DNA of 59,748 nucleotides, taken from NCBI GenBank assembly GCA_017441265.1, contig JAFRYE010000060.1, positions 1 through 59,748 on the forward strand, given 5' to 3'. Shown in pieces: positions 1-59,748 of the stretch; within the stretch, counting starts at the first letter, position 1, and each line of letters begins with the position of its first letter. The notes beneath the pieces were generated by a model that searched no databases, was not told where the DNA came from, and saw nothing but the letters and a program-made list of their open reading frames with translations. Source of the stretch: Lachnospiraceae bacterium. Lineage in GTDB: Bacteria; Bacillota; Clostridia; Lachnospirales; Lachnospiraceae. Both the position numbers and the translations under genes were made by a program.

Positions 1-201
1 ATGGATTTCCTCAGATGGGATTACTGGAGTGTCCATTTCTTCCTTCCTTTCACTGACAATGTATTCTTTTTTGGCCTCTTCAAAAATCTCTATTATTTCT
101 GCGCAGGTCTTTGTTTTTACAATTTCCTTAAACCCCAAAATGTCAATAAATGCGAAATAGTAATCACTGTACTCCTTGTTTATTGAATCTTGCTTAATCA
201 T
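1..201 (-). CDS. Nucleotidyl-cyclase-like protein, N-terminal part (runs off the window)
   Basis: The ATG at 201 opens 67 codons that run off position 1. A GGGGAGG ribosome site lies seven to eight bases upstream. The N-terminus reads DYYFAFIDILGFKEIV. The pattern F-x-D-I-L-G-F resembles the first metal-binding strand of class III nucleotidyl cyclase and GGDEF-like folds (D-I-x-G-F), and N-termini of this form occur in uncharacterised proteins of defence regions. It is the last visible gene of the minus-strand island, 74 bases after the HNH gene. The cyclase reading is inference from one motif, because the catalytic core lies outside the window. Confidence 0.7.
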   Translation of the reverse strand, partial: MIKQDSINKEYSDYYFAFIDILGFKEIVKTKTCAEIIEIFEEAKKEYIVSERKEEMDTPVIPSEEIH

Positions 202-275
202 ATAATTGCCTCCCCAACACCATAATAGCACTACACAACTAGACCACTTCTTTGACCCCATTCTTTGCTTTTTCT

Positions 276-1456
276 CTATCTATTCCACACCTCATACCCC
301 TGCAGTCTCGCCGAGTCATACACCGGCCTCATATTCTTCTGCAGGATACCGTAGAATTCCTCTTTGGAATTCCCCGCGCGGTACAACTCCTGTCCGGCCC
401 AGATAGAATGTAAGTTGTCGCGATAACAAGCTTCGAAAAGCTTATGGATTCCCGGAAGCTCGTTGACGTATCCGTACATCAAGTACTGATTCTCCGCGAA
501 CCGCTCGAAAAACGGCTCCCACTTCGGCAGTTTATTGCTCTTCTGCCCGTTCAGCGACGGGTCCATCGGACTTAAGTTCCACAGCTCATCATTCATCACA
601 AACGACCATGGAATAAAATGATCGACATCATATTTACTCGCAACAACCGGATCTTCGGTAAATACATCCCGCACTTCGGTAAGCTCGAGAATACCCTCCC
701 AAAGCTTGCGAACATTGCCGAGTTTACGCATCTTTTCGTCCATCGGCGCAAGCTTGTAAACAAGCCCCGGCACCTCGGGATTGTTGTTCTGCAACCATCG
801 AACTTTCTCGTATTGAATCCAACCGAGGATGGCCACAGTGTTGTCCTGAATCATCTGCATCCAGGTAGGATTCAGATGCACTTCTCTCTTCAATTTGCTT
901 GAGATACCGAGCGTGTACGGAAGCTTCACAACCTCGCGATTGATCATCTCGATATACGCGACCATGCGCTTTGTGCTCTCCCAGTCAGCCACCGTATCCG
1001 CCTTCGCAAAGAACCCCGCAAGCGCCCGGTACGGCACCATGTTAGTAAGCTGTTCCTTCGCCGCATTAAGTTGTGAATCACAATTGTACTCGCTGATGGC
1101 TTTACGTATTTCGTCCTTGGATGCATTTGCCGGCGCATGCTCAATTCTGACAGACGCAACACCGCACGTTCAAGCGCATCCTTCACAATACCGTCCGCAG
1201 GAAGTCCGCTCAGATGCACATGGAACTCCCGCACGGAATACCATGCATTACAGATCATCTCGTTGATAATCTCGTCAAATGTTGTTTCTGTAACACCTCG
1301 GGAGACCACTTGTACAATCGCCTCCAACCAGTAAAACTTATAGCAATACGAAGGATCCTTCATCATCCGCGAGAACCCCTCCATATCGAGCGTATTCGAG
1401 TAATCGCCGACAATTGTCAGGTTGTAGCCTTCTTTCTTAAGATCAAATTCAGCCAT
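276..1456 (-). pseudogene. HNH endonuclease gene split by a frameshift
   Basis: Two overlapping reading frames form one gene. The N-terminal frame starts at ATG 1456 behind a GGGAGGGG site. The C-terminal frame ends at 276 and carries the HNH-type motif DVDHFIPWSFVMNDELWNLSP followed by NGQKSNKLP. The C-terminal frame stays open upstream of its first ATG (about codon 1040) and reads a plausible helix (EHAPANASKDEIRKAISE) back to about 1150-1175. There it meets the N-terminal frame, so one base appears to be missing. No slippery heptamer is visible, so a mutation or a sequencing error is likelier than programmed frameshifting. An intact product would be about 390 residues. The gene overlaps the methyltransferase by 40 bases, as in a translationally coupled restriction-like pair. 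Confidence 0.7.
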
Positions 1457-2016
1457 CGCTCATCGCCCCTCCCGGGCCGCACATCTGCCGATACCCATTC
1501 CTGCTCAACACTGAGTTCCGGAAACTCTCTCATAAACTCGTGGAACGACTCAGTCGTAAAGTTCGTATAATAACGTCCGTTCCGCTCACCCTCAAAGTCT
1601 CCGTACTTGAACGAAGTGTAGATGGCGCCACCATCCTTTACGGCACGGATCATCTTTCGAATCACATCCCTGAGATCTTCTTTCGGACAGTGCAATATAG
1701 AGGAACAAGCCCAGATGCCATCGTATACATCAACTGCATCCAACTCCGAAAACAACATCTGACGGACTGAAATCCCAGTTATTTCGCTTGCGATACGGCA
1801 GAGTTCTTCGGAGCCATCCGTTGCATCGACCGAAAAACATTTACTCTTGAAATACTTTGTATCACGACCGGAGCCGCAGCCAAAATCGAGGATATGAGCC
1901 CCCGGAGGCAAGAGTGTAAGAAAACGGTCTTGCGTGCCGGTGAATTCAACATTTACTGTGCCTTCGGTGAAGGCAGTGGCATTATGATTGTAATAATCCA
2001 AGGTTGATTGATTCAT
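1417..2016 (-). CDS. Class I SAM-dependent methyltransferase
   Basis: This is a 199-residue Rossmann-fold methyltransferase. The SAM-binding glycine motif ILDFGCGSGRD lies near residues 43-53, with an acidic motif II at VDATDGS. The small TehB-like size and lack of a target-recognition domain do not look like a DNA methylase. In many genomes such enzymes sit next to HNH or helicase genes of defence islands; here the HNH gene starts inside its last codons. The ATG at 2016 has GGAGTGATAG just upstream. The gene lies 17 bases after the DUF262 gene and is probably cotranscribed with it. The substrate is unknown. Confidence 0.85.
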   Translation of the reverse strand: MNQSTLDYYNHNATAFTEGTVNVEFTGTQDRFLTLLPPGAHILDFGCGSGRDTKYFKSKCFSVDATDGSEELCRIASEITGISVRQMLFSELDAVDVYDGIWACSSILHCPKEDLRDVIRKMIRAVKDGGAIYTSFKYGDFEGERNGRYYTNFTTESFHEFMREFPELSVEQEWVSADVRPGRGDERWLNLILRKKATT

Positions 2017-2033
2017 CTATCACTCCATCGAAG

Positions 2034-3794
2034 CTACTCATTTGCATTAGAATCTGCAAATACTTTTCTAAGTATTTCCTTAAGCATTTCTCTTCTCATT
2101 TCAACAAACTCTTCAAAGTTTTCTAACGATAAGTCAACATCTGGTATAAGATGCGCTTTCAAAAATCTCTTTCTATCATCTGCAGACGTACAACTCTTTT
2201 CTACCCAATCACTCAGGAGAGATTTTCCTTTCGACTCATTCTCATTCTTATCCAACATTTGAAGGTTAAGGATAGAATTGTAGACTCTAAACGGATACTT
2301 CTCCCTCAACTCTTCACTTAGGTTCCCATATAAATCTTCTGCATGCAAGTGATCCTTGTGAAAATCATTGTTTTTATAATCCAAATGTGGGTATAAGAGG
2401 GAAAGAATAGGGAACGCATAGCAATTGTCTTTCTGTGTACCAAGAATAGAATCCAAAAACTCTTCATCTACTGCGTTCATGTTCTTAATACTTGCATCAA
2501 TTACTTTTCCATCAAATATGAACGCAGGGGAAATACTCAACACGTCGATATCATCCGTAAAGACTTTTCTTGTTTGTTGCAACGTTGAGTCTGACTGTCC
2601 ACCAAAAGTTTTCCGCAGTATAGCAGACAATATCCACCGTTTTATTTCTTTTCTTTCTTCAACATATCCAACTCTATTTGTAAAATCAGCAAATACATTC
2701 TTGTGATATATATAGTACAGTATGGGAAGTGTAGCATTATTGGATGTCAACGAAAATGCTGTCAATCCAAAACTTCTAAGCAGATCAAACAACGAAAGAA
2801 TCGCTCCCTTTATTGAATCCCAGTGGTCTTCGATAACCGCGCAAAACTCTTTATTGAATGAATTAATCTCTGTTTTTACGTTTTTATGATGAAGATAAAG
2901 GAAAGCCTTAACGATATAGTCTTTACTAATAGAGAACCCCTTCTCTTCAACGGATGCTATCAAATCTCCTATCTCTGTCTTCGCATCTTTTTTATCCCAA
3001 TTCGATACCATTAAAGAAAAGACAATGTCAGAAAAGCTCAAAAAAGTTCCACCCGAGTTTATGCGAGTAAATATCTTCACAGCTTTATCCGGTTTCTGTT
3101 CATCCTCTTCATAAAACGTAATGGAGTTTTCAGTAAAAACCGTGTTCTCGAGTCTCTTTATAACTTGCCGCTCTTCTTTTTTTAATTGTATTCCCTCGAA
3201 GTAGTCAGATATTTCTTCGCCACTTGAGTGAAAGGGAACAACTGCTCCTGCTCTAAACCAAACTTCATCGCCATCCTTATAAAAGTCTTCTACATTGGTT
3301 TCAGAATCCTTCTTGAATTCAAAAAAGTACTTGCAATCATCATCAACACCACCAAGACGCGTAAGATTAAGGTACATATGACGTTTAGGAAAAGACACGT
3401 CTGAGTACTCCCATGATTTACGTGGTTCATGATATGAATATGTCCCAAATAGACCTATTCTCATTGCCGTCAGTCTTTGTTGCCCATCCAATATAGCATA
3501 AAAATCTGTAGAAGACGCCGTATTGTACAACTCATTAATATTCGAATAACCTTTAGCGTCAAGAACAAATGTGTTAATGAACCTATAGAACTTCCATTTT
3601 GTTTTTGTATCCCCTTTTACCTTCCAAAAAAGCATAGAGCTAGTTGGGTATCCTCGCATCAATGAATCAAAGAGTTTTTCAATCTGTTCACTTTTCCAAA
3701 CAAACTCTCTTTGAAATGCCGGCAGTAAATAGTGATTTCCATCGATGTAATTCATTGCTTGATAAATAGTTATTGGCATCTGAAATTGTGACAT
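2034..3794 (-). CDS. DUF262/DUF1524 protein (GmrSD-like nuclease)
   Basis: The protein has 586 residues from the ATG at 3794 (GGGAGG four bases upstream). The frame could extend to a GTG at 3914, but that start has no ribosome site. The N-terminal DUF262 (ParB/Srx-like) domain shows QREFVW near residue 28 and the hallmark DGQQRLTAMR at 103-112, which in GmrS-like proteins binds or hydrolyses nucleotide. FTRINSGGTFLSFSDI follows in the middle. The C-terminal third has KDHLHAEDL and NLQMLDKNENESKG, an HNH layout of the DUF1524 type. Single-chain GmrSD proteins act as type IV restriction enzymes on modified phage DNA; that role here is inferred from the family. The gene is AT-rich compared with the chromosome to the right. 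Confidence 0.85.
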   Translation of the reverse strand: MSQFQMPITIYQAMNYIDGNHYLLPAFQREFVWKSEQIEKLFDSLMRGYPTSSMLFWKVKGDTKTKWKFYRFINTFVLDAKGYSNINELYNTASSTDFYAILDGQQRLTAMRIGLFGTYSYHEPRKSWEYSDVSFPKRHMYLNLTRLGGVDDDCKYFFEFKKDSETNVEDFYKDGDEVWFRAGAVVPFHSSGEEISDYFEGIQLKKEERQVIKRLENTVFTENSITFYEEDEQKPDKAVKIFTRINSGGTFLSFSDIVFSLMVSNWDKKDAKTEIGDLIASVEEKGFSISKDYIVKAFLYLHHKNVKTEINSFNKEFCAVIEDHWDSIKGAILSLFDLLRSFGLTAFSLTSNNATLPILYYIYHKNVFADFTNRVGYVEERKEIKRWILSAILRKTFGGQSDSTLQQTRKVFTDDIDVLSISPAFIFDGKVIDASIKNMNAVDEEFLDSILGTQKDNCYAFPILSLLYPHLDYKNNDFHKDHLHAEDLYGNLSEELREKYPFRVYNSILNLQMLDKNENESKGKSLLSDWVEKSCTSADDRKRFLKAHLIPDVDLSLENFEEFVEMRREMLKEILRKVFADSNANE

Positions 3795-4001
3795 AAGGCC
3801 TCCCGTTGGCTGATTTCCTTCTGGTTTAACTTTCCCATGGACAATAGGTTCATCAATTAGCTCTGACTCCTTAGTTACTTGACAGGTTCTGCACTGCACA
3901 ATAAAAGCAATCACAATGTCGCTTTGCCCTACAGAAATTAAGGTTAAAAAATGTACCTCCGCAAAAAGACAGAATTCATTTCCGATAAATTATTTACTCT
4001 A

Positions 4002-5264
4002 TCAAGTCTCATTCCTTAGACGTACTATATAATTCGCCGGGCTGATACACAACCTATCAAGCGGGCCTTTCCATACGGCAATCTTCCCTTTTATCTCCAG
4101 ACCGACCTGATGCAATTCAAACACTCGATATAACCTGTATTGGTCACCATAAAAACGACTTGCCTCCAACTCCGTCGCGGTGATGAAGAAGTCCGTTTCG
4201 CAAGATCCTTTTGTGGATTTTACTTCGATGAAAATGGGTTTTTCCGTCTCGTCTACGGACTGAATATCATAGCCCGTGCCGTCTCCTGCCGTCTTTGATA
4301 TATGCTTTACAATTACTTCTGCTTCCGCTTCAGTTTTTCCGTATTCTTTTTGAATTCTTCTTTTTTCTTCTTCGAGAACAAATCCCTCACCGTAATCTCC
4401 CAACTTTTTTGCTTTTATTGCTTCGGCAATATAGTCCTTCTTGCTGCCACCGTTCAGCGCAAACGAAATAGGGACTGCTTTGCCTTGAAGCTTCACGAAC
4501 GGATCACCCTCGATCAGAGCCCAGTCACTTGGGTCCTTATAATACTGATAACAGAACATTATGTTCTGCACCAGCAGATGAGCTTGGGAATCGAATCCGA
4601 ACTCTTTTTGCTGCTCCAGGTACTGTTCGATCTTCTCAGGATACAGTTTTTGCATTCTTTCACGAAGGAACTCGCATACTTTCAAGTATTCAGAATACAG
4701 CTTTGGACTGCTGCTTTTCGGAGTTTGCTCGAGCTGAATAAAGCCGGCAAAATCGAAAAAGACGTCCTGTTTAAAAAGATAGTATTTCTCGGGATATTTC
4801 ATGAAGAGATAATAAGCGACTGATCTTTTGTCGGTATGAAATGATCGCCCTGTCTTACTGATCCGTGAGTCTTTTTTTGAAATCGTTTCCAACTTATCGA
4901 TGAAGGTGTTAATTCTGTCATCGATGTTTATGCTCTCATTGTAGAGATTTATGAACATCTCCCTCAGCTCACGCGGGTAAAAATCCGCAACATATCTGAT
5001 CACGGATTTAGCATTTGAATAAAGGAGATTACCCCCATCATATGCACTTGTTTTTACTAAGTCAGGGAAATCCTGATAATTGTCGTCCCATTTCCCTTCT
5101 TTGTAATGCCTTCCCCAATAATCTTCCAATGTAGCATGAACTTTGTCAAGGATTGACCACTTATATCCCTCGAGTGATTCCTCCATGATTTGCTTTTCAT
5201 GTTTGAAATAGAATTCAAACATCGCATCTAGGTTTTCCAGATTACCAATTTTTCTCGTATCCAT
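4002..5264 (-). CDS. DUF3883 domain protein, putative PD-(D/E)XK-type nuclease
   Basis: This 420-residue protein starts at ATG 5264 behind GGGAG. The first 300 residues are helical and unrecognised. The last 120 residues match DUF3883: HISKTAGDGTGYDIQS, then IFIEVKSTKG, then a tail reading YRLYRVFEL. The spaced D and E-x-K residues fit a PD-(D/E)XK nuclease fold, which DUF3883 is thought to adopt. DUF3883 domains are frequent in bacterial defence islands, often with helicases or DUF262 proteins. The next gene in the same direction is the DUF262 protein, 207 bases downstream. No activity can be assigned from sequence alone. Confidence 0.8.
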   Translation of the reverse strand: MDTRKIGNLENLDAMFEFYFKHEKQIMEESLEGYKWSILDKVHATLEDYWGRHYKEGKWDDNYQDFPDLVKTSAYDGGNLLYSNAKSVIRYVADFYPRELREMFINLYNESINIDDRINTFIDKLETISKKDSRISKTGRSFHTDKRSVAYYLFMKYPEKYYLFKQDVFFDFAGFIQLEQTPKSSSPKLYSEYLKVCEFLRERMQKLYPEKIEQYLEQQKEFGFDSQAHLLVQNIMFCYQYYKDPSDWALIEGDPFVKLQGKAVPISFALNGGSKKDYIAEAIKAKKLGDYGEGFVLEEEKRRIQKEYGKTEAEAEVIVKHISKTAGDGTGYDIQSVDETEKPIFIEVKSTKGSCETDFFITATELEASRFYGDQYRLYRVFELHQVGLEIKGKIAVWKGPLDRLCISPANYIVRLRNET

Positions 5265-5344
5265 AAAGCTCCCAAAACAACTAACTCATTACTATGTTTT
5301 CTCGCATGACCAAGGGTGCTTTCTATAACATTTCATTGAACTGC

Positions 5345-6352
5345 CTATCCATATTTTAGAGCTAATACATGGTTTCCAATAGTCTCAATAATATCTGCAT
5401 ATTCGGATATATCCTGTTCCTTGATTATCACGCGTTGGCCTATGCAATATGATGTATCTCCACTTTTCGTAATATAGTCTTGATTCACAATGCCATCTTG
5501 GTGTTGTAGTAAATGTCTTTGTTGAAAACATTTCTTCAATTTGGAGTATTGCTGCGGAGTGACCCAATCATGATAGCCTTCACCAATAAGTCCAACCCAC
5601 AATCCATTGCCCTCATCAAGCCGTTGAAATACATTCTTTCGCAGCGGCAAGGCCCCGTCAATCTGAGGATATATACACTCGCATACCCTCTGAAATGCTA
5701 CAACCAAATCAGAGGCTGAGGATTCGATTAACGAATTACATGTCCTTTCCGCCTCATCTCTACTTTGCGCTGCAATCGCATTATGAATTAGTGGCAAGTT
5801 CTTTATCTTTGCGCGAACTTTGTTTATCGTATTGTTGAATGTCAGTTTTGCAGAATTCTTTCCACAACAAGGGCAATAAAAAGCAGAACCAACCACAGCA
5901 TAATGAGCGCCGCAACTATCACATTCTATTTTCTGCTCCATCTTCTCGAGCGCTAAAGCGGGTAAATTCACAAAAGATGTGATTCCAGAGAACTTCATCG
6001 AAAACCTAACAAGACTCTTTCGGGACTGGGAGCGATTGAATCTCTTTACATCCTCACTAATTGCTTGATTAATAGTTGCTACCAACTGCCCTTTTGCCTG
6101 TTTCATCGCTTGTTCGACTTGCTCGGTCGTCCACCAACTTCTAGCCGGTGAGACATATCCACAAAAAGGACAGTAAACTGTTTCTTCAGAAAACTTTGTT
6201 TGCCAGTCTTCAGCGTAAACCTTAAACTTAGACATACAGTCCTCATTAGGGCACTCTTTGTCATAATATCCATCTTCGTCTGGAAGGATATCCATCTTAT
6301 ATGTTGTCCCCTTGCTTAGTTCGTCGAATGTCCGTAACATTTCCTCAAACAT
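5345..6352 (-). CDS. Protein with two zinc ribbons, function unknown
   Basis: The protein has 335 residues from the ATG at 6352 (GGGAAGG about 12 bases upstream). The frame continues to a TTG at 6388, but that codon touches its only possible ribosome site. Two four-cysteine zinc ribbons are visible: Cys34, Cys39, Cys61, Cys64 (CPNEDC and CPFCGY) and Cys144, Cys147, Cys160, Cys163 (CDSCG and CPCCG). The second half is unrecognised. Zinc ribbons of this type bind nucleic acid or act as structural knuckles. The gene follows the EbhA-like gene by about 30 bases, so the two are probably cotranscribed. No family name can be given. Confidence 0.75.
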   Translation of the reverse strand: MFEEMLRTFDELSKGTTYKMDILPDEDGYYDKECPNEDCMSKFKVYAEDWQTKFSEETVYCPFCGYVSPARSWWTTEQVEQAMKQAKGQLVATINQAISEDVKRFNRSQSRKSLVRFSMKFSGITSFVNLPALALEKMEQKIECDSCGAHYAVVGSAFYCPCCGKNSAKLTFNNTINKVRAKIKNLPLIHNAIAAQSRDEAERTCNSLIESSASDLVVAFQRVCECIYPQIDGALPLRKNVFQRLDEGNGLWVGLIGEGYHDWVTPQQYSKLKKCFQQRHLLQHQDGIVNQDYITKSGDTSYCIGQRVIIKEQDISEYADIIETIGNHVLALKYG

Positions 6353-6384
6353 AAAACATCCAAGCCTTCCCTCAAATACATGAA

Positions 6385-7569
6385 TCAACCTTGCTTAGTA
6401 TCGGTGTCCTGTGTAGTTGAATTATCAATATGTGTAAATGCTTCAGCAATGGAATTTGTTAATTTTACCTGTCCTTGACTATTAAGCTTGTACGATGTTC
6501 TTATTACAATTGTTCCAATTACAGTATAAGATCCAGAATACAATAATGTCCCATCAAACTGCGAAAGATATTCACATCGATTGAGTGCATATTCCCGATT
6601 CTCATATACTTCGATTGCTCCACCACAGTCTGTTCCTTTTGTAACAATATCAGACCCTCGAACAGTACTTTGCTCAATATTGGCATCGGAAAAGTAAACA
6701 CAACATGTATATCCGCCTGTTTTTCCCAGTAACTGGTTCAGATCATTATTAGGTGTTACTGCCTGAAATCCAGTAATCTCCTCAATATTTTTTAATCGAT
6801 TGATTACCCATTCTTCAGACGGATTAAGAATTTGTTGAACCATTACGCAATGTGTTGCAAGTTCCTCGTTTTCCTTCAATTGTCGATCAAATGCGTATTT
6901 AAAGAAAAAAAGCCCTCTTTGCATATCTTCATCCAATTCCGAAATACGCTCTTTCACTTCTGCTTTTTGAGGCAGATCACGTAGATAGGATATAACACCT
7001 CTGTCCGCAAGCAGGTTATACTCCTCAACAAGCTGGTTATATTCGTCAACAGCACAATTATACAGACTGACACATAGTAGAGGATAGTTGCTGACGGCGT
7101 GCCTTCCCTTCTCCTCTATAGATTGCATTTTCGTTTTCAATTCAGACATGCCCAGAAACAAATCTGGATTAAACGTCTCCGCAATTGGTTTCTCTTCCGG
7201 ATACAAATCTGGCAGGTCTAAAAATGTATATTCAGAAAACTGACTAACAAGACTGTTATATCCATGTATATCTTCATTATAGTCTCTCACTACACGATTA
7301 TAATCCGAGATAAAATCTAGGTATTGTTTTTTATCTGTTTCGGAAAAGGGATCGGCTGTTGGAGATGGGGGCTCAACCGAAACCGTACTCGTTAATTCCT
7401 CCACTGGTGACTGTTCATCCGAAGTACTCTTCTTGTTGTTCTTGTTATTTATTACAATTATGCCAACAACTAATATGCTAAAAGCCACTACAGAAATAAT
7501 CAGCCTAATGGGAATCCGCTTCTTTGTTTCTTGATTGGAGTTATCGTTCAAGTTCTCGTTTGAGTTCAT
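6385..7569 (-). CDS. Membrane-anchored EbhA-like protein
   Basis: This 394-residue protein has a charged N-terminus, one transmembrane segment at about residues 20-42, and a Ser/Pro/Thr linker (about 45-75). A helical region repeats Tyr-Asn spaced motifs (DYNRVVRDYNEDIHGYNSLV and DEYNQLVEEYNLL). The C-terminal domain of about 110 residues carries GTDCGGAIEVYENREYAL and SGSYTVIGTIVIRTSYKL. Firmicute membrane proteins and lipoproteins with this last domain are usually annotated hypothetical or EbhA-like. It likely faces the cell exterior. Its start overlaps the preceding small gene by 29 bases, indicating one operon. Confidence 0.75.
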   Translation of the reverse strand: MNSNENLNDNSNQETKKRIPIRLIISVVAFSILVVGIIVINNKNNKKSTSDEQSPVEELTSTVSVEPPSPTADPFSETDKKQYLDFISDYNRVVRDYNEDIHGYNSLVSQFSEYTFLDLPDLYPEEKPIAETFNPDLFLGMSELKTKMQSIEEKGRHAVSNYPLLCVSLYNCAVDEYNQLVEEYNLLADRGVISYLRDLPQKAEVKERISELDEDMQRGLFFFKYAFDRQLKENEELATHCVMVQQILNPSEEWVINRLKNIEEITGFQAVTPNNDLNQLLGKTGGYTCCVYFSDANIEQSTVRGSDIVTKGTDCGGAIEVYENREYALNRCEYLSQFDGTLLYSGSYTVIGTIVIRTSYKLNSQGQVKLTNSIAEAFTHIDNSTTQDTDTKQG

Positions 7570-7876
7570 TTATAGCCCCCTTACATATCCGCTTGCTACA
7601 CAAACTTCTTCGCATGTATGCTGCAACTATCACCGTTTCCTCTGCAACCTGAACTGCTACAGAGACCGCATCCATCTTTAGAAATCCTGCTTTTACAATT
7701 GCAACATACGCATTTTTGTCTGAAGCATCATTAACTATCCGCCCCATACGATATAGCGAATCACGTATTTTCAGCGGAGTTACTCCAGACATCAAAAAGC
7801 TTTCATTTACAATCCTTGATGAATCACATATGGTTGTCGCAGTCAACAGCTTGTTTACATCAATATAACTTGTCAT
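7541..7876 (-). CDS. Small hypothetical protein of the island operon
   Basis: The ATG at 7876 follows GAGAGGTGATAAGC, a better start than the in-frame GTG at 7885. The 111-residue product begins MTSYIDVNKLLTA and has no recognised domain. It is helical and ends in a basic tail (ICKGAINELKRELER). The gene starts 12 bases after the YeeR-like gene and overlaps the EbhA-like gene by 29 bases, so it is translated within the operon. A small partner or chaperone of the secreted protein is conceivable but unsupported. Confidence 0.65.
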   Translation of the reverse strand: MTSYIDVNKLLTATTICDSSRIVNESFLMSGVTPLKIRDSLYRMGRIVNDASDKNAYVAIVKAGFLKMDAVSVAVQVAEETVIVAAYMRRSLCSKRICKGAINELKRELER

Positions 7877-7888
7877 GCTTATCACCTC

Positions 7889-9436
7889 TCAGTGTATAAA
7901 GATCAACCCTTCCATTGTGTCCAATAATGACAGCCTCATTTCTTCTTCAGTAGGCATCTCAACGAAATCTCTTTCAGTCGCTTTCTCCGCGAAAACTGGT
8001 TCTATTCTATTTCTGATGAATTCTTCCCTGTCCTTACTTTGATACATATCCATAAGTGTATCCGAATCCAACATCTGTCCAATCTTATCCGCGATTACTT
8101 TTGCTTCATCTTCGTTCACTAGATATTCGTCACATAGTTCTGCAAATTCATCTTGGACAATGTTATACATTTTGTCTGAATCATCCGGAGCTATATAATC
8201 TGCCAACCAATCTGCCGCCAAGTGTCCTGCAAATCCAAAAGCTCCACCTCCAACAACTGCTCCTATCGCAGTGCCTGGCCCAGGAATTAGTGACCCAAGC
8301 ATGCCTCCCAAAACGCCTCCGGCTGTTGCTGCTCCTGCTGTAGCAACAGCAACCGCCAGATTCTTAACAAACTGTGTCTTTGATATCCGTCCTCTAAACA
8401 AGTTTACAAAATCTGGGATTTCAGATACCACTACTATAGCAACTGCCAAAAAGGCCTGAAAACGCATTGTATTTGCAACTTGAGTTTTTGCTGCTTCAGC
8501 TACTGTTTCGCCACCTTCAACTACAACTTGCTTTCCAAAGACGCTCAAAAATCTTTCCGCAAACTGTGGTCCGAGTTTTTGTGTTAATATCTCAGCCGTG
8601 GGCTTAAAGAGATCTTTCGCTATTCCGGTTTTAGTAAACTGTGACGCAAGAACATATGCGCCAAACATTATGCCACCAGCCTGAAGCCCACCTTTTGACG
8701 CTTGTGCTATAGCATCCTTGCGGTCTTCCCCGCCCAAACGATACAGAATGTAATTAATTGCAGTGTCCAACCCAAAGGCATACAATCCTACCACAATTCC
8801 ATTAACCGAATCGTATTTCAAGGATTCGAACGTTCCTGCCTTTGCAAGGTTTTCCGCTTGTTTGAACGTCAGATTTCCTTTCCGTACAATATTGGTTGCC
8901 TCCTCTGGATCAGTCACTCCGGGAACTTTTCCATTTGTTATCTTTTCCCGCATTAACACGACAATATCATCATACTGATTCTTCGGAACCTCAAACTGCA
9001 TTGGGTAACCATTTTTATCAAGATACTTATATACCCCATTGGAATCAAAACCAGACGCAAATGTTGCTTTTGCCGAATTATAGTATTTTGTTTGGATCAG
9101 AACATTACTGCCATCACGCCCGAGTATTATTCTATCAGCACCATTTTTAACATTGCTATCTCCAATTACCCGAGCATTTGTTCCCTTGATACGATCAACA
9201 AGATTGTTCCCATACTCTGCAGCAAAGCCTTTCCCTTGGGCCAAACTGAACTTCCGCTGGGCTATTAACTCCTGTACGCCACGCAAATTGGCTACCGTTA
9301 TAGCGGAAGACTCTTCAATGCCTTGATCCGTCTCTGGCGGTGTAGGTATTGTTACTTCGCCATCAGCTCTTGCATTTATCGCGAACCCTGGTAATAAAAG
9401 TGCAAAACACAGAAGCATCGCTATGAACCGTCTCAT
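7889..9436 (-). CDS. Secreted YeeR-like protein with a nuclease-like N-terminal domain
   Basis: This 515-residue protein starts at ATG 9436 behind a strong GGAGGTGG. Residues 1-25 form a Sec signal peptide (MRRFIAMLLCFALLLPGFA). The next part reads GKGFAAEYGNNLVDRI, VKNGADRIILG and VLIQTKYY, a conserved block also found at the C-terminus of proteins annotated as YeeR. Its spaced E, D and QTK residues look like a restriction-endonuclease-type core (inference). The middle is hydrophobic and helical. A Gly/Ala-rich segment (about 360-400, GGVLGGMLGSLIPGPGTAIG) resembles glycine-zipper membrane-inserting regions of toxins. It heads the island operon. An effector or toxin role is a hypothesis. Confidence 0.7.
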   Translation of the reverse strand: MRRFIAMLLCFALLLPGFAINARADGEVTIPTPPETDQGIEESSAITVANLRGVQELIAQRKFSLAQGKGFAAEYGNNLVDRIKGTNARVIGDSNVKNGADRIILGRDGSNVLIQTKYYNSAKATFASGFDSNGVYKYLDKNGYPMQFEVPKNQYDDIVVLMREKITNGKVPGVTDPEEATNIVRKGNLTFKQAENLAKAGTFESLKYDSVNGIVVGLYAFGLDTAINYILYRLGGEDRKDAIAQASKGGLQAGGIMFGAYVLASQFTKTGIAKDLFKPTAEILTQKLGPQFAERFLSVFGKQVVVEGGETVAEAAKTQVANTMRFQAFLAVAIVVVSEIPDFVNLFRGRISKTQFVKNLAVAVATAGAATAGGVLGGMLGSLIPGPGTAIGAVVGGGAFGFAGHLAADWLADYIAPDDSDKMYNIVQDEFAELCDEYLVNEDEAKVIADKIGQMLDSDTLMDMYQSKDREEFIRNRIEPVFAEKATERDFVEMPTEEEMRLSLLDTMEGLIFIH

Positions 9437-9531
9437 AATACCACCTCCTCATAAGCTTTATATCTTAATTATATCCTACGCGGATCCAATTGTTCAATTC
9501 TATTTACCGCGCAGATGGCATATTGGCCTGC

Positions 9532-10298
9532 TTATAAAATCAAAATAGCAAAACAATGTAACATTTCATTGCATCCCCAACTCCCTTTACGTTCCGCCTC
9601 CCTCACATACATCTTCCGATTCGTCACCTGCCCCCGGTCGCCAATCGGTCTCTTCTCCTCGAACACCTTGCTCACGCGGTACAAAAAGCTCTCGATACTC
9701 CTAAATGATACATCATTTGCGTCAGTATTGCTGTATGCTGGTAGCATCATTTCAGCCGATGCAGCATGCTCCCGCTCGATCCTTGCGAGCGTCTCCTCCA
9801 ACTCCTGATAGCCCGAAAAGCCTCCTCCCTTTCTATTGGCCTCATTGTAATCTTTTTCGTGTCCAATAAATACACCCGACGATTCGGGCCCATGGTGTCG
9901 ATTTTGGTCACTCAACGCACCAACTCCCCCTTGCCCTTCCATCTTTTCGGGCAAATCCATCCCCACCGCCGCCTCCAGCACTGCATTCTTGATCGGCCGA
10001 AACACCTCATTTTCCGACAACGGCTCCTTAGGTGGAAAACTGCTCGTATATGTCGCAATAATCGCGCACTTCTGTTGATACCAAAGTTCATACAGTTCTG
10101 CGACCTTCGGATGCTTCTCCAAACGGTTCACAACCTCGTCCACGAGGTTCTTCACGTCCTTGGTCATGTAGCCATATTTGAGCTTGCCCTTCTGCGGGAG
10201 GCGGCGTACCACTGCAGGTCCTGCTCCGGGATCTTCATCGCCTGCGCGATGGTGCCGGCTTTGGCGCGGCTGAGTGTGCGCCAGCTTGCAAGCACCAT
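9532..10298 (-). pseudogene. Degraded MobP3-type relaxase
   Basis: Two frames match consecutive parts of MobP3 relaxases. From ATG 10298 one frame reads WRTLSRAKAGTIAQAMKIP and EQDLQWYAA, then goes out of frame at about 10200. A second frame, ending at 9532, continues KGKLKYGYMTKDVKNLVDEV and LSENEVFRPIKNAVLEA, as in the C-terminal half of the family. The stretch that normally follows QWYAA, with the metal-binding histidine cluster (HxxxHHPHVH type), is absent. The gene therefore has an internal deletion plus a frame change and cannot nick DNA. It marks the remains of a mobilisable element next to the AT-rich island. Confidence 0.7.
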
Positions 10299-10461
10299 AC
10301 TGTAATTCGTTGTGTAGTGAGATCGCCAGCATAAAAACGACTGACTGTATAAGTAAGCATACGAAAAAGCGCTTCCGGTCTCCCGGAAACGCTTTTGAAA
10401 TCAGGTTAATCTCTTTTGTCTTCGTCGTCTCACAAACTTCGTGCAGCCAAGCCGCTTCGTT

Positions 10462-11103
10462 TCAATTCCCACCCACCAGCGCTTTTCCGAGTTCATAGAC
10501 CGCCTCGCGCTCTTTCGGGAATACCGTCTCGTGCCTTAGCTGCTTCGCCTCCGGATTGAAGAATGACCACGGCCAGTCGGTCTTGGCGTAGTCCTTCAGC
10601 TGGAGCGTATCGCCGCTTACGAAGGTTTTGGTCGGTCAGACAAATGTCTCAAACGTCCGCTGATAGTCGTTCAAAAGATTCACGTAGGCAGTGTCCGGAG
10701 CGTTGCTTGTCATGATGAACAGAACCGGAACCGTCCTCTGCCTGCAGCAGGGATTTTCCGCATTGTAGGTAAGGCTTTGGAAAATGAGCCTCTCATACAG
10801 CGCCCGGAAGGACGCCGTCACCTGGCTGAGGTAGTTCGGAGAGCCGATGATCAGGCCGTCCGATTTCCGGATGGCGTCCAACACCGGGGTCAAACCGTCC
10901 TTGCACATGCAATGCCCCTTGTTGGCTTCTTTCTTGCATCCGAAGCAGGAGATGCAGCCCGTATATTTCTCTAACCGGAAGAGATCAAAATACTCCACAG
11001 TCGCTCCTGCGGCCTCCGCTCCCTTGGCGGCTTCCGCGAGCAACGTGTCCGTGTTCCATCCCTTGCGCGGTCCTGCGTTTACAACAGCAATCTTCTTTCC
11101 CAT
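10462..11103 (-). pseudogene. Iron-sulfur flavoprotein / flavodoxin-family oxidoreductase with in-frame TGA
   Basis: The ATG at 11103 follows AGGAAGGTGACC. The product has a flavodoxin-like FMN site and a cysteine motif GCISCFGC...GHCMC typical of iron-sulfur flavoproteins. At 10636-10638 the frame meets TGA. Past it the same frame stays open for 57 more codons and reads a family-like C-terminus (TFVSGDTLQLKDYAKTDWPW, ending ELGKALVGGN), stopping at 10462. Full length would be 213 residues. Family members, as I recall them, tend to have glycine at the TGA position, so GGA to TGA nonsense mutation is the simplest reading. Selenocysteine decoding is discussed in the findings. Confidence 0.75.
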
Positions 11104-11192
11104 GCGGTCACCTTCCTGTTTTTCACATACAGTCGCACTTTTTGTCGGCGCCCTCTTTGACGGCGCCCATTACCGACGCTCCGCTCGGACGG

Positions 11193-11318
11193 TCAGAACG
11201 GTCTCGTGTCCGGATCGCCGGACAATCCGACGCAGCCCGTGAGCGACGCGATCAGCTCGACGTCCGTCTCCTCAAGCTCAAAGTCAAACACCCGCAGGTT
11301 TTCTTCGATCCGCTCCTG
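11193..11318 (-). pseudogene. Aldo/keto reductase, C-terminal remnant
   Basis: One minus frame reads ERIEENLRVFDFELEETD and LIASLTGCVGLSGDPDTRPF before a TGA at 11193. This matches the usual C-terminus of aldo/keto reductases (RIxENxxVFDFELxxEDM...DPDTRP). No catalytic domain precedes it: the frame closes about 30 bases upstream and a different gene ends at 11349. It is a 3' scrap left by deletion. The neighbouring flavoprotein remnant may have belonged to the same redox cluster. Confidence 0.7.
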
Positions 11319-11348
11319 TGTTCCCAGGCAGCATTGTTCCGCCGGAAA

Positions 11349-12560
11349 TCAGTCTTGATATTTAAGACGGGAAATAATAAACACTGTCATATCATGCGCA
11401 TCGCGTTCGATGAACTGACTTTTGAAGGTAGCAAAGTTGCCGTTAAGCCTAAACTTTATGTAATGGTTGAGACTGTACTGAAGTATGTACTGATTCTTGG
11501 TTCCGTTAAATTTTGCGTTCTTTTTCTGCCAAGCCTTACGAAGAGTGTAGATTATATCGCTGGCAACATTTTCTGCGGCTTCCTTATCTGTAAAGGTCTT
11601 CTTCAAGTATTCTTTGTCAAACAATACACCGCCATCCGAAAGATACACAGGACAGGTGTGATAATTGTTCGGTCTGTTATGACAGTTTTCGGAAACCTGG
11701 AAATTGCCGATGGTGTCCCTGACATAAATCTTCGGTGCAGTAACGCCGAATTCAGCGGCAAGCGCGTTTGCGAAATCCTGACAAGCTTTTTCCGTGAGTT
11801 TGTCGATGGATAGAGAACAAAGTGTCTTGTAATAGACTATCGTACTGACCTTGAAGGTCGCGGGTATTGTTGCTCCGGACTTCGATAAGACTACCTTGGA
11901 ATTATTAATATCAAAGTCCCATGGTTCTTGCTTGACTGTCACCGCTCTCGATTGATTCAGTTGATCATACACGATAAACGTGGTTGTCCGAACGGCGCCG
12001 GTGAGATTGAGATCCGCAGTGATATGGATTATCTTGGATGGTATCTCAATAGAGGCACTGAGCCATGATGCCTGGCTGGTCACACGCACAGCCCCGTAGG
12101 CATTAGTATTGAATGTGTATGAGAGTTTTTCTCCGGTTGGAGTCCCGCCGACAATATGGAAATTTGTGCAAACCGAACCATCCGGCGTGAAGACGCTAAA
12201 GCCACTCGCTTTTTGATACACTTTGAATTTCAGCGTTCCTTTTTCCGTATAAACCGTAATGGTAGCATCTCTGGCTTTACCTTTGTTAACCCCTACGTTC
12301 ATAACAACCTGAATGTATTTCTGAGTGGTATCGGTTCTGACGCTCACCCAAGAAACCGGGCAAGCCACGGTTACTTTATTTGCGTCATACACGTTAACCC
12401 TTCCAGCACCTCCGCCGTACTCAAAGGTATGGGATGAAGCAGAGAGTCGGGGCGTTTTTTCCGTCGCGGCGAAGGCAATCGTACTCAAACAGCAGCACGA
12501 AACCAACAGAACAACGAGAACAAGACACAGACGCCTTTTTGTGAAACATGATTGTAACAT
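11349..12560 (-). CDS. Secreted protein with two BACON-like domains
   Basis: The ATG at 12560 (behind AAAGGGGGATTATTTCT) gives 403 residues. The upstream in-frame ATG at 12590 has no ribosome site. A signal peptide (CLVLVVLLVSCCCLSTIAFA) is followed by two beta-sandwich repeats of about 85 residues. Each has the BACON pattern: a SWVSV or SWLSA core, a conserved basic residue (KARDATITVY, VRTTTFIVY) and a closing valine-x-Q (VYQK, VKQE). The last 170 residues form an unrecognised domain ending FIERDAHDMTVFIISRL. BACON domains bind carbohydrate or mucin in Bacteroidetes; here they may serve cell-surface binding. A near-consensus promoter lies 46 bases upstream of the ATG. Confidence 0.75.
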   Translation of the reverse strand: MLQSCFTKRRLCLVLVVLLVSCCCLSTIAFAATEKTPRLSASSHTFEYGGGAGRVNVYDANKVTVACPVSWVSVRTDTTQKYIQVVMNVGVNKGKARDATITVYTEKGTLKFKVYQKASGFSVFTPDGSVCTNFHIVGGTPTGEKLSYTFNTNAYGAVRVTSQASWLSASIEIPSKIIHITADLNLTGAVRTTTFIVYDQLNQSRAVTVKQEPWDFDINNSKVVLSKSGATIPATFKVSTIVYYKTLCSLSIDKLTEKACQDFANALAAEFGVTAPKIYVRDTIGNFQVSENCHNRPNNYHTCPVYLSDGGVLFDKEYLKKTFTDKEAAENVASDIIYTLRKAWQKKNAKFNGTKNQYILQYSLNHYIKFRLNGNFATFKSQFIERDAHDMTVFIISRLKYQD

Positions 12561-12605
12561 AGAAATAATCCCCCTTTTGAATTCGCGCATTTTGCGCGTT
12601 AAACA

Positions 12606-12634
12606 ATTATACTATAAAGCATTATTTCGGTCAA
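12606..12634 (-). promoter_or_regulatory. Sigma-A-type promoter of the BACON protein gene
   Basis: On the minus strand a -35 TTGACC (12629-12634) and a -10 TATAAT (12606-12611) are separated by 17 bases, upstream of the ATG at 12560. The match to the vegetative consensus is nearly perfect. Confidence 0.75.
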
Positions 12635-12635
12635 G

Positions 12636-12679
12636 AAAAACCGCCGGCAATGCGGAAGACTCCTTGTCACTGCAGGCGG
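12636..12679 (-). terminator. Intrinsic terminator (minus strand)
   Basis: The arms TGCAGGCGG (12671-12679) and CCGCCGGCA (12641-12649) pair with one mismatch. On the minus strand the stem is followed by five T. It lies just upstream of the BACON promoter and would insulate it from transcription arriving from the right. Confidence 0.5.
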
Positions 12680-12729
12680 CGTTTTCTCTGTAATTATCAG
12701 ACCCAATTACCGTATTCGGCCTTCTTCGA

Positions 12730-12831
12730 TCAATCTTCGAAAAATGCATCAATCGCTTCCATCTCATCCACCCAACCTAGGTCTCCCTTGCTGCCGCGCA
12801 TAGTGCACCCCAGTTCGGACAAATCTCTCAT
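12730..12831 (-). other. Possible 33-codon reading frame or gene remnant
   Basis: Between 12640 and 13028 there is no clear gene. One minus frame from ATG 12831 to TGA 12732 reads MRDLSELGCTMRGSKGDLGW and then VDEMEAIDAFFED. The composition is protein-like, and a terminator follows about 50 bases downstream. No ribosome site is present and an in-frame TAG lies 15 bases upstream, so it may be the tail of a lost gene. The rest of the stretch has an AT-rich segment (12840-12875) and nothing else I recognise. Confidence 0.25.
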
Positions 12832-13027
12832 CGCATTTATCTATGATAATAATAACATCGATAAATCTATAAGAAAAGTGCGAATGTCGGGCAGGACGGG
12901 TTGCGGCCGGGAACCGGTCGGTCAAACAAGAATTTACAATAATTCCTTGACACTACCGGCTTTTCCATCGTTGCCGCCGCTTTGCATAAATTCCTATTTT
13001 CACCGTTTGTTCGGTATCCCTTTCCGC

Positions 13028-13084
13028 AAAAAGCAGCACCCCGTTGTTGTCCGGCATACCACACTGTACAACAAACGGGGTGCT
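13028..13084 (-). terminator. Terminator of ppdK
   Basis: The arms AGCACCCCGTTGTTGT (13035-13050) and its near-perfect complement (13068-13084, one bulged A) form a 16-base-pair stem. On the minus strand a short T run follows (A run at 13028-13032 on the plus strand). It lies 60 bases past the ppdK stop. Confidence 0.8.
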
Positions 13085-13143
13085 ATTCGCATCAAAGAAA
13101 TCAAATGAATATTTATATGCAGAAGCTGACTATGCGTGAATAA

Positions 13144-15780
13144 TTATTGATCAGCGATCGCAGCCTGCGCGGCCGCGAGGCGAGCGATCGGGACTCTGAA
13201 GGGTGAGCAGGATACATAGTCAAGACCAATCCGGTGACAGAACTCAACGGAGGTGGGGTCACCGCCGTGCTCGCCGCAGATGCCGACGTGCAGGTTCGGG
13301 TTGACTTCCTTGCCGAGTTTGACAGCCATCTTCATGAGCTTGCCTACGCCGTCCTGGTCGAGCTTCGCGAAAGGATCGCTCTCAAAGATCTTTTGGTCGT
13401 AGTAGCCGCCGAGGAATTTGCCGGCGTCGTCACGGGAGAAGCCGAAGGTCATCTGGGTGAGGTCGTTGGTACCGAAGCAGAAGAACTCAGCCTCGGTTGC
13501 GATCTCGTCAGCGGTGAGGGCCGCACGAGGAATCTCGATCATGGTGCCTACGTGGTACTTGATGTCTGCGCCCGCAGCCTTGATCTCCTCGTCAGCGGTC
13601 TCAACGACAACCTTCTTAACGTTCTTAAGCTCCTTGACTTCGCAGATGAGCGGGATCATGATCTCCGGCTCGATTGCCCAGTCGGGATGAGCATTCTTAA
13701 CTTCGATAGCAGCGCGGATGACTGCCTTGGTCTGCATCTTGACGATCTCCGGGTAGGTGACGGCAAGGCGGCAGCCTCTGTGGCCCATCATCGGGTTGAA
13801 CTCGTGGAGGGAATCACAGATAGCCTTGATCTCCTCAACGGTCTTGCCCTTCGCGTCAGCAAGCTTCTTGATGTCCGCTTCCTCGGTAGGAACGAACTCG
13901 TGGAGCGGCGGATCCAGGAAACGGATCGTAACCGGGTTGCCCTCAAGAGCCTCGTAGAGAGCCTTGAAGTCGCTCTGCTGGAACGGCAGGATCTTCTCGA
14001 GTGCTTCCTCGCGCTCTTCGCAGGTGTCGGAGCAGATCATCTCACGGAAAATGGCGATTCTCTCCGGGTCGAAGAACATGTGCTCGGTACGGCAGAGACC
14101 GATACCCTCGGCACCGAGCTCACGAGCCTTCTTAGCGTCGCGAGGGGTGTCTGCGTTCGTGCGAACGCTGAGCTTGCGATATTTGTCTGCCCATGCCATA
14201 ACGCGGCCGAACGTGCCGGCGATCTTCGCGTCAACGGTAGGGATGATTCCTTCGTAAATGTTACCGGTGGTTCCGTCGATGGAAATCTCGGAGCCCTCAA
14301 CGAACTTCTTGCCTGCCAGCGTGAAGGTCTTGTTAGCCTCATCCATGATGATGGCGTCGCAACCGGATACACAGCAGGTTCCCATACCGCGGGCAACAAC
14401 CGCCGCATGGCTGGTCATACCGCCGCGGACGGTCAGGATACCCTGAGCGGCCTTCATACCGGTGATGTCCTCAGGAGAGGTCTCAAGACGAACAAGAACG
14501 ACTTTCTCGCCTCTTGCATTCCAAGCCTCTGCGTCGTCAGCGGTAAATACAACCTTACCGCAGGCAGCTCCGGGCGAAGCGCCGAGGCCTTTGCCAAGAG
14601 GCGTAGCGGCCTTCAATGCCTTGGTGTCGAACTGAGGATGGAGAAGCGTGTCGAGGTTTCTCGGGTCGATCATTGCTACGGCCTCGGCCTCGGTCTTGTG
14701 ACCTTCGTCAACGAGGTCGCATGCGATCTGGAGAGCAGCCTGCGCGGTACGCTTGCCGTTACGGCACTGTAGCATGTAGAGCTTCTTGTTCTCAACGGTG
14801 AACTCCATATCCTGCATGTCATGGTAGTGGTTCTCGAGGATGCCGCAAACCTTAACGAACTCTGCGTAAGCCTCCGGGAACTCCTGCTCCATCTGCGTGA
14901 TCGGCATAGGAGTACGAACACCTGCAACTACGTCCTCGCCCTGAGCGTTCTTGAGGAACTCGCCCATCAGCTTCTTCTCGCCGGTAGCGGGGTCACGGGT
15001 AAATGCTACGCCGGTGCCGGACTCTTCGTTCAGGTTACCGAATACCATCGGCATTACGTTGACTGCGGTACCCCAGCTGTACGGGATATCGTTGTCGCGG
15101 CGATATACGTTTGCACGAGGGTTGTCCCAGGAACGGAACACTGCCTCGATCGCGAGCTTGAGCTGCTCAACGGGATCGGACGGGAAATCCTTGCCCAACT
15201 GCTTCTTGTACTCTGCCTTGAACTGCTCGGCAAGCTTCTTCAGGTCTGCGGCGTCGAGTTCGATATCGAACTTCACGCCTTTCTCTGCCTTCATCTTGTC
15301 GATCAGTTCCTCGAAGTACTTCTTGCCGACTTCCATTACGACGTCGGAGAACATCTGGATGAAACGGCGATACGAGTCATATACGAAACGCTCGAACTTC
15401 GGATCCGGGTTGCCGGCGATCATCGCAGCAACAACCTCGTCGTTCAGACCGAGGTTCAGGATCGTGTCCATCATACCGGGCATGGAAGCTCTCGCACCGG
15501 AGCGAACGGAAACAAGCAACGGGTTCTTGAGATCACCGAACTTCTTGCCGTTGATCTCCTCCATCTTGCGTACGCCTTCCATAGCCTGCGCCATGATCTC
15601 ATCATTAATCTTACGACCGTCTTCGTAGTACTGCGTGCAGGCCTCCGTCGTGATCGTAAAGCCCTGCGGTACCGGGAGACCGATGTTTGTCATCTCCGCG
15701 AGGTTCGCACCTTTGCCGCCCAACAGATTTCTCATGCCGGCATTGCCCTCGGTAAATGCGTATACCCACTTATTAGCCAT
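13144..15780 (-). CDS. ppdK: Pyruvate, phosphate dikinase
   Basis: This 878-residue enzyme interconverts pyruvate, ATP and phosphate with PEP, AMP and pyrophosphate, linking glycolysis and gluconeogenesis in anaerobes. The N-terminal ATP-grasp domain begins KWVYAFTEGNAGMRNLLGGKGANLAEM. The swivelling phosphohistidine domain carries GGMTSHAAVVARGMG. The C-terminal PEP-binding barrel ends with GLDYVSCSPFRVPIARLAAA, including the catalytic Cys. Length is normal for the family (about 875). The start has AGGAGGTCATAAGACAAT just upstream. It is monocistronic, with a promoter at 15915-15943 and a strong terminator at 13028-13084. In Clostridia the enzyme often runs in the PEP-to-pyruvate direction using pyrophosphate. 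Confidence 0.97.
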   Translation of the reverse strand: MANKWVYAFTEGNAGMRNLLGGKGANLAEMTNIGLPVPQGFTITTEACTQYYEDGRKINDEIMAQAMEGVRKMEEINGKKFGDLKNPLLVSVRSGARASMPGMMDTILNLGLNDEVVAAMIAGNPDPKFERFVYDSYRRFIQMFSDVVMEVGKKYFEELIDKMKAEKGVKFDIELDAADLKKLAEQFKAEYKKQLGKDFPSDPVEQLKLAIEAVFRSWDNPRANVYRRDNDIPYSWGTAVNVMPMVFGNLNEESGTGVAFTRDPATGEKKLMGEFLKNAQGEDVVAGVRTPMPITQMEQEFPEAYAEFVKVCGILENHYHDMQDMEFTVENKKLYMLQCRNGKRTAQAALQIACDLVDEGHKTEAEAVAMIDPRNLDTLLHPQFDTKALKAATPLGKGLGASPGAACGKVVFTADDAEAWNARGEKVVLVRLETSPEDITGMKAAQGILTVRGGMTSHAAVVARGMGTCCVSGCDAIIMDEANKTFTLAGKKFVEGSEISIDGTTGNIYEGIIPTVDAKIAGTFGRVMAWADKYRKLSVRTNADTPRDAKKARELGAEGIGLCRTEHMFFDPERIAIFREMICSDTCEEREEALEKILPFQQSDFKALYEALEGNPVTIRFLDPPLHEFVPTEEADIKKLADAKGKTVEEIKAICDSLHEFNPMMGHRGCRLAVTYPEIVKMQTKAVIRAAIEVKNAHPDWAIEPEIMIPLICEVKELKNVKKVVVETADEEIKAAGADIKYHVGTMIEIPRAALTADEIATEAEFFCFGTNDLTQMTFGFSRDDAGKFLGGYYDQKIFESDPFAKLDQDGVGKLMKMAVKLGKEVNPNLHVGICGEHGGDPTSVEFCHRIGLDYVSCSPFRVPIARLAAAQAAIADQ

Positions 15781-15914
15781 ATTGTCTTATGACCTCCTCT
15801 GTATTTTTCCGCTGCCCACAAAAAAACCAATTCCATCTCTAACTCGCAGCAAGACTTTCCCTTCCCCGTATGAAGACACGCAAAAGAAAACGCCTGTGGA
15901 CAGCCGCTGACGAC

Positions 15915-15943
15915 ATTGTAACACAGGCATTTTCAGAATACAA
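15915..15943 (-). promoter_or_regulatory. Probable ppdK promoter
   Basis: On the minus strand TTGTAT (15938-15943) and TACAAT (15915-15920) are spaced by 17 bases, about 135 bases upstream of ppdK. The intervening leader has no recognised riboswitch. To its right, a 7-base-pair inverted repeat TCTCAAC...GTTGAGA (15972-15996) may be a weak terminator of the esterase gene. Confidence 0.55.
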
Positions 15944-16031
15944 GATTTTTTCACTCTCGGAAGCGGTATTCTCTCAACCTTACAAAAGCGTTGAGACGAT
16001 CGGCCGATTCCCTGTCATTTTGCACGGATTC

Positions 16032-17117
16032 CTAACGGAACAGAAGCGGAAGGAACTCGTGGATGCAACGTCTCCAGACGGTCCAGTCATGGCCACCGGG
16101 GAACGTGTTACGGATCATGTTCAGGTTCTTGCCCTCAAGGAAAGCGTCATCCGAGGAAAATGAGCCGAAGAACTGATCTTCGGTGCCCATCGCGCGATAG
16201 AATACGCGGTAGTTTTCCTTGAATTTCTCGGCGTCTTCGAGGATCGCAAGATGCGGCTCGGGCACATTGCCCCAAGGAGCGCGGAGGAATCCGCTGAACA
16301 ATCCGGCATAACCGAAGAGTTCCGGATGCGACAGCGTCGTGATGCTCGTCTGGAAACTTCCCATCGAGAGGCCGGCCATCGCGCGGTTCCATTTGTCGGT
16401 CAGAACGTTGTAATGTCCTTCAATGTAAGGGATGACGTCCTTGAGAAGCACGTCGAGGAACGCCATGCGGGTCATCGCAGACTTGTCGGCGGGCTCCATG
16501 AGCTGCGTCATACCGCAGCACATAACTATGATCATCTCTTTCATCTCGCCCTTGTCGAGGAGCTGATCGGCGATGCGGCCGACATGACCCTGGAACGTCC
16601 AGCCGATCTCATTTTCCCCGTAACCATGCTGCAGATAGAGCACCGGATACTTCTTGGCGGGATCATACTTCGGCGGCGTGTAAACGAGGCAGATCTCGAA
16701 TTTACCGGTCACCGAAGATTTAACATAATGGCGGGCAACAGCGCCGTGCGGGATGTCCGTAAGTCCGTCCCAGGTGATGTCTTCCACCGGAATATCCATG
16801 AAATTCATCGGGCGGCAGCAGCCGTAGCCGATGGGCAGATACGGATTAAGCACGTCCGCCCCGTCGATCTTGAGGAAGAAATACTGGAATCCTCTTCCGA
16901 GGTCGAACGTCCCTTCCCAATAGCCGTCTTCCTTCTTCTCAAACGCCTGCGTCTTGCCGAACTGATCCACTAAAACCTCTTTCGCGTTCGGCGCGATGAT
17001 GCGCATCGTCACTCTGCCGTCGGGCAGAATCTCATACCCCTGATTGCCGTCGCGGTTCGGTTCGCCGAAGATCGGGTCGAACGAAAGCGCGGTGTCAAGC
17101 GGCCATACTTTAGCCAT
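16032..17117 (-). CDS. Alpha/beta-hydrolase esterase of the XynZ/Fae1 (esterase D) type
   Basis: The protein has 361 residues and no signal peptide, so it is cytoplasmic. An N-terminal E-set (immunoglobulin-like) domain of about 110 residues (EILPDGRVTMRIIAPNAKEV) precedes an esterase domain. That domain has VLYLQHGYGENEIGW, the nucleophile elbow GLSMGS and the catalytic His in FPGGHDWTVWRR. The layout matches feruloyl esterases such as Fae1 and the XynZ esterase module, which release hydroxycinnamic or acetyl groups from plant cell-wall sugars. A cytoplasmic copy would act on imported oligosaccharide esters. AAGGAGGG precedes the ATG. Confidence 0.85.
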   Translation of the reverse strand: MAKVWPLDTALSFDPIFGEPNRDGNQGYEILPDGRVTMRIIAPNAKEVLVDQFGKTQAFEKKEDGYWEGTFDLGRGFQYFFLKIDGADVLNPYLPIGYGCCRPMNFMDIPVEDITWDGLTDIPHGAVARHYVKSSVTGKFEICLVYTPPKYDPAKKYPVLYLQHGYGENEIGWTFQGHVGRIADQLLDKGEMKEMIIVMCCGMTQLMEPADKSAMTRMAFLDVLLKDVIPYIEGHYNVLTDKWNRAMAGLSMGSFQTSITTLSHPELFGYAGLFSGFLRAPWGNVPEPHLAILEDAEKFKENYRVFYRAMGTEDQFFGSFSSDDAFLEGKNLNMIRNTFPGGHDWTVWRRCIHEFLPLLFR

Positions 17118-17184
17118 GTGTAAACCCTCCTTGTTTCGCTAACGCATATTCCGACAGCCCGTGTCAGCAGGCAGCCTTTCTGTC

Positions 17185-17213
17185 ATTGTAGCGCAATCAA
17201 AAGGGCGAAACAA
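17185..17213 (-). promoter_or_regulatory. Probable promoter of the esterase gene
   Basis: On the minus strand TTGTTT (17208-17213) and TACAAT (17185-17190) are separated by 17 bases, about 70 bases upstream of the ATG at 17117. The same TTGTTT form of -35 recurs at other promoters of this window. Confidence 0.55.
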
Positions 17214-17245
17214 GCGTTTCCATGCTATGTACTTATCGAAAAATG

Positions 17246-18136
17246 CTATGTTTGCGGTGTTGCCTGCGCCTCTTTGCACTCGCTCTTCCAAATCATGTAG
17301 CGCCATTTTGCGACTGCCGTACCGATGATGATAACGTAGCCGATCCAGCTGTAGACATCCGGGATCTGCGCAAGGAAGATCCACCCGAGGATCGCCGCGA
17401 AGAAGATCTGGGAGTAATCGAACACCGAAATGTCGCGCGCCGCCGCCTTGGTGTACGCCTTTGTGATGCACAGCTGGCCGCCGGTGGCGGAAAGACCCGT
17501 CAACAACAGAAACGCCAGCTGCTTTCCGCTCATCGGATGATAATCAAAGATCAGCGCCGGCGCCGTCGCCAGGCACGAAAACAGCGAAAACCACAGCACG
17601 ATCACAGGCCCGCGCTCGCCGCGCTTGCCCAGATACCGGATGAAGGTGTACCCAAGCCCCGCCGCAAGGCCGCCCGCGAGGCCCACCAGGCCGTAGACCG
17701 TCGCCACTCCGCCGGTCGGCTTGACGACAAATGCCGCGCCCACCAACGCGAGCACGACCGACAGCCACTCTACCGCATTGGCCCGCTCTTTCAGAATAAC
17801 GTACGACACGGCGATCGCGAAAAACGGCGAGAGCTTGTTGAGCATGCTCGCGTCCGCAATATTCAGATGATCCGCCGCCGAGAAATTACACAGTATTCCG
17901 CAGGTTCCGAAGAAACTCCGCGCCAGAAGCCCCGGGATGCTCCCCTTCTGAATGCGGAAGCCCTGCTTGCTCCTAAGAAGCAGGACAAATGCGACAAAAA
18001 CCGCGACCACGTTGCGGAAGAACGCCTTCTGGATTGTCGGCAGATCCCCCGATTTCCGGACAAAGAACGTCATCAGCGCAAAGCAGAAGCCCGCCCCGAT
18101 GATAAATAAGATCCCTTGTTTCTTGTTCCCGTCCAT
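17246..18136 (-). CDS. EamA/DMT family transporter
   Basis: The ATG at 18136 gives 296 residues with about ten predicted transmembrane helices in two EamA repeats. The first begins GILFIIGAGFCFALMTFFVR; the second covers YGLVGLAGGLAAGLGYTFIR onward. DMT transporters export or import small metabolites such as amino acids and nucleosides; the substrate cannot be read from the sequence. The upstream frame extension to 18253 is a shadow of an acetyltransferase remnant. The ribosome site (GCGGGAACGGGAC) is weak. Confidence 0.85.
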   Translation of the reverse strand: MDGNKKQGILFIIGAGFCFALMTFFVRKSGDLPTIQKAFFRNVVAVFVAFVLLLRSKQGFRIQKGSIPGLLARSFFGTCGILCNFSAADHLNIADASMLNKLSPFFAIAVSYVILKERANAVEWLSVVLALVGAAFVVKPTGGVATVYGLVGLAGGLAAGLGYTFIRYLGKRGERGPVIVLWFSLFSCLATAPALIFDYHPMSGKQLAFLLLTGLSATGGQLCITKAYTKAAARDISVFDYSQIFFAAILGWIFLAQIPDVYSWIGYVIIIGTAVAKWRYMIWKSECKEAQATPQT

Positions 18137-18158
18137 AGTCCCGTTCCCGCCTGTTGTA

Positions 18159-18305
18159 TTATTGTCCGCCGCTCCGATACGTCGCATAGACGCTCTCCGA
18201 GCGCTCGATCGCCTCAAACCCGACCGACTCGTACAGCGCGATCTCCGCTGCATCGTCCGTGTCGATCTGCACCATCATGCCGTTCGGCCGGTTCCGTGTA
18301 GTTTT
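18159..18305 (-). pseudogene. GNAT acetyltransferase, C-terminal remnant
   Basis: A minus frame closed by TAG on its upstream side and TAA at 18159 reads NRPNGMMVQIDTDDAAEIAL and then YESVGFEAIERSESVYATY. The pattern of ALYESVGF preceded by a conserved Asp resembles the last strand-helix unit of GNAT N-acetyltransferases. The acetyl-CoA binding loop is missing, so only the tail of the gene is left. It lies directly upstream of the EamA gene. Confidence 0.6.
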
Positions 18306-18426
18306 CTAAATTGTGTATCTCGTGATCATTTCTCCCGCACCATTCCCATTTTCGTTCCGACTCTTCTTCGCATTGTACCACATCAGGTGCGCGATGAAAA
18401 CCGAAACCGCCGTTGTCGTTTGTGAA

Positions 18427-19680
18427 TCACAGTTCGTCGTACTGCTCCAGCAGATCATACACGCCGTCCTCGGAGAGCACGCCCCACTTCATTCCGGCCG
18501 GGAATTTGCCTTCCTCGTCGGCCGCAAAATCCGCTTTCCACAGCGGACTTTCATAGTACGCCGCAAGTTTACCGATCGTCGCCCGAAGCGCCTTGGTCCG
18601 AGATTTTGCCGCCCTCATCAGCGCGATCGCCTTGTCGAAGACGCCCTCCATCTCGCGGACTCGCAGCTCCCGGAACGTCCCGCAGATCTCCTCCTCGGCC
18701 TCACCGAGCGCCCTGATCCGCGCGATCGTGTTTCTCACTTCCCACTCGCCAAGCCGGCGCTCATCCTCGCCGCCCTCCAAACCGAGGGCGCGGCGGATGT
18801 TGTACTCAAGCCACTCGACCCACGTATACGCGATCCCGTACAGCGCGTCGTACGCGAGGAAACCGTTGTCGTAAGCACTCCGGTATCCCTCGTAAAATGC
18901 GACCAGATTCTCCTTCTTGTACGCTCCGTTCACCATGCCCGCCCACTGCAGTGCAAGGTCGACAAAAGCCCCCACCGGATTGCCGTACGAAAGGCACTCT
19001 AAGTCGATGACGAAGGGCTTGCCCCGAAACCACATCACATTTTTCGGATCCATATCGTCGTCGCAGATGCTCACGATCGCAGGGAGCGCCTCCCGAGCCT
19101 CGTTGAGCCGCTTCTGCGCAGCCTCAAGCAACTTCGTATTCTCCGCAAGAAGCTCTGCCACCGGGCTCCCCGCCTTCTGCGCCAAATGCGCATATTTCGC
19201 AAAATCAATCTCGCTCCGCTCGAGTGCACCGCCCTCCGCAGCCGAATGATCTGCCACGTCGCTCCCCGTCTCCTTCGTCTTCGAATCGATCGCATGAATT
19301 CTGCCGAGCAGCTCGCCCGCCTTGCGGCACTGCTCCGCCGTCACCGTGTTCGCATCGGTGATCTTGCCCTTCTGCCAGCGGAAAATGTAGAAGAACTCCC
19401 CGTCGAGCTCCTGCATTTTCCGACCGTTAAGAGTCATCGCAGCCACCATCGGAACGCGCGCTTCCTCAAGCCGCACCTCCAGCGCTTCCGCCGTCGCATA
19501 GTTCTCCCGCGCGGTCGGGCGCTTCATGATCTCCGGATTCAGGCATTTGACGGCGTAAACACCGCTGCCCGTCTGCACCTTGTACATGCGATGCATCAGC
19601 CCGCCGGACACGGGCTTGATCTCCGCCGTGACCTCACCGAGGCCGCAGCGCTTCATCAGTTTGGTTATCTTGTCTTTCAT
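18427..19680 (-). CDS. Aminoglycoside-phosphotransferase-fold (APH) small-molecule kinase
   Basis: The ATG at 19680 (AAGGA eight bases upstream) gives 417 residues. The protein kinase-like fold shows a glycine loop region (VSGGLMHRMYKV), the ATP-anchoring Lys in YAVKCLNPE, the catalytic loop ICDDDMDPKNVMW (D-x4-N, with the usual HGD replaced by DDD) and the metal-binding Asp in FVIDLECLSYG. Members phosphorylate antibiotics, choline, homoserine or other alcohols. Its distance from resistance cassettes favours a metabolic substrate. An extra C-terminal region of about 100 residues is helical. It carries two copies of the CATTTTCCG motif in inverted orientation (19379-19387 and 19414-19422). 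Confidence 0.8.
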   Translation of the reverse strand: MKDKITKLMKRCGLGEVTAEIKPVSGGLMHRMYKVQTGSGVYAVKCLNPEIMKRPTARENYATAEALEVRLEEARVPMVAAMTLNGRKMQELDGEFFYIFRWQKGKITDANTVTAEQCRKAGELLGRIHAIDSKTKETGSDVADHSAAEGGALERSEIDFAKYAHLAQKAGSPVAELLAENTKLLEAAQKRLNEAREALPAIVSICDDDMDPKNVMWFRGKPFVIDLECLSYGNPVGAFVDLALQWAGMVNGAYKKENLVAFYEGYRSAYDNGFLAYDALYGIAYTWVEWLEYNIRRALGLEGGEDERRLGEWEVRNTIARIRALGEAEEEICGTFRELRVREMEGVFDKAIALMRAAKSRTKALRATIGKLAAYYESPLWKADFAADEEGKFPAGMKWGVLSEDGVYDLLEQYDEL

Positions 19681-19768
19681 CGCTAAATCCTTGTAACATA
19701 ACACAAATTGCTAATAATCTTCTGAAACCGCTTATTTACCATACCACAAAATCCCAGTTTTTGCCATC

Positions 19769-19797
19769 AAAAAGCCCGGGGCTCACGTCCCCGGGCT
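19769..19797 (-). terminator. Terminator of the sigma-factor operon
   Basis: The arms AGCCCGGGG (19773-19781) and CCCCGGGCT (19789-19797) form a perfect 9-base-pair GC stem. On the minus strand it is followed by T residues (A run at 19769-19773). It lies 37 bases past the stop at 19834. Confidence 0.85.
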
Positions 19798-19833
19798 AGG
19801 CAAGCTACGCTATGCTGCAAAAACACGTCGTCC

Positions 19834-20970
19834 TTATCTCATTTTCCGAACAAAACTCTCCACACGCTCCGGTCCGACATAGAACGTCCTGCCGCTCCAT
19901 CCGATGTTCGTCGTGACAAATCCACCGCTGTACACTTTGATCACAACGTTCTGCTGGCCGAGTAGCCGGTAATCAACGCCGAGTTCGACGCAACACTCTC
20001 CGAGCTCCTTGTCCTGAAGAAACTCTGAAACTTCCTCGGAAACGATCAACCGCGTTGTGCCGGTTCCGGGATTCGGAGCCGTCCATACAGACTGTGGCAT
20101 AGGGTCATCCGGCAAATATGCAACACCGCCGAAGTCCCCGGGAAGTTCCTCCGTAAAGAATGCAGGAACCGCTTCTGCGGCGAACAGTTCCTCAAGAAGC
20201 AACGGAATTGTCTTGCTTCCGTCCTCTGTCCTTCGCTCGCCACCTTGTTCGTGCAGCACGATCGCTCGCAGATCGGTATATCGCAACAGCTGCGTTCCCT
20301 CCGCAAACTCCGCATAGGTTTTCGCCCCAAACAGATCGTTTCCGTACACCCAATACCGATCCTCATCCGGAAATTTCACCGCGACCGCAAAGGAAGTATC
20401 CACATCCGTTATCTCATAAACATCCACTTCGGTTTCCCGCTGAACTTCCGCCGGAACATCCCGGTTTTCAACCGCAATCCAGGCTCCTTCGGTAATTTCT
20501 TCGTTGCGTCCGTCTCCGGACGTCTTCCCATCGGATCCTGCGGTCTTCTCGCCTACCGTCCGCTCGCCGTAATCCAGGCCGATCACCGTAAGCTTTCCGA
20601 GATGTTTGCCGACCGCTTCCTCACATATTCCCGGAGACCCGAAATACCTTGCTCCGCCGTAGAGCAGTTCCGAGTATTTTTCGTAGTTCGGTGCGTCTGC
20701 CCAGCGCTTTGTCACACTCGTCTTCTCTTTCGCGGGTTCCACGCTCTCGCCTTTTTTTGCGGGCGTCCCGCTCTCCCCGGCAGGCGTTTCCTTCTTCAGC
20801 AGACCATTCGCCGCAACTCCGACAACCGCGATCAAAATGACCGCGGCAGCCGCTGCTGCCGCACGGCGCAGGATTGGCCGACGCGGAGCCTGCTCGTCCG
20901 CTTCCATGACTTCCAAAACAAATCGATCATCCACGTCCGTGAACGCCGAGAACAAATCGATCTCTTTCAT
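19834..20970 (-). CDS. Membrane partner of the ECF sigma factor (probable anti-sigma factor)
   Basis: The ATG at 20970 (AAGGA eight bases upstream) gives 378 residues. A short cytoplasmic N-terminus (MKEIDLFSAFTDVDDRFVLE) resembles the sigma-binding heads of many Firmicute proteins encoded next to ECF sigma genes. One transmembrane helix follows (about residues 36-58, rich in Ala/Val/Ile), then a Lys/Glu/Pro linker and an extracytoplasmic region with a sensor-like beta-rich tail. The start overlaps or abuts the end of the sigma gene, which indicates coupled translation. The anti-sigma role is inferred from gene order and topology; no ZAS zinc motif is present. Confidence 0.75.
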   Translation of the reverse strand: MKEIDLFSAFTDVDDRFVLEVMEADEQAPRRPILRRAAAAAAAVILIAVVGVAANGLLKKETPAGESGTPAKKGESVEPAKEKTSVTKRWADAPNYEKYSELLYGGARYFGSPGICEEAVGKHLGKLTVIGLDYGERTVGEKTAGSDGKTSGDGRNEEITEGAWIAVENRDVPAEVQRETEVDVYEITDVDTSFAVAVKFPDEDRYWVYGNDLFGAKTYAEFAEGTQLLRYTDLRAIVLHEQGGERRTEDGSKTIPLLLEELFAAEAVPAFFTEELPGDFGGVAYLPDDPMPQSVWTAPNPGTGTTRLIVSEEVSEFLQDKELGECCVELGVDYRLLGQQNVVIKVYSGGFVTTNIGWSGRTFYVGPERVESFVRKMR

Positions 20971-20971
20971 T

Positions 20972-21544
20972 TTACTCATCCTTTCCGTCCAGATGCCGCT
21001 TGAGTTTCTGCCGCATCGTATAAAGCTGGTTTGTGACATATCTCTCGTTCCGACCGATCTGCTTCGCAATCTCCGCAACCGTATAGGAGCGCCAGTATCG
21101 TTTCAGGAAAATGAGCCTCTTCTCCCCGGGAAGGCTGTCGAGAAACGAATCAATCTTTTTCCTGAGCGTCTCGTCCTCATTTTCCGAAAGATCGACACCC
21201 GGGTCAGGCAAGCAATCGGACAGTTCCTCATACGAAACCATCGTGATCCCGCCGCCGCGCTTCTTGCGCTGCCTGCTGCGCAGGACCGTGATCGCCTGAT
21301 TGCGCGTCGCCTTCGAAAGATATGCTTTCAGGTTCGTGATCTCCGTCGGAAGCGCATGATCCCACAGCTGCATCATCACGTCGTTCACGCATTCCTCGGC
21401 ATCCTGTTCGTCCCGAAGGATCCCATAGGCAATCGATGCAAGATAGCGCTCATACTGCGCATGGATCCTGCGTATCGCCTCTTCCCGATCTTCCTGAAGC
21501 AGTGAAAGGATCTGTGTCTCTTCTACTGTTGATCTCTGTTTCAC
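20972..21544 (-). CDS. ECF-family RNA polymerase sigma factor
   Basis: The GTG at 21544 follows GAGGAG seven bases upstream and gives 190 residues; the longer frame to 21610 has no ribosome site. Region 2 is visible as YLASIAYGILRDEQDAEECVNDV followed by WDHALP. Region 4 is LIFLKRYWRSYTVAEIAKQI with a helix-turn-helix (IGRNERYVTNQLYTMRQKLK). It would direct RNA polymerase to a small envelope or stress regulon. The downstream gene is its likely anti-sigma factor. The stop overlaps the potential start codons of that gene. Confidence 0.92.
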   Translation of the reverse strand: MKQRSTVEETQILSLLQEDREEAIRRIHAQYERYLASIAYGILRDEQDAEECVNDVMMQLWDHALPTEITNLKAYLSKATRNQAITVLRSRQRKKRGGGITMVSYEELSDCLPDPGVDLSENEDETLRKKIDSFLDSLPGEKRLIFLKRYWRSYTVAEIAKQIGRNERYVTNQLYTMRQKLKRHLDGKDE

Positions 21545-21699
21545 TTCCGACTCCTCACAAAGGGTATTTTCCGACGGGCAACCTCCGGATCCTCCGGATG
21601 ATCCCGGCACCGCATCGCCCCTTCACCTATACAGACGCTCTTTTTTGCAAAATGTCTTGAAATAAAATGAACCTTATCGATACCATATCGACAGTTCCA

Positions 21700-21735
21700 T
21701 TGAGAACTTGGCTAAGAAATCAGGCAAGTTCTCAA
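21700..21735. repeat. Inverted repeat upstream of the DUF4143 ATPase promoter
   Basis: TTGAGAACTTG (21700-21710) and its exact complement CAAGTTCTCAA (21725-21735) are separated by 14 bases. The repeat sits directly upstream of the -35 element at 21744, with no T run. It may be a repressor operator or a remnant terminator. Confidence 0.6.
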
Positions 21736-21743
21736 CAGGCTTC

Positions 21744-21773
21744 TTGACTTTTTATCACCGCTTCTGATATAAT
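21744..21773 (+). promoter_or_regulatory. Promoter of the DUF4143 ATPase gene
   Basis: TTGACT (21744-21749) and TATAAT (21768-21773) are separated by 18 bases, 51 bases upstream of the ATG at 21825. This is a near-consensus vegetative promoter. Confidence 0.7.
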
Positions 21774-21824
21774 TCAATTGCGAAGTTGCCTAATATATTA
21801 TCCAAGTTATCAATGGGGGCCGCT

Positions 21825-23126
21825 ATGGAAATCCAACGCGATACATATTTAAAGAAACTTGTTGCCTTTATGGGGAGCGGACAGGTCAAAGTCATCACCG
21901 GTATCCGGCGCTGCGGAAAATCCTATCTGCTTCACACCATTTTCCGAAACTATCTCCTTGATCAAGGCGTTCCCGCAGATTGCATCCTTTCTTATGAATT
22001 GGATCTTGCAAAGGATATCCGATACCGAAATCCCCTCGAGTTAGCAAGAACCGTGCGTGAACAGGTTGACGGTCAACCGGAACTTTTCTATCTGTTCGTT
22101 GACGAAATACAAATGTCAGACGAAGTTCCCAATCCGTACAACCCGACAGGGAAGGCGATCACCTTCTATGATGCTCTCAATGATCTGAATTCGCTCCCGA
22201 ATCTGGACATCTACGTGACCGGAAGCAATTCCCGCATGCTTTCCAGCGACATTCTGACAGAATTTCGGGGGCGCAGTGATGAAATCCGTGTCCATCCTCT
22301 CAGTTTCGCTGAGTACTACACTTATATCGGAGGGGATAAGGAAGACGCATTTGACAATTATGCTTTTTACGGAGGTCTCCCGCTGATCCTCTCAAGGCCG
22401 GATGATACTGCCAGAATGGAATATCTTAAGTCCCTCTTTTCCGAAGTATATCTCAGAGACATTGTTGAGCGCAAGAAGATTAAGCGGGAAGATGTTCTCT
22501 CTGCCACGCTGGATCTGTTGTGTTCCTCCATCGGATCCCTCACAAATCCGAACAATATAGCGAACGCTCTGAACACAAAGCAAAAGCTCAGCGGGGAAGA
22601 CACGGTTGCCCCGAACACGGTGAAGTCGTATATCGGTCATTTGGCAGACGCCTATCTGTTCGAAGAGTGCCGGCGGTATGATGTGAAAGGCAAAGACTAC
22701 TTTGACTATCCGAATAAGTACTACTGTGACGACCTCGGCCTGAGGAATGCACGCATCGGATTCCGTCAGCAGGAAATGACCCATATCATGGAAAATATCA
22801 TTTATAATGACCTTCGCATCCGCGGCTGTGAAGTCGACATAGGTATCGTATACGGCACCGATAAGAGCAAATCAGGACAGACTGTTCAGGTTCCGAGAGA
22901 GATAGACTTCATAGCTGCCAAAGGTTCGAAAAAAACGTATATTCAGTCTGCATATGCATTGGAGACCGAAGAGAAAACCCGCGCGGAAAATAAACCCCTT
23001 TCACTTACCGGAGATTTCTTTCCGAAGATCATTGTTCGTCACGATATCCGCAAGCGGTGGTACGATGACCATGGGGTGCTGAATATCGGTATTCTGGATT
23101 TTCTGCTTGACGATACGATCGTCTGA
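21825..23126 (+). CDS. AAA-type ATPase with DUF4143 domain
   Basis: The ATG at 21825 follows GGGGG and gives 433 residues. The N-terminal AAA_14 domain has a Walker A loop in VITGIRRCGKSYLLHTIF, a Walker B in YLFVDEIQM and a sensor 1 in IYVTGSNSRML. The C-terminal DUF4143 region (TVAPNTVKSYIGHLADAYLF and REIDFIAAKGSKKTY) contains a winged helix and a degenerate restriction-nuclease-like fold. These proteins are common in anaerobes and human-associated bacteria as stand-alone genes of unknown function; some behave as mobile or toxin-antitoxin-like modules. It is monocistronic with its own promoter and terminator. Confidence 0.9.
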   Translation: MEIQRDTYLKKLVAFMGSGQVKVITGIRRCGKSYLLHTIFRNYLLDQGVPADCILSYELDLAKDIRYRNPLELARTVREQVDGQPELFYLFVDEIQMSDEVPNPYNPTGKAITFYDALNDLNSLPNLDIYVTGSNSRMLSSDILTEFRGRSDEIRVHPLSFAEYYTYIGGDKEDAFDNYAFYGGLPLILSRPDDTARMEYLKSLFSEVYLRDIVERKKIKREDVLSATLDLLCSSIGSLTNPNNIANALNTKQKLSGEDTVAPNTVKSYIGHLADAYLFEECRRYDVKGKDYFDYPNKYYCDDLGLRNARIGFRQQEMTHIMENIIYNDLRIRGCEVDIGIVYGTDKSKSGQTVQVPREIDFIAAKGSKKTYIQSAYALETEEKTRAENKPLSLTGDFFPKIIVRHDIRKRWYDDHGVLNIGILDFLLDDTIV

Positions 23127-23130
23127 TCAC

Positions 23131-23167
23131 AAAATCCCTTGAAGCCAAGGTGCTTCAGGGGATTTTT
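23131..23167 (+). terminator. Terminator of the DUF4143 ATPase gene
   Basis: AAAATCCCTTGAAGC (23131-23145) pairs with GCTTCAGGGGATTTT (23152-23166) with one mismatch, followed by T residues. It starts five bases past the stop codon and could also act on the opposite strand. Confidence 0.8.
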
Positions 23168-23196
23168 GTTTGCAGATACACTTTTCATGAGCATTC

Positions 23197-23222
23197 AAAA
23201 AGCGGCCACCCCGGTGACCGCT
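23197..23222 (-). terminator. Terminator of purL
   Basis: AGCGGCCACC (23201-23210) pairs with GGTGACCGCT (23213-23222) with one mismatch. On the minus strand T residues follow. It lies 24 bases past the purL stop. Confidence 0.8.
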
Positions 23223-23245
23223 CCTTTTGTTTGTCCTATGAATGA

Positions 23246-26200
23246 TTACTTGAAGTACGCAACACCGCTCTCGAAGATCAGCTGGTTCTGCTCGCCGGTG
23301 ATGTTCATCGCAACGCCGGTTCCGCGGCGCTCGCTGTGCGCCATCTTGCCGAGCACGCGACCGTCCGGGGAGGTGATACCCTCGATTGCCCAATAGGAAC
23401 CGTTCGGGTTGAACTGCTCCACCATGGTCGGGTTGCCCTGCGCGTCGACGTACTGCGTCGCGATCTGGCCGTTGTCGTAGAGCTTCTTGAGCCACTCGTC
23501 GTTCGCGACGAAGCGTCCCTCGCCGTGGGAAGCCGGAATGCTGTACACGCCGCCGAGCGTAGCCTTCATAAGCCAGGGGCTCTTGTTGGTCACGACCTTC
23601 GTGTACACGCTCTTGCTGATGTGGCGACCGATGTTGTTCATCGCAAGCGTCGGGCTGTCCGCGGTCTGCGGGCGGATCTCACCGTACGGCACCAAGCCCA
23701 GTTTGATGAGCGCCTGGAAGCCGTTGCAGATACCCAAAGCCAGACCGTCGCGCTCCTTGAGGAGACGGTTGACTGCGTCGCTGATGCGAGGGTTGCGGAA
23801 TGCGGTGGCGATGAATTTGCCGGAGCCGTCGGGCTCGTCGCCTGCGGAAAATCCGCCGGGGAACATCAAAATCTGTGCATCGTCGATCGCCTTCACAAAA
23901 GCCTCAACGGACTCCTGGATGCCTGCGCCGGTCATATTGCGGAATACCACCGTGTTGACCTCTGCGCCTGCGCGCTGCCATGCGAGCATCGAATCATACT
24001 CGCAGTTCGTGCCCGGGAATACCGGGATAAATACCTTCGGAACCGCAACCTTGTTCTTCGCCACATAGATCGTCTTCGCGTCGAAGAGCTGCGTCGGAAC
24101 CGCCGTGGGCTCGATTGCATCGGCCATGTTCGAGCGGGTCGGGAACACCTGCTCAAGCGTTCCGGTGTATGCTGCAAGAGCATCCGCAAGCGGAAGCACC
24201 ATTGCGTCGGCCTGACCGCACTCTGCCTTCTTCTCATCCTCGCAGCAGCCGCCGCCCATTTTCCAAACGATGTTGCCGTCGCCGGTCACCTTGCCGACCT
24301 TGCGGTACGCAATGCCTGCCGCGTCGAGCATCGCAAGCTTGTCCTCATCGATTTCGGCGAGGATGCTGCCGTATGCCGGAGCCATCGCTTCCTCGTAGGA
24401 AACCTTGCCGCAGAGTTTGAAGCCGAGGCCGTTACCGAAGGCCATCTTGCTCATCGCCTCCGCGATACCGTTCTTGCCGAGTGCGTACATCGAGAGGAAT
24501 GCGCCCTTTCCGGACAGCTCGTGGATCGCATCGTACATCGCCATGGCCTTGTCATAATCCGGCAGGTCATAAGCGTCCTTCGCCATGTCAAATACCACAA
24601 CGCGGCTTCCGGCCTTCTTGAACTCGTCGGTCACGACATCGGAGAGCTTCGCGATGTCTACCGCGAACGAAACGAGGGTCGGCGGAACATCGATCTCGTT
24701 GAAGGAACCGGACATCGAGTCCTTGCCGCCGATGGACGGAAGGCCGAGTTTCGTCTGCGCATCGTATGCACCGAGCAGTGCCGCGAGAGGCTCGCCCCAG
24801 CGCTTCGGGTCGGTGCCGAGTCTGCGGAAATACTCCTGGAAGGTGAAGCGGATCTTGCGGAAGTCACCGCCGGCCGCCACGATCTTCGCAACCGAGCTGA
24901 TCACCGCGTATGCGGAGCCGTGGAACGGGCTCCAGGACGAGAGGTACGGATCGAAGCCGTAGCTCATCATCGTCACGGTGTCGCTCGCGCCGTCCAGAAC
25001 GGGCAGCTTCGCGATCATCGTCTGTGTGGGCGTCGCCTGGTACACACCGCCGTAAGGCATCGTCACCGTCGCCGCACCGATGGAGGAGTCGAACATCTCC
25101 ACAAGGCCCTTCTTCGAGCAGACGTTGAGGTCTGCGAGCATGGAAAGCCAAGCTGCCTTGCGGCCCTCAGCCGTGTCGGAAGCAGCTCCGAAACCGCCCT
25201 TCTTGTCGGTGGAATGCGCCGTGTAAGCGCTTGTTTTCGTAAAATAAGAATCCTTCTTCGACGGTACCGTTACCTCGGCCGTCGTCTCCTGGTGAGCGCC
25301 GTTGGTATCGAGGAACGCGCGGGAGATGTTGACGATCTCCTTGCCTCTCCATACGAGCACAAGTCTGGGCTCTGCGGTAACCTCCGCAACCGTCACGGCC
25401 TCGAGGTTCTCCTCGTCGGCAAATGCAAGCATCGCCGGTACGTCCTTCTTGTCCACAACGATCGCCATACGCTCCTGGGACTCGGAGATCGCAAGCTCTG
25501 TGCCGTCAAGGCCTGCGTACTTCTTCGGAACCTTGTCGAGGTCGACGCGAAGGCCGGGAGCCAGCTCGCCGATCGCCACGGAAACACCGCCCGCACCGAA
25601 GTCGTTGCATTTCTTGATGAGGCTGCTGACCTCGGGACGACGGAACAGTCTCTGGAGTTTGCGCTCGGTGGGAGCGTTACCCTTCTGAACCTCGGCACCG
25701 CAGGTGTGGATGGATTCGGTGGTATGCTTCTTGGAAGATCCCGTAGCGCCGCCGCAGCCGTCGCGGCCGGTGCGTCCGCCCATCAAAATGATGACGTCGC
25801 CGGGATCGCTGTTCTCTCTCTTCACGTTCGCGCGGGGTGCGGCGCCCATGACGGCACCGATCTCCATGCGCTTTGCAACATAGTTCGGATGATAGATCTC
25901 ATCCACAAGGCCGGTCGCAAGACCGATCTGGTTTCCGTAGGAGCTGTAACCCTTCGCAGCGCCGGTCGTGAGCTTTCTCTGGGGAAGTTTACCGGGCAGG
26001 GTAGCCTTCAGAGAAGCGGTGGGATCGGCGGCACCGGTCACACGCATCGCCTGGTATACATAGCCGCGGCCCGAGAGCGGATCGCGGATCGCGCCGCCGA
26101 GGCAGGTCGCAGCGCCACCGAACGGTTCGATCTCCGTCGGATGGTTGTGCGTCTCGTTTTTAAAGAACACGAGCCACTCCTCGGTCTCGGTCTTTCCGTT

Positions 26201-27142
26201 TCTCTCAACTTCAACCGGAACTACCACGGAGCAGGCATTGATCTCGTCGGAGACCTCCATGTCCTCAAGCTTGCCCTCGGCACGCAGCTTCTTCATTGCG
26301 AGAAGCGCTACGTCCATAAGGCAGATGAATTTGTCGTCGCGTCCCTTGTAGAGAACCTCGCGCTCTGCTTTGTATGCGTCAAATGCGGCCTTGATCGGCG
26401 CGCTGTAATCACCGTCATCGATCTTCACGTCGGTGAGCTCGGTCTGGAACGTCGTGTGGCGGCAGTGATCCGACCAGTACGTATCCAGCACGCGGATCTC
26501 CGTCACGGACGGATCGCGCTTCTCCTCGCCGCGGAAGTAGTCCTGAATGAACAAAAAGTCGCGGAAGGTCATCGCAAGATTGAGGGAATCATAGAGCGCC
26601 TTGAGCTCGCCTTCCGGCATTTCACGGAAGCCGTCGAAGATCTTCACATCCTCGGGAACCGCAAAATTCTGCACCAGCGTCTCGGGCTTCGTCTCGTCGG
26701 TCTCTCTTGAGTCGACGGGGTTGATGCAATACGCGCGGATGCCGGCGAACTCCTCGTCGGTGATCTCGCCGGTGAGCACGTACGTCGTGGCGCTGCGGAT
26801 GATCGGCTCCTCCGCGTCGTTAAGAAGCTTCACGCACTGCTCCGCGGAGTCGGCGCGCTGGTCGAACTGTCCGGGCAGATACTCTACGGAGAACACGCGG
26901 TCCCCTGCCGCTGCCGGCAGCACTTCCTCATATACATCGTCGATCGGCGGCTCGGAAAATACGGTGCCGAGCGCCTTCTTATACGTGTCCTCGCTGATAT
27001 TTTCCACATCATAGCGCACGAACACGCGCACGTTCGTGATCGTCTTAAGTCCGAGATACTCGCGGATCTCGCTCGCAAGCTCCTTCGCACGAACGGCGAA
27101 CGGCGCTTTCTTCTCAACATAAATTCGTCTGACCAGACTCAT
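23246..27142 (-). CDS. purL: Phosphoribosylformylglycinamidine synthase, single-chain type
   Basis: The ATG at 27142 (GGAGGG upstream) gives 1298 residues. The enzyme makes FGAM from FGAR, glutamine and ATP, step 4 of purine synthesis. Visible parts are an N-terminal PurS-like domain, AIR-synthase-like ATP domains (VLDTYWSDHCRHTTFQTEL, NETHNHPTEIEPFGGAATCL, MGGRTGRDGCGGATGSS) and a C-terminal class I glutaminase with the nucleophile Cys in ALGICNGFQAL and the His/Glu pair in SHGEGRF. This large fused form, instead of separate PurS, PurL and PurQ, is common in Clostridia. A stem-loop built from two copies of CATTTTCCG lies just upstream. Confidence 0.96.
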   Translation of the reverse strand: MSLVRRIYVEKKAPFAVRAKELASEIREYLGLKTITNVRVFVRYDVENISEDTYKKALGTVFSEPPIDDVYEEVLPAAAGDRVFSVEYLPGQFDQRADSAEQCVKLLNDAEEPIIRSATTYVLTGEITDEEFAGIRAYCINPVDSRETDETKPETLVQNFAVPEDVKIFDGFREMPEGELKALYDSLNLAMTFRDFLFIQDYFRGEEKRDPSVTEIRVLDTYWSDHCRHTTFQTELTDVKIDDGDYSAPIKAAFDAYKAEREVLYKGRDDKFICLMDVALLAMKKLRAEGKLEDMEVSDEINACSVVVPVEVERNGKTETEEWLVFFKNETHNHPTEIEPFGGAATCLGGAIRDPLSGRGYVYQAMRVTGAADPTASLKATLPGKLPQRKLTTGAAKGYSSYGNQIGLATGLVDEIYHPNYVAKRMEIGAVMGAAPRANVKRENSDPGDVIILMGGRTGRDGCGGATGSSKKHTTESIHTCGAEVQKGNAPTERKLQRLFRRPEVSSLIKKCNDFGAGGVSVAIGELAPGLRVDLDKVPKKYAGLDGTELAISESQERMAIVVDKKDVPAMLAFADEENLEAVTVAEVTAEPRLVLVWRGKEIVNISRAFLDTNGAHQETTAEVTVPSKKDSYFTKTSAYTAHSTDKKGGFGAASDTAEGRKAAWLSMLADLNVCSKKGLVEMFDSSIGAATVTMPYGGVYQATPTQTMIAKLPVLDGASDTVTMMSYGFDPYLSSWSPFHGSAYAVISSVAKIVAAGGDFRKIRFTFQEYFRRLGTDPKRWGEPLAALLGAYDAQTKLGLPSIGGKDSMSGSFNEIDVPPTLVSFAVDIAKLSDVVTDEFKKAGSRVVVFDMAKDAYDLPDYDKAMAMYDAIHELSGKGAFLSMYALGKNGIAEAMSKMAFGNGLGFKLCGKVSYEEAMAPAYGSILAEIDEDKLAMLDAAGIAYRKVGKVTGDGNIVWKMGGGCCEDEKKAECGQADAMVLPLADALAAYTGTLEQVFPTRSNMADAIEPTAVPTQLFDAKTIYVAKNKVAVPKVFIPVFPGTNCEYDSMLAWQRAGAEVNTVVFRNMTGAGIQESVEAFVKAIDDAQILMFPGGFSAGDEPDGSGKFIATAFRNPRISDAVNRLLKERDGLALGICNGFQALIKLGLVPYGEIRPQTADSPTLAMNNIGRHISKSVYTKVVTNKSPWLMKATLGGVYSIPASHGEGRFVANDEWLKKLYDNGQIATQYVDAQGNPTMVEQFNPNGSYWAIEGITSPDGRVLGKMAHSERRGTGVAMNITGEQNQLIFESGVAYFK

Positions 27143-27183
27143 AATCAACCCTCCGTCTCCGGCGGCGTCACGCCGGTGAATAG

Positions 27184-27215
27184 TCGGAAAATGCGATTTC
27201 CGGGGCATTTTCCGC
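27184..27215. repeat. Stem-loop made of two inverted CATTTTCCG copies, purL leader
   Basis: CGGAAAATGC (27185-27194) and GCATTTTCCG (27205-27214) form a perfect 10-base-pair stem with a 10-base loop. The stem lies in the 5' leader of purL, about 45 bases upstream of its ATG. There is no T run, so it is not a standard terminator. It may affect transcript stability, or it may be a chance pair of the dispersed motif. Confidence 0.75.
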
Positions 27216-27253
27216 ATGGAGACCGCAACTCCTGCGCGTCTCTGATCGGTTTC

Positions 27254-27282
27254 AGTATAGCACCGCAAAAATCATAAATAAA
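27254..27282 (-). promoter_or_regulatory. Possible purL promoter
   Basis: On the minus strand an extended -10 TGCTATACT (TATACT at 27254-27259) lies 17 bases from a weak -35 TTTATT (27277-27282). The transcript would have a leader of about 105 bases holding the stem-loop at 27184-27215. No purine riboswitch core was recognised. Confidence 0.45.
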
Positions 27283-27318
27283 GTGAATATCCATCATTGA
27301 TTTTATAAGCACTGCTTA

Positions 27319-27347
27319 TTGTTTTCACGTTTGTTGTGTGGTATACT
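27319..27347 (+). promoter_or_regulatory. Promoter of the MraY-like gene
   Basis: TTGTTT (27319-27324) and an extended -10 ending TATACT (27342-27347) are separated by 17 bases, 28 bases upstream of the ATG at 27376. It is divergent from purL. Confidence 0.6.
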
Positions 27348-27375
27348 TTGCGTATCCCCTGCGGAGGTATCATAC

Positions 27376-28377
27376 ATGATCACGCAATTGATTGAGCATT
27401 TGTCGAGTCCGGATGCGACTTCGGCGTTCTATCCGATTATGGACACGCTGTACTGCATCGCATGCGCCGGACTTACGCTGTTTTTCCTGTTGGCACTCAG
27501 AAACCGCATGCCTGCGGACCAGGGACGTGCATTTGCCGTCAACGGTGCGCTCTCCAAGGGCAAGACCCGCGGAGTCGGTCTTCTCTTCATCATGGGTTTC
27601 GTCATCGCGACGTTTCTCTTTGTGCCGCTCTCGTGGGAAGTCGCCGTCGTGCTGATCCTCCTACTGGCCTCGATGCTGACGGGCTTTCTCGATGACGCAG
27701 GCTCCACGCCGTGGAGCGGGCTGAAGAAGGGCCTGCTGGATCTGGTGATCTCGCTTGGCGCAGGATTTGCCGCATGGGGCTTTTACGGCAGCACGGTGAG
27801 CGTGTATCGGATCTTCGGAAGCGGTCTTACGCCGCACACTTTAGACATTCCGGCTCCGATCTACATTATTCTCGCGGCAGCGCTTGTATGGGGCTCCATC
27901 AACGTCGTCAACTGCACCGACGGTGTGGACGGCCTGTGCACCTCGCTCACGCTGGTAACGCTCACGGGATTCGCATTCCTCGGCGGATATGCGAGCGGCG
28001 TATTTTCCAGTCAGCTCGCTGTCGGATTCGCCCTGTGCCTCATCCCGTACCTGTGGTTCAACGCCTCCCCCAGCACCATGCTGATGGGTGACGCCGGTTC
28101 CCGCGCCATCGGCCTGTTCTTAGCGATGCTCGCGCTCCGCTCCGGCCACGTGCTGTGCTACATTCCGTTCTGTCTTGTCTTTATTCTTGACGGCGGTCTG
28201 GGCCTGCTGAAGCTGGCTCTGCTCCGCTCCGTGAAGATTCATATTCTGAAAAATACCCGCACACCGCTTCACGACCACGCCCGCAAGAACCTGCAGTGGG
28301 CCGATGCGAAGACGGTGTTTCGGTTCGTGATCGTTCAGGCGGGGATCATTTTCCTGACCTTCGCGTTGTTCCGATAA
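27376..28377 (+). CDS. MraY-like phospho-N-acetylmuramoyl-pentapeptide transferase
   Basis: The ATG at 27376 follows GCGGAGG and gives 333 residues with about ten transmembrane helices. It transfers a sugar phosphate from UDP to undecaprenyl phosphate; for MraY this makes lipid I of peptidoglycan synthesis. Family motifs are present: GFLDDAG (Asp-Asp pair), NVVNCTDGVDGL, NASPSTMLMGDAGSRAIG and TPLHDHARKN. The last is HHH in typical MraY and reads HDH here. The gene stands alone, away from any mur cluster, so it may be the only mraY of the genome or a paralog acting in another wall polymer pathway. Confidence 0.85.
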   Translation: MITQLIEHLSSPDATSAFYPIMDTLYCIACAGLTLFFLLALRNRMPADQGRAFAVNGALSKGKTRGVGLLFIMGFVIATFLFVPLSWEVAVVLILLLASMLTGFLDDAGSTPWSGLKKGLLDLVISLGAGFAAWGFYGSTVSVYRIFGSGLTPHTLDIPAPIYIILAAALVWGSINVVNCTDGVDGLCTSLTLVTLTGFAFLGGYASGVFSSQLAVGFALCLIPYLWFNASPSTMLMGDAGSRAIGLFLAMLALRSGHVLCYIPFCLVFILDGGLGLLKLALLRSVKIHILKNTRTPLHDHARKNLQWADAKTVFRFVIVQAGIIFLTFALFR

Positions 28378-28425
28378 GCAACTGCCCCGCCCGCGGGGCT
28401 TCTATCGCACCATAAGGTTGACTCT

Positions 28426-29328
28426 ATGGATATCAGTTACGAATTGTACAAAGTCTTCTATTACGTCGCCACGTCGCGGAGTTTCTCCGAGGCCGGGACG
28501 AAGCTGTTCATCTCGCAGTCCGCGGTGAGCCAGTCCATCCGGTCGCTGGAGCGCCGTCTCGGGCAGACGCTCTTCGTGCGCAAGACCAAGCGGGTCACGC
28601 TCACGAAGGAGGGCGAGATGCTCTTCAAGCACATCGAGCCTGCCGTACTGCTGATCCTGCGCGGCGAGCAGCAGGTGCTCAACTCCGGCAAATTATCCTC
28701 GCAGCTGCGCATCGGTGCCAGCGACACGATCTGCCGGTATGTGCTCGTGCCGTATTTTAAGAAACTTCACGAGCAATTTCCCGACGTCCATATCAATATC
28801 ATCAACGGGACCTCGCCGCAATGCGCGCACTTGCTGGATTCCGGCGAAGTCGACCTGATCCTGACGAACTCGCCCAACGCCGCGCTCGGCGGGGATCGCA
28901 ATGTGACGCCGGTCAAGACGTTCCACGACGTATTCGTCGGCAACCCAGCCTCATTTCCGTCGTGCTTCCGCACGGCCGCAGGCCATCGCAGGCAACTGAC
29001 GCTCTCGGAGCTTCTGCACTATCCTCTGATGATGCTAAGCAAGCGCTCCGCCACCAGCGAATTCCTGCATGAGCAGTTCCGGCGCCAGTCCCTGGACCTC
29101 GCGCCCTCCATCGAGCTCAACAGCAACGATCTGCTTTTGGACCTCGCGCGCATCGGGCTCGGCATCGCCTGCATCCCGGACTACTGCTTCCGCGAGGACA
29201 GCGAGCTTCGCGAACTCTCCTTGGCTGAGCCGCTTCCCGCCCGCCAGCTTCTTCTCGCCTACGACGACGCGCGCCCGCTGACGCCGGCGGCCGAAGCACT
29301 GAAGGCGATGCTCGCCGCTGACAAGTGA
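28426..29328 (+). CDS. LysR-family transcriptional regulator
   Basis: The 300-residue protein starts at ATG 28426 with AAGG upstream. The winged helix-turn-helix is at residues 1-60 (VFYYVATSRSFSEAGTKLFI, then SQSAVSQSIRSLERRLG), followed by a type 2 periplasmic-binding-like effector domain. No target gene sits divergently beside it; the preceding MraY-like gene runs in the same direction 48 bases away, so the regulated genes are unknown. The TGA stop overlaps TGATCATTTTCCGA, one of the dispersed motif copies. Confidence 0.9.
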   Translation: MDISYELYKVFYYVATSRSFSEAGTKLFISQSAVSQSIRSLERRLGQTLFVRKTKRVTLTKEGEMLFKHIEPAVLLILRGEQQVLNSGKLSSQLRIGASDTICRYVLVPYFKKLHEQFPDVHINIINGTSPQCAHLLDSGEVDLILTNSPNAALGGDRNVTPVKTFHDVFVGNPASFPSCFRTAAGHRRQLTLSELLHYPLMMLSKRSATSEFLHEQFRRQSLDLAPSIELNSNDLLLDLARIGLGIACIPDYCFREDSELRELSLAEPLPARQLLLAYDDARPLTPAAEALKAMLAADK

Positions 29329-29370
29329 TCATTTTCCGAAGAATTCACGCCGGTTTCGCCGGCAAATGAT
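29328..29370 (+). terminator. Nested hairpin after the LysR gene
   Basis: ATCATTT (29328-29334) pairs with AAATGAT (29364-29370), and inside it GCCGG (29349-29353) pairs with CCGGC (29359-29363). The outer left arm is part of the CATTTTCCG motif. The T run is poor (a T-rich tract starts about 10 bases later), so termination is only possible. Confidence 0.4.
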
Positions 29371-29415
29371 AGCAACACTCTCTTTTTATTTGACTGATCA
29401 GGAGGTAAAACACGC

Positions 29416-30354
29416 ATGAGTAAACCCTTAACCGCTCTGAAGACCAACATTCAGAAAGTCATCATCGGCAAAGACGACGTCATCGACGAGCTCTTCGCTG
29501 CCCTTCTCGTCGGCGGCCACGTTCTTATCGAGGACGTCCCCGGCACCGGCAAGACCACGCTTGCCAAGGCGCTTGCCGCGTCGATTTCCGGAGCCTTCGC
29601 GCGAATCCAGTTCACGCCGGACCTGCTCCCTTCGGACATCACCGGCATCAACTACTTCAACCGCAAGAAGGATGATTTCGTGCTCCGCTACGGACCCGTC
29701 TTCACCAACATCCTTCTCGCCGACGAGCTCAACCGTGCTACGCCTCGTACACAGTCCGCTCTTCTGGAGTGTATGGAGGAAAAACAAGTCACCATCGACG
29801 GCGTGACCTACTCCCTGGCGGCTCCGTTCTTCGTTATCGCCACGGAAAATCCGATCGAGACCGCCGGCACGTTCCCGCTTCCTGAGGCGCAGTTGGACCG
29901 TTTCCTCATGCGTCTGCCCATGGGCTATCCCTCGCAGGAAGAGGAGATGAACATCCTGAACCGCTTCAAGACCTCGAACCCGCTGGATACACTGACTCCC
30001 GTTTACACGCAGGAGGACATCGTCGCGATGCAGCAGGCGTACGTCAAGGTTTCTATCCATCCGATCCTGCAAAAGTACATTCTCGATATCGTTGCCGCAA
30101 CGCGCAACAACCCGAAGGTACCAATCGGCGCAAGCCCGCGTGCTTCCCTTGCTCTGCAAAATGTCGCCAAGGCCTACGCCTTCATCCAGGGCCGCAGCTA
30201 CGTGACACCCGAGGACATCGTCCACCTTGCCTGCCCGGTGCTTGCTCACCGTCTGTGTATCGGCCGCGGCGCTTCCCACAGCGCTTCGCAGACGCTGCCG
30301 CTCATGAAGGACATCCTGGCGAAGGTGCCGGTGCCTACCGAGAACTGGAACTGA
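29416..30354 (+). CDS. MoxR-family AAA+ ATPase
   Basis: The protein has 312 residues, starting behind AGGAGGTAAAACACGC. Walker A is in LIEDVPGTGKTTLAKAL, Walker B in ILLADELNRATPRTQSALLE, and sensor motifs appear in FFVIATENPIE and GTFPLPEAQLDRFLM. MoxR ATPases act as chaperones for metal insertion or complex assembly and normally sit next to DUF58 and VWA-domain genes. None are present here: the next gene is on the opposite strand and the upstream one is a LysR regulator. The product is intact in length and motifs. Confidence 0.93.
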   Translation: MSKPLTALKTNIQKVIIGKDDVIDELFAALLVGGHVLIEDVPGTGKTTLAKALAASISGAFARIQFTPDLLPSDITGINYFNRKKDDFVLRYGPVFTNILLADELNRATPRTQSALLECMEEKQVTIDGVTYSLAAPFFVIATENPIETAGTFPLPEAQLDRFLMRLPMGYPSQEEEMNILNRFKTSNPLDTLTPVYTQEDIVAMQQAYVKVSIHPILQKYILDIVAATRNNPKVPIGASPRASLALQNVAKAYAFIQGRSYVTPEDIVHLACPVLAHRLCIGRGASHSASQTLPLMKDILAKVPVPTENWN

Positions 30355-30374
30355 TCATTTTCCGACATAACAAT

Positions 30375-30400
30375 GGCCTCCCTTGCGGGAGGCCGTTTTT
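30375..30400 (+). terminator. Terminator of the MoxR gene
   Basis: GGCCTCCC (30375-30382) and GGGAGGCC (30387-30394) with a TTGC loop, followed by GTTTTTG. It starts 20 bases past the stop codon. Confidence 0.9.
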
Positions 30401-30415
30401 GTATTCTGTATTCGA

Positions 30416-31522
30416 TTACTTTGCCGACTGTAAGATCGTGCCCATCTTGATGTCGTCCCAGGCATCGTTGGTCTCGACCTTGTAGAGCTTCTCAACCTTC
30501 TTGAAGATCTCGTTGATCTCCTCTGTTTTCTTCTTCTCAACGGCCTCCGTGACTGCGTCCTCGTAGCCGTAGAATGTCAGGTTGTCCACCATCTGAATGA
30601 CATAGAATCCGTAGTTGCATTCCAGGAACCGGCACTCGCCCTTGAGCATCTCGTACGCCGTGCTCAGGTAGTCCGGGTCGATAGCCGTCGAGTTCGGATC
30701 GGCCTTCTGGAAATCACGTGTGGCAAGCGTCAGGATCTGGTTGTGCTCCATCTGGATCGTCTGCAGTGATTTTCCGCTCTTCGCCTCTTCAAAGCACTGC
30801 TTCATCAGTTCACGGCGCTTGTCCGTATCGCCCGCGATCAGCGCAAGATCCGCGTTGTCGTTGCTCTTCGTCAGGAACAGATAGTTCGTCTGATACTCGC
30901 GGTAATCCTCGCGGTCGATGGTCAGCATCACTTCCTCGCGGTCGACCACGATGTTCGAAGCCATGACTTCCTTGAACTGATCCGCCATGAACAGGCGCTC
31001 ATACGTCGCACGGATGACTTCCTCCGTCATACCGCACTTGGCGCGCTGCTCGGGCGTGAACTTATCCAGGAACTTCTTAGTGTACGAATCCAGCGCATTC
31101 CTGCGCACATCCGTCAGCGTCATGTTCGCGTCACACGCCTCATAGTACATCAGCAGCGCATAATACGCCGAGGCATACGCAACGTCCTTATACTGGTCCC
31201 CGACGGTCTCGGTATCATTCACTTTGATATCCCAGTAGTTTACGTCATCGCCGTACATCACCTGGTAGTATTCCTTGTTGGACTCGAAAGCCCCGTTTCC
31301 TTCGGCTTCCTCGTACGCAAGGTGATATGTCAGCATGTCCATCGTCACATCGTGCTTGATCCCGCCCTTCGTGACGGTCATCACGACTTTCTTCGAATTG
31401 TCAGCCGCTTTCTGCTTTGCGATTTCTTCATACTCTGCATCTGTGATCTGTTTCTTTTGACATCCGGCCAGCGCACCCATACACAGCGCCAGGATCAAAA
31501 TCAATGTCAATCGCTTGTTCAT
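30416..31522 (-). CDS. Lipoprotein, PrsA/SurA-like foldase candidate
   Basis: The ATG at 31522 (AAAGG eight bases upstream) gives 368 residues. The signal peptide MNKRLTLILILALCMGALAGC ends in a lipobox LAGC. The mature part is helical and charged, like the N- and C-terminal lobes of SurA/PrsA-type chaperones. The segment TYEMLKGECRFLECNYGFYVIQMVDN resembles the edge of a parvulin-like domain, but the parvulin core is not clear. It probably assists folding of secreted proteins at the outer face of the membrane. The function is inferred from architecture only. A good promoter lies 68 bases upstream. Confidence 0.65.
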   Translation of the reverse strand: MNKRLTLILILALCMGALAGCQKKQITDAEYEEIAKQKAADNSKKVVMTVTKGGIKHDVTMDMLTYHLAYEEAEGNGAFESNKEYYQVMYGDDVNYWDIKVNDTETVGDQYKDVAYASAYYALLMYYEACDANMTLTDVRRNALDSYTKKFLDKFTPEQRAKCGMTEEVIRATYERLFMADQFKEVMASNIVVDREEVMLTIDREDYREYQTNYLFLTKSNDNADLALIAGDTDKRRELMKQCFEEAKSGKSLQTIQMEHNQILTLATRDFQKADPNSTAIDPDYLSTAYEMLKGECRFLECNYGFYVIQMVDNLTFYGYEDAVTEAVEKKKTEEINEIFKKVEKLYKVETNDAWDDIKMGTILQSAK

Positions 31523-31589
31523 AGTTCCAGCCTTTCTTCTCATGCGGAAAATGACCGCACAGCCGCGTCATCGTCTCGCGACCTGTCTA

Positions 31590-31618
31590 ATCATACCATA
31601 GAAAAACTATGCGGTCAA
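31590..31618 (-). promoter_or_regulatory. Promoter of the PrsA-like lipoprotein gene
   Basis: On the minus strand TTGACC (31613-31618) and TATGAT (31590-31595) are separated by 17 bases. A copy of the dispersed motif (31545-31553) lies in the 5' leader. Confidence 0.6.
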
Positions 31619-31644
31619 AAGAATTTTCTGTGACGGCCGCTCCG

Positions 31645-32601
31645 TCAGCACACCGACAGCACAATGCCGGCGATGACCACCGCGGCACACAGCATTTTCC
31701 GCAGGATCCGCTTCTCCCGGAACACAAGCCAGCCGCCCAGGATCGTCACGATGGTGCATGACTGTTTCAGCACCGTCATCACGATCACGCGGCTCTCCGG
31801 ATACCCGTTGGCGATGAACAGCGCGCGGTCCGCGATGACGAACAGGATGCTAAGTCCCCAGATCCAGGGATTCTTAAGCGTCCTCGCCACATTCAGCGGA
31901 ACGCGGCGCACGACTGCGTAAACCACGTAAAATACGACCATAAAGAACATATACCACAGCTGCAGCTGCCCGCTCGTCAGATCCCCGTCGCGCATCAGCA
32001 CCTTGTCCATGTTGCCGCTGACCGCATTCAGAAAGCACGAAATCATCGCAAGCAGCACATAAAACCGCATTCTGTGCGGCCTCTGCGGTGCTTCCTCCGG
32101 CTGCTTCGGCGCTTCGTCGGGGTTTTGCGACTCTTCTTCGGACGCCTCCTGCGCGCTGTCTTCCTTCACAAACCGAAGCAAAAACAGTCCGATGCACACC
32201 AGCACAAGTCCCGCGCCCTGGAACAGCGACGGTCTCTCGCCGAGCACCAGGATTCCCAGCAGTGCGGAAAATACGACCCGCGCCATATCCAGGATCCCGT
32301 ACAGGCTCACCGGCATCCGGTGCAGCGCGCGGAATCCGCATATCCACGCCACGAAAATGACGAAGGATTTTATGGCGATGGCGCCGTACTGCGCCGGCCG
32401 CAGCCCGAACAGATACCCGCGGGTGCTCATTTCCCCGAAGGCGATCTCCGCCGCGGACGTCGCAATCACGCAAACGAGCGAAAGCACGGTGTAGAGGATG
32501 AGAACCTCGATGACCGTGCTTTTCACCATCGCTTTCTTCTTAAAAATCTCCCGTGCTCCCTTCAAAACTCCGTAGAGGAGCACACACGAAATCCAGACCA
32601 T
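31645..32601 (-). CDS. EamA/DMT family transporter with a charged central linker
   Basis: This 318-residue protein has about ten transmembrane helices in two halves (LLYGVLKGAREIFKKKAMV; FYVLLAMISCFLNAVSGNMD). They are joined by an acidic cytoplasmic linker of about 35 residues (SAQEASEEESQNPDEAPKQP). The C-terminal half ends ILGGWLVFREKRILRKMLCA, typical of EamA proteins. The substrate is unknown. The ATG at 32601 has no ribosome site of its own; it follows four bases after the stop of a possible 13-codon leader frame that does have AGGAGG. Confidence 0.8.
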   Translation of the reverse strand: MVWISCVLLYGVLKGAREIFKKKAMVKSTVIEVLILYTVLSLVCVIATSAAEIAFGEMSTRGYLFGLRPAQYGAIAIKSFVIFVAWICGFRALHRMPVSLYGILDMARVVFSALLGILVLGERPSLFQGAGLVLVCIGLFLLRFVKEDSAQEASEEESQNPDEAPKQPEEAPQRPHRMRFYVLLAMISCFLNAVSGNMDKVLMRDGDLTSGQLQLWYMFFMVVFYVVYAVVRRVPLNVARTLKNPWIWGLSILFVIADRALFIANGYPESRVIVMTVLKQSCTIVTILGGWLVFREKRILRKMLCAAVVIAGIVLSVC

Positions 32602-32605
32602 ACTG

Positions 32606-32647
32606 TCAATGACGACACTCCGGCTCCGCCATACAGCCGTCGGTCAT
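32606..32647 (-). other. Possible leader peptide upstream of the EamA gene
   Basis: On the minus strand AGGAGG (32648-32653) is followed directly by ATG and 13 codons (MTDGCMAEPECRH), then TGA. The EamA ATG comes four bases later. Translation of this short frame could load ribosomes onto the EamA gene. The zero spacing between AGGAGG and the first ATG is poor, and the second ATG is 15 bases away, so support is weak. Confidence 0.25.
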
Positions 32648-32709
32648 CCTCCTAAGGTTATTCCCCAATTCTCCGATCTTCCCCGAACGAAAGCCCTCAA
32701 CAACACAGA

Positions 32710-32752
32710 AATGCGGATGACTCCCTTCCACTTTCGTTGAGTCATCCGCATT
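32710..32752. repeat. Perfect 14-base-pair inverted repeat in a gene-free stretch
   Basis: AATGCGGATGACTC (32710-32723) and GAGTCATCCGCATT (32739-32752) pair perfectly around a 15-base loop. The flanking gap (32654-33017) holds no gene I can support. It also has a short palindromic GTAACA...TGTTAC (32962-32979) in an AT-rich segment. The long repeat lies upstream of the EamA gene and may be a terminator without a clean T run. Confidence 0.6.
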
Positions 32753-33017
32753 ATCGCACTCTTTCCCCCACGTGTCAATAAAATCCTATGCCTTTCGGCT
32801 TCGCCGGTGCCGCCGCGAAAAGGTTTCTGTTTTCCGACAGTTCATTCCCGCGGCCCGTCCCCCATTCGAGCATCAAGAACCGTCATCCTCTGCGATGCAC
32901 ACTGCCTTTCCGATGTTTTGACCTTTCCGCGGCTTTTGTTCTCACCGACTATGGTTATATCGTAACACATAATTGTTACATGTAGGTTACAAAACACTTA
33001 CGATTTTCTAACAAATC

Positions 33018-33045
33018 AAAAAGCGGGCAAACCGGCTGCCCGCCT
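33018..33045 (-). terminator. Terminator of the opp operon
   Basis: GCGGGCA (33023-33029) pairs with TGCCCGC (33037-33043) around a GC-rich loop. On the minus strand five T follow (A run at 33018-33022). It lies about 20 bases past the DUF3899 stop. Confidence 0.85.
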
Positions 33046-33064
33046 GACGAGTGATCTCATTTTT

Positions 33065-33475
33065 CTATGCAACGTTACTGTAAATGATCAGAAACACCAG
33101 CGCCACGACAAGGAAAATGCCGCCGACGGCGAAGAAACAGGGATGCGTTTTCTTCTCCCTCGTCCGCCGCTCCTCCAGATATTCGCGGTACGAAACGACC
33201 TGCAATCCTTTGCCGGGGATCAGCATATAGATCGCATTGTGCAACAGCCAGGTCACACCGGTAAGCGCTCCCTCGCCGCTGACCCACAGCAGTACACCGA
33301 AGGCGAGCATGATCACGCCCGGCACCGTAAAGGCGTCACACAGCGCGCGGTATTGCTCCTCCGCCGTGGATTCCGCGCTCAACCCGCGGCTCACGTAAAT
33401 GCCGACGGCAATGAGCGCCGCGATCACAAAAGCGACGACGTAAGGGGTGGCTTTCGAACGAAAGATTGCTTTCAA
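33065..33475 (-). CDS. DUF3899-like membrane protein
   Basis: The protein has 136 residues with three predicted transmembrane helices (about 11-29, 50-67 and 113-133) and a basic cytoplasmic loop (YREYLEERRTREKKTH). This topology and the motif SYREYLEERR fit the DUF3899 family of small Firmicute membrane proteins. Its ATG overlaps the oppF stop (ATGA), so it is the last gene of the opp operon. Its role is unknown; it may assist the transporter. Confidence 0.65.
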   Translation of the reverse strand: MKAIFRSKATPYVVAFVIAALIAVGIYVSRGLSAESTAEEQYRALCDAFTVPGVIMLAFGVLLWVSGEGALTGVTWLLHNAIYMLIPGKGLQVVSYREYLEERRTREKKTHPCFFAVGGIFLVVALVFLIIYSNVA

Positions 33476-34674
33476 ACTCCCAACTCCTTCTTATACTTCT
33501 CTTCCTCGGCGTTGTTACAGTACACGAAATGACCCGGCACGATCTCGCGCATGGAAGGTTTGTCCGTCTCGTAATCGTGTTCCGCCAGCGCGTTGTAAAC
33601 GATCCTCTTGCGCTTCTTCTCCGAGCGGGGATCCGGCAGCGGGATCGCCGAAAGCAGCGACTTCGTGTACGGATGCAGCGGGTGTGCGAACAACTCATCC
33701 GAAGTCGTAAGCTCCACCATTTTACCGAAATACATAACACCGATGCGGTCCGAGAAATACTTCACTACCGACAGATCGTGCGCGATGAACAGGATCGTCA
33801 GGTCGAACTGGTCGCGCAGTTCGTTGAGCAGGTTGATCACCTGCGCCTGCATCGAAACGTCGAGGGCGGATACCGGCTCGTCGGCGATGATCATCTCCGG
33901 CTGCATCACAACGCTCCGGGCGATGCCGATACGCTGACGCTGCCCGCCGGAAAATTCGTGCGGATACCGGCCGGCATGCTCCCGCACCAGACCGACCAGC
34001 TCCAGAATCTCATACACCTTGTTGTCGATGTATTCGCGGTCCTTGATGCCGTTGATGATCATTCCCTCGGAAATGATCTCCCGCACCGTCATACGCGGAT
34101 CCAGCGATGCGATCGGATCCTGGAAAATCATCTGGATCTTCGTGATCAGGCGCGTCTTGGCAGCGATCCGGCGCTCCTTGGCGTACTCCTTGCGAAGCTT
34201 GGATGCCTCCTCGGGAGTCTTCGCCTCCGCGATCAGCTTTTTGTACCGCTCATCCGTCTCTGCAACGAGCTTTTTCGCGTAGAGTTTGTCGCACATTTTG
34301 TGGTCATATGCGGCTTTTTCGATCTCCTTGCGATTGTCCTCGATAATCTTTTCCAGTTCGCTTCTGCGCGCCGCATCCGTGCAGGTCCTAAGCTCCTTGC
34401 GGGCCGCCTTGCAGGCGTCTTTGTACGTCCGCGTGCCGGCGCAGATACGCTGCCCCTTAAAATAGATGCTTCCGCCGGTGATGTCGTAAATCTTCAGGAT
34501 GGAGCGTCCCGTCGTCGTCTTTCCGCAGCCGGACTCTCCTACGAGGCCGAAGACCTCGCCCTTTTTGATCTCAAAGCTGACATCGTCGACGGCCTTCAGC
34601 TCGCCTCTGCCCATTTTGAAACACTGCGTCAAATGGTCGACTTTCAGCAGAACTTCCTTGTTCTCAACTCCCAT
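33472..34674 (-). CDS. oppF: Oligopeptide ABC transporter ATPase with a ~95-residue insertion
   Basis: This 400-residue ATPase powers peptide import with OppD. Walker A is at 46-53 (GESGCGKT), the Q-loop at 185 (MIFQDP), the signature at 241-248 (FSGGQRQR) and Walker B just after it (MIIADEP). The oligopeptide C-terminal extension reads HPLHPYTKSLLSAIP. The usual distance between Walker A and the Q-loop is about 45-50 residues. Here a helical Lys/Glu/Ala-rich segment (residues about 77-172) is inserted, giving about 135. All catalytic motifs are intact. It lies 37 bases after oppD. Confidence 0.93.
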   Translation of the reverse strand: MGVENKEVLLKVDHLTQCFKMGRGELKAVDDVSFEIKKGEVFGLVGESGCGKTTTGRSILKIYDITGGSIYFKGQRICAGTRTYKDACKAARKELRTCTDAARRSELEKIIEDNRKEIEKAAYDHKMCDKLYAKKLVAETDERYKKLIAEAKTPEEASKLRKEYAKERRIAAKTRLITKIQMIFQDPIASLDPRMTVREIISEGMIINGIKDREYIDNKVYEILELVGLVREHAGRYPHEFSGGQRQRIGIARSVVMQPEMIIADEPVSALDVSMQAQVINLLNELRDQFDLTILFIAHDLSVVKYFSDRIGVMYFGKMVELTTSDELFAHPLHPYTKSLLSAIPLPDPRSEKKRKRIVYNALAEHDYETDKPSMREIVPGHFVYCNNAEEEKYKKELGV

Positions 34675-34711
34675 GCTAACCTCCGGGAACCTTTGTTATG
34701 TCAGCGACCGC

Positions 34712-36877
34712 CTACGCAGTCGTCCCGTTTTTCTTATTCATGCGCTCAATGCGCTCCGCGATTGCCTCGGGGATATCCACCTTCGGCGCGTCCGGATGCA
34801 GCAGCCACGTAGCCGCCCAGTGCGTATCGGAGACCGCAAACTTCGGCGGTTCCTCCTCGTAGTCGATCTTCATCGCGTACTTGTTGCGCGCCGCAAACGC
34901 ATCGCCCTCCGGCGGATAGATCATGTTCGGCGGCGTGCCGGGGATCGCATCAAGCTTCTCCTTAGTATCCAGGTCCGGCATGGACGACAGGAGCGCCCAT
35001 GTGTACGGATGGCGCGGATTGTAGAAAATGTCGTCCGCCGTGCCGTACTCGACGATCTTGCCGGCGTACATTACCGCGATATCGTCGGCCATGTTGGCCA
35101 CGACGCCGAGGTCGTGCGTGATGAAGACAACCGAGAGATGACGCTCTTCCTTCAGCTTGTTGATCAACTCCAGGATCTGCGCCTGAATGGTCACATCGAG
35201 CGCCGTCGTCGGCTCGTCACAGATCAAAATATCCGGATCCGCCGCAAGCGCGATCGCGATAACGATACGCTGCCGCATACCGCCGGAAAATTCAAACGGA
35301 TACTGGTTGAACCGGATTCTCGGTTCTGCGATACCGACTTCCTTCATCAGCTTGATGGCCTTCTCTCTGGCCATTCGCTTGCTGACTTTGTAGACCACCT
35401 GCGACGCCTGCTCGCCGAACCACGCGATCAGGTTGCGGCTTCTCTGCGCCACATCACCGTTCGTGTCCTCCGCAACGTACGTCTTGTAGCGGGATTCCAT
35501 CGTATCGACGATCTTCAGGATCTCCGCCTTGAGCTCATCAAGATCGAGCACGCGCTTCGGAACGACCTTCCAGTCAACGTTCTTGCCTCTGGCGATCAGC
35601 GCTTCGCGCTTCTTCGTCTGTCTCGCGAACCGGGCTTCTTCCTTCGGATTATGCTTCGAAAAATAATAATACTGATCGATCGCATGAGCAATGCTCGTGC
35701 GGAACGTGTATGCGTAACTGTCCTTCACGACCTCAAGCGGATCGATGGACGCCTCGATGACTTTCGACAGTTTCTTGCCGAGCGCATGCGCCTCCGACTT
35801 CGTGTACGTTCCGCTGTAGAACGTATGCGCCGCCGCAAGCTCCCCGAGAGCTTCCTTCTTCTTCGCCATCGCCTTGTCGTGGGAGAGTTTCACGCCGGCC
35901 TCGACAAACTCAAGGAACTGTTTCATGAACTCTTCATTGAGGCACGGAACCGTCTTTGCGTTGATCTCCGACACATCCATTCCGTTCAGATCCTGCTCGG
36001 AATGGCTGAACTCATAGTAGCCGATGCTCAGGAAATCCGGCTTTTCCTTTTTCTCGATACGACCGGTGATCTCCTGTGCTCTGCGCAGGATTTCCTCGAC
36101 CTTGGGCTTCACCGTGTCCCTCTGCGTCTTGGCCGTAGCCGAATACTCGCTCCGAACCTTCGCCGCATCCGCAGCGAGCTGATCGATCGCAGCATCCTCG
36201 CCATGCGTCAGGAAGCGGTTCTTTATCTTGCCGAGCTGACCGATCAGTTCCTTCAGTTCCTGTTTTACATTGACGTTCTGATTCTTCTCGAGCAGGAAAA
36301 GGAAATCTCCCGCACTCTCATGAATCTCGTCGACGTAGGAATTGGCCGCGTTATATTCGGTCTCCATCTTGAGGGCGGAGATCGTATACCGGTCAAATGC
36401 CTTCGTCATCTCCGTGATCTTCGCCTGCTCCGCCGGGTTGGCCTCGATCATGCTGTTGCGAAGCTTTGCGAGCGTCGCGTTGAACTCCCTGCGCGCGCGG
36501 CGGCGGTTGCCCTTATTTTTCAGGAGCATGGCTTCCGTGATCTGGCGACCGATCTTCACGATCGGGTTGAGCGAGGACAGCGGATCCTGGAACACCATGG
36601 AAATCCTGTCGCCTCGGATCTTACACATCTCCTCCTCGGAGATCTTCAAAAGGTCTTTGCCGTCATAGAGAATCTCACCGCCGTCGACGATCGCATTGCC
36701 GGCCAGGATGCCGAGAATGGACCGGGACGTGACGGATTTGCCGGAGCCGGACTCGCCTACGATGGCGAGCGTCTTGCCCCTCTCGAGATTGAACGAGATA
36801 TCCCGCACGGCCTTCAGTGTTCCGCCCGTCGTGCGGAAAGAAACTTTCAGGTTTTTCACTTCCAAAATGTTAGCCAT
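34712..36877 (-). CDS. oppD: Oligopeptide ABC transporter ATPase with a ~370-residue insertion
   Basis: The protein has 721 residues, against about 330 for ordinary OppD. Walker A is at 41-48 (GESGSGKS), the Q-loop at 97 (MVFQDPLSSLNPI), the signature at 530-537 (FSGGMRQR), Walker B at 550-556 and the H-loop near 588. The Q-loop-to-signature distance is about 430 residues instead of about 60. The extra block (about 125-495) is charged and predicted helical (for example AAIDQLAADAAKVRSEYSAT and KKKEALGELAAAHTFYSGTY) and sits in the helical subdomain that contacts the permeases. The C-terminal peptide-transporter extension is present. GGAGG precedes the ATG. The reading frame is uninterrupted. 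Confidence 0.93.
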   Translation of the reverse strand: MANILEVKNLKVSFRTTGGTLKAVRDISFNLERGKTLAIVGESGSGKSVTSRSILGILAGNAIVDGGEILYDGKDLLKISEEEMCKIRGDRISMVFQDPLSSLNPIVKIGRQITEAMLLKNKGNRRRARREFNATLAKLRNSMIEANPAEQAKITEMTKAFDRYTISALKMETEYNAANSYVDEIHESAGDFLFLLEKNQNVNVKQELKELIGQLGKIKNRFLTHGEDAAIDQLAADAAKVRSEYSATAKTQRDTVKPKVEEILRRAQEITGRIEKKEKPDFLSIGYYEFSHSEQDLNGMDVSEINAKTVPCLNEEFMKQFLEFVEAGVKLSHDKAMAKKKEALGELAAAHTFYSGTYTKSEAHALGKKLSKVIEASIDPLEVVKDSYAYTFRTSIAHAIDQYYYFSKHNPKEEARFARQTKKREALIARGKNVDWKVVPKRVLDLDELKAEILKIVDTMESRYKTYVAEDTNGDVAQRSRNLIAWFGEQASQVVYKVSKRMAREKAIKLMKEVGIAEPRIRFNQYPFEFSGGMRQRIVIAIALAADPDILICDEPTTALDVTIQAQILELINKLKEERHLSVVFITHDLGVVANMADDIAVMYAGKIVEYGTADDIFYNPRHPYTWALLSSMPDLDTKEKLDAIPGTPPNMIYPPEGDAFAARNKYAMKIDYEEEPPKFAVSDTHWAATWLLHPDAPKVDIPEAIAERIERMNKKNGTTA

Positions 36878-36880
36878 GAA

Positions 36881-38467
36881 TTATTCCTCCACGCCTCGTA
36901 ACGACGGGTTGAACGCGTCGCGCAGACCGTTGCCGAACAGGTTAAAGCAGATCATCAGCAGGGAAATGACAAGCGCCGGGAAGATCATCAGATGCGGGTA
37001 CGTGGTCCAGATCGAACTCGAATCCGCAAGCAATGTTCCCAGAGACGTTGTCGTCTCATTGCCGAGTTTAACGATTCCCAGGAAACTCAGCATACTCTCG
37101 CCGGAGATAACGCCGGGGATTACCAGCACGCTGCTGGTGATGATCGTTCCGAGGGAGTTCGGGAAAATGTGTTTCCAGATAATGCGGCTGTCGCTGGCAC
37201 CCAGCGTTCTCGCAGCCATGACATACTCCTGGTTTTTAAAGCGGTAGAACTGCGTTCTGACGCGGTACGCCATACCGATCCAGCCCGTCGTCACATACGC
37301 GAACAACAGACACACGATCGGCCCGACCTTAACCGCCAGATGCAGCTGGAACAAGGTCGCCACAACGATGAACGGCACGTTGTTGATGATATCCGAGATA
37401 CGCTCCATCACAAGGTCCGTCGTCCCGCCGTAATAACCCTCGATCGCTCCGTAGATCGCCCCGATCGTCAGGTTGATCGCAGACACGGCAAGCGCCACCA
37501 GGAAACTCAGTTTGATACCGGATGCCAAACGAAGCATCAGATCATATCCCTGGCTGTCCGTGCCGAACAGATACTCCGGTTCAAAACCGTTTACATAACG
37601 ATAGTAATTGTAATACAACACGCGAACCTTGTACTGCGCGGAATCAATGTCACCGCCGCCGGTGTAAATGTAGTAGAGCGGATTGCCCTCCTCGTCGCGC
37701 ATATAGTTGTCTTCGAGAACCATGTCCTCGGAATACGGGATTTCCTTGCCCTTGCCGCTCTTGTTCAGCTTCACCGGTGTTCCCTTTTTGGACTTGTACC
37801 AGTAATTGGCATTCGCCGGATCGAAGTTCCACTCATTATCCTCTACCAGAGGATAAAGCACATGAATGCCGGTTGCTTCCTCGTATTCCCGAATTTTACT
37901 GTATTCCGACTGTTCGATGCTCCGATACTGGAAACCGTATTCCAAATACGTGTCCAACCGACAGGTATAGATCGTCTTGTCCTTGGAACCGATCATGCCG
38001 GTCACTTCCTTGGGATCACCGATTTCCCGCATCGGCTGATAGTAGCTCTTCTTACCGTCGGCAATCGACAGCTTACCGCTGCCTTCATAATCTTCCGCGC
38101 CGACGCCGATCCCGAGCATAAGGATCAGGTTTTTCTCGTTGAAGTCACGCTCCACCGTACCATCGCAGATTCCGAGATGGTCGCGAAGCCAGATGTTGCG
38201 GGGCGCCTTCTTCGAGTAATACACATCCATAAATGTCAGGTCGTATCGCGTGAAAAATGCCGGCGTCAAAAACGCGAACATCAGGATCGCTGCAATGATT
38301 ATCGCAGCCACGATGGATCCTTTGTTCTTGCAGAAACGGATCCACGCGTCTTTCAGGTATCCTACCGGCTTATCCACGAACTTCGTGTCGGTCAGTTTCT
38401 CGTCCCGATTGACAAAAGCGAATTTCTCAACGGGGATTGATCTGTTTTCCAATGATGTCTTGCTCAT
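36881..38467 (-). CDS. oppC: Oligopeptide ABC transporter permease with a ~200-residue external insertion
   Basis: The protein has 528 residues, against about 300 for normal OppC. A cytoplasmic N-terminus and TM1 (about 51-72) come first, then an extracytoplasmic stretch (about 73-312) rich in Tyr, Asp and Lys. The family motif YLFGTDSQGYDLMLRLASG follows, with the remaining five helices after it. The EAA loop is EYVMAARTLGASDSRIIWKH. Normal relatives have only about 50 residues between TM1 and the FGTD motif. It lies one base from oppB and three bases from oppD, so the genes are tightly coupled. Confidence 0.92.
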   Translation of the reverse strand: MSKTSLENRSIPVEKFAFVNRDEKLTDTKFVDKPVGYLKDAWIRFCKNKGSIVAAIIIAAILMFAFLTPAFFTRYDLTFMDVYYSKKAPRNIWLRDHLGICDGTVERDFNEKNLILMLGIGVGAEDYEGSGKLSIADGKKSYYQPMREIGDPKEVTGMIGSKDKTIYTCRLDTYLEYGFQYRSIEQSEYSKIREYEEATGIHVLYPLVEDNEWNFDPANANYWYKSKKGTPVKLNKSGKGKEIPYSEDMVLEDNYMRDEEGNPLYYIYTGGGDIDSAQYKVRVLYYNYYRYVNGFEPEYLFGTDSQGYDLMLRLASGIKLSFLVALAVSAINLTIGAIYGAIEGYYGGTTDLVMERISDIINNVPFIVVATLFQLHLAVKVGPIVCLLFAYVTTGWIGMAYRVRTQFYRFKNQEYVMAARTLGASDSRIIWKHIFPNSLGTIITSSVLVIPGVISGESMLSFLGIVKLGNETTTSLGTLLADSSSIWTTYPHLMIFPALVISLLMICFNLFGNGLRDAFNPSLRGVEE

Positions 38468-38468
38468 A

Positions 38469-39428
38469 TCATCTCTCCCCCATTCGAATTCTCGGATCGA
38501 TAAATCCGTAACTGATGTCGGTGACGATGCCCGCAGCCAGACCGATGAACGTATAGAATACCGTATCCATCATGAAGACATCATAGTCCAGCAGCGTGAT
38601 GGAATTCAGGTAGAGCTGTCCGACGCCGGGAACCGAGAAGATCTGCTCAATGACAAAGGAGCCGGCCAGAATATCGACGACGCTTCCGAGAAGCATCGGA
38701 AGGATTGGTACCATCGCATTTTTCATCGCATGGCGCGCGGTTGCCTGAGATCTGGTCAGACCTTTCGTGCGCGCGAGCAGCATATAGTCGGAAGTGAGCG
38801 TCTCCGTAAGCTCCGCACGCGTAAAACGGCAAAGCTGGGCGATGGTTCCGAATGACAATGCGATCACAGGCGCGAGCATACTGACAAACATCTTCCACGT
38901 GAACCAGGATCCTCCCGCATCGGCGAGGGAATACACGGTCAGAGGGAGAAGGTCCCATTTGAAATAGAGATAGTACTGCACCAGAAAGCCATAGACATAA
39001 CTCGGCACAGACACAAAGATCATGACTGAGGTACTGATCAGCTGATCCTGCCACTTATTTTTCTTGATTGCCGCATAGATTCCCAAAAGGATACCGATCG
39101 GCGTAGCAAGAAGCATGGAATACAGATTGATCAGGATCGTCGGCGGGAAGCGGTCGGTAAACACCTGCCACACCGGCTTCATCTTGTCAATCTTCCACGA
39201 CGTACCGAAATCCCATTTGGTAAAGATATTCTTGAGATACCGAATGTATTGAACGATCAGCGGCTTGTTGTATCCCTGCGCTTCGAGGCGGGCCATCATG
39301 GCCTCCTTCTGCGCAGCTTCCTGCGGGTATTCCTGCGGAAGCAGCTTGATCAAAAAGAAACACATCGTCACAATGATAAACAGCGTGACGAACATCAACA
39401 CGATTCGCTTGATAACATACTTCAGCAT
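38469..39428 (-). CDS. oppB: Oligopeptide ABC transporter permease
   Basis: The 319-residue protein is normal in length, with six transmembrane helices. It starts MLKYVIKRIVLMFVTLFIIV and has the EAA loop DYMLLARTKGLTRSQATARH. It pairs with OppC to form the channel. It is the first gene after the terminator that separates oppA, and an extended -10 (TGCTATAAT, TATAAT at 39469-39474 on the minus strand) lies about 40 bases upstream. The permease/ATPase genes could therefore be read from a second promoter as well as by read-through. Confidence 0.95.
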   Translation of the reverse strand: MLKYVIKRIVLMFVTLFIIVTMCFFLIKLLPQEYPQEAAQKEAMMARLEAQGYNKPLIVQYIRYLKNIFTKWDFGTSWKIDKMKPVWQVFTDRFPPTILINLYSMLLATPIGILLGIYAAIKKNKWQDQLISTSVMIFVSVPSYVYGFLVQYYLYFKWDLLPLTVYSLADAGGSWFTWKMFVSMLAPVIALSFGTIAQLCRFTRAELTETLTSDYMLLARTKGLTRSQATARHAMKNAMVPILPMLLGSVVDILAGSFVIEQIFSVPGVGQLYLNSITLLDYDVFMMDTVFYTFIGLAAGIVTDISYGFIDPRIRMGER

Positions 39429-39545
39429 AACGACGACTCCTTAGCCTTGTTATCGGAAATTCGCAGTTATTATAGCACATGCGAGAAACAATTGCACTCT
39501 TTTTCGAAAAATGAGCGCCGCGGATCATTTGACCGAAATCGCGGC

Positions 39546-39576
39546 AAAAAAGGCGGGAACCGTCGGATTCCCGCCT
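39546..39576 (-). terminator. Attenuating terminator between oppA and oppB
   Basis: AGGCGGGAA (39551-39559) and TTCCCGCCT (39568-39576) form a perfect stem. Six T follow on the minus strand (A run at 39546-39551). It would make oppA transcripts more abundant than those of oppBCDF, a usual arrangement for a binding protein and its transporter. Confidence 0.9.
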
Positions 39577-39602
39577 TTCGTGTTTGAAACAAGACTAACG
39601 GT

Positions 39603-42182
39603 TTACTCGTAATTGAGAACGCCGCCCTGATCCGCTACAGCTTTCGTCCATGCAGCATCATCATAGTTGAATTCCATGAGACGAAGGCCACCGAAATCGT
39701 ACATGATATTGTACTCGTCGGTGTAGTACTTCACCTGGAACGAAAGAAGCGTACAGTCGGTTGTTCCGCAGAGAGGAATACGATAGTACTTGGTAAGGAA
39801 ATTCTTTTCCATCGCAGCAAGGATCGTCAGCTTCGTCTTGAAGTCGGCAGATGCATACTTGCCTTTCTCCATCGTGCTCGACCACTGCTGCCAGGTCATC
39901 GTATCGTCAGTTCCGTTAATGTTGATCGTCAGAGTCTCCTGCGTAGGATCCCAGCAAGCACCCTCGTTGATCTTACCTACATAATCCGGATCGCAGTATA
40001 CCTGGAAAATGGTGAACGGATAGAACGCTGCACCACCCCAAGCACCATAACCAATAGCGAACTCACCGTCCGGAACAGCGCCGTAACGATCCTCAATATT
40101 GCCGATCGCTTCGAACGTGATCTTTCCGAATCCGGTGCCTTCCAGTGCTGCGTTAACATGCTTGTTGATCAACGCAACCTGTGCCTGATCGGAAGCCTCA
40201 AGAGCACCCTTCTTCCAACCGATGCGGATCTTGATCTCGTCGCCGGCTTTGTAGAGGCCTGCCGCAACAAGCTCGTCGCAAGCCTTCTTCATATACTCCT
40301 TCGCAAGAGTAACGTTGTAACCGTTGACAGACTTATAAGCTTCCTTCAACGTCTTGTAGGCCTTGCCCTCACCGTACTCGATACCGTAGAGGTCGCAGAT
40401 TGCCTGCATAGCCTCATCCGAATCGCGGTAAATGGACGTAGGATCCTCGTAAACATTGTAGTAGTACAGACCGTTCAGGATGTAGCATGCCGGCTTGTAA
40501 CCTGCCGTCGCCGTAACGAACTCCTGACGGTTGATCGCAAGGGACATACCCTTGCGGAAATTATCGTTGGAAAGAACTACCGAGTTGATATTGCCCTTAG
40601 CGGCATCCATCTTCTGCAGCGCCTCGAGATTCGTGTTGAAGAAGAAGCTCTGCGTATAGGTCTCATCCATCTTGTAAAGCTGATCCGAAGTGGAATAGTT
40701 CACAAGTTTTTCTGCCGTAGGCGACCAGGTGGAAAGCTCACCCTTGAGGAATGCCTGCTCGGCAGCATTGTCATCCAAAACGTTGATAACAACGGACGTT
40801 GCCTTGTACTGCTGAACATCCTTGCCGTCAACCTTAAAGTTCTCGTTGCTCGTCATGGAAACGAGGGAACCGTCTTCAGCCTTCGTGTAACCGAACCAGT
40901 TCTCGTTCTGAACGAAGATGATCTGCTTGCCCTTCTGAAGCGAAGAGATCTTGTAAGGACCGTAAGAGCACGATGTCTCCATCGAAGTACCGTACTTCGT
41001 GGTTACAAGGCCGTCCTTCGTCTCCTTGCTCGCCTCATACAGCTTCTCGTTAACGATCCAGTTGCTGGTCAGCGAGGTCAGGAAATAATTGCGGTCGATA
41101 TAGTTCTGGTTGACATAACGGATCGTGTAGTCGTCAACCTTGTAAAGACCTACTGTGGAGAAATCCTGCTTTTCAAAGGTCTTATCGTAGTACAGATAGC
41201 ACGGAACATCCGCTTCCGACTCACCCCAGTTTTCGGTGGAAATGACCGAAACGAACATCTGCAAAGACTCGTCCGTCAAAGGAACAAGACCGGTCTTCGT
41301 GTCCATAAGGGCAACCAACGAATCCCAGTTCTCCATGTTGAAGAGTTCCTCTGCAGGCATACCGAAGAAATCATTGGCCTTTTCAACAAATTCTTTGAAC
41401 GTGTAGCCGCTGCAGTACGACAGCGATTTAGCGAGCGCGATATAGATCTTGTTGTTGTCAGCAGGGTTGCAGTACACACCGTCCGCATTCTTCGTGAACT
41501 TATCGAGGCTGTCGAATACTGCTACCTTTGTCGTCGCATCATAGTTCTCCTGAGGAGACGTGGAACCGCCGAAGTAGTATCCTCTCGCACCTGCAATTGC
41601 CGACTCACCGGACCAGTAATTGTTCGCGCGATAATTCTGCATCTCGGGGTCCAAAAGCTGCTTCATGGAGTAAATATAGGTATCGGCATTGATCGGAGTA
41701 CCGTCTTCCCACTTTGCATCCTTACGCAGGGCAATATCAAAGATAAATCCACCCTCTACAGTGTCAAGCGTGGTTCCATCCGGAAGGACACAGCCATACT
41801 TCGTAAGGTCATCCTTGTGATCCTTGGTAACATCGGTAACAGCGGTTGCCATCTCGTAGATCCACTGATACTTACCCTCCTCCGAGTTGTCAATCGTGAG
41901 GTTGACAAACGGAGTTTCCAAATAGCCCATAATATCACTGTCGGCACTGGTCTCCCAGGTATGAGGGTTCCAGGTAGAACCGAGCGCATTCACATACGTC
42001 TTGAATGTATATGTCTTCGCTTCCGGTACCGGAGTCGGCTGCTCACCGGGGGTGGTCTCACCCGGGGTTGTCGTTACGGTCGACTCATTCGTAGTATTGT
42101 TCTTTTTATCCTCGCAGCCTATCATGGAAAAAGCCATTACAAGGGCCAGCAGGAGTGAAAGAATCTTCTTTCTGTTCTTCAT
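39603..42182 (-). CDS. oppA: Large oligopeptide-binding lipoprotein
   Basis: The protein has 859 residues (ordinary OppA is about 540). The signal peptide MKNRKKILSLLLALVMAFSM ends at a lipobox Cys (IGC). A Thr/Pro/Glu linker follows, then a family 5 solute-binding fold (TFKTYVNALGSTWNPHTWET; FIFDIALRKDAKWEDGTPIN; YGPYKISSLQKGKQIIFVQN). Extra blocks are spread through the binding lobes. It is first in the opp operon, behind a promoter at 42272-42300, and delivers peptides to OppBC. AAAGGATG precedes the ATG. Confidence 0.93.
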   Translation of the reverse strand: MKNRKKILSLLLALVMAFSMIGCEDKKNNTTNESTVTTTPGETTPGEQPTPVPEAKTYTFKTYVNALGSTWNPHTWETSADSDIMGYLETPFVNLTIDNSEEGKYQWIYEMATAVTDVTKDHKDDLTKYGCVLPDGTTLDTVEGGFIFDIALRKDAKWEDGTPINADTYIYSMKQLLDPEMQNYRANNYWSGESAIAGARGYYFGGSTSPQENYDATTKVAVFDSLDKFTKNADGVYCNPADNNKIYIALAKSLSYCSGYTFKEFVEKANDFFGMPAEELFNMENWDSLVALMDTKTGLVPLTDESLQMFVSVISTENWGESEADVPCYLYYDKTFEKQDFSTVGLYKVDDYTIRYVNQNYIDRNYFLTSLTSNWIVNEKLYEASKETKDGLVTTKYGTSMETSCSYGPYKISSLQKGKQIIFVQNENWFGYTKAEDGSLVSMTSNENFKVDGKDVQQYKATSVVINVLDDNAAEQAFLKGELSTWSPTAEKLVNYSTSDQLYKMDETYTQSFFFNTNLEALQKMDAAKGNINSVVLSNDNFRKGMSLAINRQEFVTATAGYKPACYILNGLYYYNVYEDPTSIYRDSDEAMQAICDLYGIEYGEGKAYKTLKEAYKSVNGYNVTLAKEYMKKACDELVAAGLYKAGDEIKIRIGWKKGALEASDQAQVALINKHVNAALEGTGFGKITFEAIGNIEDRYGAVPDGEFAIGYGAWGGAAFYPFTIFQVYCDPDYVGKINEGACWDPTQETLTININGTDDTMTWQQWSSTMEKGKYASADFKTKLTILAAMEKNFLTKYYRIPLCGTTDCTLLSFQVKYYTDEYNIMYDFGGLRLMEFNYDDAAWTKAVADQGGVLNYE

Positions 42183-42271
42183 ACAATCATCCTTTCTGTA
42201 ACACTGTCAGAGAATGCTCAACACCCTCGCGCAGGGAATTGGGCATAATTCTCAATTTGAATTACAGAAAT

Positions 42272-42300
42272 ATTGTAAACCAGCAAAAATATTTTGTAAA
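42272..42300 (-). promoter_or_regulatory. Promoter of the opp operon
   Basis: On the minus strand TTTACA (42295-42300) and TACAAT (42272-42277) are separated by 17 bases, about 90 bases upstream of oppA. Three copies of TTGTAAA lie within and beside it on the plus strand and could be part of an operator. Confidence 0.55.
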
Positions 42301-42370
42301 GGTGAAGCAATTTTTGTAAATATGCTTTTCTATTTGACGTTTTATTTGTCGATGTCCGCATTATGAAAAT

Positions 42371-42402
42371 AAAAAAATGAATGCCGCAGAATCTGCGGCA
42401 TT
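42371..42402 (-). terminator. Terminator of the two-component operon
   Basis: AATGCCGCAG (42380-42389) and CTGCGGCATT (42393-42402) pair perfectly around a 3-base loop. On the minus strand the stem is followed by a T run (A run at 42371-42377). It lies about 40 bases past the histidine kinase stop. Confidence 0.9.
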
Positions 42403-42440
42403 CTGTAATGCATTATTGTATATTGCGTTGCATATCGGTT

Positions 42441-43829
42441 CTATTCGATGACAACCGCTTCGTTGTATCCGTGCTCCTGTGCGTGCAGGAAAATGGTAAA
42501 TCTCGTTCCGATCTCCGGCCTGCTCTGGACCATGATCGTCCCGTGATGGCGGTTGATGATCCATTTTGCGATGGCGAGGCCCAGTCCGGTGCCTCCGGTC
42601 TTCGAGTTGCGCGCCGTATCCGAGCGGTAGAAGCGCTCGAAAATGTGTTCCACATCGTGGGAGCTCATGCCGATTCCGTTGTCCTGTACCGAGTAGTACG
42701 GGCGGAGTTCCGGGTTGAGGCCCACGCGGAGCGTGATGGTGTCGCCGACGGTCGTGTATTTGGCGGCGTTGTCCACCAAGATGCGGATCGACTGTTTGAG
42801 CATCGCCGGGTCGCCGTAGCAGAACACTTCGCCGGCGGACTCATCCTGCAACAACTCGTAGGAGTGGTTTTTGTCGATCATCACCGACTCCTCGTATACT
42901 TCCTTCATCGTTGCCGAGAGGGACATGGACTGAAGCGTCAGTTTCTGCCGTCCGGCATCGCCTCTGGCGAGGAACAGAAGTTGCTCCACCAGAGTATTCA
43001 TATGGTCGGACTCGGTGCGGATCGCCGAGATGGCCTCCTCGAGGATCTCGCGGTCCTCCTTGCCCCAGCGGTCCAGCATGTCCGCGTAGCCCTTGATGAC
43101 CGCGATCGGCGTGCGCAGCTCGTGGGAAGCGTCGCTCACGAAGCGTGTCTGCTGGCGCGCGGCCTCTCTCATACGGTCGATCAGATCGTTGACGGCCTTC
43201 TCCATGCCGGTCAGCTCGCGGTCGTTCGTGCGAACGTGGTCCGACGGCGATTCCGCATCGACATGGCTGATCGCGTATGTCAGGTTCTGCAGCTTCTCCT
43301 CGTTCCACTGCGAGTTGCTGATGTACTGCGCGGTTTCGGCCATTTCCCGAAGCGGTTTCAGACGACGGCGGATCGGGAAGCGGTCAAAGAATACGACCCG
43401 GAGCACCGAGAGGATCTCGAATCCGAGAAGCACACACATCACCTGAAAAAAGATCTCCAGGGATTCGCCCGGCTGCACCGTGAGGGATTCGGTTTTGTTT
43501 GTAATGATCACGCCGAACGTATCCAGCGAATCGCCGGTGAAAGAAATGTCCTTGATGCGGCTCAGCGAAAAATTCGCATTTTTCGCGGCCTGATGGATCC
43601 ACGCCCCGAATGTCGTCACGACCAGGATTATGTTCAGCCAGAGATATCCGAAAAATCTTCGGCTGATCACCATCCGATGCAGTTTTCCCGCGATCGATCC
43701 GGCCCGCTTCTTCGGTTCCTTCACAGCCTTGCTGTTCATCTCCGGTCCCGGCGGAACGGGATTTCCCGTCTCGTCCTGCCACAGCATCGGCTGTTGCGGC
43801 ATTCCCATATTTTGGTTACTCATGTTCAC
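42441..43829 (-). CDS. Sensor histidine kinase
   Basis: This 462-residue kinase has two transmembrane helices (about 60-80 and 125-145) flanking a short external domain of about 45 residues, then a HAMP-like linker. HisKA has the phosphoacceptor His in DASHELRTPIAVIKGYADML. HATPase_c has the N box ILVDNAAKYT, the G1 box DNGIGM and the G2 box GGTGLGLAIAKWI. The Pro/Met/Gln-rich N-terminus (MSNQNMGMPQQPMLWQDETG) is unusual and cytoplasmic. Its start overlaps the response-regulator stop by four bases (ATGA). The signal sensed is unknown. Confidence 0.95.
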   Translation of the reverse strand: MNMSNQNMGMPQQPMLWQDETGNPVPPGPEMNSKAVKEPKKRAGSIAGKLHRMVISRRFFGYLWLNIILVVTTFGAWIHQAAKNANFSLSRIKDISFTGDSLDTFGVIITNKTESLTVQPGESLEIFFQVMCVLLGFEILSVLRVVFFDRFPIRRRLKPLREMAETAQYISNSQWNEEKLQNLTYAISHVDAESPSDHVRTNDRELTGMEKAVNDLIDRMREAARQQTRFVSDASHELRTPIAVIKGYADMLDRWGKEDREILEEAISAIRTESDHMNTLVEQLLFLARGDAGRQKLTLQSMSLSATMKEVYEESVMIDKNHSYELLQDESAGEVFCYGDPAMLKQSIRILVDNAAKYTTVGDTITLRVGLNPELRPYYSVQDNGIGMSSHDVEHIFERFYRSDTARNSKTGGTGLGLAIAKWIINRHHGTIMVQSRPEIGTRFTIFLHAQEHGYNEAVVIE

Positions 43830-44509
43830 TCATCCTTAATCACATACCCGACACCGCGGACGGTCTGGATCATATGAACGCCGAAGCGCTCGTCGATCTT
43901 CGCCCGCAGATAACGGATGTACACATCGATGACATTGGTCTCGCCGACGTAATCGTAGCCGCACACTTTCTGCAGCAGCGTATCGCGCCCGAGCACGATA
44001 TTCCGGTTCGTCAGCAGCAATGCAAGCAAGTCAAACTCTCTCTTCGACAGTTCGATCGGCACGTTGTCCCACACGGCGGAATACGCCGCAGGGTCAACCG
44101 TCAGATCGCGCCAGACTAATTTGCCGGCGTCGTCCTTCGCCGCCGTGCCTTTTTTCTTCATCGCAACGCGGATCCTCGCCAAAAGCTCCTCGATCGCGAA
44201 GGGTTTGGTCACATAGTCGTCCGCGCCGAGGTCAAGCCCCGACACCTTGTCCATCACGGAGTCTCTGGCCGTCAGTAAAATGACCGGGATCTCCGACGTC
44301 TTGCGCAGTCTCCGCAGCACCTCGAGCCCGTTCAGCTCCGGCAGCATGATGTCCAGAAGAACGATGTCATACTCCCCGCTCTCCGCCATCGAAAGGCCGG
44401 TGCGGCCGTCCGCTGCCTTGCCTGTCGAATACCCCTCATGCCGCAGCTCCAGCTCGACAAATCGTGCGATCTGCTCTTCATCCTCAACGATCAATACTTT
44501 TGTTGCCAT
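43826..44509 (-). CDS. OmpR-family response regulator
   Basis: The 227-residue protein has a receiver domain with the phosphorylated Asp in IVLLDIMLPELNG, a conserved Thr in ILLTARD and Lys in DDYVTKPF. A winged-helix DNA-binding domain follows (IELSKREFDLLALLLTNRNI; VYIRYLRAKID). It forms an operon with the kinase. GGAGG precedes the ATG. The targets are not evident; the neighbouring DUF4342 protein and opp operon are possible candidates by proximity only. Confidence 0.96.
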   Translation of the reverse strand: MATKVLIVEDEEQIARFVELELRHEGYSTGKAADGRTGLSMAESGEYDIVLLDIMLPELNGLEVLRRLRKTSEIPVILLTARDSVMDKVSGLDLGADDYVTKPFAIEELLARIRVAMKKKGTAAKDDAGKLVWRDLTVDPAAYSAVWDNVPIELSKREFDLLALLLTNRNIVLGRDTLLQKVCGYDYVGETNVIDVYIRYLRAKIDERFGVHMIQTVRGVGYVIKDE

Positions 44510-44633
44510 GCTTCCTCCGTGTCATCGTTTTATTGCACCACAGGCGGGCCGCCGAGGCTGCCCGCCGTAATCGCCCGGATTCGGCTGCGCCCTGTGCTCA
44601 CCACCGTGGGGCGCCGCGCCGTCCTGTTTTTCT

Positions 44634-45260
44634 TTAGCAGCAACCGCCGTTGCCGCCCTCTCCGCCGTTGCCGCCGAAACCGTCGGCACCGTTCTGTCCG
44701 TCGCAACCTGCGGGAGCACCCTGTGCGCCCTGTGCGCCTTCTGCGAAGCTGCTCTTAATGTCACGCGCTACGTTGCTGCAGCCGTTTGCTGCGCGGTTGC
44801 AGGCGCCGTTTTCCTTCATGTCCGGACCCGTAAAATGATATCCGTAATCGAAGAACAATCCTACTACCAGCAATGCCACGATCACGGGAAGCAAAGGCGT
44901 CACCAGAAGGATCACGAAGATCGTCAGTGGGATCCGGAAGCTTGTCTCGCCGTTCTTGCGAACTTCCATGAAGTTGTTCATGCCCTTGCGAAGCACACCG
45001 CCGAACCAGCGACCGAAGCGGCGAACCGCCTCGCCGAAGGACTCGCTCGCGTGCTTCTGCGGCTCGTTGTTCATCCCGCGGTCCATGTTGGGCGTCTCGG
45101 TATAGTAACCGCCGCTCGGCATTCTCACTCGGCCGAGCGCCTCGAGGTACAGCGCCGCGTCGAGGATATCCTCGTTGCATGCGCGGAGCGCCGCATCCGC
45201 CTCCTGCTCGCTTACGTTCATTTTCGCACACAGTTTCTGAATCTTTTCTGCTCTTTCCAT
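44634..45260 (-). CDS. UBA-like/DUF4342 membrane protein with a collagen-like tail
   Basis: The ATG at 45260 (AAAGG upstream) gives 208 residues. Residues 1-45 form a UBA/TS-N-like three-helix head (KIQKLCAKMNVSEQEADAAL...EDILDAALYLEALG). Residues about 95-145 match DUF4342 (VRKNGETSFRIPLTIFVILL) with a hydrophobic double segment. The tail is Gly/Ala/Asn-rich and collagen-like (EGAQGAQGAPAGCDGQNGAD, ending GGNGGCC). It lies upstream of the response regulator on the same strand. Its role is unknown; UBA-DUF4342 proteins are common in Clostridia. Confidence 0.75.
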   Translation of the reverse strand: MERAEKIQKLCAKMNVSEQEADAALRACNEDILDAALYLEALGRVRMPSGGYYTETPNMDRGMNNEPQKHASESFGEAVRRFGRWFGGVLRKGMNNFMEVRKNGETSFRIPLTIFVILLVTPLLPVIVALLVVGLFFDYGYHFTGPDMKENGACNRAANGCSNVARDIKSSFAEGAQGAQGAPAGCDGQNGADGFGGNGGEGGNGGCC

Positions 45261-45430
45261 ATCTCTTACCTTTCTGCCCCTCCCGGGCCCCGGTCGTCTG
45301 CCGGTTAGTTTTCTGATGGGTTTTGATTCCCTCCGCACCACACAAGCGCGTCTCTCTTGTTTATGTGCCCATCATACCGCCCGAAGTTTAAATAAAAAGG
45401 GGAAAAAGATTAAAATCAAATTAATACTTC

Positions 45431-45459
45431 TGTTCATTTTCCTGAAAAGTCGCTATAAT
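45431..45459 (+). promoter_or_regulatory. Promoter of the DUF45 gene
   Basis: A consensus -10 TATAAT (45454-45459) lies 17 bases from a weak -35 TGTTCA (45431-45436), about 64 bases upstream of the ATG at 45523. Confidence 0.5.
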
Positions 45460-45522
45460 TATATGCCATAGGGGGCTTTTCGTCAATCTTACAGGCCCCT
45501 CTTCCCAAGGAAAGGAAATGCC

Positions 45523-46275
45523 ATGAAACTGTTCCCGCGCCCCGTCCGAAAGGAAATCGCCCGCTTTGAAGGGCTTACGTACACGCTCTACCGGAGCAGC
45601 CGCAAGACGATCAGTCTTCAGTGCAAAGAGACCGGCGAGCTCGTCGTGCGCGCGCCGTTATTTTGCTCCGTAAAAGAAGTCGAAGCCGTCCTGGCTTCCC
45701 ACCGCGACTGGATCCGCACGAAGCTGGCGGACATCGCGAAGGCCCGCGAAGAGTCCGACCGGCCGGAGACGCATTTCTTCGACGGCGCCCTGCTTCCGTT
45801 CGGAAACGGCAGTCTTCGCATTCGCATCGAGGAAGACCCCGACGCCAAACGCTACACCGTCACTCTGCACGAACAGGACGGAAAGCCGGAGCTGCTGCTC
45901 CGCGGCGCCGAACTTCCCGCCGCCACCTGCAAGATCCTCGTCTCCCGCTGGGGCCGCCGCTACGCCGGCGAAGTTCTCCGGAACCGGCTGAACCACTGGG
46001 CCGCCGTGCTGCGCGTCTCCTACAATGCCATGTCGATCAAGGAGACGAAGACGCGATGGGGCAGCTGCAGCGCCCTCGGCAACATCAATCTTCACTGGAA
46101 GCTGCTGATGATCCCGGAGTCCCTGAGCGACTACGTTCTGGTTCACGAGCTGTGCCACCGCTTTGAGCTCAACCACAGCGCCGCCTTCTGGGCGCGCGTC
46201 GAGAGCGTGCTGCCCGACTATCGCGAGCGCAGGAACGAGCTTCGGAAAATAGAGAAACAGATCCTGACCTGGTAA
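45523..46275 (+). CDS. YgjP-like (DUF45) metal-dependent hydrolase
   Basis: The protein has 250 residues. The central region has the family motif MSIKETKTRWGSCSALGNIN, and the C-terminal part has a zinc-peptidase motif VLVHELCHRFELNHSAAFW (HExxH form with Cys, plus a distant His). The family resembles M48-type proteases of the SprT/YgjP group, but no substrate is known. It is cytoplasmic, monocistronic, with AAGGAAAGG upstream and a terminator downstream. Confidence 0.88.
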   Translation: MKLFPRPVRKEIARFEGLTYTLYRSSRKTISLQCKETGELVVRAPLFCSVKEVEAVLASHRDWIRTKLADIAKAREESDRPETHFFDGALLPFGNGSLRIRIEEDPDAKRYTVTLHEQDGKPELLLRGAELPAATCKILVSRWGRRYAGEVLRNRLNHWAAVLRVSYNAMSIKETKTRWGSCSALGNINLHWKLLMIPESLSDYVLVHELCHRFELNHSAAFWARVESVLPDYRERRNELRKIEKQILTW

Positions 46276-46341
46276 ACAAAACCGCCGACAATAGGCAAGC
46301 CCCCGGCAAACTGTCTTCGCGAGTTCCTTGCTCACGCCGAC

Positions 46342-46361
46342 AGCCCCCGAGGGCTCTTTTT
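46342..46361 (+). terminator. Terminator of the DUF45 gene
   Basis: AGCCC (46342-46346) and GGGCT (46351-46355) form a short GC stem followed by CTTTTT. A copy of CATTTTCCG follows immediately at 46366. Confidence 0.65.
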
Positions 46362-46387
46362 GGCTCATTTTCCGTTGTCGGAACCGA

Positions 46388-47566
46388 TCAATGATGGAAC
46401 AGACGGATTCCGGTAAATGCCATAACCATATCGTGGTCGTCCGCTGCCTGGATCACAAGGTCGTCGCGGATGGATCCGCCGGGCTCGGCAACATACTTCA
46501 CGCCGCTTCTAAAAGCGCGCTCGATGTTGTCGCCGAAGGGGAAGAAAGCGTCGGAACCAAGTGCAACGTCGGTGTTCTTGTCAAGCCATGCGCGCTTCTC
46601 TTCCGCGGTAAATACCGACGGCTTTGTCTTGAAGATGTTCTGCCATTTGCCCTCCGCCAGAACGTCCATGTAATCCTCGCCGATGTAGAGGTCGATGGCG
46701 TTGTCGCGATCGGCGCGGCCGATGGAATCCAGGAACGGCAGGTTCAATACTTTGTCGGACTGGCGCAGCCACCAGTTGTCCGCCTTCGAGCCGGCGAGAC
46801 GCGTGCAGTGGATACGGGACTGCTGTCCCGCGCCGATACCGATCGCCTGGCCGCCCTTGCAGTAGCATACGGAGTTGGACTGCGTATACTTGAGGGTGAT
46901 CAGGGAAATGATCAGGTCGATCTTCGCAAGTTCCGGAAGATTTTTATTCTTCGTAGGGATGTTCGCGAAAAGCTCGTCATTAATGTTGAGCTCGTTGCGG
47001 CCCTGCTCGAAGGTGATGCCGTACACCTGCTTGCGCTCCAGCGCCGCGGGGACATACGACTCGTCAATCCGGATCACGTTGTAGTTGCCCTTCTTCTTGC
47101 TCTTGAGGATCTCCAGAGCCTCGGGCTCATATCCGGGAGCGATGATACCGTCGCTCACCTCTCTCTTGATCATGTTCGCGGTGCAGACGTCGCAGACATC
47201 CGAAAGAGCGATGAAATCGCCGAAGGAGGACATACGGTCCGCGCCTCGCGCGCGCGCGTATGCGCTCGCCAGAGGAGTCAGCTCGCCGAGATCGTCCACC
47301 CAGTAGATCTTGCGGAGCGTGTCGGTCAAAGGAAGACCTACCGCAGCGCCCGCGGGCGATACGTGCTTGAAGGACGTCGCTGCCGGAAGGCCCGTCGCCT
47401 TCTTGAGCTCCTTCACAAGCTGCCAGCCGTTAAATGCGTCCATGAAATTGATGTAGCCCGGCTTGCCGTTCAGAACCGTGATCGGCAGTTCGCTTCCGTC
47501 CGCCATGAAGATGCGGGAAGGCTTCTGATTGGGGTTACATCCGTACTTGAGTTCCAGTTCGTTCAT
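46388..47566 (-). CDS. Stand-alone AICAR formyltransferase
   Basis: The 392-residue enzyme formylates AICAR with 10-formyl-THF to give FAICAR, the ninth step of IMP synthesis. Motifs of the AICARFT half of PurH are present: LKYGCNPNQKPSRIF at the N-terminus, SFKHVSPAGAAVGLPL, IGIGAGQQSRIHCTRLAG and ALGSDAFFPFGDNIERA. The IMP-cyclohydrolase half of ordinary PurH is absent. That step is supplied by the PurO-type gene directly upstream (47 bases), so the two form a split PurH operon. A CATTTTCCG copy lies just past its stop. Confidence 0.93.
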   Translation of the reverse strand: MNELELKYGCNPNQKPSRIFMADGSELPITVLNGKPGYINFMDAFNGWQLVKELKKATGLPAATSFKHVSPAGAAVGLPLTDTLRKIYWVDDLGELTPLASAYARARGADRMSSFGDFIALSDVCDVCTANMIKREVSDGIIAPGYEPEALEILKSKKKGNYNVIRIDESYVPAALERKQVYGITFEQGRNELNINDELFANIPTKNKNLPELAKIDLIISLITLKYTQSNSVCYCKGGQAIGIGAGQQSRIHCTRLAGSKADNWWLRQSDKVLNLPFLDSIGRADRDNAIDLYIGEDYMDVLAEGKWQNIFKTKPSVFTAEEKRAWLDKNTDVALGSDAFFPFGDNIERAFRSGVKYVAEPGGSIRDDLVIQAADDHDMVMAFTGIRLFHH

Positions 47567-47613
47567 TGTCTTCTTGCCTCATTTTTCGTATTCCGGTCCG
47601 TTGCCGGTATTGA

Positions 47614-48327
47614 TCAAACGTTCTTGTTGACGATCCTCGTCTCGTACTTGCCGGTCGCGATGTCGATGTAACGCACGAACAGGGAAACCTTGTTGTCTTC
47701 GTTCAGCGCGTTCCACACGAGATCGGTGAACTCGTCGATGCCGCCGTCGATATCCACAAGCTCAGGCTCGCCCTCAAAGCTCGGAAGCGGATTGCCGTCG
47801 CCCATGTAGGTGTGGATGAAACGTCCGTATCCGGCCTTCGGGTTCGTGTATGCGAACGTGAAGCGGTTGCAGGAATCGGGATCGCCGTTGTCGCTCTTCA
47901 GGATCGACATTGCGAAGTTGTAATTTCCGTTCTCAACGTGCATGATGCCGCTGATACGGGGTGTGTAATTCGGAGCATCAGGCTCGAACTCTCTGCCGCG
48001 GAGTGACTGCTCGAACGTCTGCTGCTTGTCCATCAGCTCGTAGATCGTGTCGGTCTGGTCGCCGTTGGTGACGATCGTCTTGTTTCCGAGCACGCGCACC
48101 GGCGCGTAAATGATGAGGCTCGGATCCGAGAGTTTCGACGGATCAAACGCCTGGGTGCGGATGCCCTCGCCGTCCGTGACGAACACGCGGTTGCGGCTGT
48201 TCACGCTTCTGCCCATAATAAAATAGGCAGTCACGGCGCTTTTACCATCCGATGATCTGCCTATAACAATCCCGCGTCCGGGATACGCATTGTTCTGTAA
48301 TACTTCCTTCAATGACTGCATCTTCAT
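47614..48327 (-). CDS. purO: PurO-type IMP cyclohydrolase
   Basis: The ATG at 48327 (GGAGGATGTGTC upstream) gives 237 residues. The N-terminus YPGRGIVIGRSSDGKSAVTA, the middle FDPSKLSDPSLIIYAPVRVL and PRISGIMHVENGNYNF match the PurO family (PF07826), first known from archaea. It closes FAICAR to IMP, the last step of purine synthesis. With the AICAR formyltransferase it replaces bifunctional PurH. A promoter at 48386-48414 drives the pair. Confidence 0.9.
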   Translation of the reverse strand: MKMQSLKEVLQNNAYPGRGIVIGRSSDGKSAVTAYFIMGRSVNSRNRVFVTDGEGIRTQAFDPSKLSDPSLIIYAPVRVLGNKTIVTNGDQTDTIYELMDKQQTFEQSLRGREFEPDAPNYTPRISGIMHVENGNYNFAMSILKSDNGDPDSCNRFTFAYTNPKAGYGRFIHTYMGDGNPLPSFEGEPELVDIDGGIDEFTDLVWNALNEDNKVSLFVRYIDIATGKYETRIVNKNV

Positions 48328-48385
48328 GACACATCCTCCGTTACCATGACTTCGGGTTCCCGGGCCGCAGCCCGAATCCGCTATC

Positions 48386-48414
48386 ATTATAACGGAACGC
48401 GAATATCAAATCAA
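48386..48414 (-). promoter_or_regulatory. Promoter of the purO-AICARFT operon
   Basis: On the minus strand TTGATT (48409-48414) and TATAAT (48386-48391) are separated by 17 bases, about 60 bases upstream of purO. A short GC hairpin (CGGGCTGCGGCCCG, 48361-48374 region) follows in the leader. Confidence 0.7.
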
Positions 48415-48447
48415 GCGATTTCACACAATCCGCACTCTTTTTTTCAA

Positions 48448-51120
48448 TCAGTAGACCGCCTCTTTGGCCGCCTTCTTCCACTCCTCGTCCGTGTGGCGGA
48501 ACGTGTAGTAGCGGAGTCCGCCGAAGCCTGCTCTGTCGATGTACCGGGACGTCGCAAAATCCCCTTTCTGCGACACGATCATCACATCGTTCCGGTCATA
48601 CAGAGGGATCGCAGCGAAGCCGCTTAAGTAGACTTTCTCCATCAAGCCGAAGATTTCCGCCCGGGTCGCCGCGTCGTATTCGGAAAATGTCGCCAGCGCG
48701 TTTGAGCCGTCCTCCGCCGCGATCACGCAGGTCTCGTCCGTGCCGTCCATCCAGAGCGCCCACTGTCGTAACGGCGCCGTGTAATCGATGCCGTTCACGC
48801 GGAGTTTCACGTTTATCTGCGCGGTGTCATAGCCGTATTCCAACTGGTTGCCGGCTCCCGTTGCATCATCGCAATAGCATTCAAACAGAACGCCGTACGT
48901 CTCATAGACCGAGCCGCCCCACGTCGAGAGGATCATGTCCGCTCCGCCGGAGCGCATGGTCTGATAGAAATTCGGATCCACGGTCGTCTTGATCCGGATC
49001 TTCCCCGCAAAATCGGTACCTTCGCAGGCCGTCTCAAGCGCGTCGCTCAAAAACTCCGCGATCGCGTTGTAGATGTCTTCCGAACCGGCGAGCAGAAGCT
49101 CGATCTCGACCTCGGAATACCCGTTGTACAATCCACCCAGGACACACTCCCGATACGCCTGTTGCATATATGCTCTCGCCGCCTCGATATCGTATCCGGT
49201 GACCGCCGCATACGCCTCGTCGAGGGTCTTATACTCTTCGTCGTTGCCGTATTTGACGCCGTACAATCCGACCAGAGCCTTCTTTGCCCCGTCCGTCTCG
49301 CGGTACACGGCTCCGCCCGTTGCATCGCAGATGTAGCTCCGTCCCAGCAGTCCGAGGGATGCATTGCCCGCCGCAGTATAATACGTAGCGAACTTCGCGC
49401 GGTTGAGCGCCGCGGAAAATGCCTTGCGGAACGTTTCGTTGGCCAGGATCTTCCCTTTTCTCTCCCCGAGGGACTCCGCATTCGTGTTGAATGTGATCTT
49501 CGTCGTGTACGGCAGCGGAGTAAACCGCAGATACTCGCTGTTTCCGTAGGTCTTCAGATCGTCGGCGATCAGATCCATCCGGTCGAGCTCGCCCTTGCGG
49601 AACGCTTCCGTCTGCTTGCGATGCTCCGCAAGAACCTGCAGGCTGATCCGGTCAGCCTGATACTGTCCCTTGTGAAGGCCATCGGTATAGCCGAACCACT
49701 GCTCATTTCTCTCGAACTCAATCTGGCGGTTCGCCTTGAAGAGTGTGAGTTTGTACGGTCCGAAGCCGGCCGTCTTCTCAAGGCTCGTGCCGTAGTCGGT
49801 AGTGATCGCGACAATGCCGTCACTGTCCTTGTCGACCTGCTTATTTTTCGCATTGTAATACGTCTTACAGGACTCCCAGAGTTCCGGTTTCACCAGATAC
49901 GCGGTCGTCAGAAACTCCGGCACCGCGATCTCCGCGTCGGCCACCGGCCGCGCCGTCACAAACACAAACGTATATGTGTCAACCATAAAGAACCCGACTT
50001 CCGTCCAGTCCTTCACGGAGTTGTCCGCGTCAAAGGAGACATAGTACGCCAAGTCGCTCTCCTTCTCGTTTCCCCAGTAGTCCGAGCCCGTGAACGCAAA
50101 GAGGAGCTCGATCGTCTTGTCCGACACCGGGACATACCCTTCCCTGTCGGCCTTAGCCGCGAGCTGGTTGTACACCTCCTCTGGGAACTGCCCCCGGTCT
50201 TTAAACTGCTCGATGCTCATGCCGCCGAGCCATGCGTAGCCCGTCTTCAGCCCGAAGTACAGCTTCGCCCCGCCGGGCGTCGTGTATACGCCGTCCTTGC
50301 CGGCGATCTTCGCCTCCCAAGCGAACGCCGCGTTCCGGCCGTCCGGGGAGTTCTGTTCCCGCGAGGTTCTTCCCGAATGGTAATACGATCTCGCGTTGTA
50401 AATCTCAAACGTGCCCGAAGTGAGCGCCTCCGCCTTTTGGTTTTGCATCTTGGGATTGAGCAGCTCCATCGCCGAGTAGATCACGGTCGACGCGTCGATC
50501 GCGGTTCCGTCGTCCCAACACAGCCCCTTGCGAAGCACGATCTTCCAGGCCTTCGCGGTGTCTCCCTCCTCGATCCCGTAGCGGCCGACATAGTCCTTCG
50601 TCACATCCGCAGGAAGCTCCTGCGCCATCTCGCACAGAACACTCCAGCCGTCTTTCGTCTCATTTGGCACAAAATCATAGTAGCCGCTGCCGGTATACGA
50701 AAGGATCGTGCGGTCGCTCTCGCTCTCCGGGGCAAATGTCGACGCGTGAAGCGACGAGGCCTCGGTGATATAATCGCGGTACGTATACACCTCGGGATCC
50801 GTGTAATCCTTCCCCGCGACGCCTGCGTACGCCTTGGTATTCACGCTGCTTTTGCCCGTCGACGCCGTGATCTCGCCGGCGTACAGCGTTCCGTCCTCCT
50901 CTTTCTTCACGGAGAGGTCCACACTTCCGGGCAGCGCTTCCGTCGGCTTCTCGCTCGGCGCATCCGTCGGTGTCATCATCGGCGTGACATCCGTCATCGG
51001 CTCTTCGGTCACTGACGGCGTTGGCTCGCTTGTATTATTCTGATTGGCCCCGTTCTCGCATCCCGCAAGCGCCATCGACGCCGTGAGAAGCAGCACGATT
51101 GCCGTCTTTTTTATTTTCAT
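48448..51120 (-). CDS. Orphan large OppA-like binding lipoprotein
   Basis: The 890-residue lipoprotein (signal MKIKKTAIVLLLTASMALAG, then Cys) has a Ser/Pro/Thr linker. Its family 5 solute-binding fold parallels OppA of this window, for example IVLRKGLCWDDGTAIDASTV against the OppA segment LRKDAKWEDGTPINADTY, and SLEKTAGFGPYKLTLFKANR. It has no permease or ATPase genes beside it, so it may feed the OppBCDF channel encoded 9 kb away or act in signalling. It is monocistronic with an extended -10 promoter. Two CATTTTCCG copies lie inside the gene. Confidence 0.85.
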   Translation of the reverse strand: MKIKKTAIVLLLTASMALAGCENGANQNNTSEPTPSVTEEPMTDVTPMMTPTDAPSEKPTEALPGSVDLSVKKEEDGTLYAGEITASTGKSSVNTKAYAGVAGKDYTDPEVYTYRDYITEASSLHASTFAPESESDRTILSYTGSGYYDFVPNETKDGWSVLCEMAQELPADVTKDYVGRYGIEEGDTAKAWKIVLRKGLCWDDGTAIDASTVIYSAMELLNPKMQNQKAEALTSGTFEIYNARSYYHSGRTSREQNSPDGRNAAFAWEAKIAGKDGVYTTPGGAKLYFGLKTGYAWLGGMSIEQFKDRGQFPEEVYNQLAAKADREGYVPVSDKTIELLFAFTGSDYWGNEKESDLAYYVSFDADNSVKDWTEVGFFMVDTYTFVFVTARPVADAEIAVPEFLTTAYLVKPELWESCKTYYNAKNKQVDKDSDGIVAITTDYGTSLEKTAGFGPYKLTLFKANRQIEFERNEQWFGYTDGLHKGQYQADRISLQVLAEHRKQTEAFRKGELDRMDLIADDLKTYGNSEYLRFTPLPYTTKITFNTNAESLGERKGKILANETFRKAFSAALNRAKFATYYTAAGNASLGLLGRSYICDATGGAVYRETDGAKKALVGLYGVKYGNDEEYKTLDEAYAAVTGYDIEAARAYMQQAYRECVLGGLYNGYSEVEIELLLAGSEDIYNAIAEFLSDALETACEGTDFAGKIRIKTTVDPNFYQTMRSGGADMILSTWGGSVYETYGVLFECYCDDATGAGNQLEYGYDTAQINVKLRVNGIDYTAPLRQWALWMDGTDETCVIAAEDGSNALATFSEYDAATRAEIFGLMEKVYLSGFAAIPLYDRNDVMIVSQKGDFATSRYIDRAGFGGLRYYTFRHTDEEWKKAAKEAVY

Positions 51121-51203
51121 ACGGATTTTCCTTCCCGAACCGTCTGTCCTGTTCTGTCTTCTGCACTCCCTGCCGGACGCCCGGGGCGTCCGAAACCGCC
51201 CTC

Positions 51204-51232
51204 AGTATAGCACGCGAGCACCGATTCGTCCA
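51204..51232 (-). promoter_or_regulatory. Promoter of the orphan OppA gene
   Basis: On the minus strand an extended -10 TGCTATACT (TATACT at 51204-51209) lies 17 bases from TGGACG (51227-51232). Confidence 0.5.
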
Positions 51233-51277
51233 GTTTTCCGGACACGGTTTCCTGCGGGATCTCATTTTACAAAGAAA

Positions 51278-51314
51278 AAAAGCCTACCGGACCGTCATTC
51301 GGTCTGTAGGCTTT
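51278..51314 (-). terminator. Terminator of tRNA-Leu(AAG)
   Basis: AAAGCCTACCGGACCG pairs with CGGTCTGTAGGCTTT with one mismatch. On the minus strand a long T run follows (A run from 51272). It starts three bases past the tRNA. Confidence 0.9.
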
Positions 51315-51316
51315 AT

Positions 51317-51399
51317 TGCGGACTACGGGACTTGAACCCGAACGCGCTTAGCGCACATGATCCTTAGTCATGCCTGTCTGCCAATTCCAGCAAGTCCGC
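51317..51399 (-). tRNA. tRNA-Leu, anticodon AAG
   Basis: The 83-base transcript folds into a class II tRNA. The acceptor arm is GCGGACT/AGTCCGC with discriminator A. The D-arm has GAATTGGCAGA, typical of tRNA-Leu. The anticodon stem CATGA/TCATG carries the loop CTAAGGA (anticodon AAG), the long variable arm is GTGCGCTAAGCGC, and the T-arm is CGGGTTCAAGTCCCG. CCA is not encoded. Adenosine at position 34 is unusual in bacteria and would normally be converted to inosine by TadA, reading CUU, CUC and CUA. Confidence 0.95.
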
Positions 51400-51424
51400 A
51401 GAGTGTCTCTCAACACGCTTGATT

Positions 51425-51453
51425 ATATTACCACGAAGGTTTTTCCTTGTCAA
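51425..51453 (-). promoter_or_regulatory. Promoter of tRNA-Leu(AAG)
   Basis: On the minus strand a perfect -35 TTGACA (51448-51453) lies 17 bases from TAATAT (51425-51430); TATAAT overlaps it three bases further on. Confidence 0.75.
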
Positions 51454-51557
51454 TCACTTTTTTCTGAGATATAATTACTTCGTGAAAAACGCGTAAAACA
51501 CGCGCCCGGACGCGCTTTCCGACCGGCGCGTCGCGCAACCTTAAGGAGGAATTTACG

Positions 51558-52034
51558 ATGGCTTGGGAAAATGGTTCCGCCGATCTGATCGGCGTTTGGG
51601 AAGTCGCCAAGGCTCGCTCCGTCGTGGGCGACCGGTTTGACTTCTTCACCGCGGAGGAAGTTGCCGCAGAGCTTGATCGCATGAGATCGAGCGGCGAACT
51701 GGACAGCGACCCGGCGGAAATGATGAGCGGTTTCAGCTCCCGCACGGAGTTTACCGGGGACGGCAAAGTCCTAACTTGGATGAAAGCGCCGGAGGGCGTT
51801 CCGCAGGAGGCGATCGACGAAGCTTTGGCGAGCGGCGAGATCAAGGCGTTCCGCGACGGCTTCTTCTGTCTTGAGGAGAAGCCGTGGAAGGAAGAGAACG
51901 GCGAGTTTTTCTACGACACCGGCGAGCACCGCGAGATGTTCGGCGAGATGCAGTCCTCCTGGGACAAGCTGGAGTTAAACGCAGACGGTCTGCTCAAGTT
52001 CGGAAGCGGCATGCTCCTGCTCCGCAAGATGTGA
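51558..52034 (+). CDS. Hypothetical 158-residue cytoplasmic protein
   Basis: The ATG at 51558 follows AAGGAGGAATTTACG. The product begins MAWENGSADLIGVWEVAKAR and alternates beta-like strands with acidic helices (AEEVAAELDRMRSSGELDSD). The LIGVWEV start and short repeated strands loosely resemble lipocalin-like stress proteins, but this is a guess. There is no signal peptide and no cysteine apart from one. It sits alone between two oppositely oriented tRNA-Leu genes. Confidence 0.7.
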   Translation: MAWENGSADLIGVWEVAKARSVVGDRFDFFTAEEVAAELDRMRSSGELDSDPAEMMSGFSSRTEFTGDGKVLTWMKAPEGVPQEAIDEALASGEIKAFRDGFFCLEEKPWKEENGEFFYDTGEHREMFGEMQSSWDKLELNADGLLKFGSGMLLLRKM

Positions 52035-52056
52035 TCGATCAATAAGCGAAAAATAA

Positions 52057-52086
52057 GAGCTGCCGGATATCCGACAGCTCCTTTTT
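52057..52086. terminator. Bidirectional terminator
   Basis: GAGCTGCCGGATATCCGACAGCTC forms a 10-base-pair stem with one mismatch pair, followed by CTTTTTG on the plus strand and preceded by an A run for the minus strand. It can end both the hypothetical gene and tRNA-Leu(CAG). Confidence 0.85.
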
Positions 52087-52087
52087 G

Positions 52088-52171
52088 TGCAGTTGATGGG
52101 ACTTGAACCCACACCCAAGTACATGGACATGAACCTGAATCATGCGCGTATGCCAATTCCGCCACAACTGC
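52088..52171 (-). tRNA. tRNA-Leu, anticodon CAG
   Basis: The 84-base class II tRNA has the acceptor GCAGTTG/CAACTGC with discriminator A, the D-loop GAATTGGCATA, the anticodon stem CATGA/TCATG with the loop TTCAGGT (anticodon CAG, codon CUG), a long variable arm and the T-arm TGGGTTCAAGTCCCA. CCA is not encoded. The D-region and anticodon stem match tRNA-Leu(AAG) closely. Confidence 0.96.
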
Positions 52172-52182
52172 AAGCAACGGTT

Positions 52183-52211
52183 ATGATACCATCCAACCTG
52201 GGGAAAGTCAA
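52183..52211 (-). promoter_or_regulatory. Promoter of tRNA-Leu(CAG)
   Basis: On the minus strand TTGACT (52206-52211) and TATCAT (52183-52188) are separated by 17 bases, ending about 12 bases from the tRNA. Confidence 0.7.
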
Positions 52212-52227
52212 GCACTTTTTCGAAGCA

Positions 52228-52932
52228 CTATTCGGCCACCGCGGACGCAGGTGCGAGCAACTGAACCTCCACGGTCTCCTCCGTCGCACGAATGCTCACG
52301 CGGCGGTCGGAAAGTTTCCCGTTCACCGTGAGGAACACCTGGATCGTCTGATCGTTATCGTTGGCCATAAAATAATCTTCGCCGAGACGGGCATAGAAAT
52401 TCCGAAGTTCATCATAATTGTTGACGCCGGCGAGGCTGGCGTAATCCATCGCGCCCGTGCCGGAGTTCAAAAACTCCGTATCCGCAGGGAACGGAAAATA
52501 ATACTTGGTTCCGTTGTCCTCGATCAGCGCCGTCAACTCACTGATCGTAACATAGTCATCGATGCAGGTCACATAGAAATAATGCTGATTGACTAACATC
52601 AAAAACATGCCCGTGTCCTGCTTCTGGGTAATGTCATAGAACGTGCCGTCCACATCCACGGAACCGATGAAGTCCTCGTTGTCGCGAATGCACTCCGCAT
52701 AGAAATTCAGCTTGCTGTCGATCCGGCAGCGAGCCTGATGCCGATGGCCTTTGCCCGCATTTTCCTCGGAGATCTCGGCAAATCGGATCGTCGCCTGACC
52801 GTCATAGCTCGTCAGCGAGATATCCCCCGATTTTGCGCCCGGCCGAAGTGCCAAAATAACCAATGCAAGCGCCAACACACAACCGGCGATGATCATCCAG
52901 GTTTTGTTTGAAAAATCCAGTTTAATATCCAT
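52228..52932 (-). CDS. Membrane-anchored hypothetical protein
   Basis: The protein has 234 residues with one N-terminal transmembrane helix (WMIIAGCVLALALVILALRP). The extracytoplasmic part is beta-rich with Tyr/Phe/Asp strands (GSVDVDGTFYDITQKQDTGM, YFYVTCIDDYVTISELTALI). No family is recognised. The gene follows deoB by 12 bases on the same strand, and the larger membrane protein lies upstream of deoB, so all three may be one transcript. Confidence 0.7.
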   Translation of the reverse strand: MDIKLDFSNKTWMIIAGCVLALALVILALRPGAKSGDISLTSYDGQATIRFAEISEENAGKGHRHQARCRIDSKLNFYAECIRDNEDFIGSVDVDGTFYDITQKQDTGMFLMLVNQHYFYVTCIDDYVTISELTALIEDNGTKYYFPFPADTEFLNSGTGAMDYASLAGVNNYDELRNFYARLGEDYFMANDNDQTIQVFLTVNGKLSDRRVSIRATEETVEVQLLAPASAVAE

Positions 52933-52944
52933 ATCCGCCTCCTG

Positions 52945-54132
52945 TTAACTCTCCGCGATCTCACGGATCACCGTCCCGGCAAGCTCATTGTCCACGCCGA
53001 ACTTCGCCGCGATGGTCTTTCCGATGTCCGAAAATCCTATGCGTGTTCCGGCATTCACGCCGCCGCGCATGCCCGGTCCCCAGGCAACCAGCGGAATGTA
53101 TTCCCGCGAATGGTCCGTCGAAGCCGTGGCAGGATCGCAGCCGTGATCCGCCGTGATCATCAGCCAGTCATCCTCACGAAGTCCCGCCATCAGTTCCGGA
53201 AGCTTCGTGTCGAAATACGTCAATGCCTTCGCGTATCCGTCAACATCGTTGCGGTGACCGTATTTCATATCAAAATCCACGAGGTTGGTAAAACACAGTC
53301 CCGTGAAGTCTTCGCTCATCTGTTTCAGTGTAACATCAATGCCCTCTTCATTGCAAGAAGTTCTTTGAAAACTTCCGATCCCGCGGCCCGCGAAAATGTC
53401 CACGATCTTGCCGACGGAACGAACCTCGACTCCCGCGCGGCTCAGCACGTCCAACAGCGTGTCGCCCGTGGGTTCCAGCGAAAAATCATGCCGCAGCGCC
53501 GTTCTCGTATACGGCCATTCTCCCGTGAACGGCCGGGCGATCACACGCCCGACTCCGTACGCTCCGGTGCACAGCTTTCTCGCGATTTCACAGTACTCAT
53601 ACAACTGCTCGGTCGGGATCAGCGCGTCGTGCGCCGCAATCTGCAGAACGCTGTCCGCCGACGTGTACACGATGAGAGCTCCGGTCTCCAACTGCTCCTT
53701 GCCGTAATCGCGGATCACGTCCGTGCCGGAGTACGGCTTGTTGCACAAAATCCCGCGCCCCGTCGCCTTCGAAAGCGCGTTGATCAGACGCTTCGGAAAG
53801 CCTTTCGGAAATGTCGGGAACGGTTTCTGAAGCGGAAGACCCGCGATCTCCCAGTGGCCGGTCGTCGTGTCCTTGCCTTTGGAAACCTCCGCAAGCCGGC
53901 ATACGACGCCGTCGAAGGAATCCGTGCTCACTGCGCCCTCACCGCTTCCGCACACGACTCCGCGCACGCCGTTGATGTGGAACAGTCCCAGGCGCTCCGC
54001 GTTCGGCATCGAAAAATAAGGCGATCTCGCGGCGCTTCGCAGCGTAAAGCTGCCTTCGTCACCGAAATCCGCAGCGTCAGGCATCTCACCGACACCGCAA
54101 CTGTCCAAAACGATCAAAAACACTCTGGCCAT
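52945..54132 (-). CDS. deoB: Phosphopentomutase
   Basis: The ATG at 54132 follows AAAGGAGATACGGT and gives 395 residues. It moves phosphate between C1 and C5 of ribose or deoxyribose, feeding nucleoside sugars into central metabolism. Alkaline-phosphatase-superfamily metal sites are seen in VFLIVLDSCGVGEMPDAADF, STDSFDGV, LVDFDMKYGHRNDVDGY and MITADHGCDPAT followed by DHSREY. Length is normal. It sits between two membrane-protein genes and not in a deo operon. Confidence 0.96.
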   Translation of the reverse strand: MARVFLIVLDSCGVGEMPDAADFGDEGSFTLRSAARSPYFSMPNAERLGLFHINGVRGVVCGSGEGAVSTDSFDGVVCRLAEVSKGKDTTTGHWEIAGLPLQKPFPTFPKGFPKRLINALSKATGRGILCNKPYSGTDVIRDYGKEQLETGALIVYTSADSVLQIAAHDALIPTEQLYEYCEIARKLCTGAYGVGRVIARPFTGEWPYTRTALRHDFSLEPTGDTLLDVLSRAGVEVRSVGKIVDIFAGRGIGSFQRTSCNEEGIDVTLKQMSEDFTGLCFTNLVDFDMKYGHRNDVDGYAKALTYFDTKLPELMAGLREDDWLMITADHGCDPATASTDHSREYIPLVAWGPGMRGGVNAGTRIGFSDIGKTIAAKFGVDNELAGTVIREIAES

Positions 54133-54155
54133 ACCGTATCTCCTTTCCCGCGCAC

Positions 54156-56720
54156 TCAATCCACATAACTGTAATAAACCGCTGTCTTGGCGATGGTAGC
54201 CTTCGCCTCGCTCAACATCATTGTATATTTCTTTCCCTTGGTCGGCGAGATGACCGTCAGCCGGTCAGGTTCATACCCGACGATCATCACCCACGAATCC
54301 TTATAGCGCGCCGCCACCGGGCGTCCTTCCGCCACGAACTGCAGCGCCTCCGCAAGCGTCACACCCGAGATGTCCACGGCGCTGCCGGGAATGTGCTCGG
54401 ACAGCCACGTAAAGAACGGCTTGCGGTTCAGATCAAAGGTCGCGGCGTCCGCCGTCGAGCCTTTGTACGTCAAAAACATCTGCAGGATTGCCTGCATCTC
54501 CGTGCGGCCTTCCTCTTCCGCATAGACCGCCGTGATATTCTTTACCTTCGCGGATTCGGGCTTGGTGCCTCGCTTCCACAGAGAGACGCCCTTCTCATCG
54601 TAGACCGCTCCCACCGAATCGTCCGCAAGGCGGATGCATTCGCCCAAGTTTCCGCTGACCGCGATGATCCGTCCGTAGGACGCGACATAGTATCTCGGCT
54701 CGATCCACGTTCCGACGCGCACCGACGTGTTTCCGGTGAGCACCGTAAACACGGTAGACTCCTTCCTCGGGATCGCCTCCAGCTTAAATCCCGACGGCAG
54801 ATTGAGGTAGTACTCTCTCTTCATCAGGTTGGTCGAGCGCCCTGTCACCGTAATCTTCGGCGTCGCGGCGCGGGAACTCTTGAGAATGTTGTATTTTCCG
54901 GAGGATTCATAGAGCGGCCGGTACGTCTCTGAGCCGTCCTCCTGCAGCACCGTCGCCTCGCCCGTCTTTTTGCACAGTTCGATGTTGATGGCGTTGTCGA
55001 CGACCTCCGCCGACGAAAAAAACTCATTTGACCGGTAATAATCCTTGACGTTCTCGCCCTCGAGGGTCTGGATAGTGATCTTGTACATCGGCACGTGATC
55101 TTCTCCCGTGTCCCGGAACGTCACGTCCGCCGCATGCGCAATGCCGAAAACCAGATCCCCGTCGATTGCTCCGAGCAGCCGGATGCGCTCGGAATCCGCA
55201 ACCGAAACTTCCCTCGGCGTCCGGTTCTCGAGATCGTAATACTCGATCGTCGTATTGGCCGCGTCCGAGTATTCCTTCTGGTACACCAGGAGTCCCTCGT
55301 TCTCATAGAGCACGCAGTTCTCCGGCAAATGCTCCACGACCACGGTAAAATCATGCACCAGCGTTCGGTACAGATACAGCGTGTCGTACAGCGAAAAATA
55401 AAACTCGTCATAGTCATTCATGTAGCACAGCCGCCCGAACTCCTCCTTGAGGACTTCGTACGACACCGTAACCGGCACGAACATCATCTCTTCGATCCGG
55501 CCTGCATCCGCAAAATAACGGTAGTACAGCAGGCCTACGCGCCCCTCGTACTGTCCGCGCGAAATGTAGCCGTAGAACACGAAATCCGCATTGCCGTTGT
55601 CCTCGACGGCGATCAGCTGAAAGCCGTGCCGACGGTTGGTATAGCGCAGGTCGTCGGCATCGTCCTTCTCGAAGGTAAACACCTTCACCATGAGGTTGTG
55701 GGTCATATCGTATTCCCACAGATTCCCGTCATACTCGAACAGCAGGTACTTGCCGTTCGCGCTGAGCCGGTTTTTCACGTTCGTGTCCGGCGTCAATCCG
55801 AGTTTCACCTGATTCCGGTTGATGCTCACGATCGTCCCGTCAAACTCCGACTGCATCGTGCGGTCATAGTTGAACAGAACACTGTTTTTCACGTGGCTGC
55901 GGAATCGGAATTCCTCGTGGCAGGAGTACGTCTCCTCCGCCTCGTTCGTGAATATCTGAAGGCGCGAGTCCAGCGTCGCGCTCACATACGTTTGGTTGTA
56001 TTCCGTGATCGTCGGGATGCTGACGGACAGCTGTTTCGGCGCCATCGTTCCGTACCCGACAGTCTCGATATTGTCGTTGATCGTCACATGTGAAAAATCG
56101 GCGCCCGACGACGAATCCAGCGTATCGAGGTATTTTTCCATGCCGGCCTTGCGGTCGTCGTCGAGCAGGGAATCATGAAAATCACGGATGAAATCCATGT
56201 CTCTCTGCAGATTTCCATATGAGACTCGCACGAGCCGCGTATAGTAAAAAACATCGCGGCCGTCGTTCGTCGTGAGTATCAACTGGCATATATACTCCGT
56301 GTCGTCGGCGTAATTCCCGTTGAGCACGACATTGATCGACAGTCTTCCGTTCTCCAGTCTTCTCAGCGCCTTAACTTCTTTGGTTTCCAAAAGCGTCTCC
56401 GTCTCGACCTCGTAGACCTTGCAGACCAGACGGCGCACGACGCTCTCATTTTCATCGATCAAAACATCAAAATCCAGATTTTTACCGACCGGCGTCAGAC
56501 TCTCGTGCAGCAGCTGCGCCTGCGGTTCAAACGTGTATCCCAGCGTCGGATTGATCTCGACGCCGCCGATGGAAAAGCTGACTACCGGCAACGTTGCCTT
56601 GGAGGCGGTCACCGTCTTCAGTTCATTGCTGTATGTATGCATCGGGACTCTGGTGTAGAACAGGGTGAGCGCCACAACAAAAATCCCGAGCAAGATCAAA
56701 ATGCGATTGCGAAGTTTCAT
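54156..56720 (-). CDS. Large membrane-anchored protein with a C39-like C-terminal domain
   Basis: This 854-residue protein has an N-terminal transmembrane anchor (ILILLGIFVVALTLFYT). A long external region looks like a beta-propeller or repeats (LSANGKYLLFEYDGNLWEYD; VLYENEGLLVYQKEYSDAAN). The last 110 residues (QMFLTYKGSTADAATFDLNR; GRPVAARYKDSWVMIVGYEP; VISPTKGKKYTM) resemble a peptidase C39-like papain fold, but the expected catalytic Cys is not seen. An inactive, substrate-binding version is likely. The deoB gene follows directly. The promoter at 56792-56820 contains a CATTTTCCG copy in its spacer. Confidence 0.7.
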   Translation of the reverse strand: MKLRNRILILLGIFVVALTLFYTRVPMHTYSNELKTVTASKATLPVVSFSIGGVEINPTLGYTFEPQAQLLHESLTPVGKNLDFDVLIDENESVVRRLVCKVYEVETETLLETKEVKALRRLENGRLSINVVLNGNYADDTEYICQLILTTNDGRDVFYYTRLVRVSYGNLQRDMDFIRDFHDSLLDDDRKAGMEKYLDTLDSSSGADFSHVTINDNIETVGYGTMAPKQLSVSIPTITEYNQTYVSATLDSRLQIFTNEAEETYSCHEEFRFRSHVKNSVLFNYDRTMQSEFDGTIVSINRNQVKLGLTPDTNVKNRLSANGKYLLFEYDGNLWEYDMTHNLMVKVFTFEKDDADDLRYTNRRHGFQLIAVEDNGNADFVFYGYISRGQYEGRVGLLYYRYFADAGRIEEMMFVPVTVSYEVLKEEFGRLCYMNDYDEFYFSLYDTLYLYRTLVHDFTVVVEHLPENCVLYENEGLLVYQKEYSDAANTTIEYYDLENRTPREVSVADSERIRLLGAIDGDLVFGIAHAADVTFRDTGEDHVPMYKITIQTLEGENVKDYYRSNEFFSSAEVVDNAINIELCKKTGEATVLQEDGSETYRPLYESSGKYNILKSSRAATPKITVTGRSTNLMKREYYLNLPSGFKLEAIPRKESTVFTVLTGNTSVRVGTWIEPRYYVASYGRIIAVSGNLGECIRLADDSVGAVYDEKGVSLWKRGTKPESAKVKNITAVYAEEEGRTEMQAILQMFLTYKGSTADAATFDLNRKPFFTWLSEHIPGSAVDISGVTLAEALQFVAEGRPVAARYKDSWVMIVGYEPDRLTVISPTKGKKYTMMLSEAKATIAKTAVYYSYVD

Positions 56721-56791
56721 CTCTCACTCCGATACCCGAATTGCCCGCACATAACATGCGGGAGCTTTTTGCGAATATTACCACAGTTTGT

Positions 56792-56820
56792 ATTGTACCG
56801 CATTTTCCGAGTGTGCGCAA
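56792..56820 (-). promoter_or_regulatory. Promoter of the C39-like protein gene
   Basis: On the minus strand TTGCGC (56815-56820) and TACAAT (56792-56797) are separated by 17 bases. The spacer contains CGGAAAATG on that strand, a copy of the dispersed motif. Confidence 0.5.
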
Positions 56821-56834
56821 GCATAACGCGCTTC

Positions 56835-56863
56835 TTGTTTCGCCCCGCGTTTCATGCTATACT
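56835..56863 (+). promoter_or_regulatory. Promoter of the LRR/InlB-repeat protein gene
   Basis: TTGTTT (56835-56840) and an extended -10 TGCTATACT (TATACT at 56858-56863) are separated by 17 bases, about 53 bases upstream of the ATG. It is divergent from the promoter at 56792. Confidence 0.6.
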
Positions 56864-56916
56864 TGATCTGATACCGTTAGTATTCAGTGCGCGTTCCACA
56901 TCAAAGGAGGCAACGG

Positions 56917-59091
56917 ATGAAACTACGAAAAAACACTGTTTTTGCGGCTGTCACTGTACTTTTGTTTGTTTTCTTTGCCGCATTTTCGGCGCAGACGGCA
57001 TCGGCCGCAGCCGACATTGAGATCAACGAGACGAATTTTCCGGATCCGCAGTTTCGAACTTATGTCCGGGGTTTTGACCTGGACAAGAACGGTTTCCTGA
57101 GCTCGTCGGAGCGTTCTGCCGTGACGGAGATCAGCATCGACGAAGACACCGTGGCGTACGTTGAAGACGTATGGAGCCTTAAGGGAATCGAATTCTTCAT
57201 GTCACTCAAGATCCTGAACTGCTCCTACACCAGGATTGAGACGCTCGATCTGCACGCGAACACCAAGCTCGAGGAGCTGTACTGCGGAAACACATACATC
57301 GAAACACTCGACTTAAGCGCCAACACAAAGCTGCGTGAGCTGGTCTGTTTTACGACGGATGTCCGCAGTCTTGACCTCTCCCGCCAGACCGAGCTTCTCT
57401 CCTTAACCTGCTACAATTGTCCGCTGCTGACTTCCCTGAACCTCAACGCGAACACAAAACTCGATTATCTGGATTGCGGTTACTGTTCCCTCACCTCTCT
57501 CGACGTAACGAAGAACACGGACCTGACTTCGCTCGGTTGTGCATTCAACCCCCTCACTTCGCTGAACCTGTATTACAACACAGAACTTGTCGATTTAGGA
57601 TGCTACGGTTGCAACTTGTCCACACTCAATCTCAGCCGCTGTACCAAACTGGAATCCCTTGACTGCAGCCGAAACCCGCTGACGCAATTGGATCTGCGTT
57701 CGCAACCCGATTTGACGGTGCTTCGGTGCGAGTTCACCTGCATCACGGAAAATGACCTGCTTCTGGCCTCCGCCGTCAAAAGCCAAAAGGACGCCTGCAC
57801 CCGCAGACTCTGTACCGTTTCCAAGTACGGTGATGAATTCTATGACGTCTGGGTTGACGGCATAGTTACCAATGTCGCGGAATTCGCTTCCGGCGACTTC
57901 CTAATCACCGTCGACGCCGCAGTCGCCTCCGGCGGCAATGCCCACGTCTATTTCTGTCTTAACACCGGTGACGAAGGCGCTCCGGATACGATCACGGCAA
58001 AACTCGGTTCGACGGTTACCATTCCGAGTTCATCGGTAAGCAGCTATACCGCATACTTTATGGGCTGGTCCCATTCCCCGACGACAACAACCGCAACCTA
58101 TAAAACCGGAGACACGCTGACGCTCACAAAAGACGTCGTCCTGTTCGCGGTCTGGAAACCGAAACGCCTCAGCGTGACATTTGACTTAAACGGCGGCACA
58201 AGCGGAGCTCCCGCCAAGATTACCGGCAAACTCTGCACGGAACGGTTTGTCATTCCGAAGTCCTCCCCCGTACGGGAAGGCTACTATTTCCTCGGTTGGG
58301 CGATCTCCGATGAAGCGACGCAACCGGATTATGTAAGCGGTGACTGGGATTATTGCTACTGTGATTACATTCTGTATGCAGTCTGGTCTCCCCGCAAGAA
58401 CAAGATCTCTTTCAATGCAAACGGCGGTGCGGGGATGCTTCCAAAACCCATCGTCACATATACGGCCATTGACGAGACCATCCCTTCCGCCTCCCTGACG
58501 AGAAGCGGTTACTGGTTCCTCGGCTGGTCGACCGACAAAAATGCCGCGAAGGCGACCTACAAGAGCGGCAGCGTGATCACCGTCACCAAGGACACCGTCC
58601 TGTACGCCGTCTGGAAGAGCGACAGCACCGCCAAATGCCGCCTCTCCTACGACCGCAACGGCGGAGGCGGCAATGCGCCGACAGCTGTCGAGGTGAACTC
58701 CGGCACGAAAGTAACGATTCCCAAAGCCTCTGTCAGCCGCACAGGCCACTACTTCCTCGGCTGGGCGACCACACGCTCCGCAACGAGCCCGCAGTACAAG
58801 AGCGGCGACGTCCTGACAGTCACAAAGACTACGGTTCTGTACGCCGTCTGGAAGAAACAGACTGTTACTCTCTCCTTTGACCGCAACGGCGGAAGCGGCA
58901 ACGCCCCCGCCAAAATCACCACGACCTACGGCTCAACCGTAACAGTCGCAAAATGCTCCGTCTCCCGGGATGGTTACTACTTCCTCGGCTGGTCGAAAAC
59001 CCAGGGCGCTACGACCGCAACCTACAAGAGCGGAAGCACGCTGACGCTTAACGGCAGCGTTCGTCTGTACGCAGTCTGGAAGAAAAAGTAA
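56917..59091 (+). CDS. Secreted leucine-rich-repeat protein with five InlB B-repeats
   Basis: The ATG at 56917 follows AAAGGAGG and gives 724 residues. A signal peptide (FAAVTVLLFVFFAAFSAQTA) is followed by a calcium-loop-like FDLDKNGFLSSSE (about 53-65). A leucine-rich region of about ten short repeats (LDLSANTKLRELVC, TSLNLNANTKLDYLDC) comes next. The rest is five Listeria-Bacteroides (InlB B-type) repeats of about 75 residues, each ending YFLGW...LYAVW or a variant. There is no LPXTG or transmembrane tail, so it is probably released or held by non-covalent contact. Such proteins act in adhesion to host or plant surfaces. Confidence 0.88.
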   Translation: MKLRKNTVFAAVTVLLFVFFAAFSAQTASAAADIEINETNFPDPQFRTYVRGFDLDKNGFLSSSERSAVTEISIDEDTVAYVEDVWSLKGIEFFMSLKILNCSYTRIETLDLHANTKLEELYCGNTYIETLDLSANTKLRELVCFTTDVRSLDLSRQTELLSLTCYNCPLLTSLNLNANTKLDYLDCGYCSLTSLDVTKNTDLTSLGCAFNPLTSLNLYYNTELVDLGCYGCNLSTLNLSRCTKLESLDCSRNPLTQLDLRSQPDLTVLRCEFTCITENDLLLASAVKSQKDACTRRLCTVSKYGDEFYDVWVDGIVTNVAEFASGDFLITVDAAVASGGNAHVYFCLNTGDEGAPDTITAKLGSTVTIPSSSVSSYTAYFMGWSHSPTTTTATYKTGDTLTLTKDVVLFAVWKPKRLSVTFDLNGGTSGAPAKITGKLCTERFVIPKSSPVREGYYFLGWAISDEATQPDYVSGDWDYCYCDYILYAVWSPRKNKISFNANGGAGMLPKPIVTYTAIDETIPSASLTRSGYWFLGWSTDKNAAKATYKSGSVITVTKDTVLYAVWKSDSTAKCRLSYDRNGGGGNAPTAVEVNSGTKVTIPKASVSRTGHYFLGWATTRSATSPQYKSGDVLTVTKTTVLYAVWKKQTVTLSFDRNGGSGNAPAKITTTYGSTVTVAKCSVSRDGYYFLGWSKTQGATTATYKSGSTLTLNGSVRLYAVWKKK

Positions 59092-59162
59092 CGACTACGG
59101 GGTCATTTTCCGACCCCCGTCGAAACCATATCATTTTCATCACACGAAAGGAGTATCCGAAC

Positions 59163-59576
59163 ATGGATAACTGCATTTTCTGCAAGATCGCGAACGGCAT
59201 CATCCCGTCCGCAACCGTTTACGAGGACGATGATTTCCGCGCCATTCTCGACATTGCCCCGGCTCACAAGGGGCACATCATCGTGCTTCCGAAGTCGCAC
59301 ACCGACAATCTGTACTCCCTCGACGACGAGGTAGCCGCTAAAGCTCTTCCTCTTGTCAAGCGCCTCGCCAAAGCCCTCAAGGCTGCTACCGGCTGCGACG
59401 GCATCAACATCCTGCAAAACAACGAGCCTGCCGCAGGCCAGACCGTTTTCCACCTGCACATCCACATCGTTCCCCGCTACGAAGGCGACGGTATTCTTCC
59501 CGTATGGCCTCAGGGTTCGTATGCGGACGGCGAAGCCGCTGCACTTGCTGCAGAGATTGCTTCCAAACTTGACTGA
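59163..59576 (+). CDS. HIT-family nucleotide hydrolase
   Basis: The 137-residue protein has a zinc-type N-terminus CIFCKIANGIIPSA and the catalytic histidine triad HLHIHIVPR. HIT enzymes hydrolyse AMP-linked compounds such as adenosine phosphoramidate or dinucleotides. AAAGGAGTATCCGAAC precedes the ATG. Just past its stop, an AAAAAGGCTGCCGCAGC segment looks like the left part of a terminator, close to where an IS element begins. Confidence 0.95.
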   Translation: MDNCIFCKIANGIIPSATVYEDDDFRAILDIAPAHKGHIIVLPKSHTDNLYSLDDEVAAKALPLVKRLAKALKAATGCDGINILQNNEPAAGQTVFHLHIHIVPRYEGDGILPVWPQGSYADGEAAALAAEIASKLD

Positions 59577-59612
59577 TCGTTCTTTACCGAAAAAGGCTGC
59601 CGCAGCGTGATA

Positions 59613-59748
59613 TGTACCCAGAATCCTGGACACATTATCTATGATCAACCGAAACACATGGATGCTTCCCTGTATCTTGCAGGGGGCATCCATTTTGTTT
59701 TCGCCTGGATCCGCTCGTTGTTGTAGTAATCTATGTATTCTTTCAGGG
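59613..59748 (-). mobile_element. IS3-family element, 3' end (cut by the window edge)
   Basis: The last 100 bases encode the end of an IS3-type transposase. Next to it, on the minus strand, TGTCCAGGATTCTGGGTACA (about 59613-59632) looks like the terminal repeat of the element. Its exact outer end is not certain. Only one end lies inside the window. Confidence 0.65.
59645..59748 (-). CDS. IS3-family transposase, C-terminal part (runs off the window)
   Basis: The minus frame entering at the right edge reads LKEYIDYYNNERIQAKTKWM, then PPARYREASMCFG and TGA at 59645. The pattern IDYYNNxRIQxKxxxxxPxxYR is the standard end of the DDE integrase domain of IS3/IS150 OrfB. An inverted repeat (ATGGATGC...GCATCCAT, 59658-59696 region) overlaps the last codons and is followed by TTTTGTTTT on the plus strand, so it may block transcription entering the element. 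Confidence 0.8.
   Translation of the reverse strand, partial: LKEYIDYYNNERIQAKTKWMPPARYREASMCFG

Follow-up and report, generated by a model that had tools for sequence, protein, structure and literature searches.

An abundant nine-base word with features of an uptake sequence in a genus of Lachnospiraceae

A 59,748-nt stretch of DNA from an uncultured gut bacterium of the Lachnospiraceae, referred to here as the window, carries many copies of the nine-base word CATTTTCCG, which raises the question of what made this word so frequent. All 19 exact copies reported in the original prediction were found between positions 10008 and 59112, 12 on the plus strand and 7 on the minus strand (Table 1), and the word ranks first by score among the 9-mers of the window (z 15.8). 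Chance expectation is 0.88 copies by dinucleotide shuffles, none of which reached 19 in 100, and 1.26 copies under a second-order Markov model. The excess is therefore about 15- to 22-fold, so that the claimed over-representation stands, but not its size of 40-fold or more. The reading that we favour, with moderate confidence, is that CATTTTCCG is an uptake-sequence-like tag of self DNA in one Lachnospiraceae genus, spread by biased natural transformation; a DNA-uptake-like word had been among the options offered at the outset.

The word in the window and in the genome

A crude gene caller placed 7 of the 19 copies between genes, and the eight intergenic copies originally counted are a fair figure because the true start of PurL is probably downstream of the copies at 27185 and 27206. 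The two copies described as sitting right behind stop codons in an identical context, and the copy that follows a stop near the end of the window, were recovered as such.

Table 1. Exact copies of CATTTTCCG in the window, their contexts, and their state in the relatives checked for each site where alignable (G011, G005, G015, G009, G002 and G010).
Copy	Position	Strand	Context	State in relatives
1	10008..10016	+	First after AT-rich island; within 266-aa ORF 9532-10332(-) of the ORF list (MobL match under cut-off); intergenic by gene caller	
2	14045..14053	-	Within pyruvate phosphate dikinase gene	
3	19379..19387	-	Left arm of inverted pair; within 425-aa ORF 18427-19704(-)	Intact in G011, G005, G009, G002; 1 mismatch in G015; G010 unaligned
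4	19414..19422	+	Right arm of inverted pair with copy 3	Intact in G011, G005, G015, G009, G002; G010 unaligned
5	19840..19848	+	3' end of ORF 19834-21078(-)	1 mismatch in G011
6	21178..21186	+	In ORF 20972-21610(-)	Intact in G011
7	21938..21946	+	In ORF 21786-23126(+)	Not kept in G015, sole aligned relative
8	27185..27193	-	Left arm of inverted pair, just upstream of conserved PurL start	1 mismatch in G011
9	27206..27214	+	Right arm of inverted pair with copy 8	Not kept in G011
10	29330..29338	+	Begins 2 nt past end of ORF 28426-29328(+); context TGATCATTTTCCGA	Intact in G011, not in the other 5 aligned relatives
11	30356..30364	+	Begins 2 nt past end of ORF 29416-30354(+); context TGATCATTTTCCGA	Intact in G010, sole aligned relative
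12	31545..31553	-	Directly upstream of ORF 30416-31543(-)	Kept in 0/3 aligned relatives
13	31693..31701	+	In ORF 31645-32601(-)	Intact in 0/6 aligned relatives; 1 mismatch in G002
14	46366..46374	+	After G+C-rich stem and T run, downstream of ORF 45523-46275(+)	1 mismatch in G009
15	48681..48689	-	In ORF 48448-51120(-)	3 mismatches in G009
16	49413..49421	-	In ORF 48448-51120(-)	1 mismatch in G009
17	56801..56809	+	Between divergent ORFs 54156-56720(-) and 56887-59091(+)	
18	57746..57754	-	In ORF 56887-59091(+)	
19	59104..59112	+	12 bases past end of ORF 56887-59091(+)	

As predicted, no copy lies at positions 1-10007, the part of the window that holds the AT-rich island. The chance of this absence is 0.02 if copies were as frequent there as elsewhere in the window, which is weak on its own. 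Four of the five sampled 2-kb tiles with less than 45% G+C are this same island, and its depletion is therefore not independent support. The island has restriction-type genes. If the word were a DNA-modification motif or another self-marking word of a defence system, self-marking could account for its absence from an island with such genes; however, restriction generally thins out its own sites rather than enriching them, and the graded excess of one-mismatch forms (see below) requires a drive, which makes this explanation very improbable.

The claim of a genome-wide signal is borne out by 1042 copies in the 2,585,061-base (2.59-Mb) genome, versus 9 of the reversed control word. This corresponds to 403 per Mb, or one copy in about 2.5 kb, with both strands used. 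Coding and strand effects were assessed with a crude gene caller in an "18%-scale" sample of 415,838 bases, whose 158 copies comprise 109 coding, 46 intergenic, and 3 edge copies. Synonymous-codon shuffling (60 shuffles) predicts 9.98 +/- 2.77 coding copies, an 11-fold excess, and the second-order expectation for intergenic copies is 1.87, a 25-fold excess. The original prediction had called for a whole-genome count and a codon-aware model; both were run here, and the copies in the sample are well above both expectations. Called genes make up 87% of the sample yet hold only 69% of the copies (109 of 158), which occupy all six reading frames.

These counts bear on whether the word could be a by-product of codon usage or base composition, or a leftover of a mobile element. 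It is not rare elsewhere: among 397 genomes of the family, as judged by eye, a genome often has about 50-100 copies, which exceeds the reversed control a few times over. The result of the synonymous shuffles, the use of all six frames, flanks that are only weakly preferential, and background levels in the sister species G006 and G018 (10 versus 7.1 in 200 kb) all speak against such an origin. The shuffles refute the mutational or codon relic, one of the options first offered, for the high-count genomes, and the lineage-specific variants make it unlikely; we give this explanation a negligible probability.

Strands, mismatch forms, and turnover of positions

The word has no gene-orientation bias in the sample (52 copies in the same and 57 in the opposite orientation) and no replication polarity beyond composition: 67 copies are on the G-rich strand and 91 on the C-rich strand, where composition predicts 3.9 : 5.4, with strands assigned through the GC skew of 21 stretches rather than from a closed genome. 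A raw strand test (67:91, p 0.067) looked like a hint of polarity that was gone once composition was considered. A Chi-like site, at which a resecting nuclease of the AddAB/RecBCD kind would become a recombinase loader and which would mark self DNA, shares with CATTTTCCG a non-palindromic, lineage-specific word of 8-9 letters and, in E. coli Chi, a similar density. E. coli Chi is, however, strongly polar, and Chi-like or segregation signals are expected to be polar relative to replication. Because this polarity is lacking, such a signal, also proposed at the outset, fits poorly and was dropped as first choice. Moreover, the excess is greater between genes than within them, inverted pairs (see below) make little sense for Chi, and a strong one-mismatch excess and variants that shift within one genus are unexpected for a nuclease site, so that we consider a Chi-like role improbable.

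Over-representation of CATTTTCCG declines with mismatch load, from 58-fold for the exact word to 6.4-, 1.9-, 1.35-, 1.16-, and 1.02-fold for successive mismatches under a mononucleotide expectation, with a 9-fold drop from zero to one mismatch. The second-order expectation gives ratios of 16.7, 2.56, 1.02, and 0.95, and the excess therefore stops at one mismatch. The core is degenerate, and the conserved flanks amount to weak preferences, which include a weakly A/T-rich flank downstream. Close neighbours (<=80 bp apart, pooled over the high-count species) number 16 versus 6.8 expected by chance; 12 of the 16 are inverted (minus, then plus), or 8 of 12 when one orthologous pair is counted once, and the arms of the inverted pairs are 11-52 bp apart. 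Copies also lie just past stop codons, where 13 of 38 are at <=15 nt versus 5.9 expected (matched in 0 of 2000 randomisations), and no bias toward gene ends was seen across gene quintiles (28, 15, 21, 21, and 16 copies; p 0.26).

In six species whose alignable regions share about 80% nucleotide identity, sites are intact in 63 of 179 site-by-species comparisons (35%), versus 23% for control 9-mers, and not intact in the remaining 116. Position conservation, which had been proposed as a check, thus gives a mixed answer: it exceeds the control, but most positions turn over. Since density is retained while this turnover goes on, molecular drive suits the data better than fixed functional sites. 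The main rival is a site under selection for a chromosome-organising or housekeeping DNA-binding protein (a nucleoid protein, condensin, or replication factor), which would agree with the genome-wide distribution on both strands at about one copy per 2.5 kb and with the higher conservation than in control 9-mers, and would fit the lineage-specific variants and the degenerate core as well. We nevertheless regard it as unlikely: the spacing between copies is near random, with a coefficient of variation of 0.94 over 150 gaps; 116 of the 179 comparisons lack an intact site; the count is no more than 63-96 in three species of this genus, two of which were at background in samples; and CATTTTCCG is non-palindromic, whereas many binding sites for such chromosomal proteins are palindromic.

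Variants and competence genes across relatives

Across 22 genomes of the genus, CATTTTCCG counts range from 63-96 copies, a background level seen in one clade, up to about 1000, with the highest count, 1060, in G009. A G-variant, CATTTGCCG, reaches up to 445 copies in other species of the genus, and another genus has CATTGCCCG, with 192-283 copies in each of six genomes. The three words look like dialects of one frame, CATTNNCC. They track phylogeny with the exception of G007, which is near G000 by its PurL fragment and pilus genes and has 453 copies of the T-form and 431 of the G-form. When 80 named Lachnospiraceae loci were pooled, the CATTNNCC frame was scarcely enriched (954 versus 797; reversed frame 590 versus 543), and it is therefore not a family-wide trait. 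In 80-kb samples of the low-count G006 and G018, no replacement word of the same kind stood out, and the top words resemble other repeats. Single CATTNNCC forms in these two genomes have a two- to three-fold excess at most (G018: TT 23 versus 11.4 and GC 8 versus 2.7; G006: TG 15 versus 7.4, TC 13 versus 5.4, and AC 5 versus 1.6). The exact word is modestly raised in samples of G110 (4 versus 1.4) and G126 (4 versus 1.1). Two further candidate carriers were set aside: G329, with 233 copies genome-wide, has 3 versus 3.6 expected in 80 kb, and G245, with 340 genome-wide, is not claimed, its sample being just 11 kb.

The 22 genomes of the genus encode ComEA (22 of 22), ComEC (20 of 22), and DprA (20 of 22), and a type IV pilus operon is present in all 14 genomes of the genus that were read. 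G006 and G018 have no word enrichment, yet have kept ComEC, ComEA, DprA, and the pilus operon; no DprA match was found in G009, the genome with the most copies. As pilus, ComEA, ComEC, and DprA occur whether or not the word is enriched, its presence does not follow from the machinery, and no gene marks it. The pilins of the operon are receptor candidates; a minor pilin was considered for this role, and nothing singles it out among the 13 sequences collected.

From the word, its distribution, its variants with their lineages, and the genes observed here, we infer competence, biased uptake, a receptor, and a drive. Free DNA would be imported via the type IV pilus and a ComEA/ComEC channel, and a putative cell-surface factor would prefer DNA that carries the word. 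As the favoured fragments recombine, the word could be spread, and repaired where mutation creates it, a molecular drive under which copies would come to lie some 2.5 kb apart on average, on either strand and in all frames, densest in permissive sequence and with lineage dialects. More broadly, sequence-specific uptake of self DNA may have arisen independently in some genera of Lachnospiraceae, with CATTNNCC dialects that differ between and within genera limiting exchange to kin, as is held for the DUS dialects of Neisseriaceae; we see this wider proposal as evenly balanced. In the literature consulted, Neisseriaceae and Pasteurellaceae are the only families with a proven bias in uptake. If confirmed, CATTTTCCG would be the first self-DNA uptake tag in this large bacterial group and a third unrelated case, outside Proteobacteria, which would mean that transforming bacteria have come to recognise self DNA more than once and need no outer membrane to do so. 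Natural transformation would then be frequent enough in some gut Lachnospiraceae for the gene exchange to reshape their genomes, and the word could serve as a practical tag for bringing DNA into these bacteria. The genus offers a natural experiment because its species span no word, a few hundred copies of mixed dialects, and about 1000 copies of one dialect.

Comparison with known genomic words

The DUS of Neisseriaceae, whose receptor is ComP, resembles CATTTTCCG as described in PMC3630211: it is short and non-palindromic, has very many copies without strand polarity, is over-dense between genes, occurs in lineage variants with a common core, and belongs to hosts that have ComEA/ComEC and a type IV pilus. 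DUS copies also form inverted pairs, often as terminators, to which the close minus/plus pairs of CATTTTCCG may correspond. The same source gives 2245-5918 copies for DUS dialects, more than the 1042 of CATTTTCCG, and a CTG core common to all neisserial dialects, which is missing from either strand of CATTTTCCG. Unlike DUS, CATTTTCCG is an unrelated word in a Bacillota host (Lachnospiraceae) with a degenerate middle (the CATTNNCC frame) and far more one-mismatch forms, and its uptake and receptor are putative.

The USS of Pasteurellaceae likewise has a nine-base core and an A/T-rich flank, which the weak downstream flank of CATTTTCCG resembles. The 69% of CATTTTCCG copies in genes at 87% coding compares with 65% at about 86% for the USS of H. 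influenzae, and no general orientation bias was observed for uptake sequences according to the same account (PMC2346458). Over-representation of uptake sequences, likewise measured against a mononucleotide expectation, declines with mismatch load, and the drop from zero to one mismatch is given as 92-fold in H. influenzae and 82-fold in N. gonorrhoeae (PMC1939737), against 9-fold for CATTTTCCG, which is also an unrelated word in another host. Copies in Pasteurellaceae are described as biased toward gene ends, a bias that CATTTTCCG lacks and that is not a defining trait of uptake sequences as a whole.

HIP1 (GCGATCGC) of cyanobacteria is, like CATTTTCCG, a short word over-represented across the genome, but HIP1 is a palindrome and CATTTTCCG is not.

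Abundance and anatomy of the word

No 9-mer of the window is more strongly over-represented than CATTTTCCG, and the 19 copies claimed in the original prediction were all recovered, against 0.88 expected from dinucleotide shuffles. The suspected genome-wide excess held up as well: the window is contig 36 of 79, and across the whole assembly of 2,585,061 bases we counted 511 forward and 531 reverse copies, compared with 9 for the reversed word. A genome sample of 21 stretches (415,838 bases, window included) contained 158 copies, against 9.5 expected from a second-order Markov model. The excess also withstood a codon-aware expectation, with 109 copies in called genes of the sample versus 9.98 +/- 2.77 in synonymous-codon shuffles (60 shuffles within each gene; highest shuffle count, 17). 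A further 46 copies were intergenic (1.87 expected) and three overlapped gene edges; the gene caller was crude (306 genes, 87% coding), which affects the genic/intergenic split and not the total count.

Within the sample, the tightest positions of the word are ATTT at 2-5 and C at 8, position 6 is of intermediate constraint, and positions 1, 7, and 9 accept other bases while a strong excess is kept. The variants TATTTTCCG, CATTTTTCG, and CATTTTCCA occur 56, 62, and 47 times, against 5.8, 6.7, and 3.4 expected. Flanks contribute little: the preceding base tends to be T or G, A is favoured at the first two following positions (39% and 43%), and the next bases downstream lean weakly towards A/T over a span of about 6. 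With rising mismatch load, the ratio of observed to expected counts falls through 58, 6.4, 1.9, 1.35, 1.16, and 1.02 (mononucleotide expectation), or 16.7, 2.56, 1.02, and 0.95 (second-order expectation).

The AT-rich stretch at the start of the window, which resembles an island for defence or mobilisation, was said to carry no copy of the word, and this is true up to position 10007.

Placement, polarity, and inverted pairs

All six gene frames are used (same sense 12, 25, and 15; opposite sense 21, 29, and 7), and the spacing between copies is near random (CV 0.94). The main argument against a Chi-like or segregation signal, as originally entertained, is the absence of polarity beyond composition. 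With strands assigned by GC skew per stretch, the G-rich strand carries 67 copies and the C-rich strand 91, a ratio matching the second-order expectations of 3.9 and 5.4, so no polarity is left to explain. Among 38 usable intergenic sites, 13 lie at most 15 nt behind a stop codon (5.9 expected; reached in 0 of 2000 randomisations), and the previously reported occurrences in the context TGATCATTTTCCGA after stop codons are part of this excess. Three intergenic sites are at most 20 nt away from a start, against 6.6 expected, and 122 of 2000 randomisations were as low.

In 753,338 bases pooled from high-count species, there were 16 cases of close neighbours (within 80 bp), against 6.8 expected. 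Twelve of these 16 were inverted in the order CGGAAAATG...CATTTTCCG, five of them representing one orthologous pair with arms 35 bp apart (19379/19414 in the window); with this pair counted once, the inverted fraction is 8 of 12.

Relatives, turnover, and dialects

The closest named matches of the window's long PurL (FGAM synthase) are in Lachnospiraceae metagenome assemblies, including one from horse faeces (85% identity) and isolate RUG14279 (87% over part of the protein). We searched all 22 available genomes of the genus (completeness 79-100%), and exact counts of CATTTTCCG were 1060, 1042, 1019, 1005, 808, 797, 763, 763, 744, and 728 in the upper ten and 453, 435, 421, 389, 324, 272, 253, 224, 212, 96, 73, and 63 in the remaining twelve. 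In a PurL tree of 17 of these genomes and four outgroup rows, genomes G016, G018, and G006 (96, 73, and 63 copies) form one clade (99/97), G012 (253 copies) stands beside the rest (89/89), and further clades unite six genomes with 212-435 copies (99/99) and seven with 763-1060 copies (100/100). Three genomes with partial PurL (G003, G014, and G020; 96-97%) resemble the 763-1060-copy clade, as does G007 (453 copies) by its PurL fragment and pilus genes. G006 and G018 are at background level (10 copies versus 7.1 in 200 kb sampled). These two genomes (stretches L109-L116) contain what look like other repeats, namely CAATGGATGG in G006 (13 versus 0.1) and TCCTATGAAA (10 versus 0.1) and GAGGAGATC (18 versus 0.9) in G018.

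Conservation of positions among relatives gave a mixed picture. Across six high-count species, each site was compared once with every other species, and 63 of these 179 site-by-species comparisons were intact; for control 9-mers matched in G+C, 23.0% of 177,581 comparisons were. Some copies appear to be new to the window's species, such as that at 31693 (not intact in any of six relatives), and other window copies are one mismatch from intact in some relative. Copy density is maintained while positions shift, as expected if copies arise by biased gene exchange.

Surveyed by eye, most of 397 family genomes from 334 genera have a few times as many copies of the word as of the reversed control. 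Composition accounts for at least part of this baseline (G024 has 4 copies versus 3.5 in 80 kb). Outliers are G110 and G413 of one genus (401 versus 15 and 354 versus 17 for the control) and G126 (337 versus 20). A genome of another genus, G329 (stretches L167-L170), has a different strong word, CCTCACTCGG (14 versus 0.1), with TCACTTAGC/TCACTAAGC.

When the two inner bases of the common frame CATTNNCC were left free, the window's genome mainly used TT (259 versus 18.9 expected), then TG (36 versus 12.8), and its near relatives did likewise (137 versus 11.9; 31 versus 8.5). The second clade used TT (68 versus 11.8) and TG (57 versus 7.6), and G110 preferred G first (GC 19 versus 1.1, GA 16 versus 1.6, GG 12 versus 1.4; TT 11 versus 3.8). 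Whole-genome counts were consistent with these preferences: the G-variant CATTTGCCG occurs 445, 431, and 354 times in G013, G007, and G017, and 155, 41, and 41 times in the window's genome, G006, and G018 (for these three, the reversed control gives 33, 50, and 66); G007 breaks the tidy clade rule. In the G110 genus, each of the six genomes has 192-283 copies of CATTGCCCG; the 35 other genomes searched alongside, none from the window's genus, have 0-52. Pooled over 80 named loci across the family, the CATTNNCC frame is barely enriched (954 versus 797).

Transformation genes and known uptake sequences

Biased uptake with molecular drive is, with moderate confidence, the most likely mechanism; the sequence pattern and the gene set are observed, and competence, an uptake bias, and a receptor are inferred. 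CATTTTCCG, with 69% of its copies in genes at 87% coding, resembles the USS of H. influenzae, for which PMC2346458 gives 65% genic copies at a coding fraction of about 86%. Abundance and the lack of a general orientation bias are likewise shared with the known uptake sequences compared (PMC2346458), as are dialects around a fixed core, and perhaps inverted pairs, with DUS (PMC3630211) and a graded mismatch spectrum (PMC1939737). The word differs in its shallower mismatch spectrum, in having no bias to gene ends, and in its host. CATTTTCCG itself was not found in the literature searched, nor, by title among the matches listed, was an uptake-type word in Bacillota, with most subscription papers and all bioRxiv preprints outside the scope of both.

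In 14 genus genomes whose pilus locus was read, PilB, PilT, and PilC were present in all 14 and PilD and the minor pilin in 13 each; in G007, the contig stops before the place of the minor pilin. Full-length PilB matches (E 1e-134 or better) were found in 17 of 22 genus genomes, ComEA in all 22 (21 above the curated cut-off), ComEC in 20, and DprA in 20, the two without a DprA match being G016 and, unexpectedly, the top carrier G009. The machinery set is retained in species without the word, so the genes permit transformation and do not separate carriers from non-carriers.

Coordinates of features in the window and in related stretches (L-handles)
Feature	Location	Strand	Description
AT-rich island	window 1-10332		HNH endonuclease, methyltransferase, GmrSD-type restriction, NOV_C; protein with sub-threshold MobL match
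ORF	window 18427-19704		phosphotransferase (APH, PF01636) domain and DUF4298; houses best-conserved inverted pair
Orthologous inverted pair	window 19379/19414	- / +	4 of 5 aligned species keep both arms intact; a single mismatch in one arm in the fifth
Pilus genes, window's genome	contig 30		PilB, PilT, PilC, two N-methyl pilins, prepilin peptidase, PilM
Rest of pilus locus	contig 30		248-aa protein behind PilM, minor pilin, 620-aa protein
ComEC, window's species	L219 8513-10849
ComEC in two pieces	G016:C63:24535-25331 (L223)
ComEC in two pieces	G017:C57:53707-54488 (L224)		internal stops
Two pilins	L205 12173-13219

The two-piece ComEC matches reflect either decay of the channel or faulty assembly. 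In the window's species, ComEC is only 28-30% identical to that of G018, G006, G004, G016, and G017 (L220-L224), unlike PilT, which is 91-95% identical in seven species compared outside the window's clade. The two pilins and their relatives share about 50-60% identity between close species, where PilT shares 98-99%, and these pilins appear to evolve fast.
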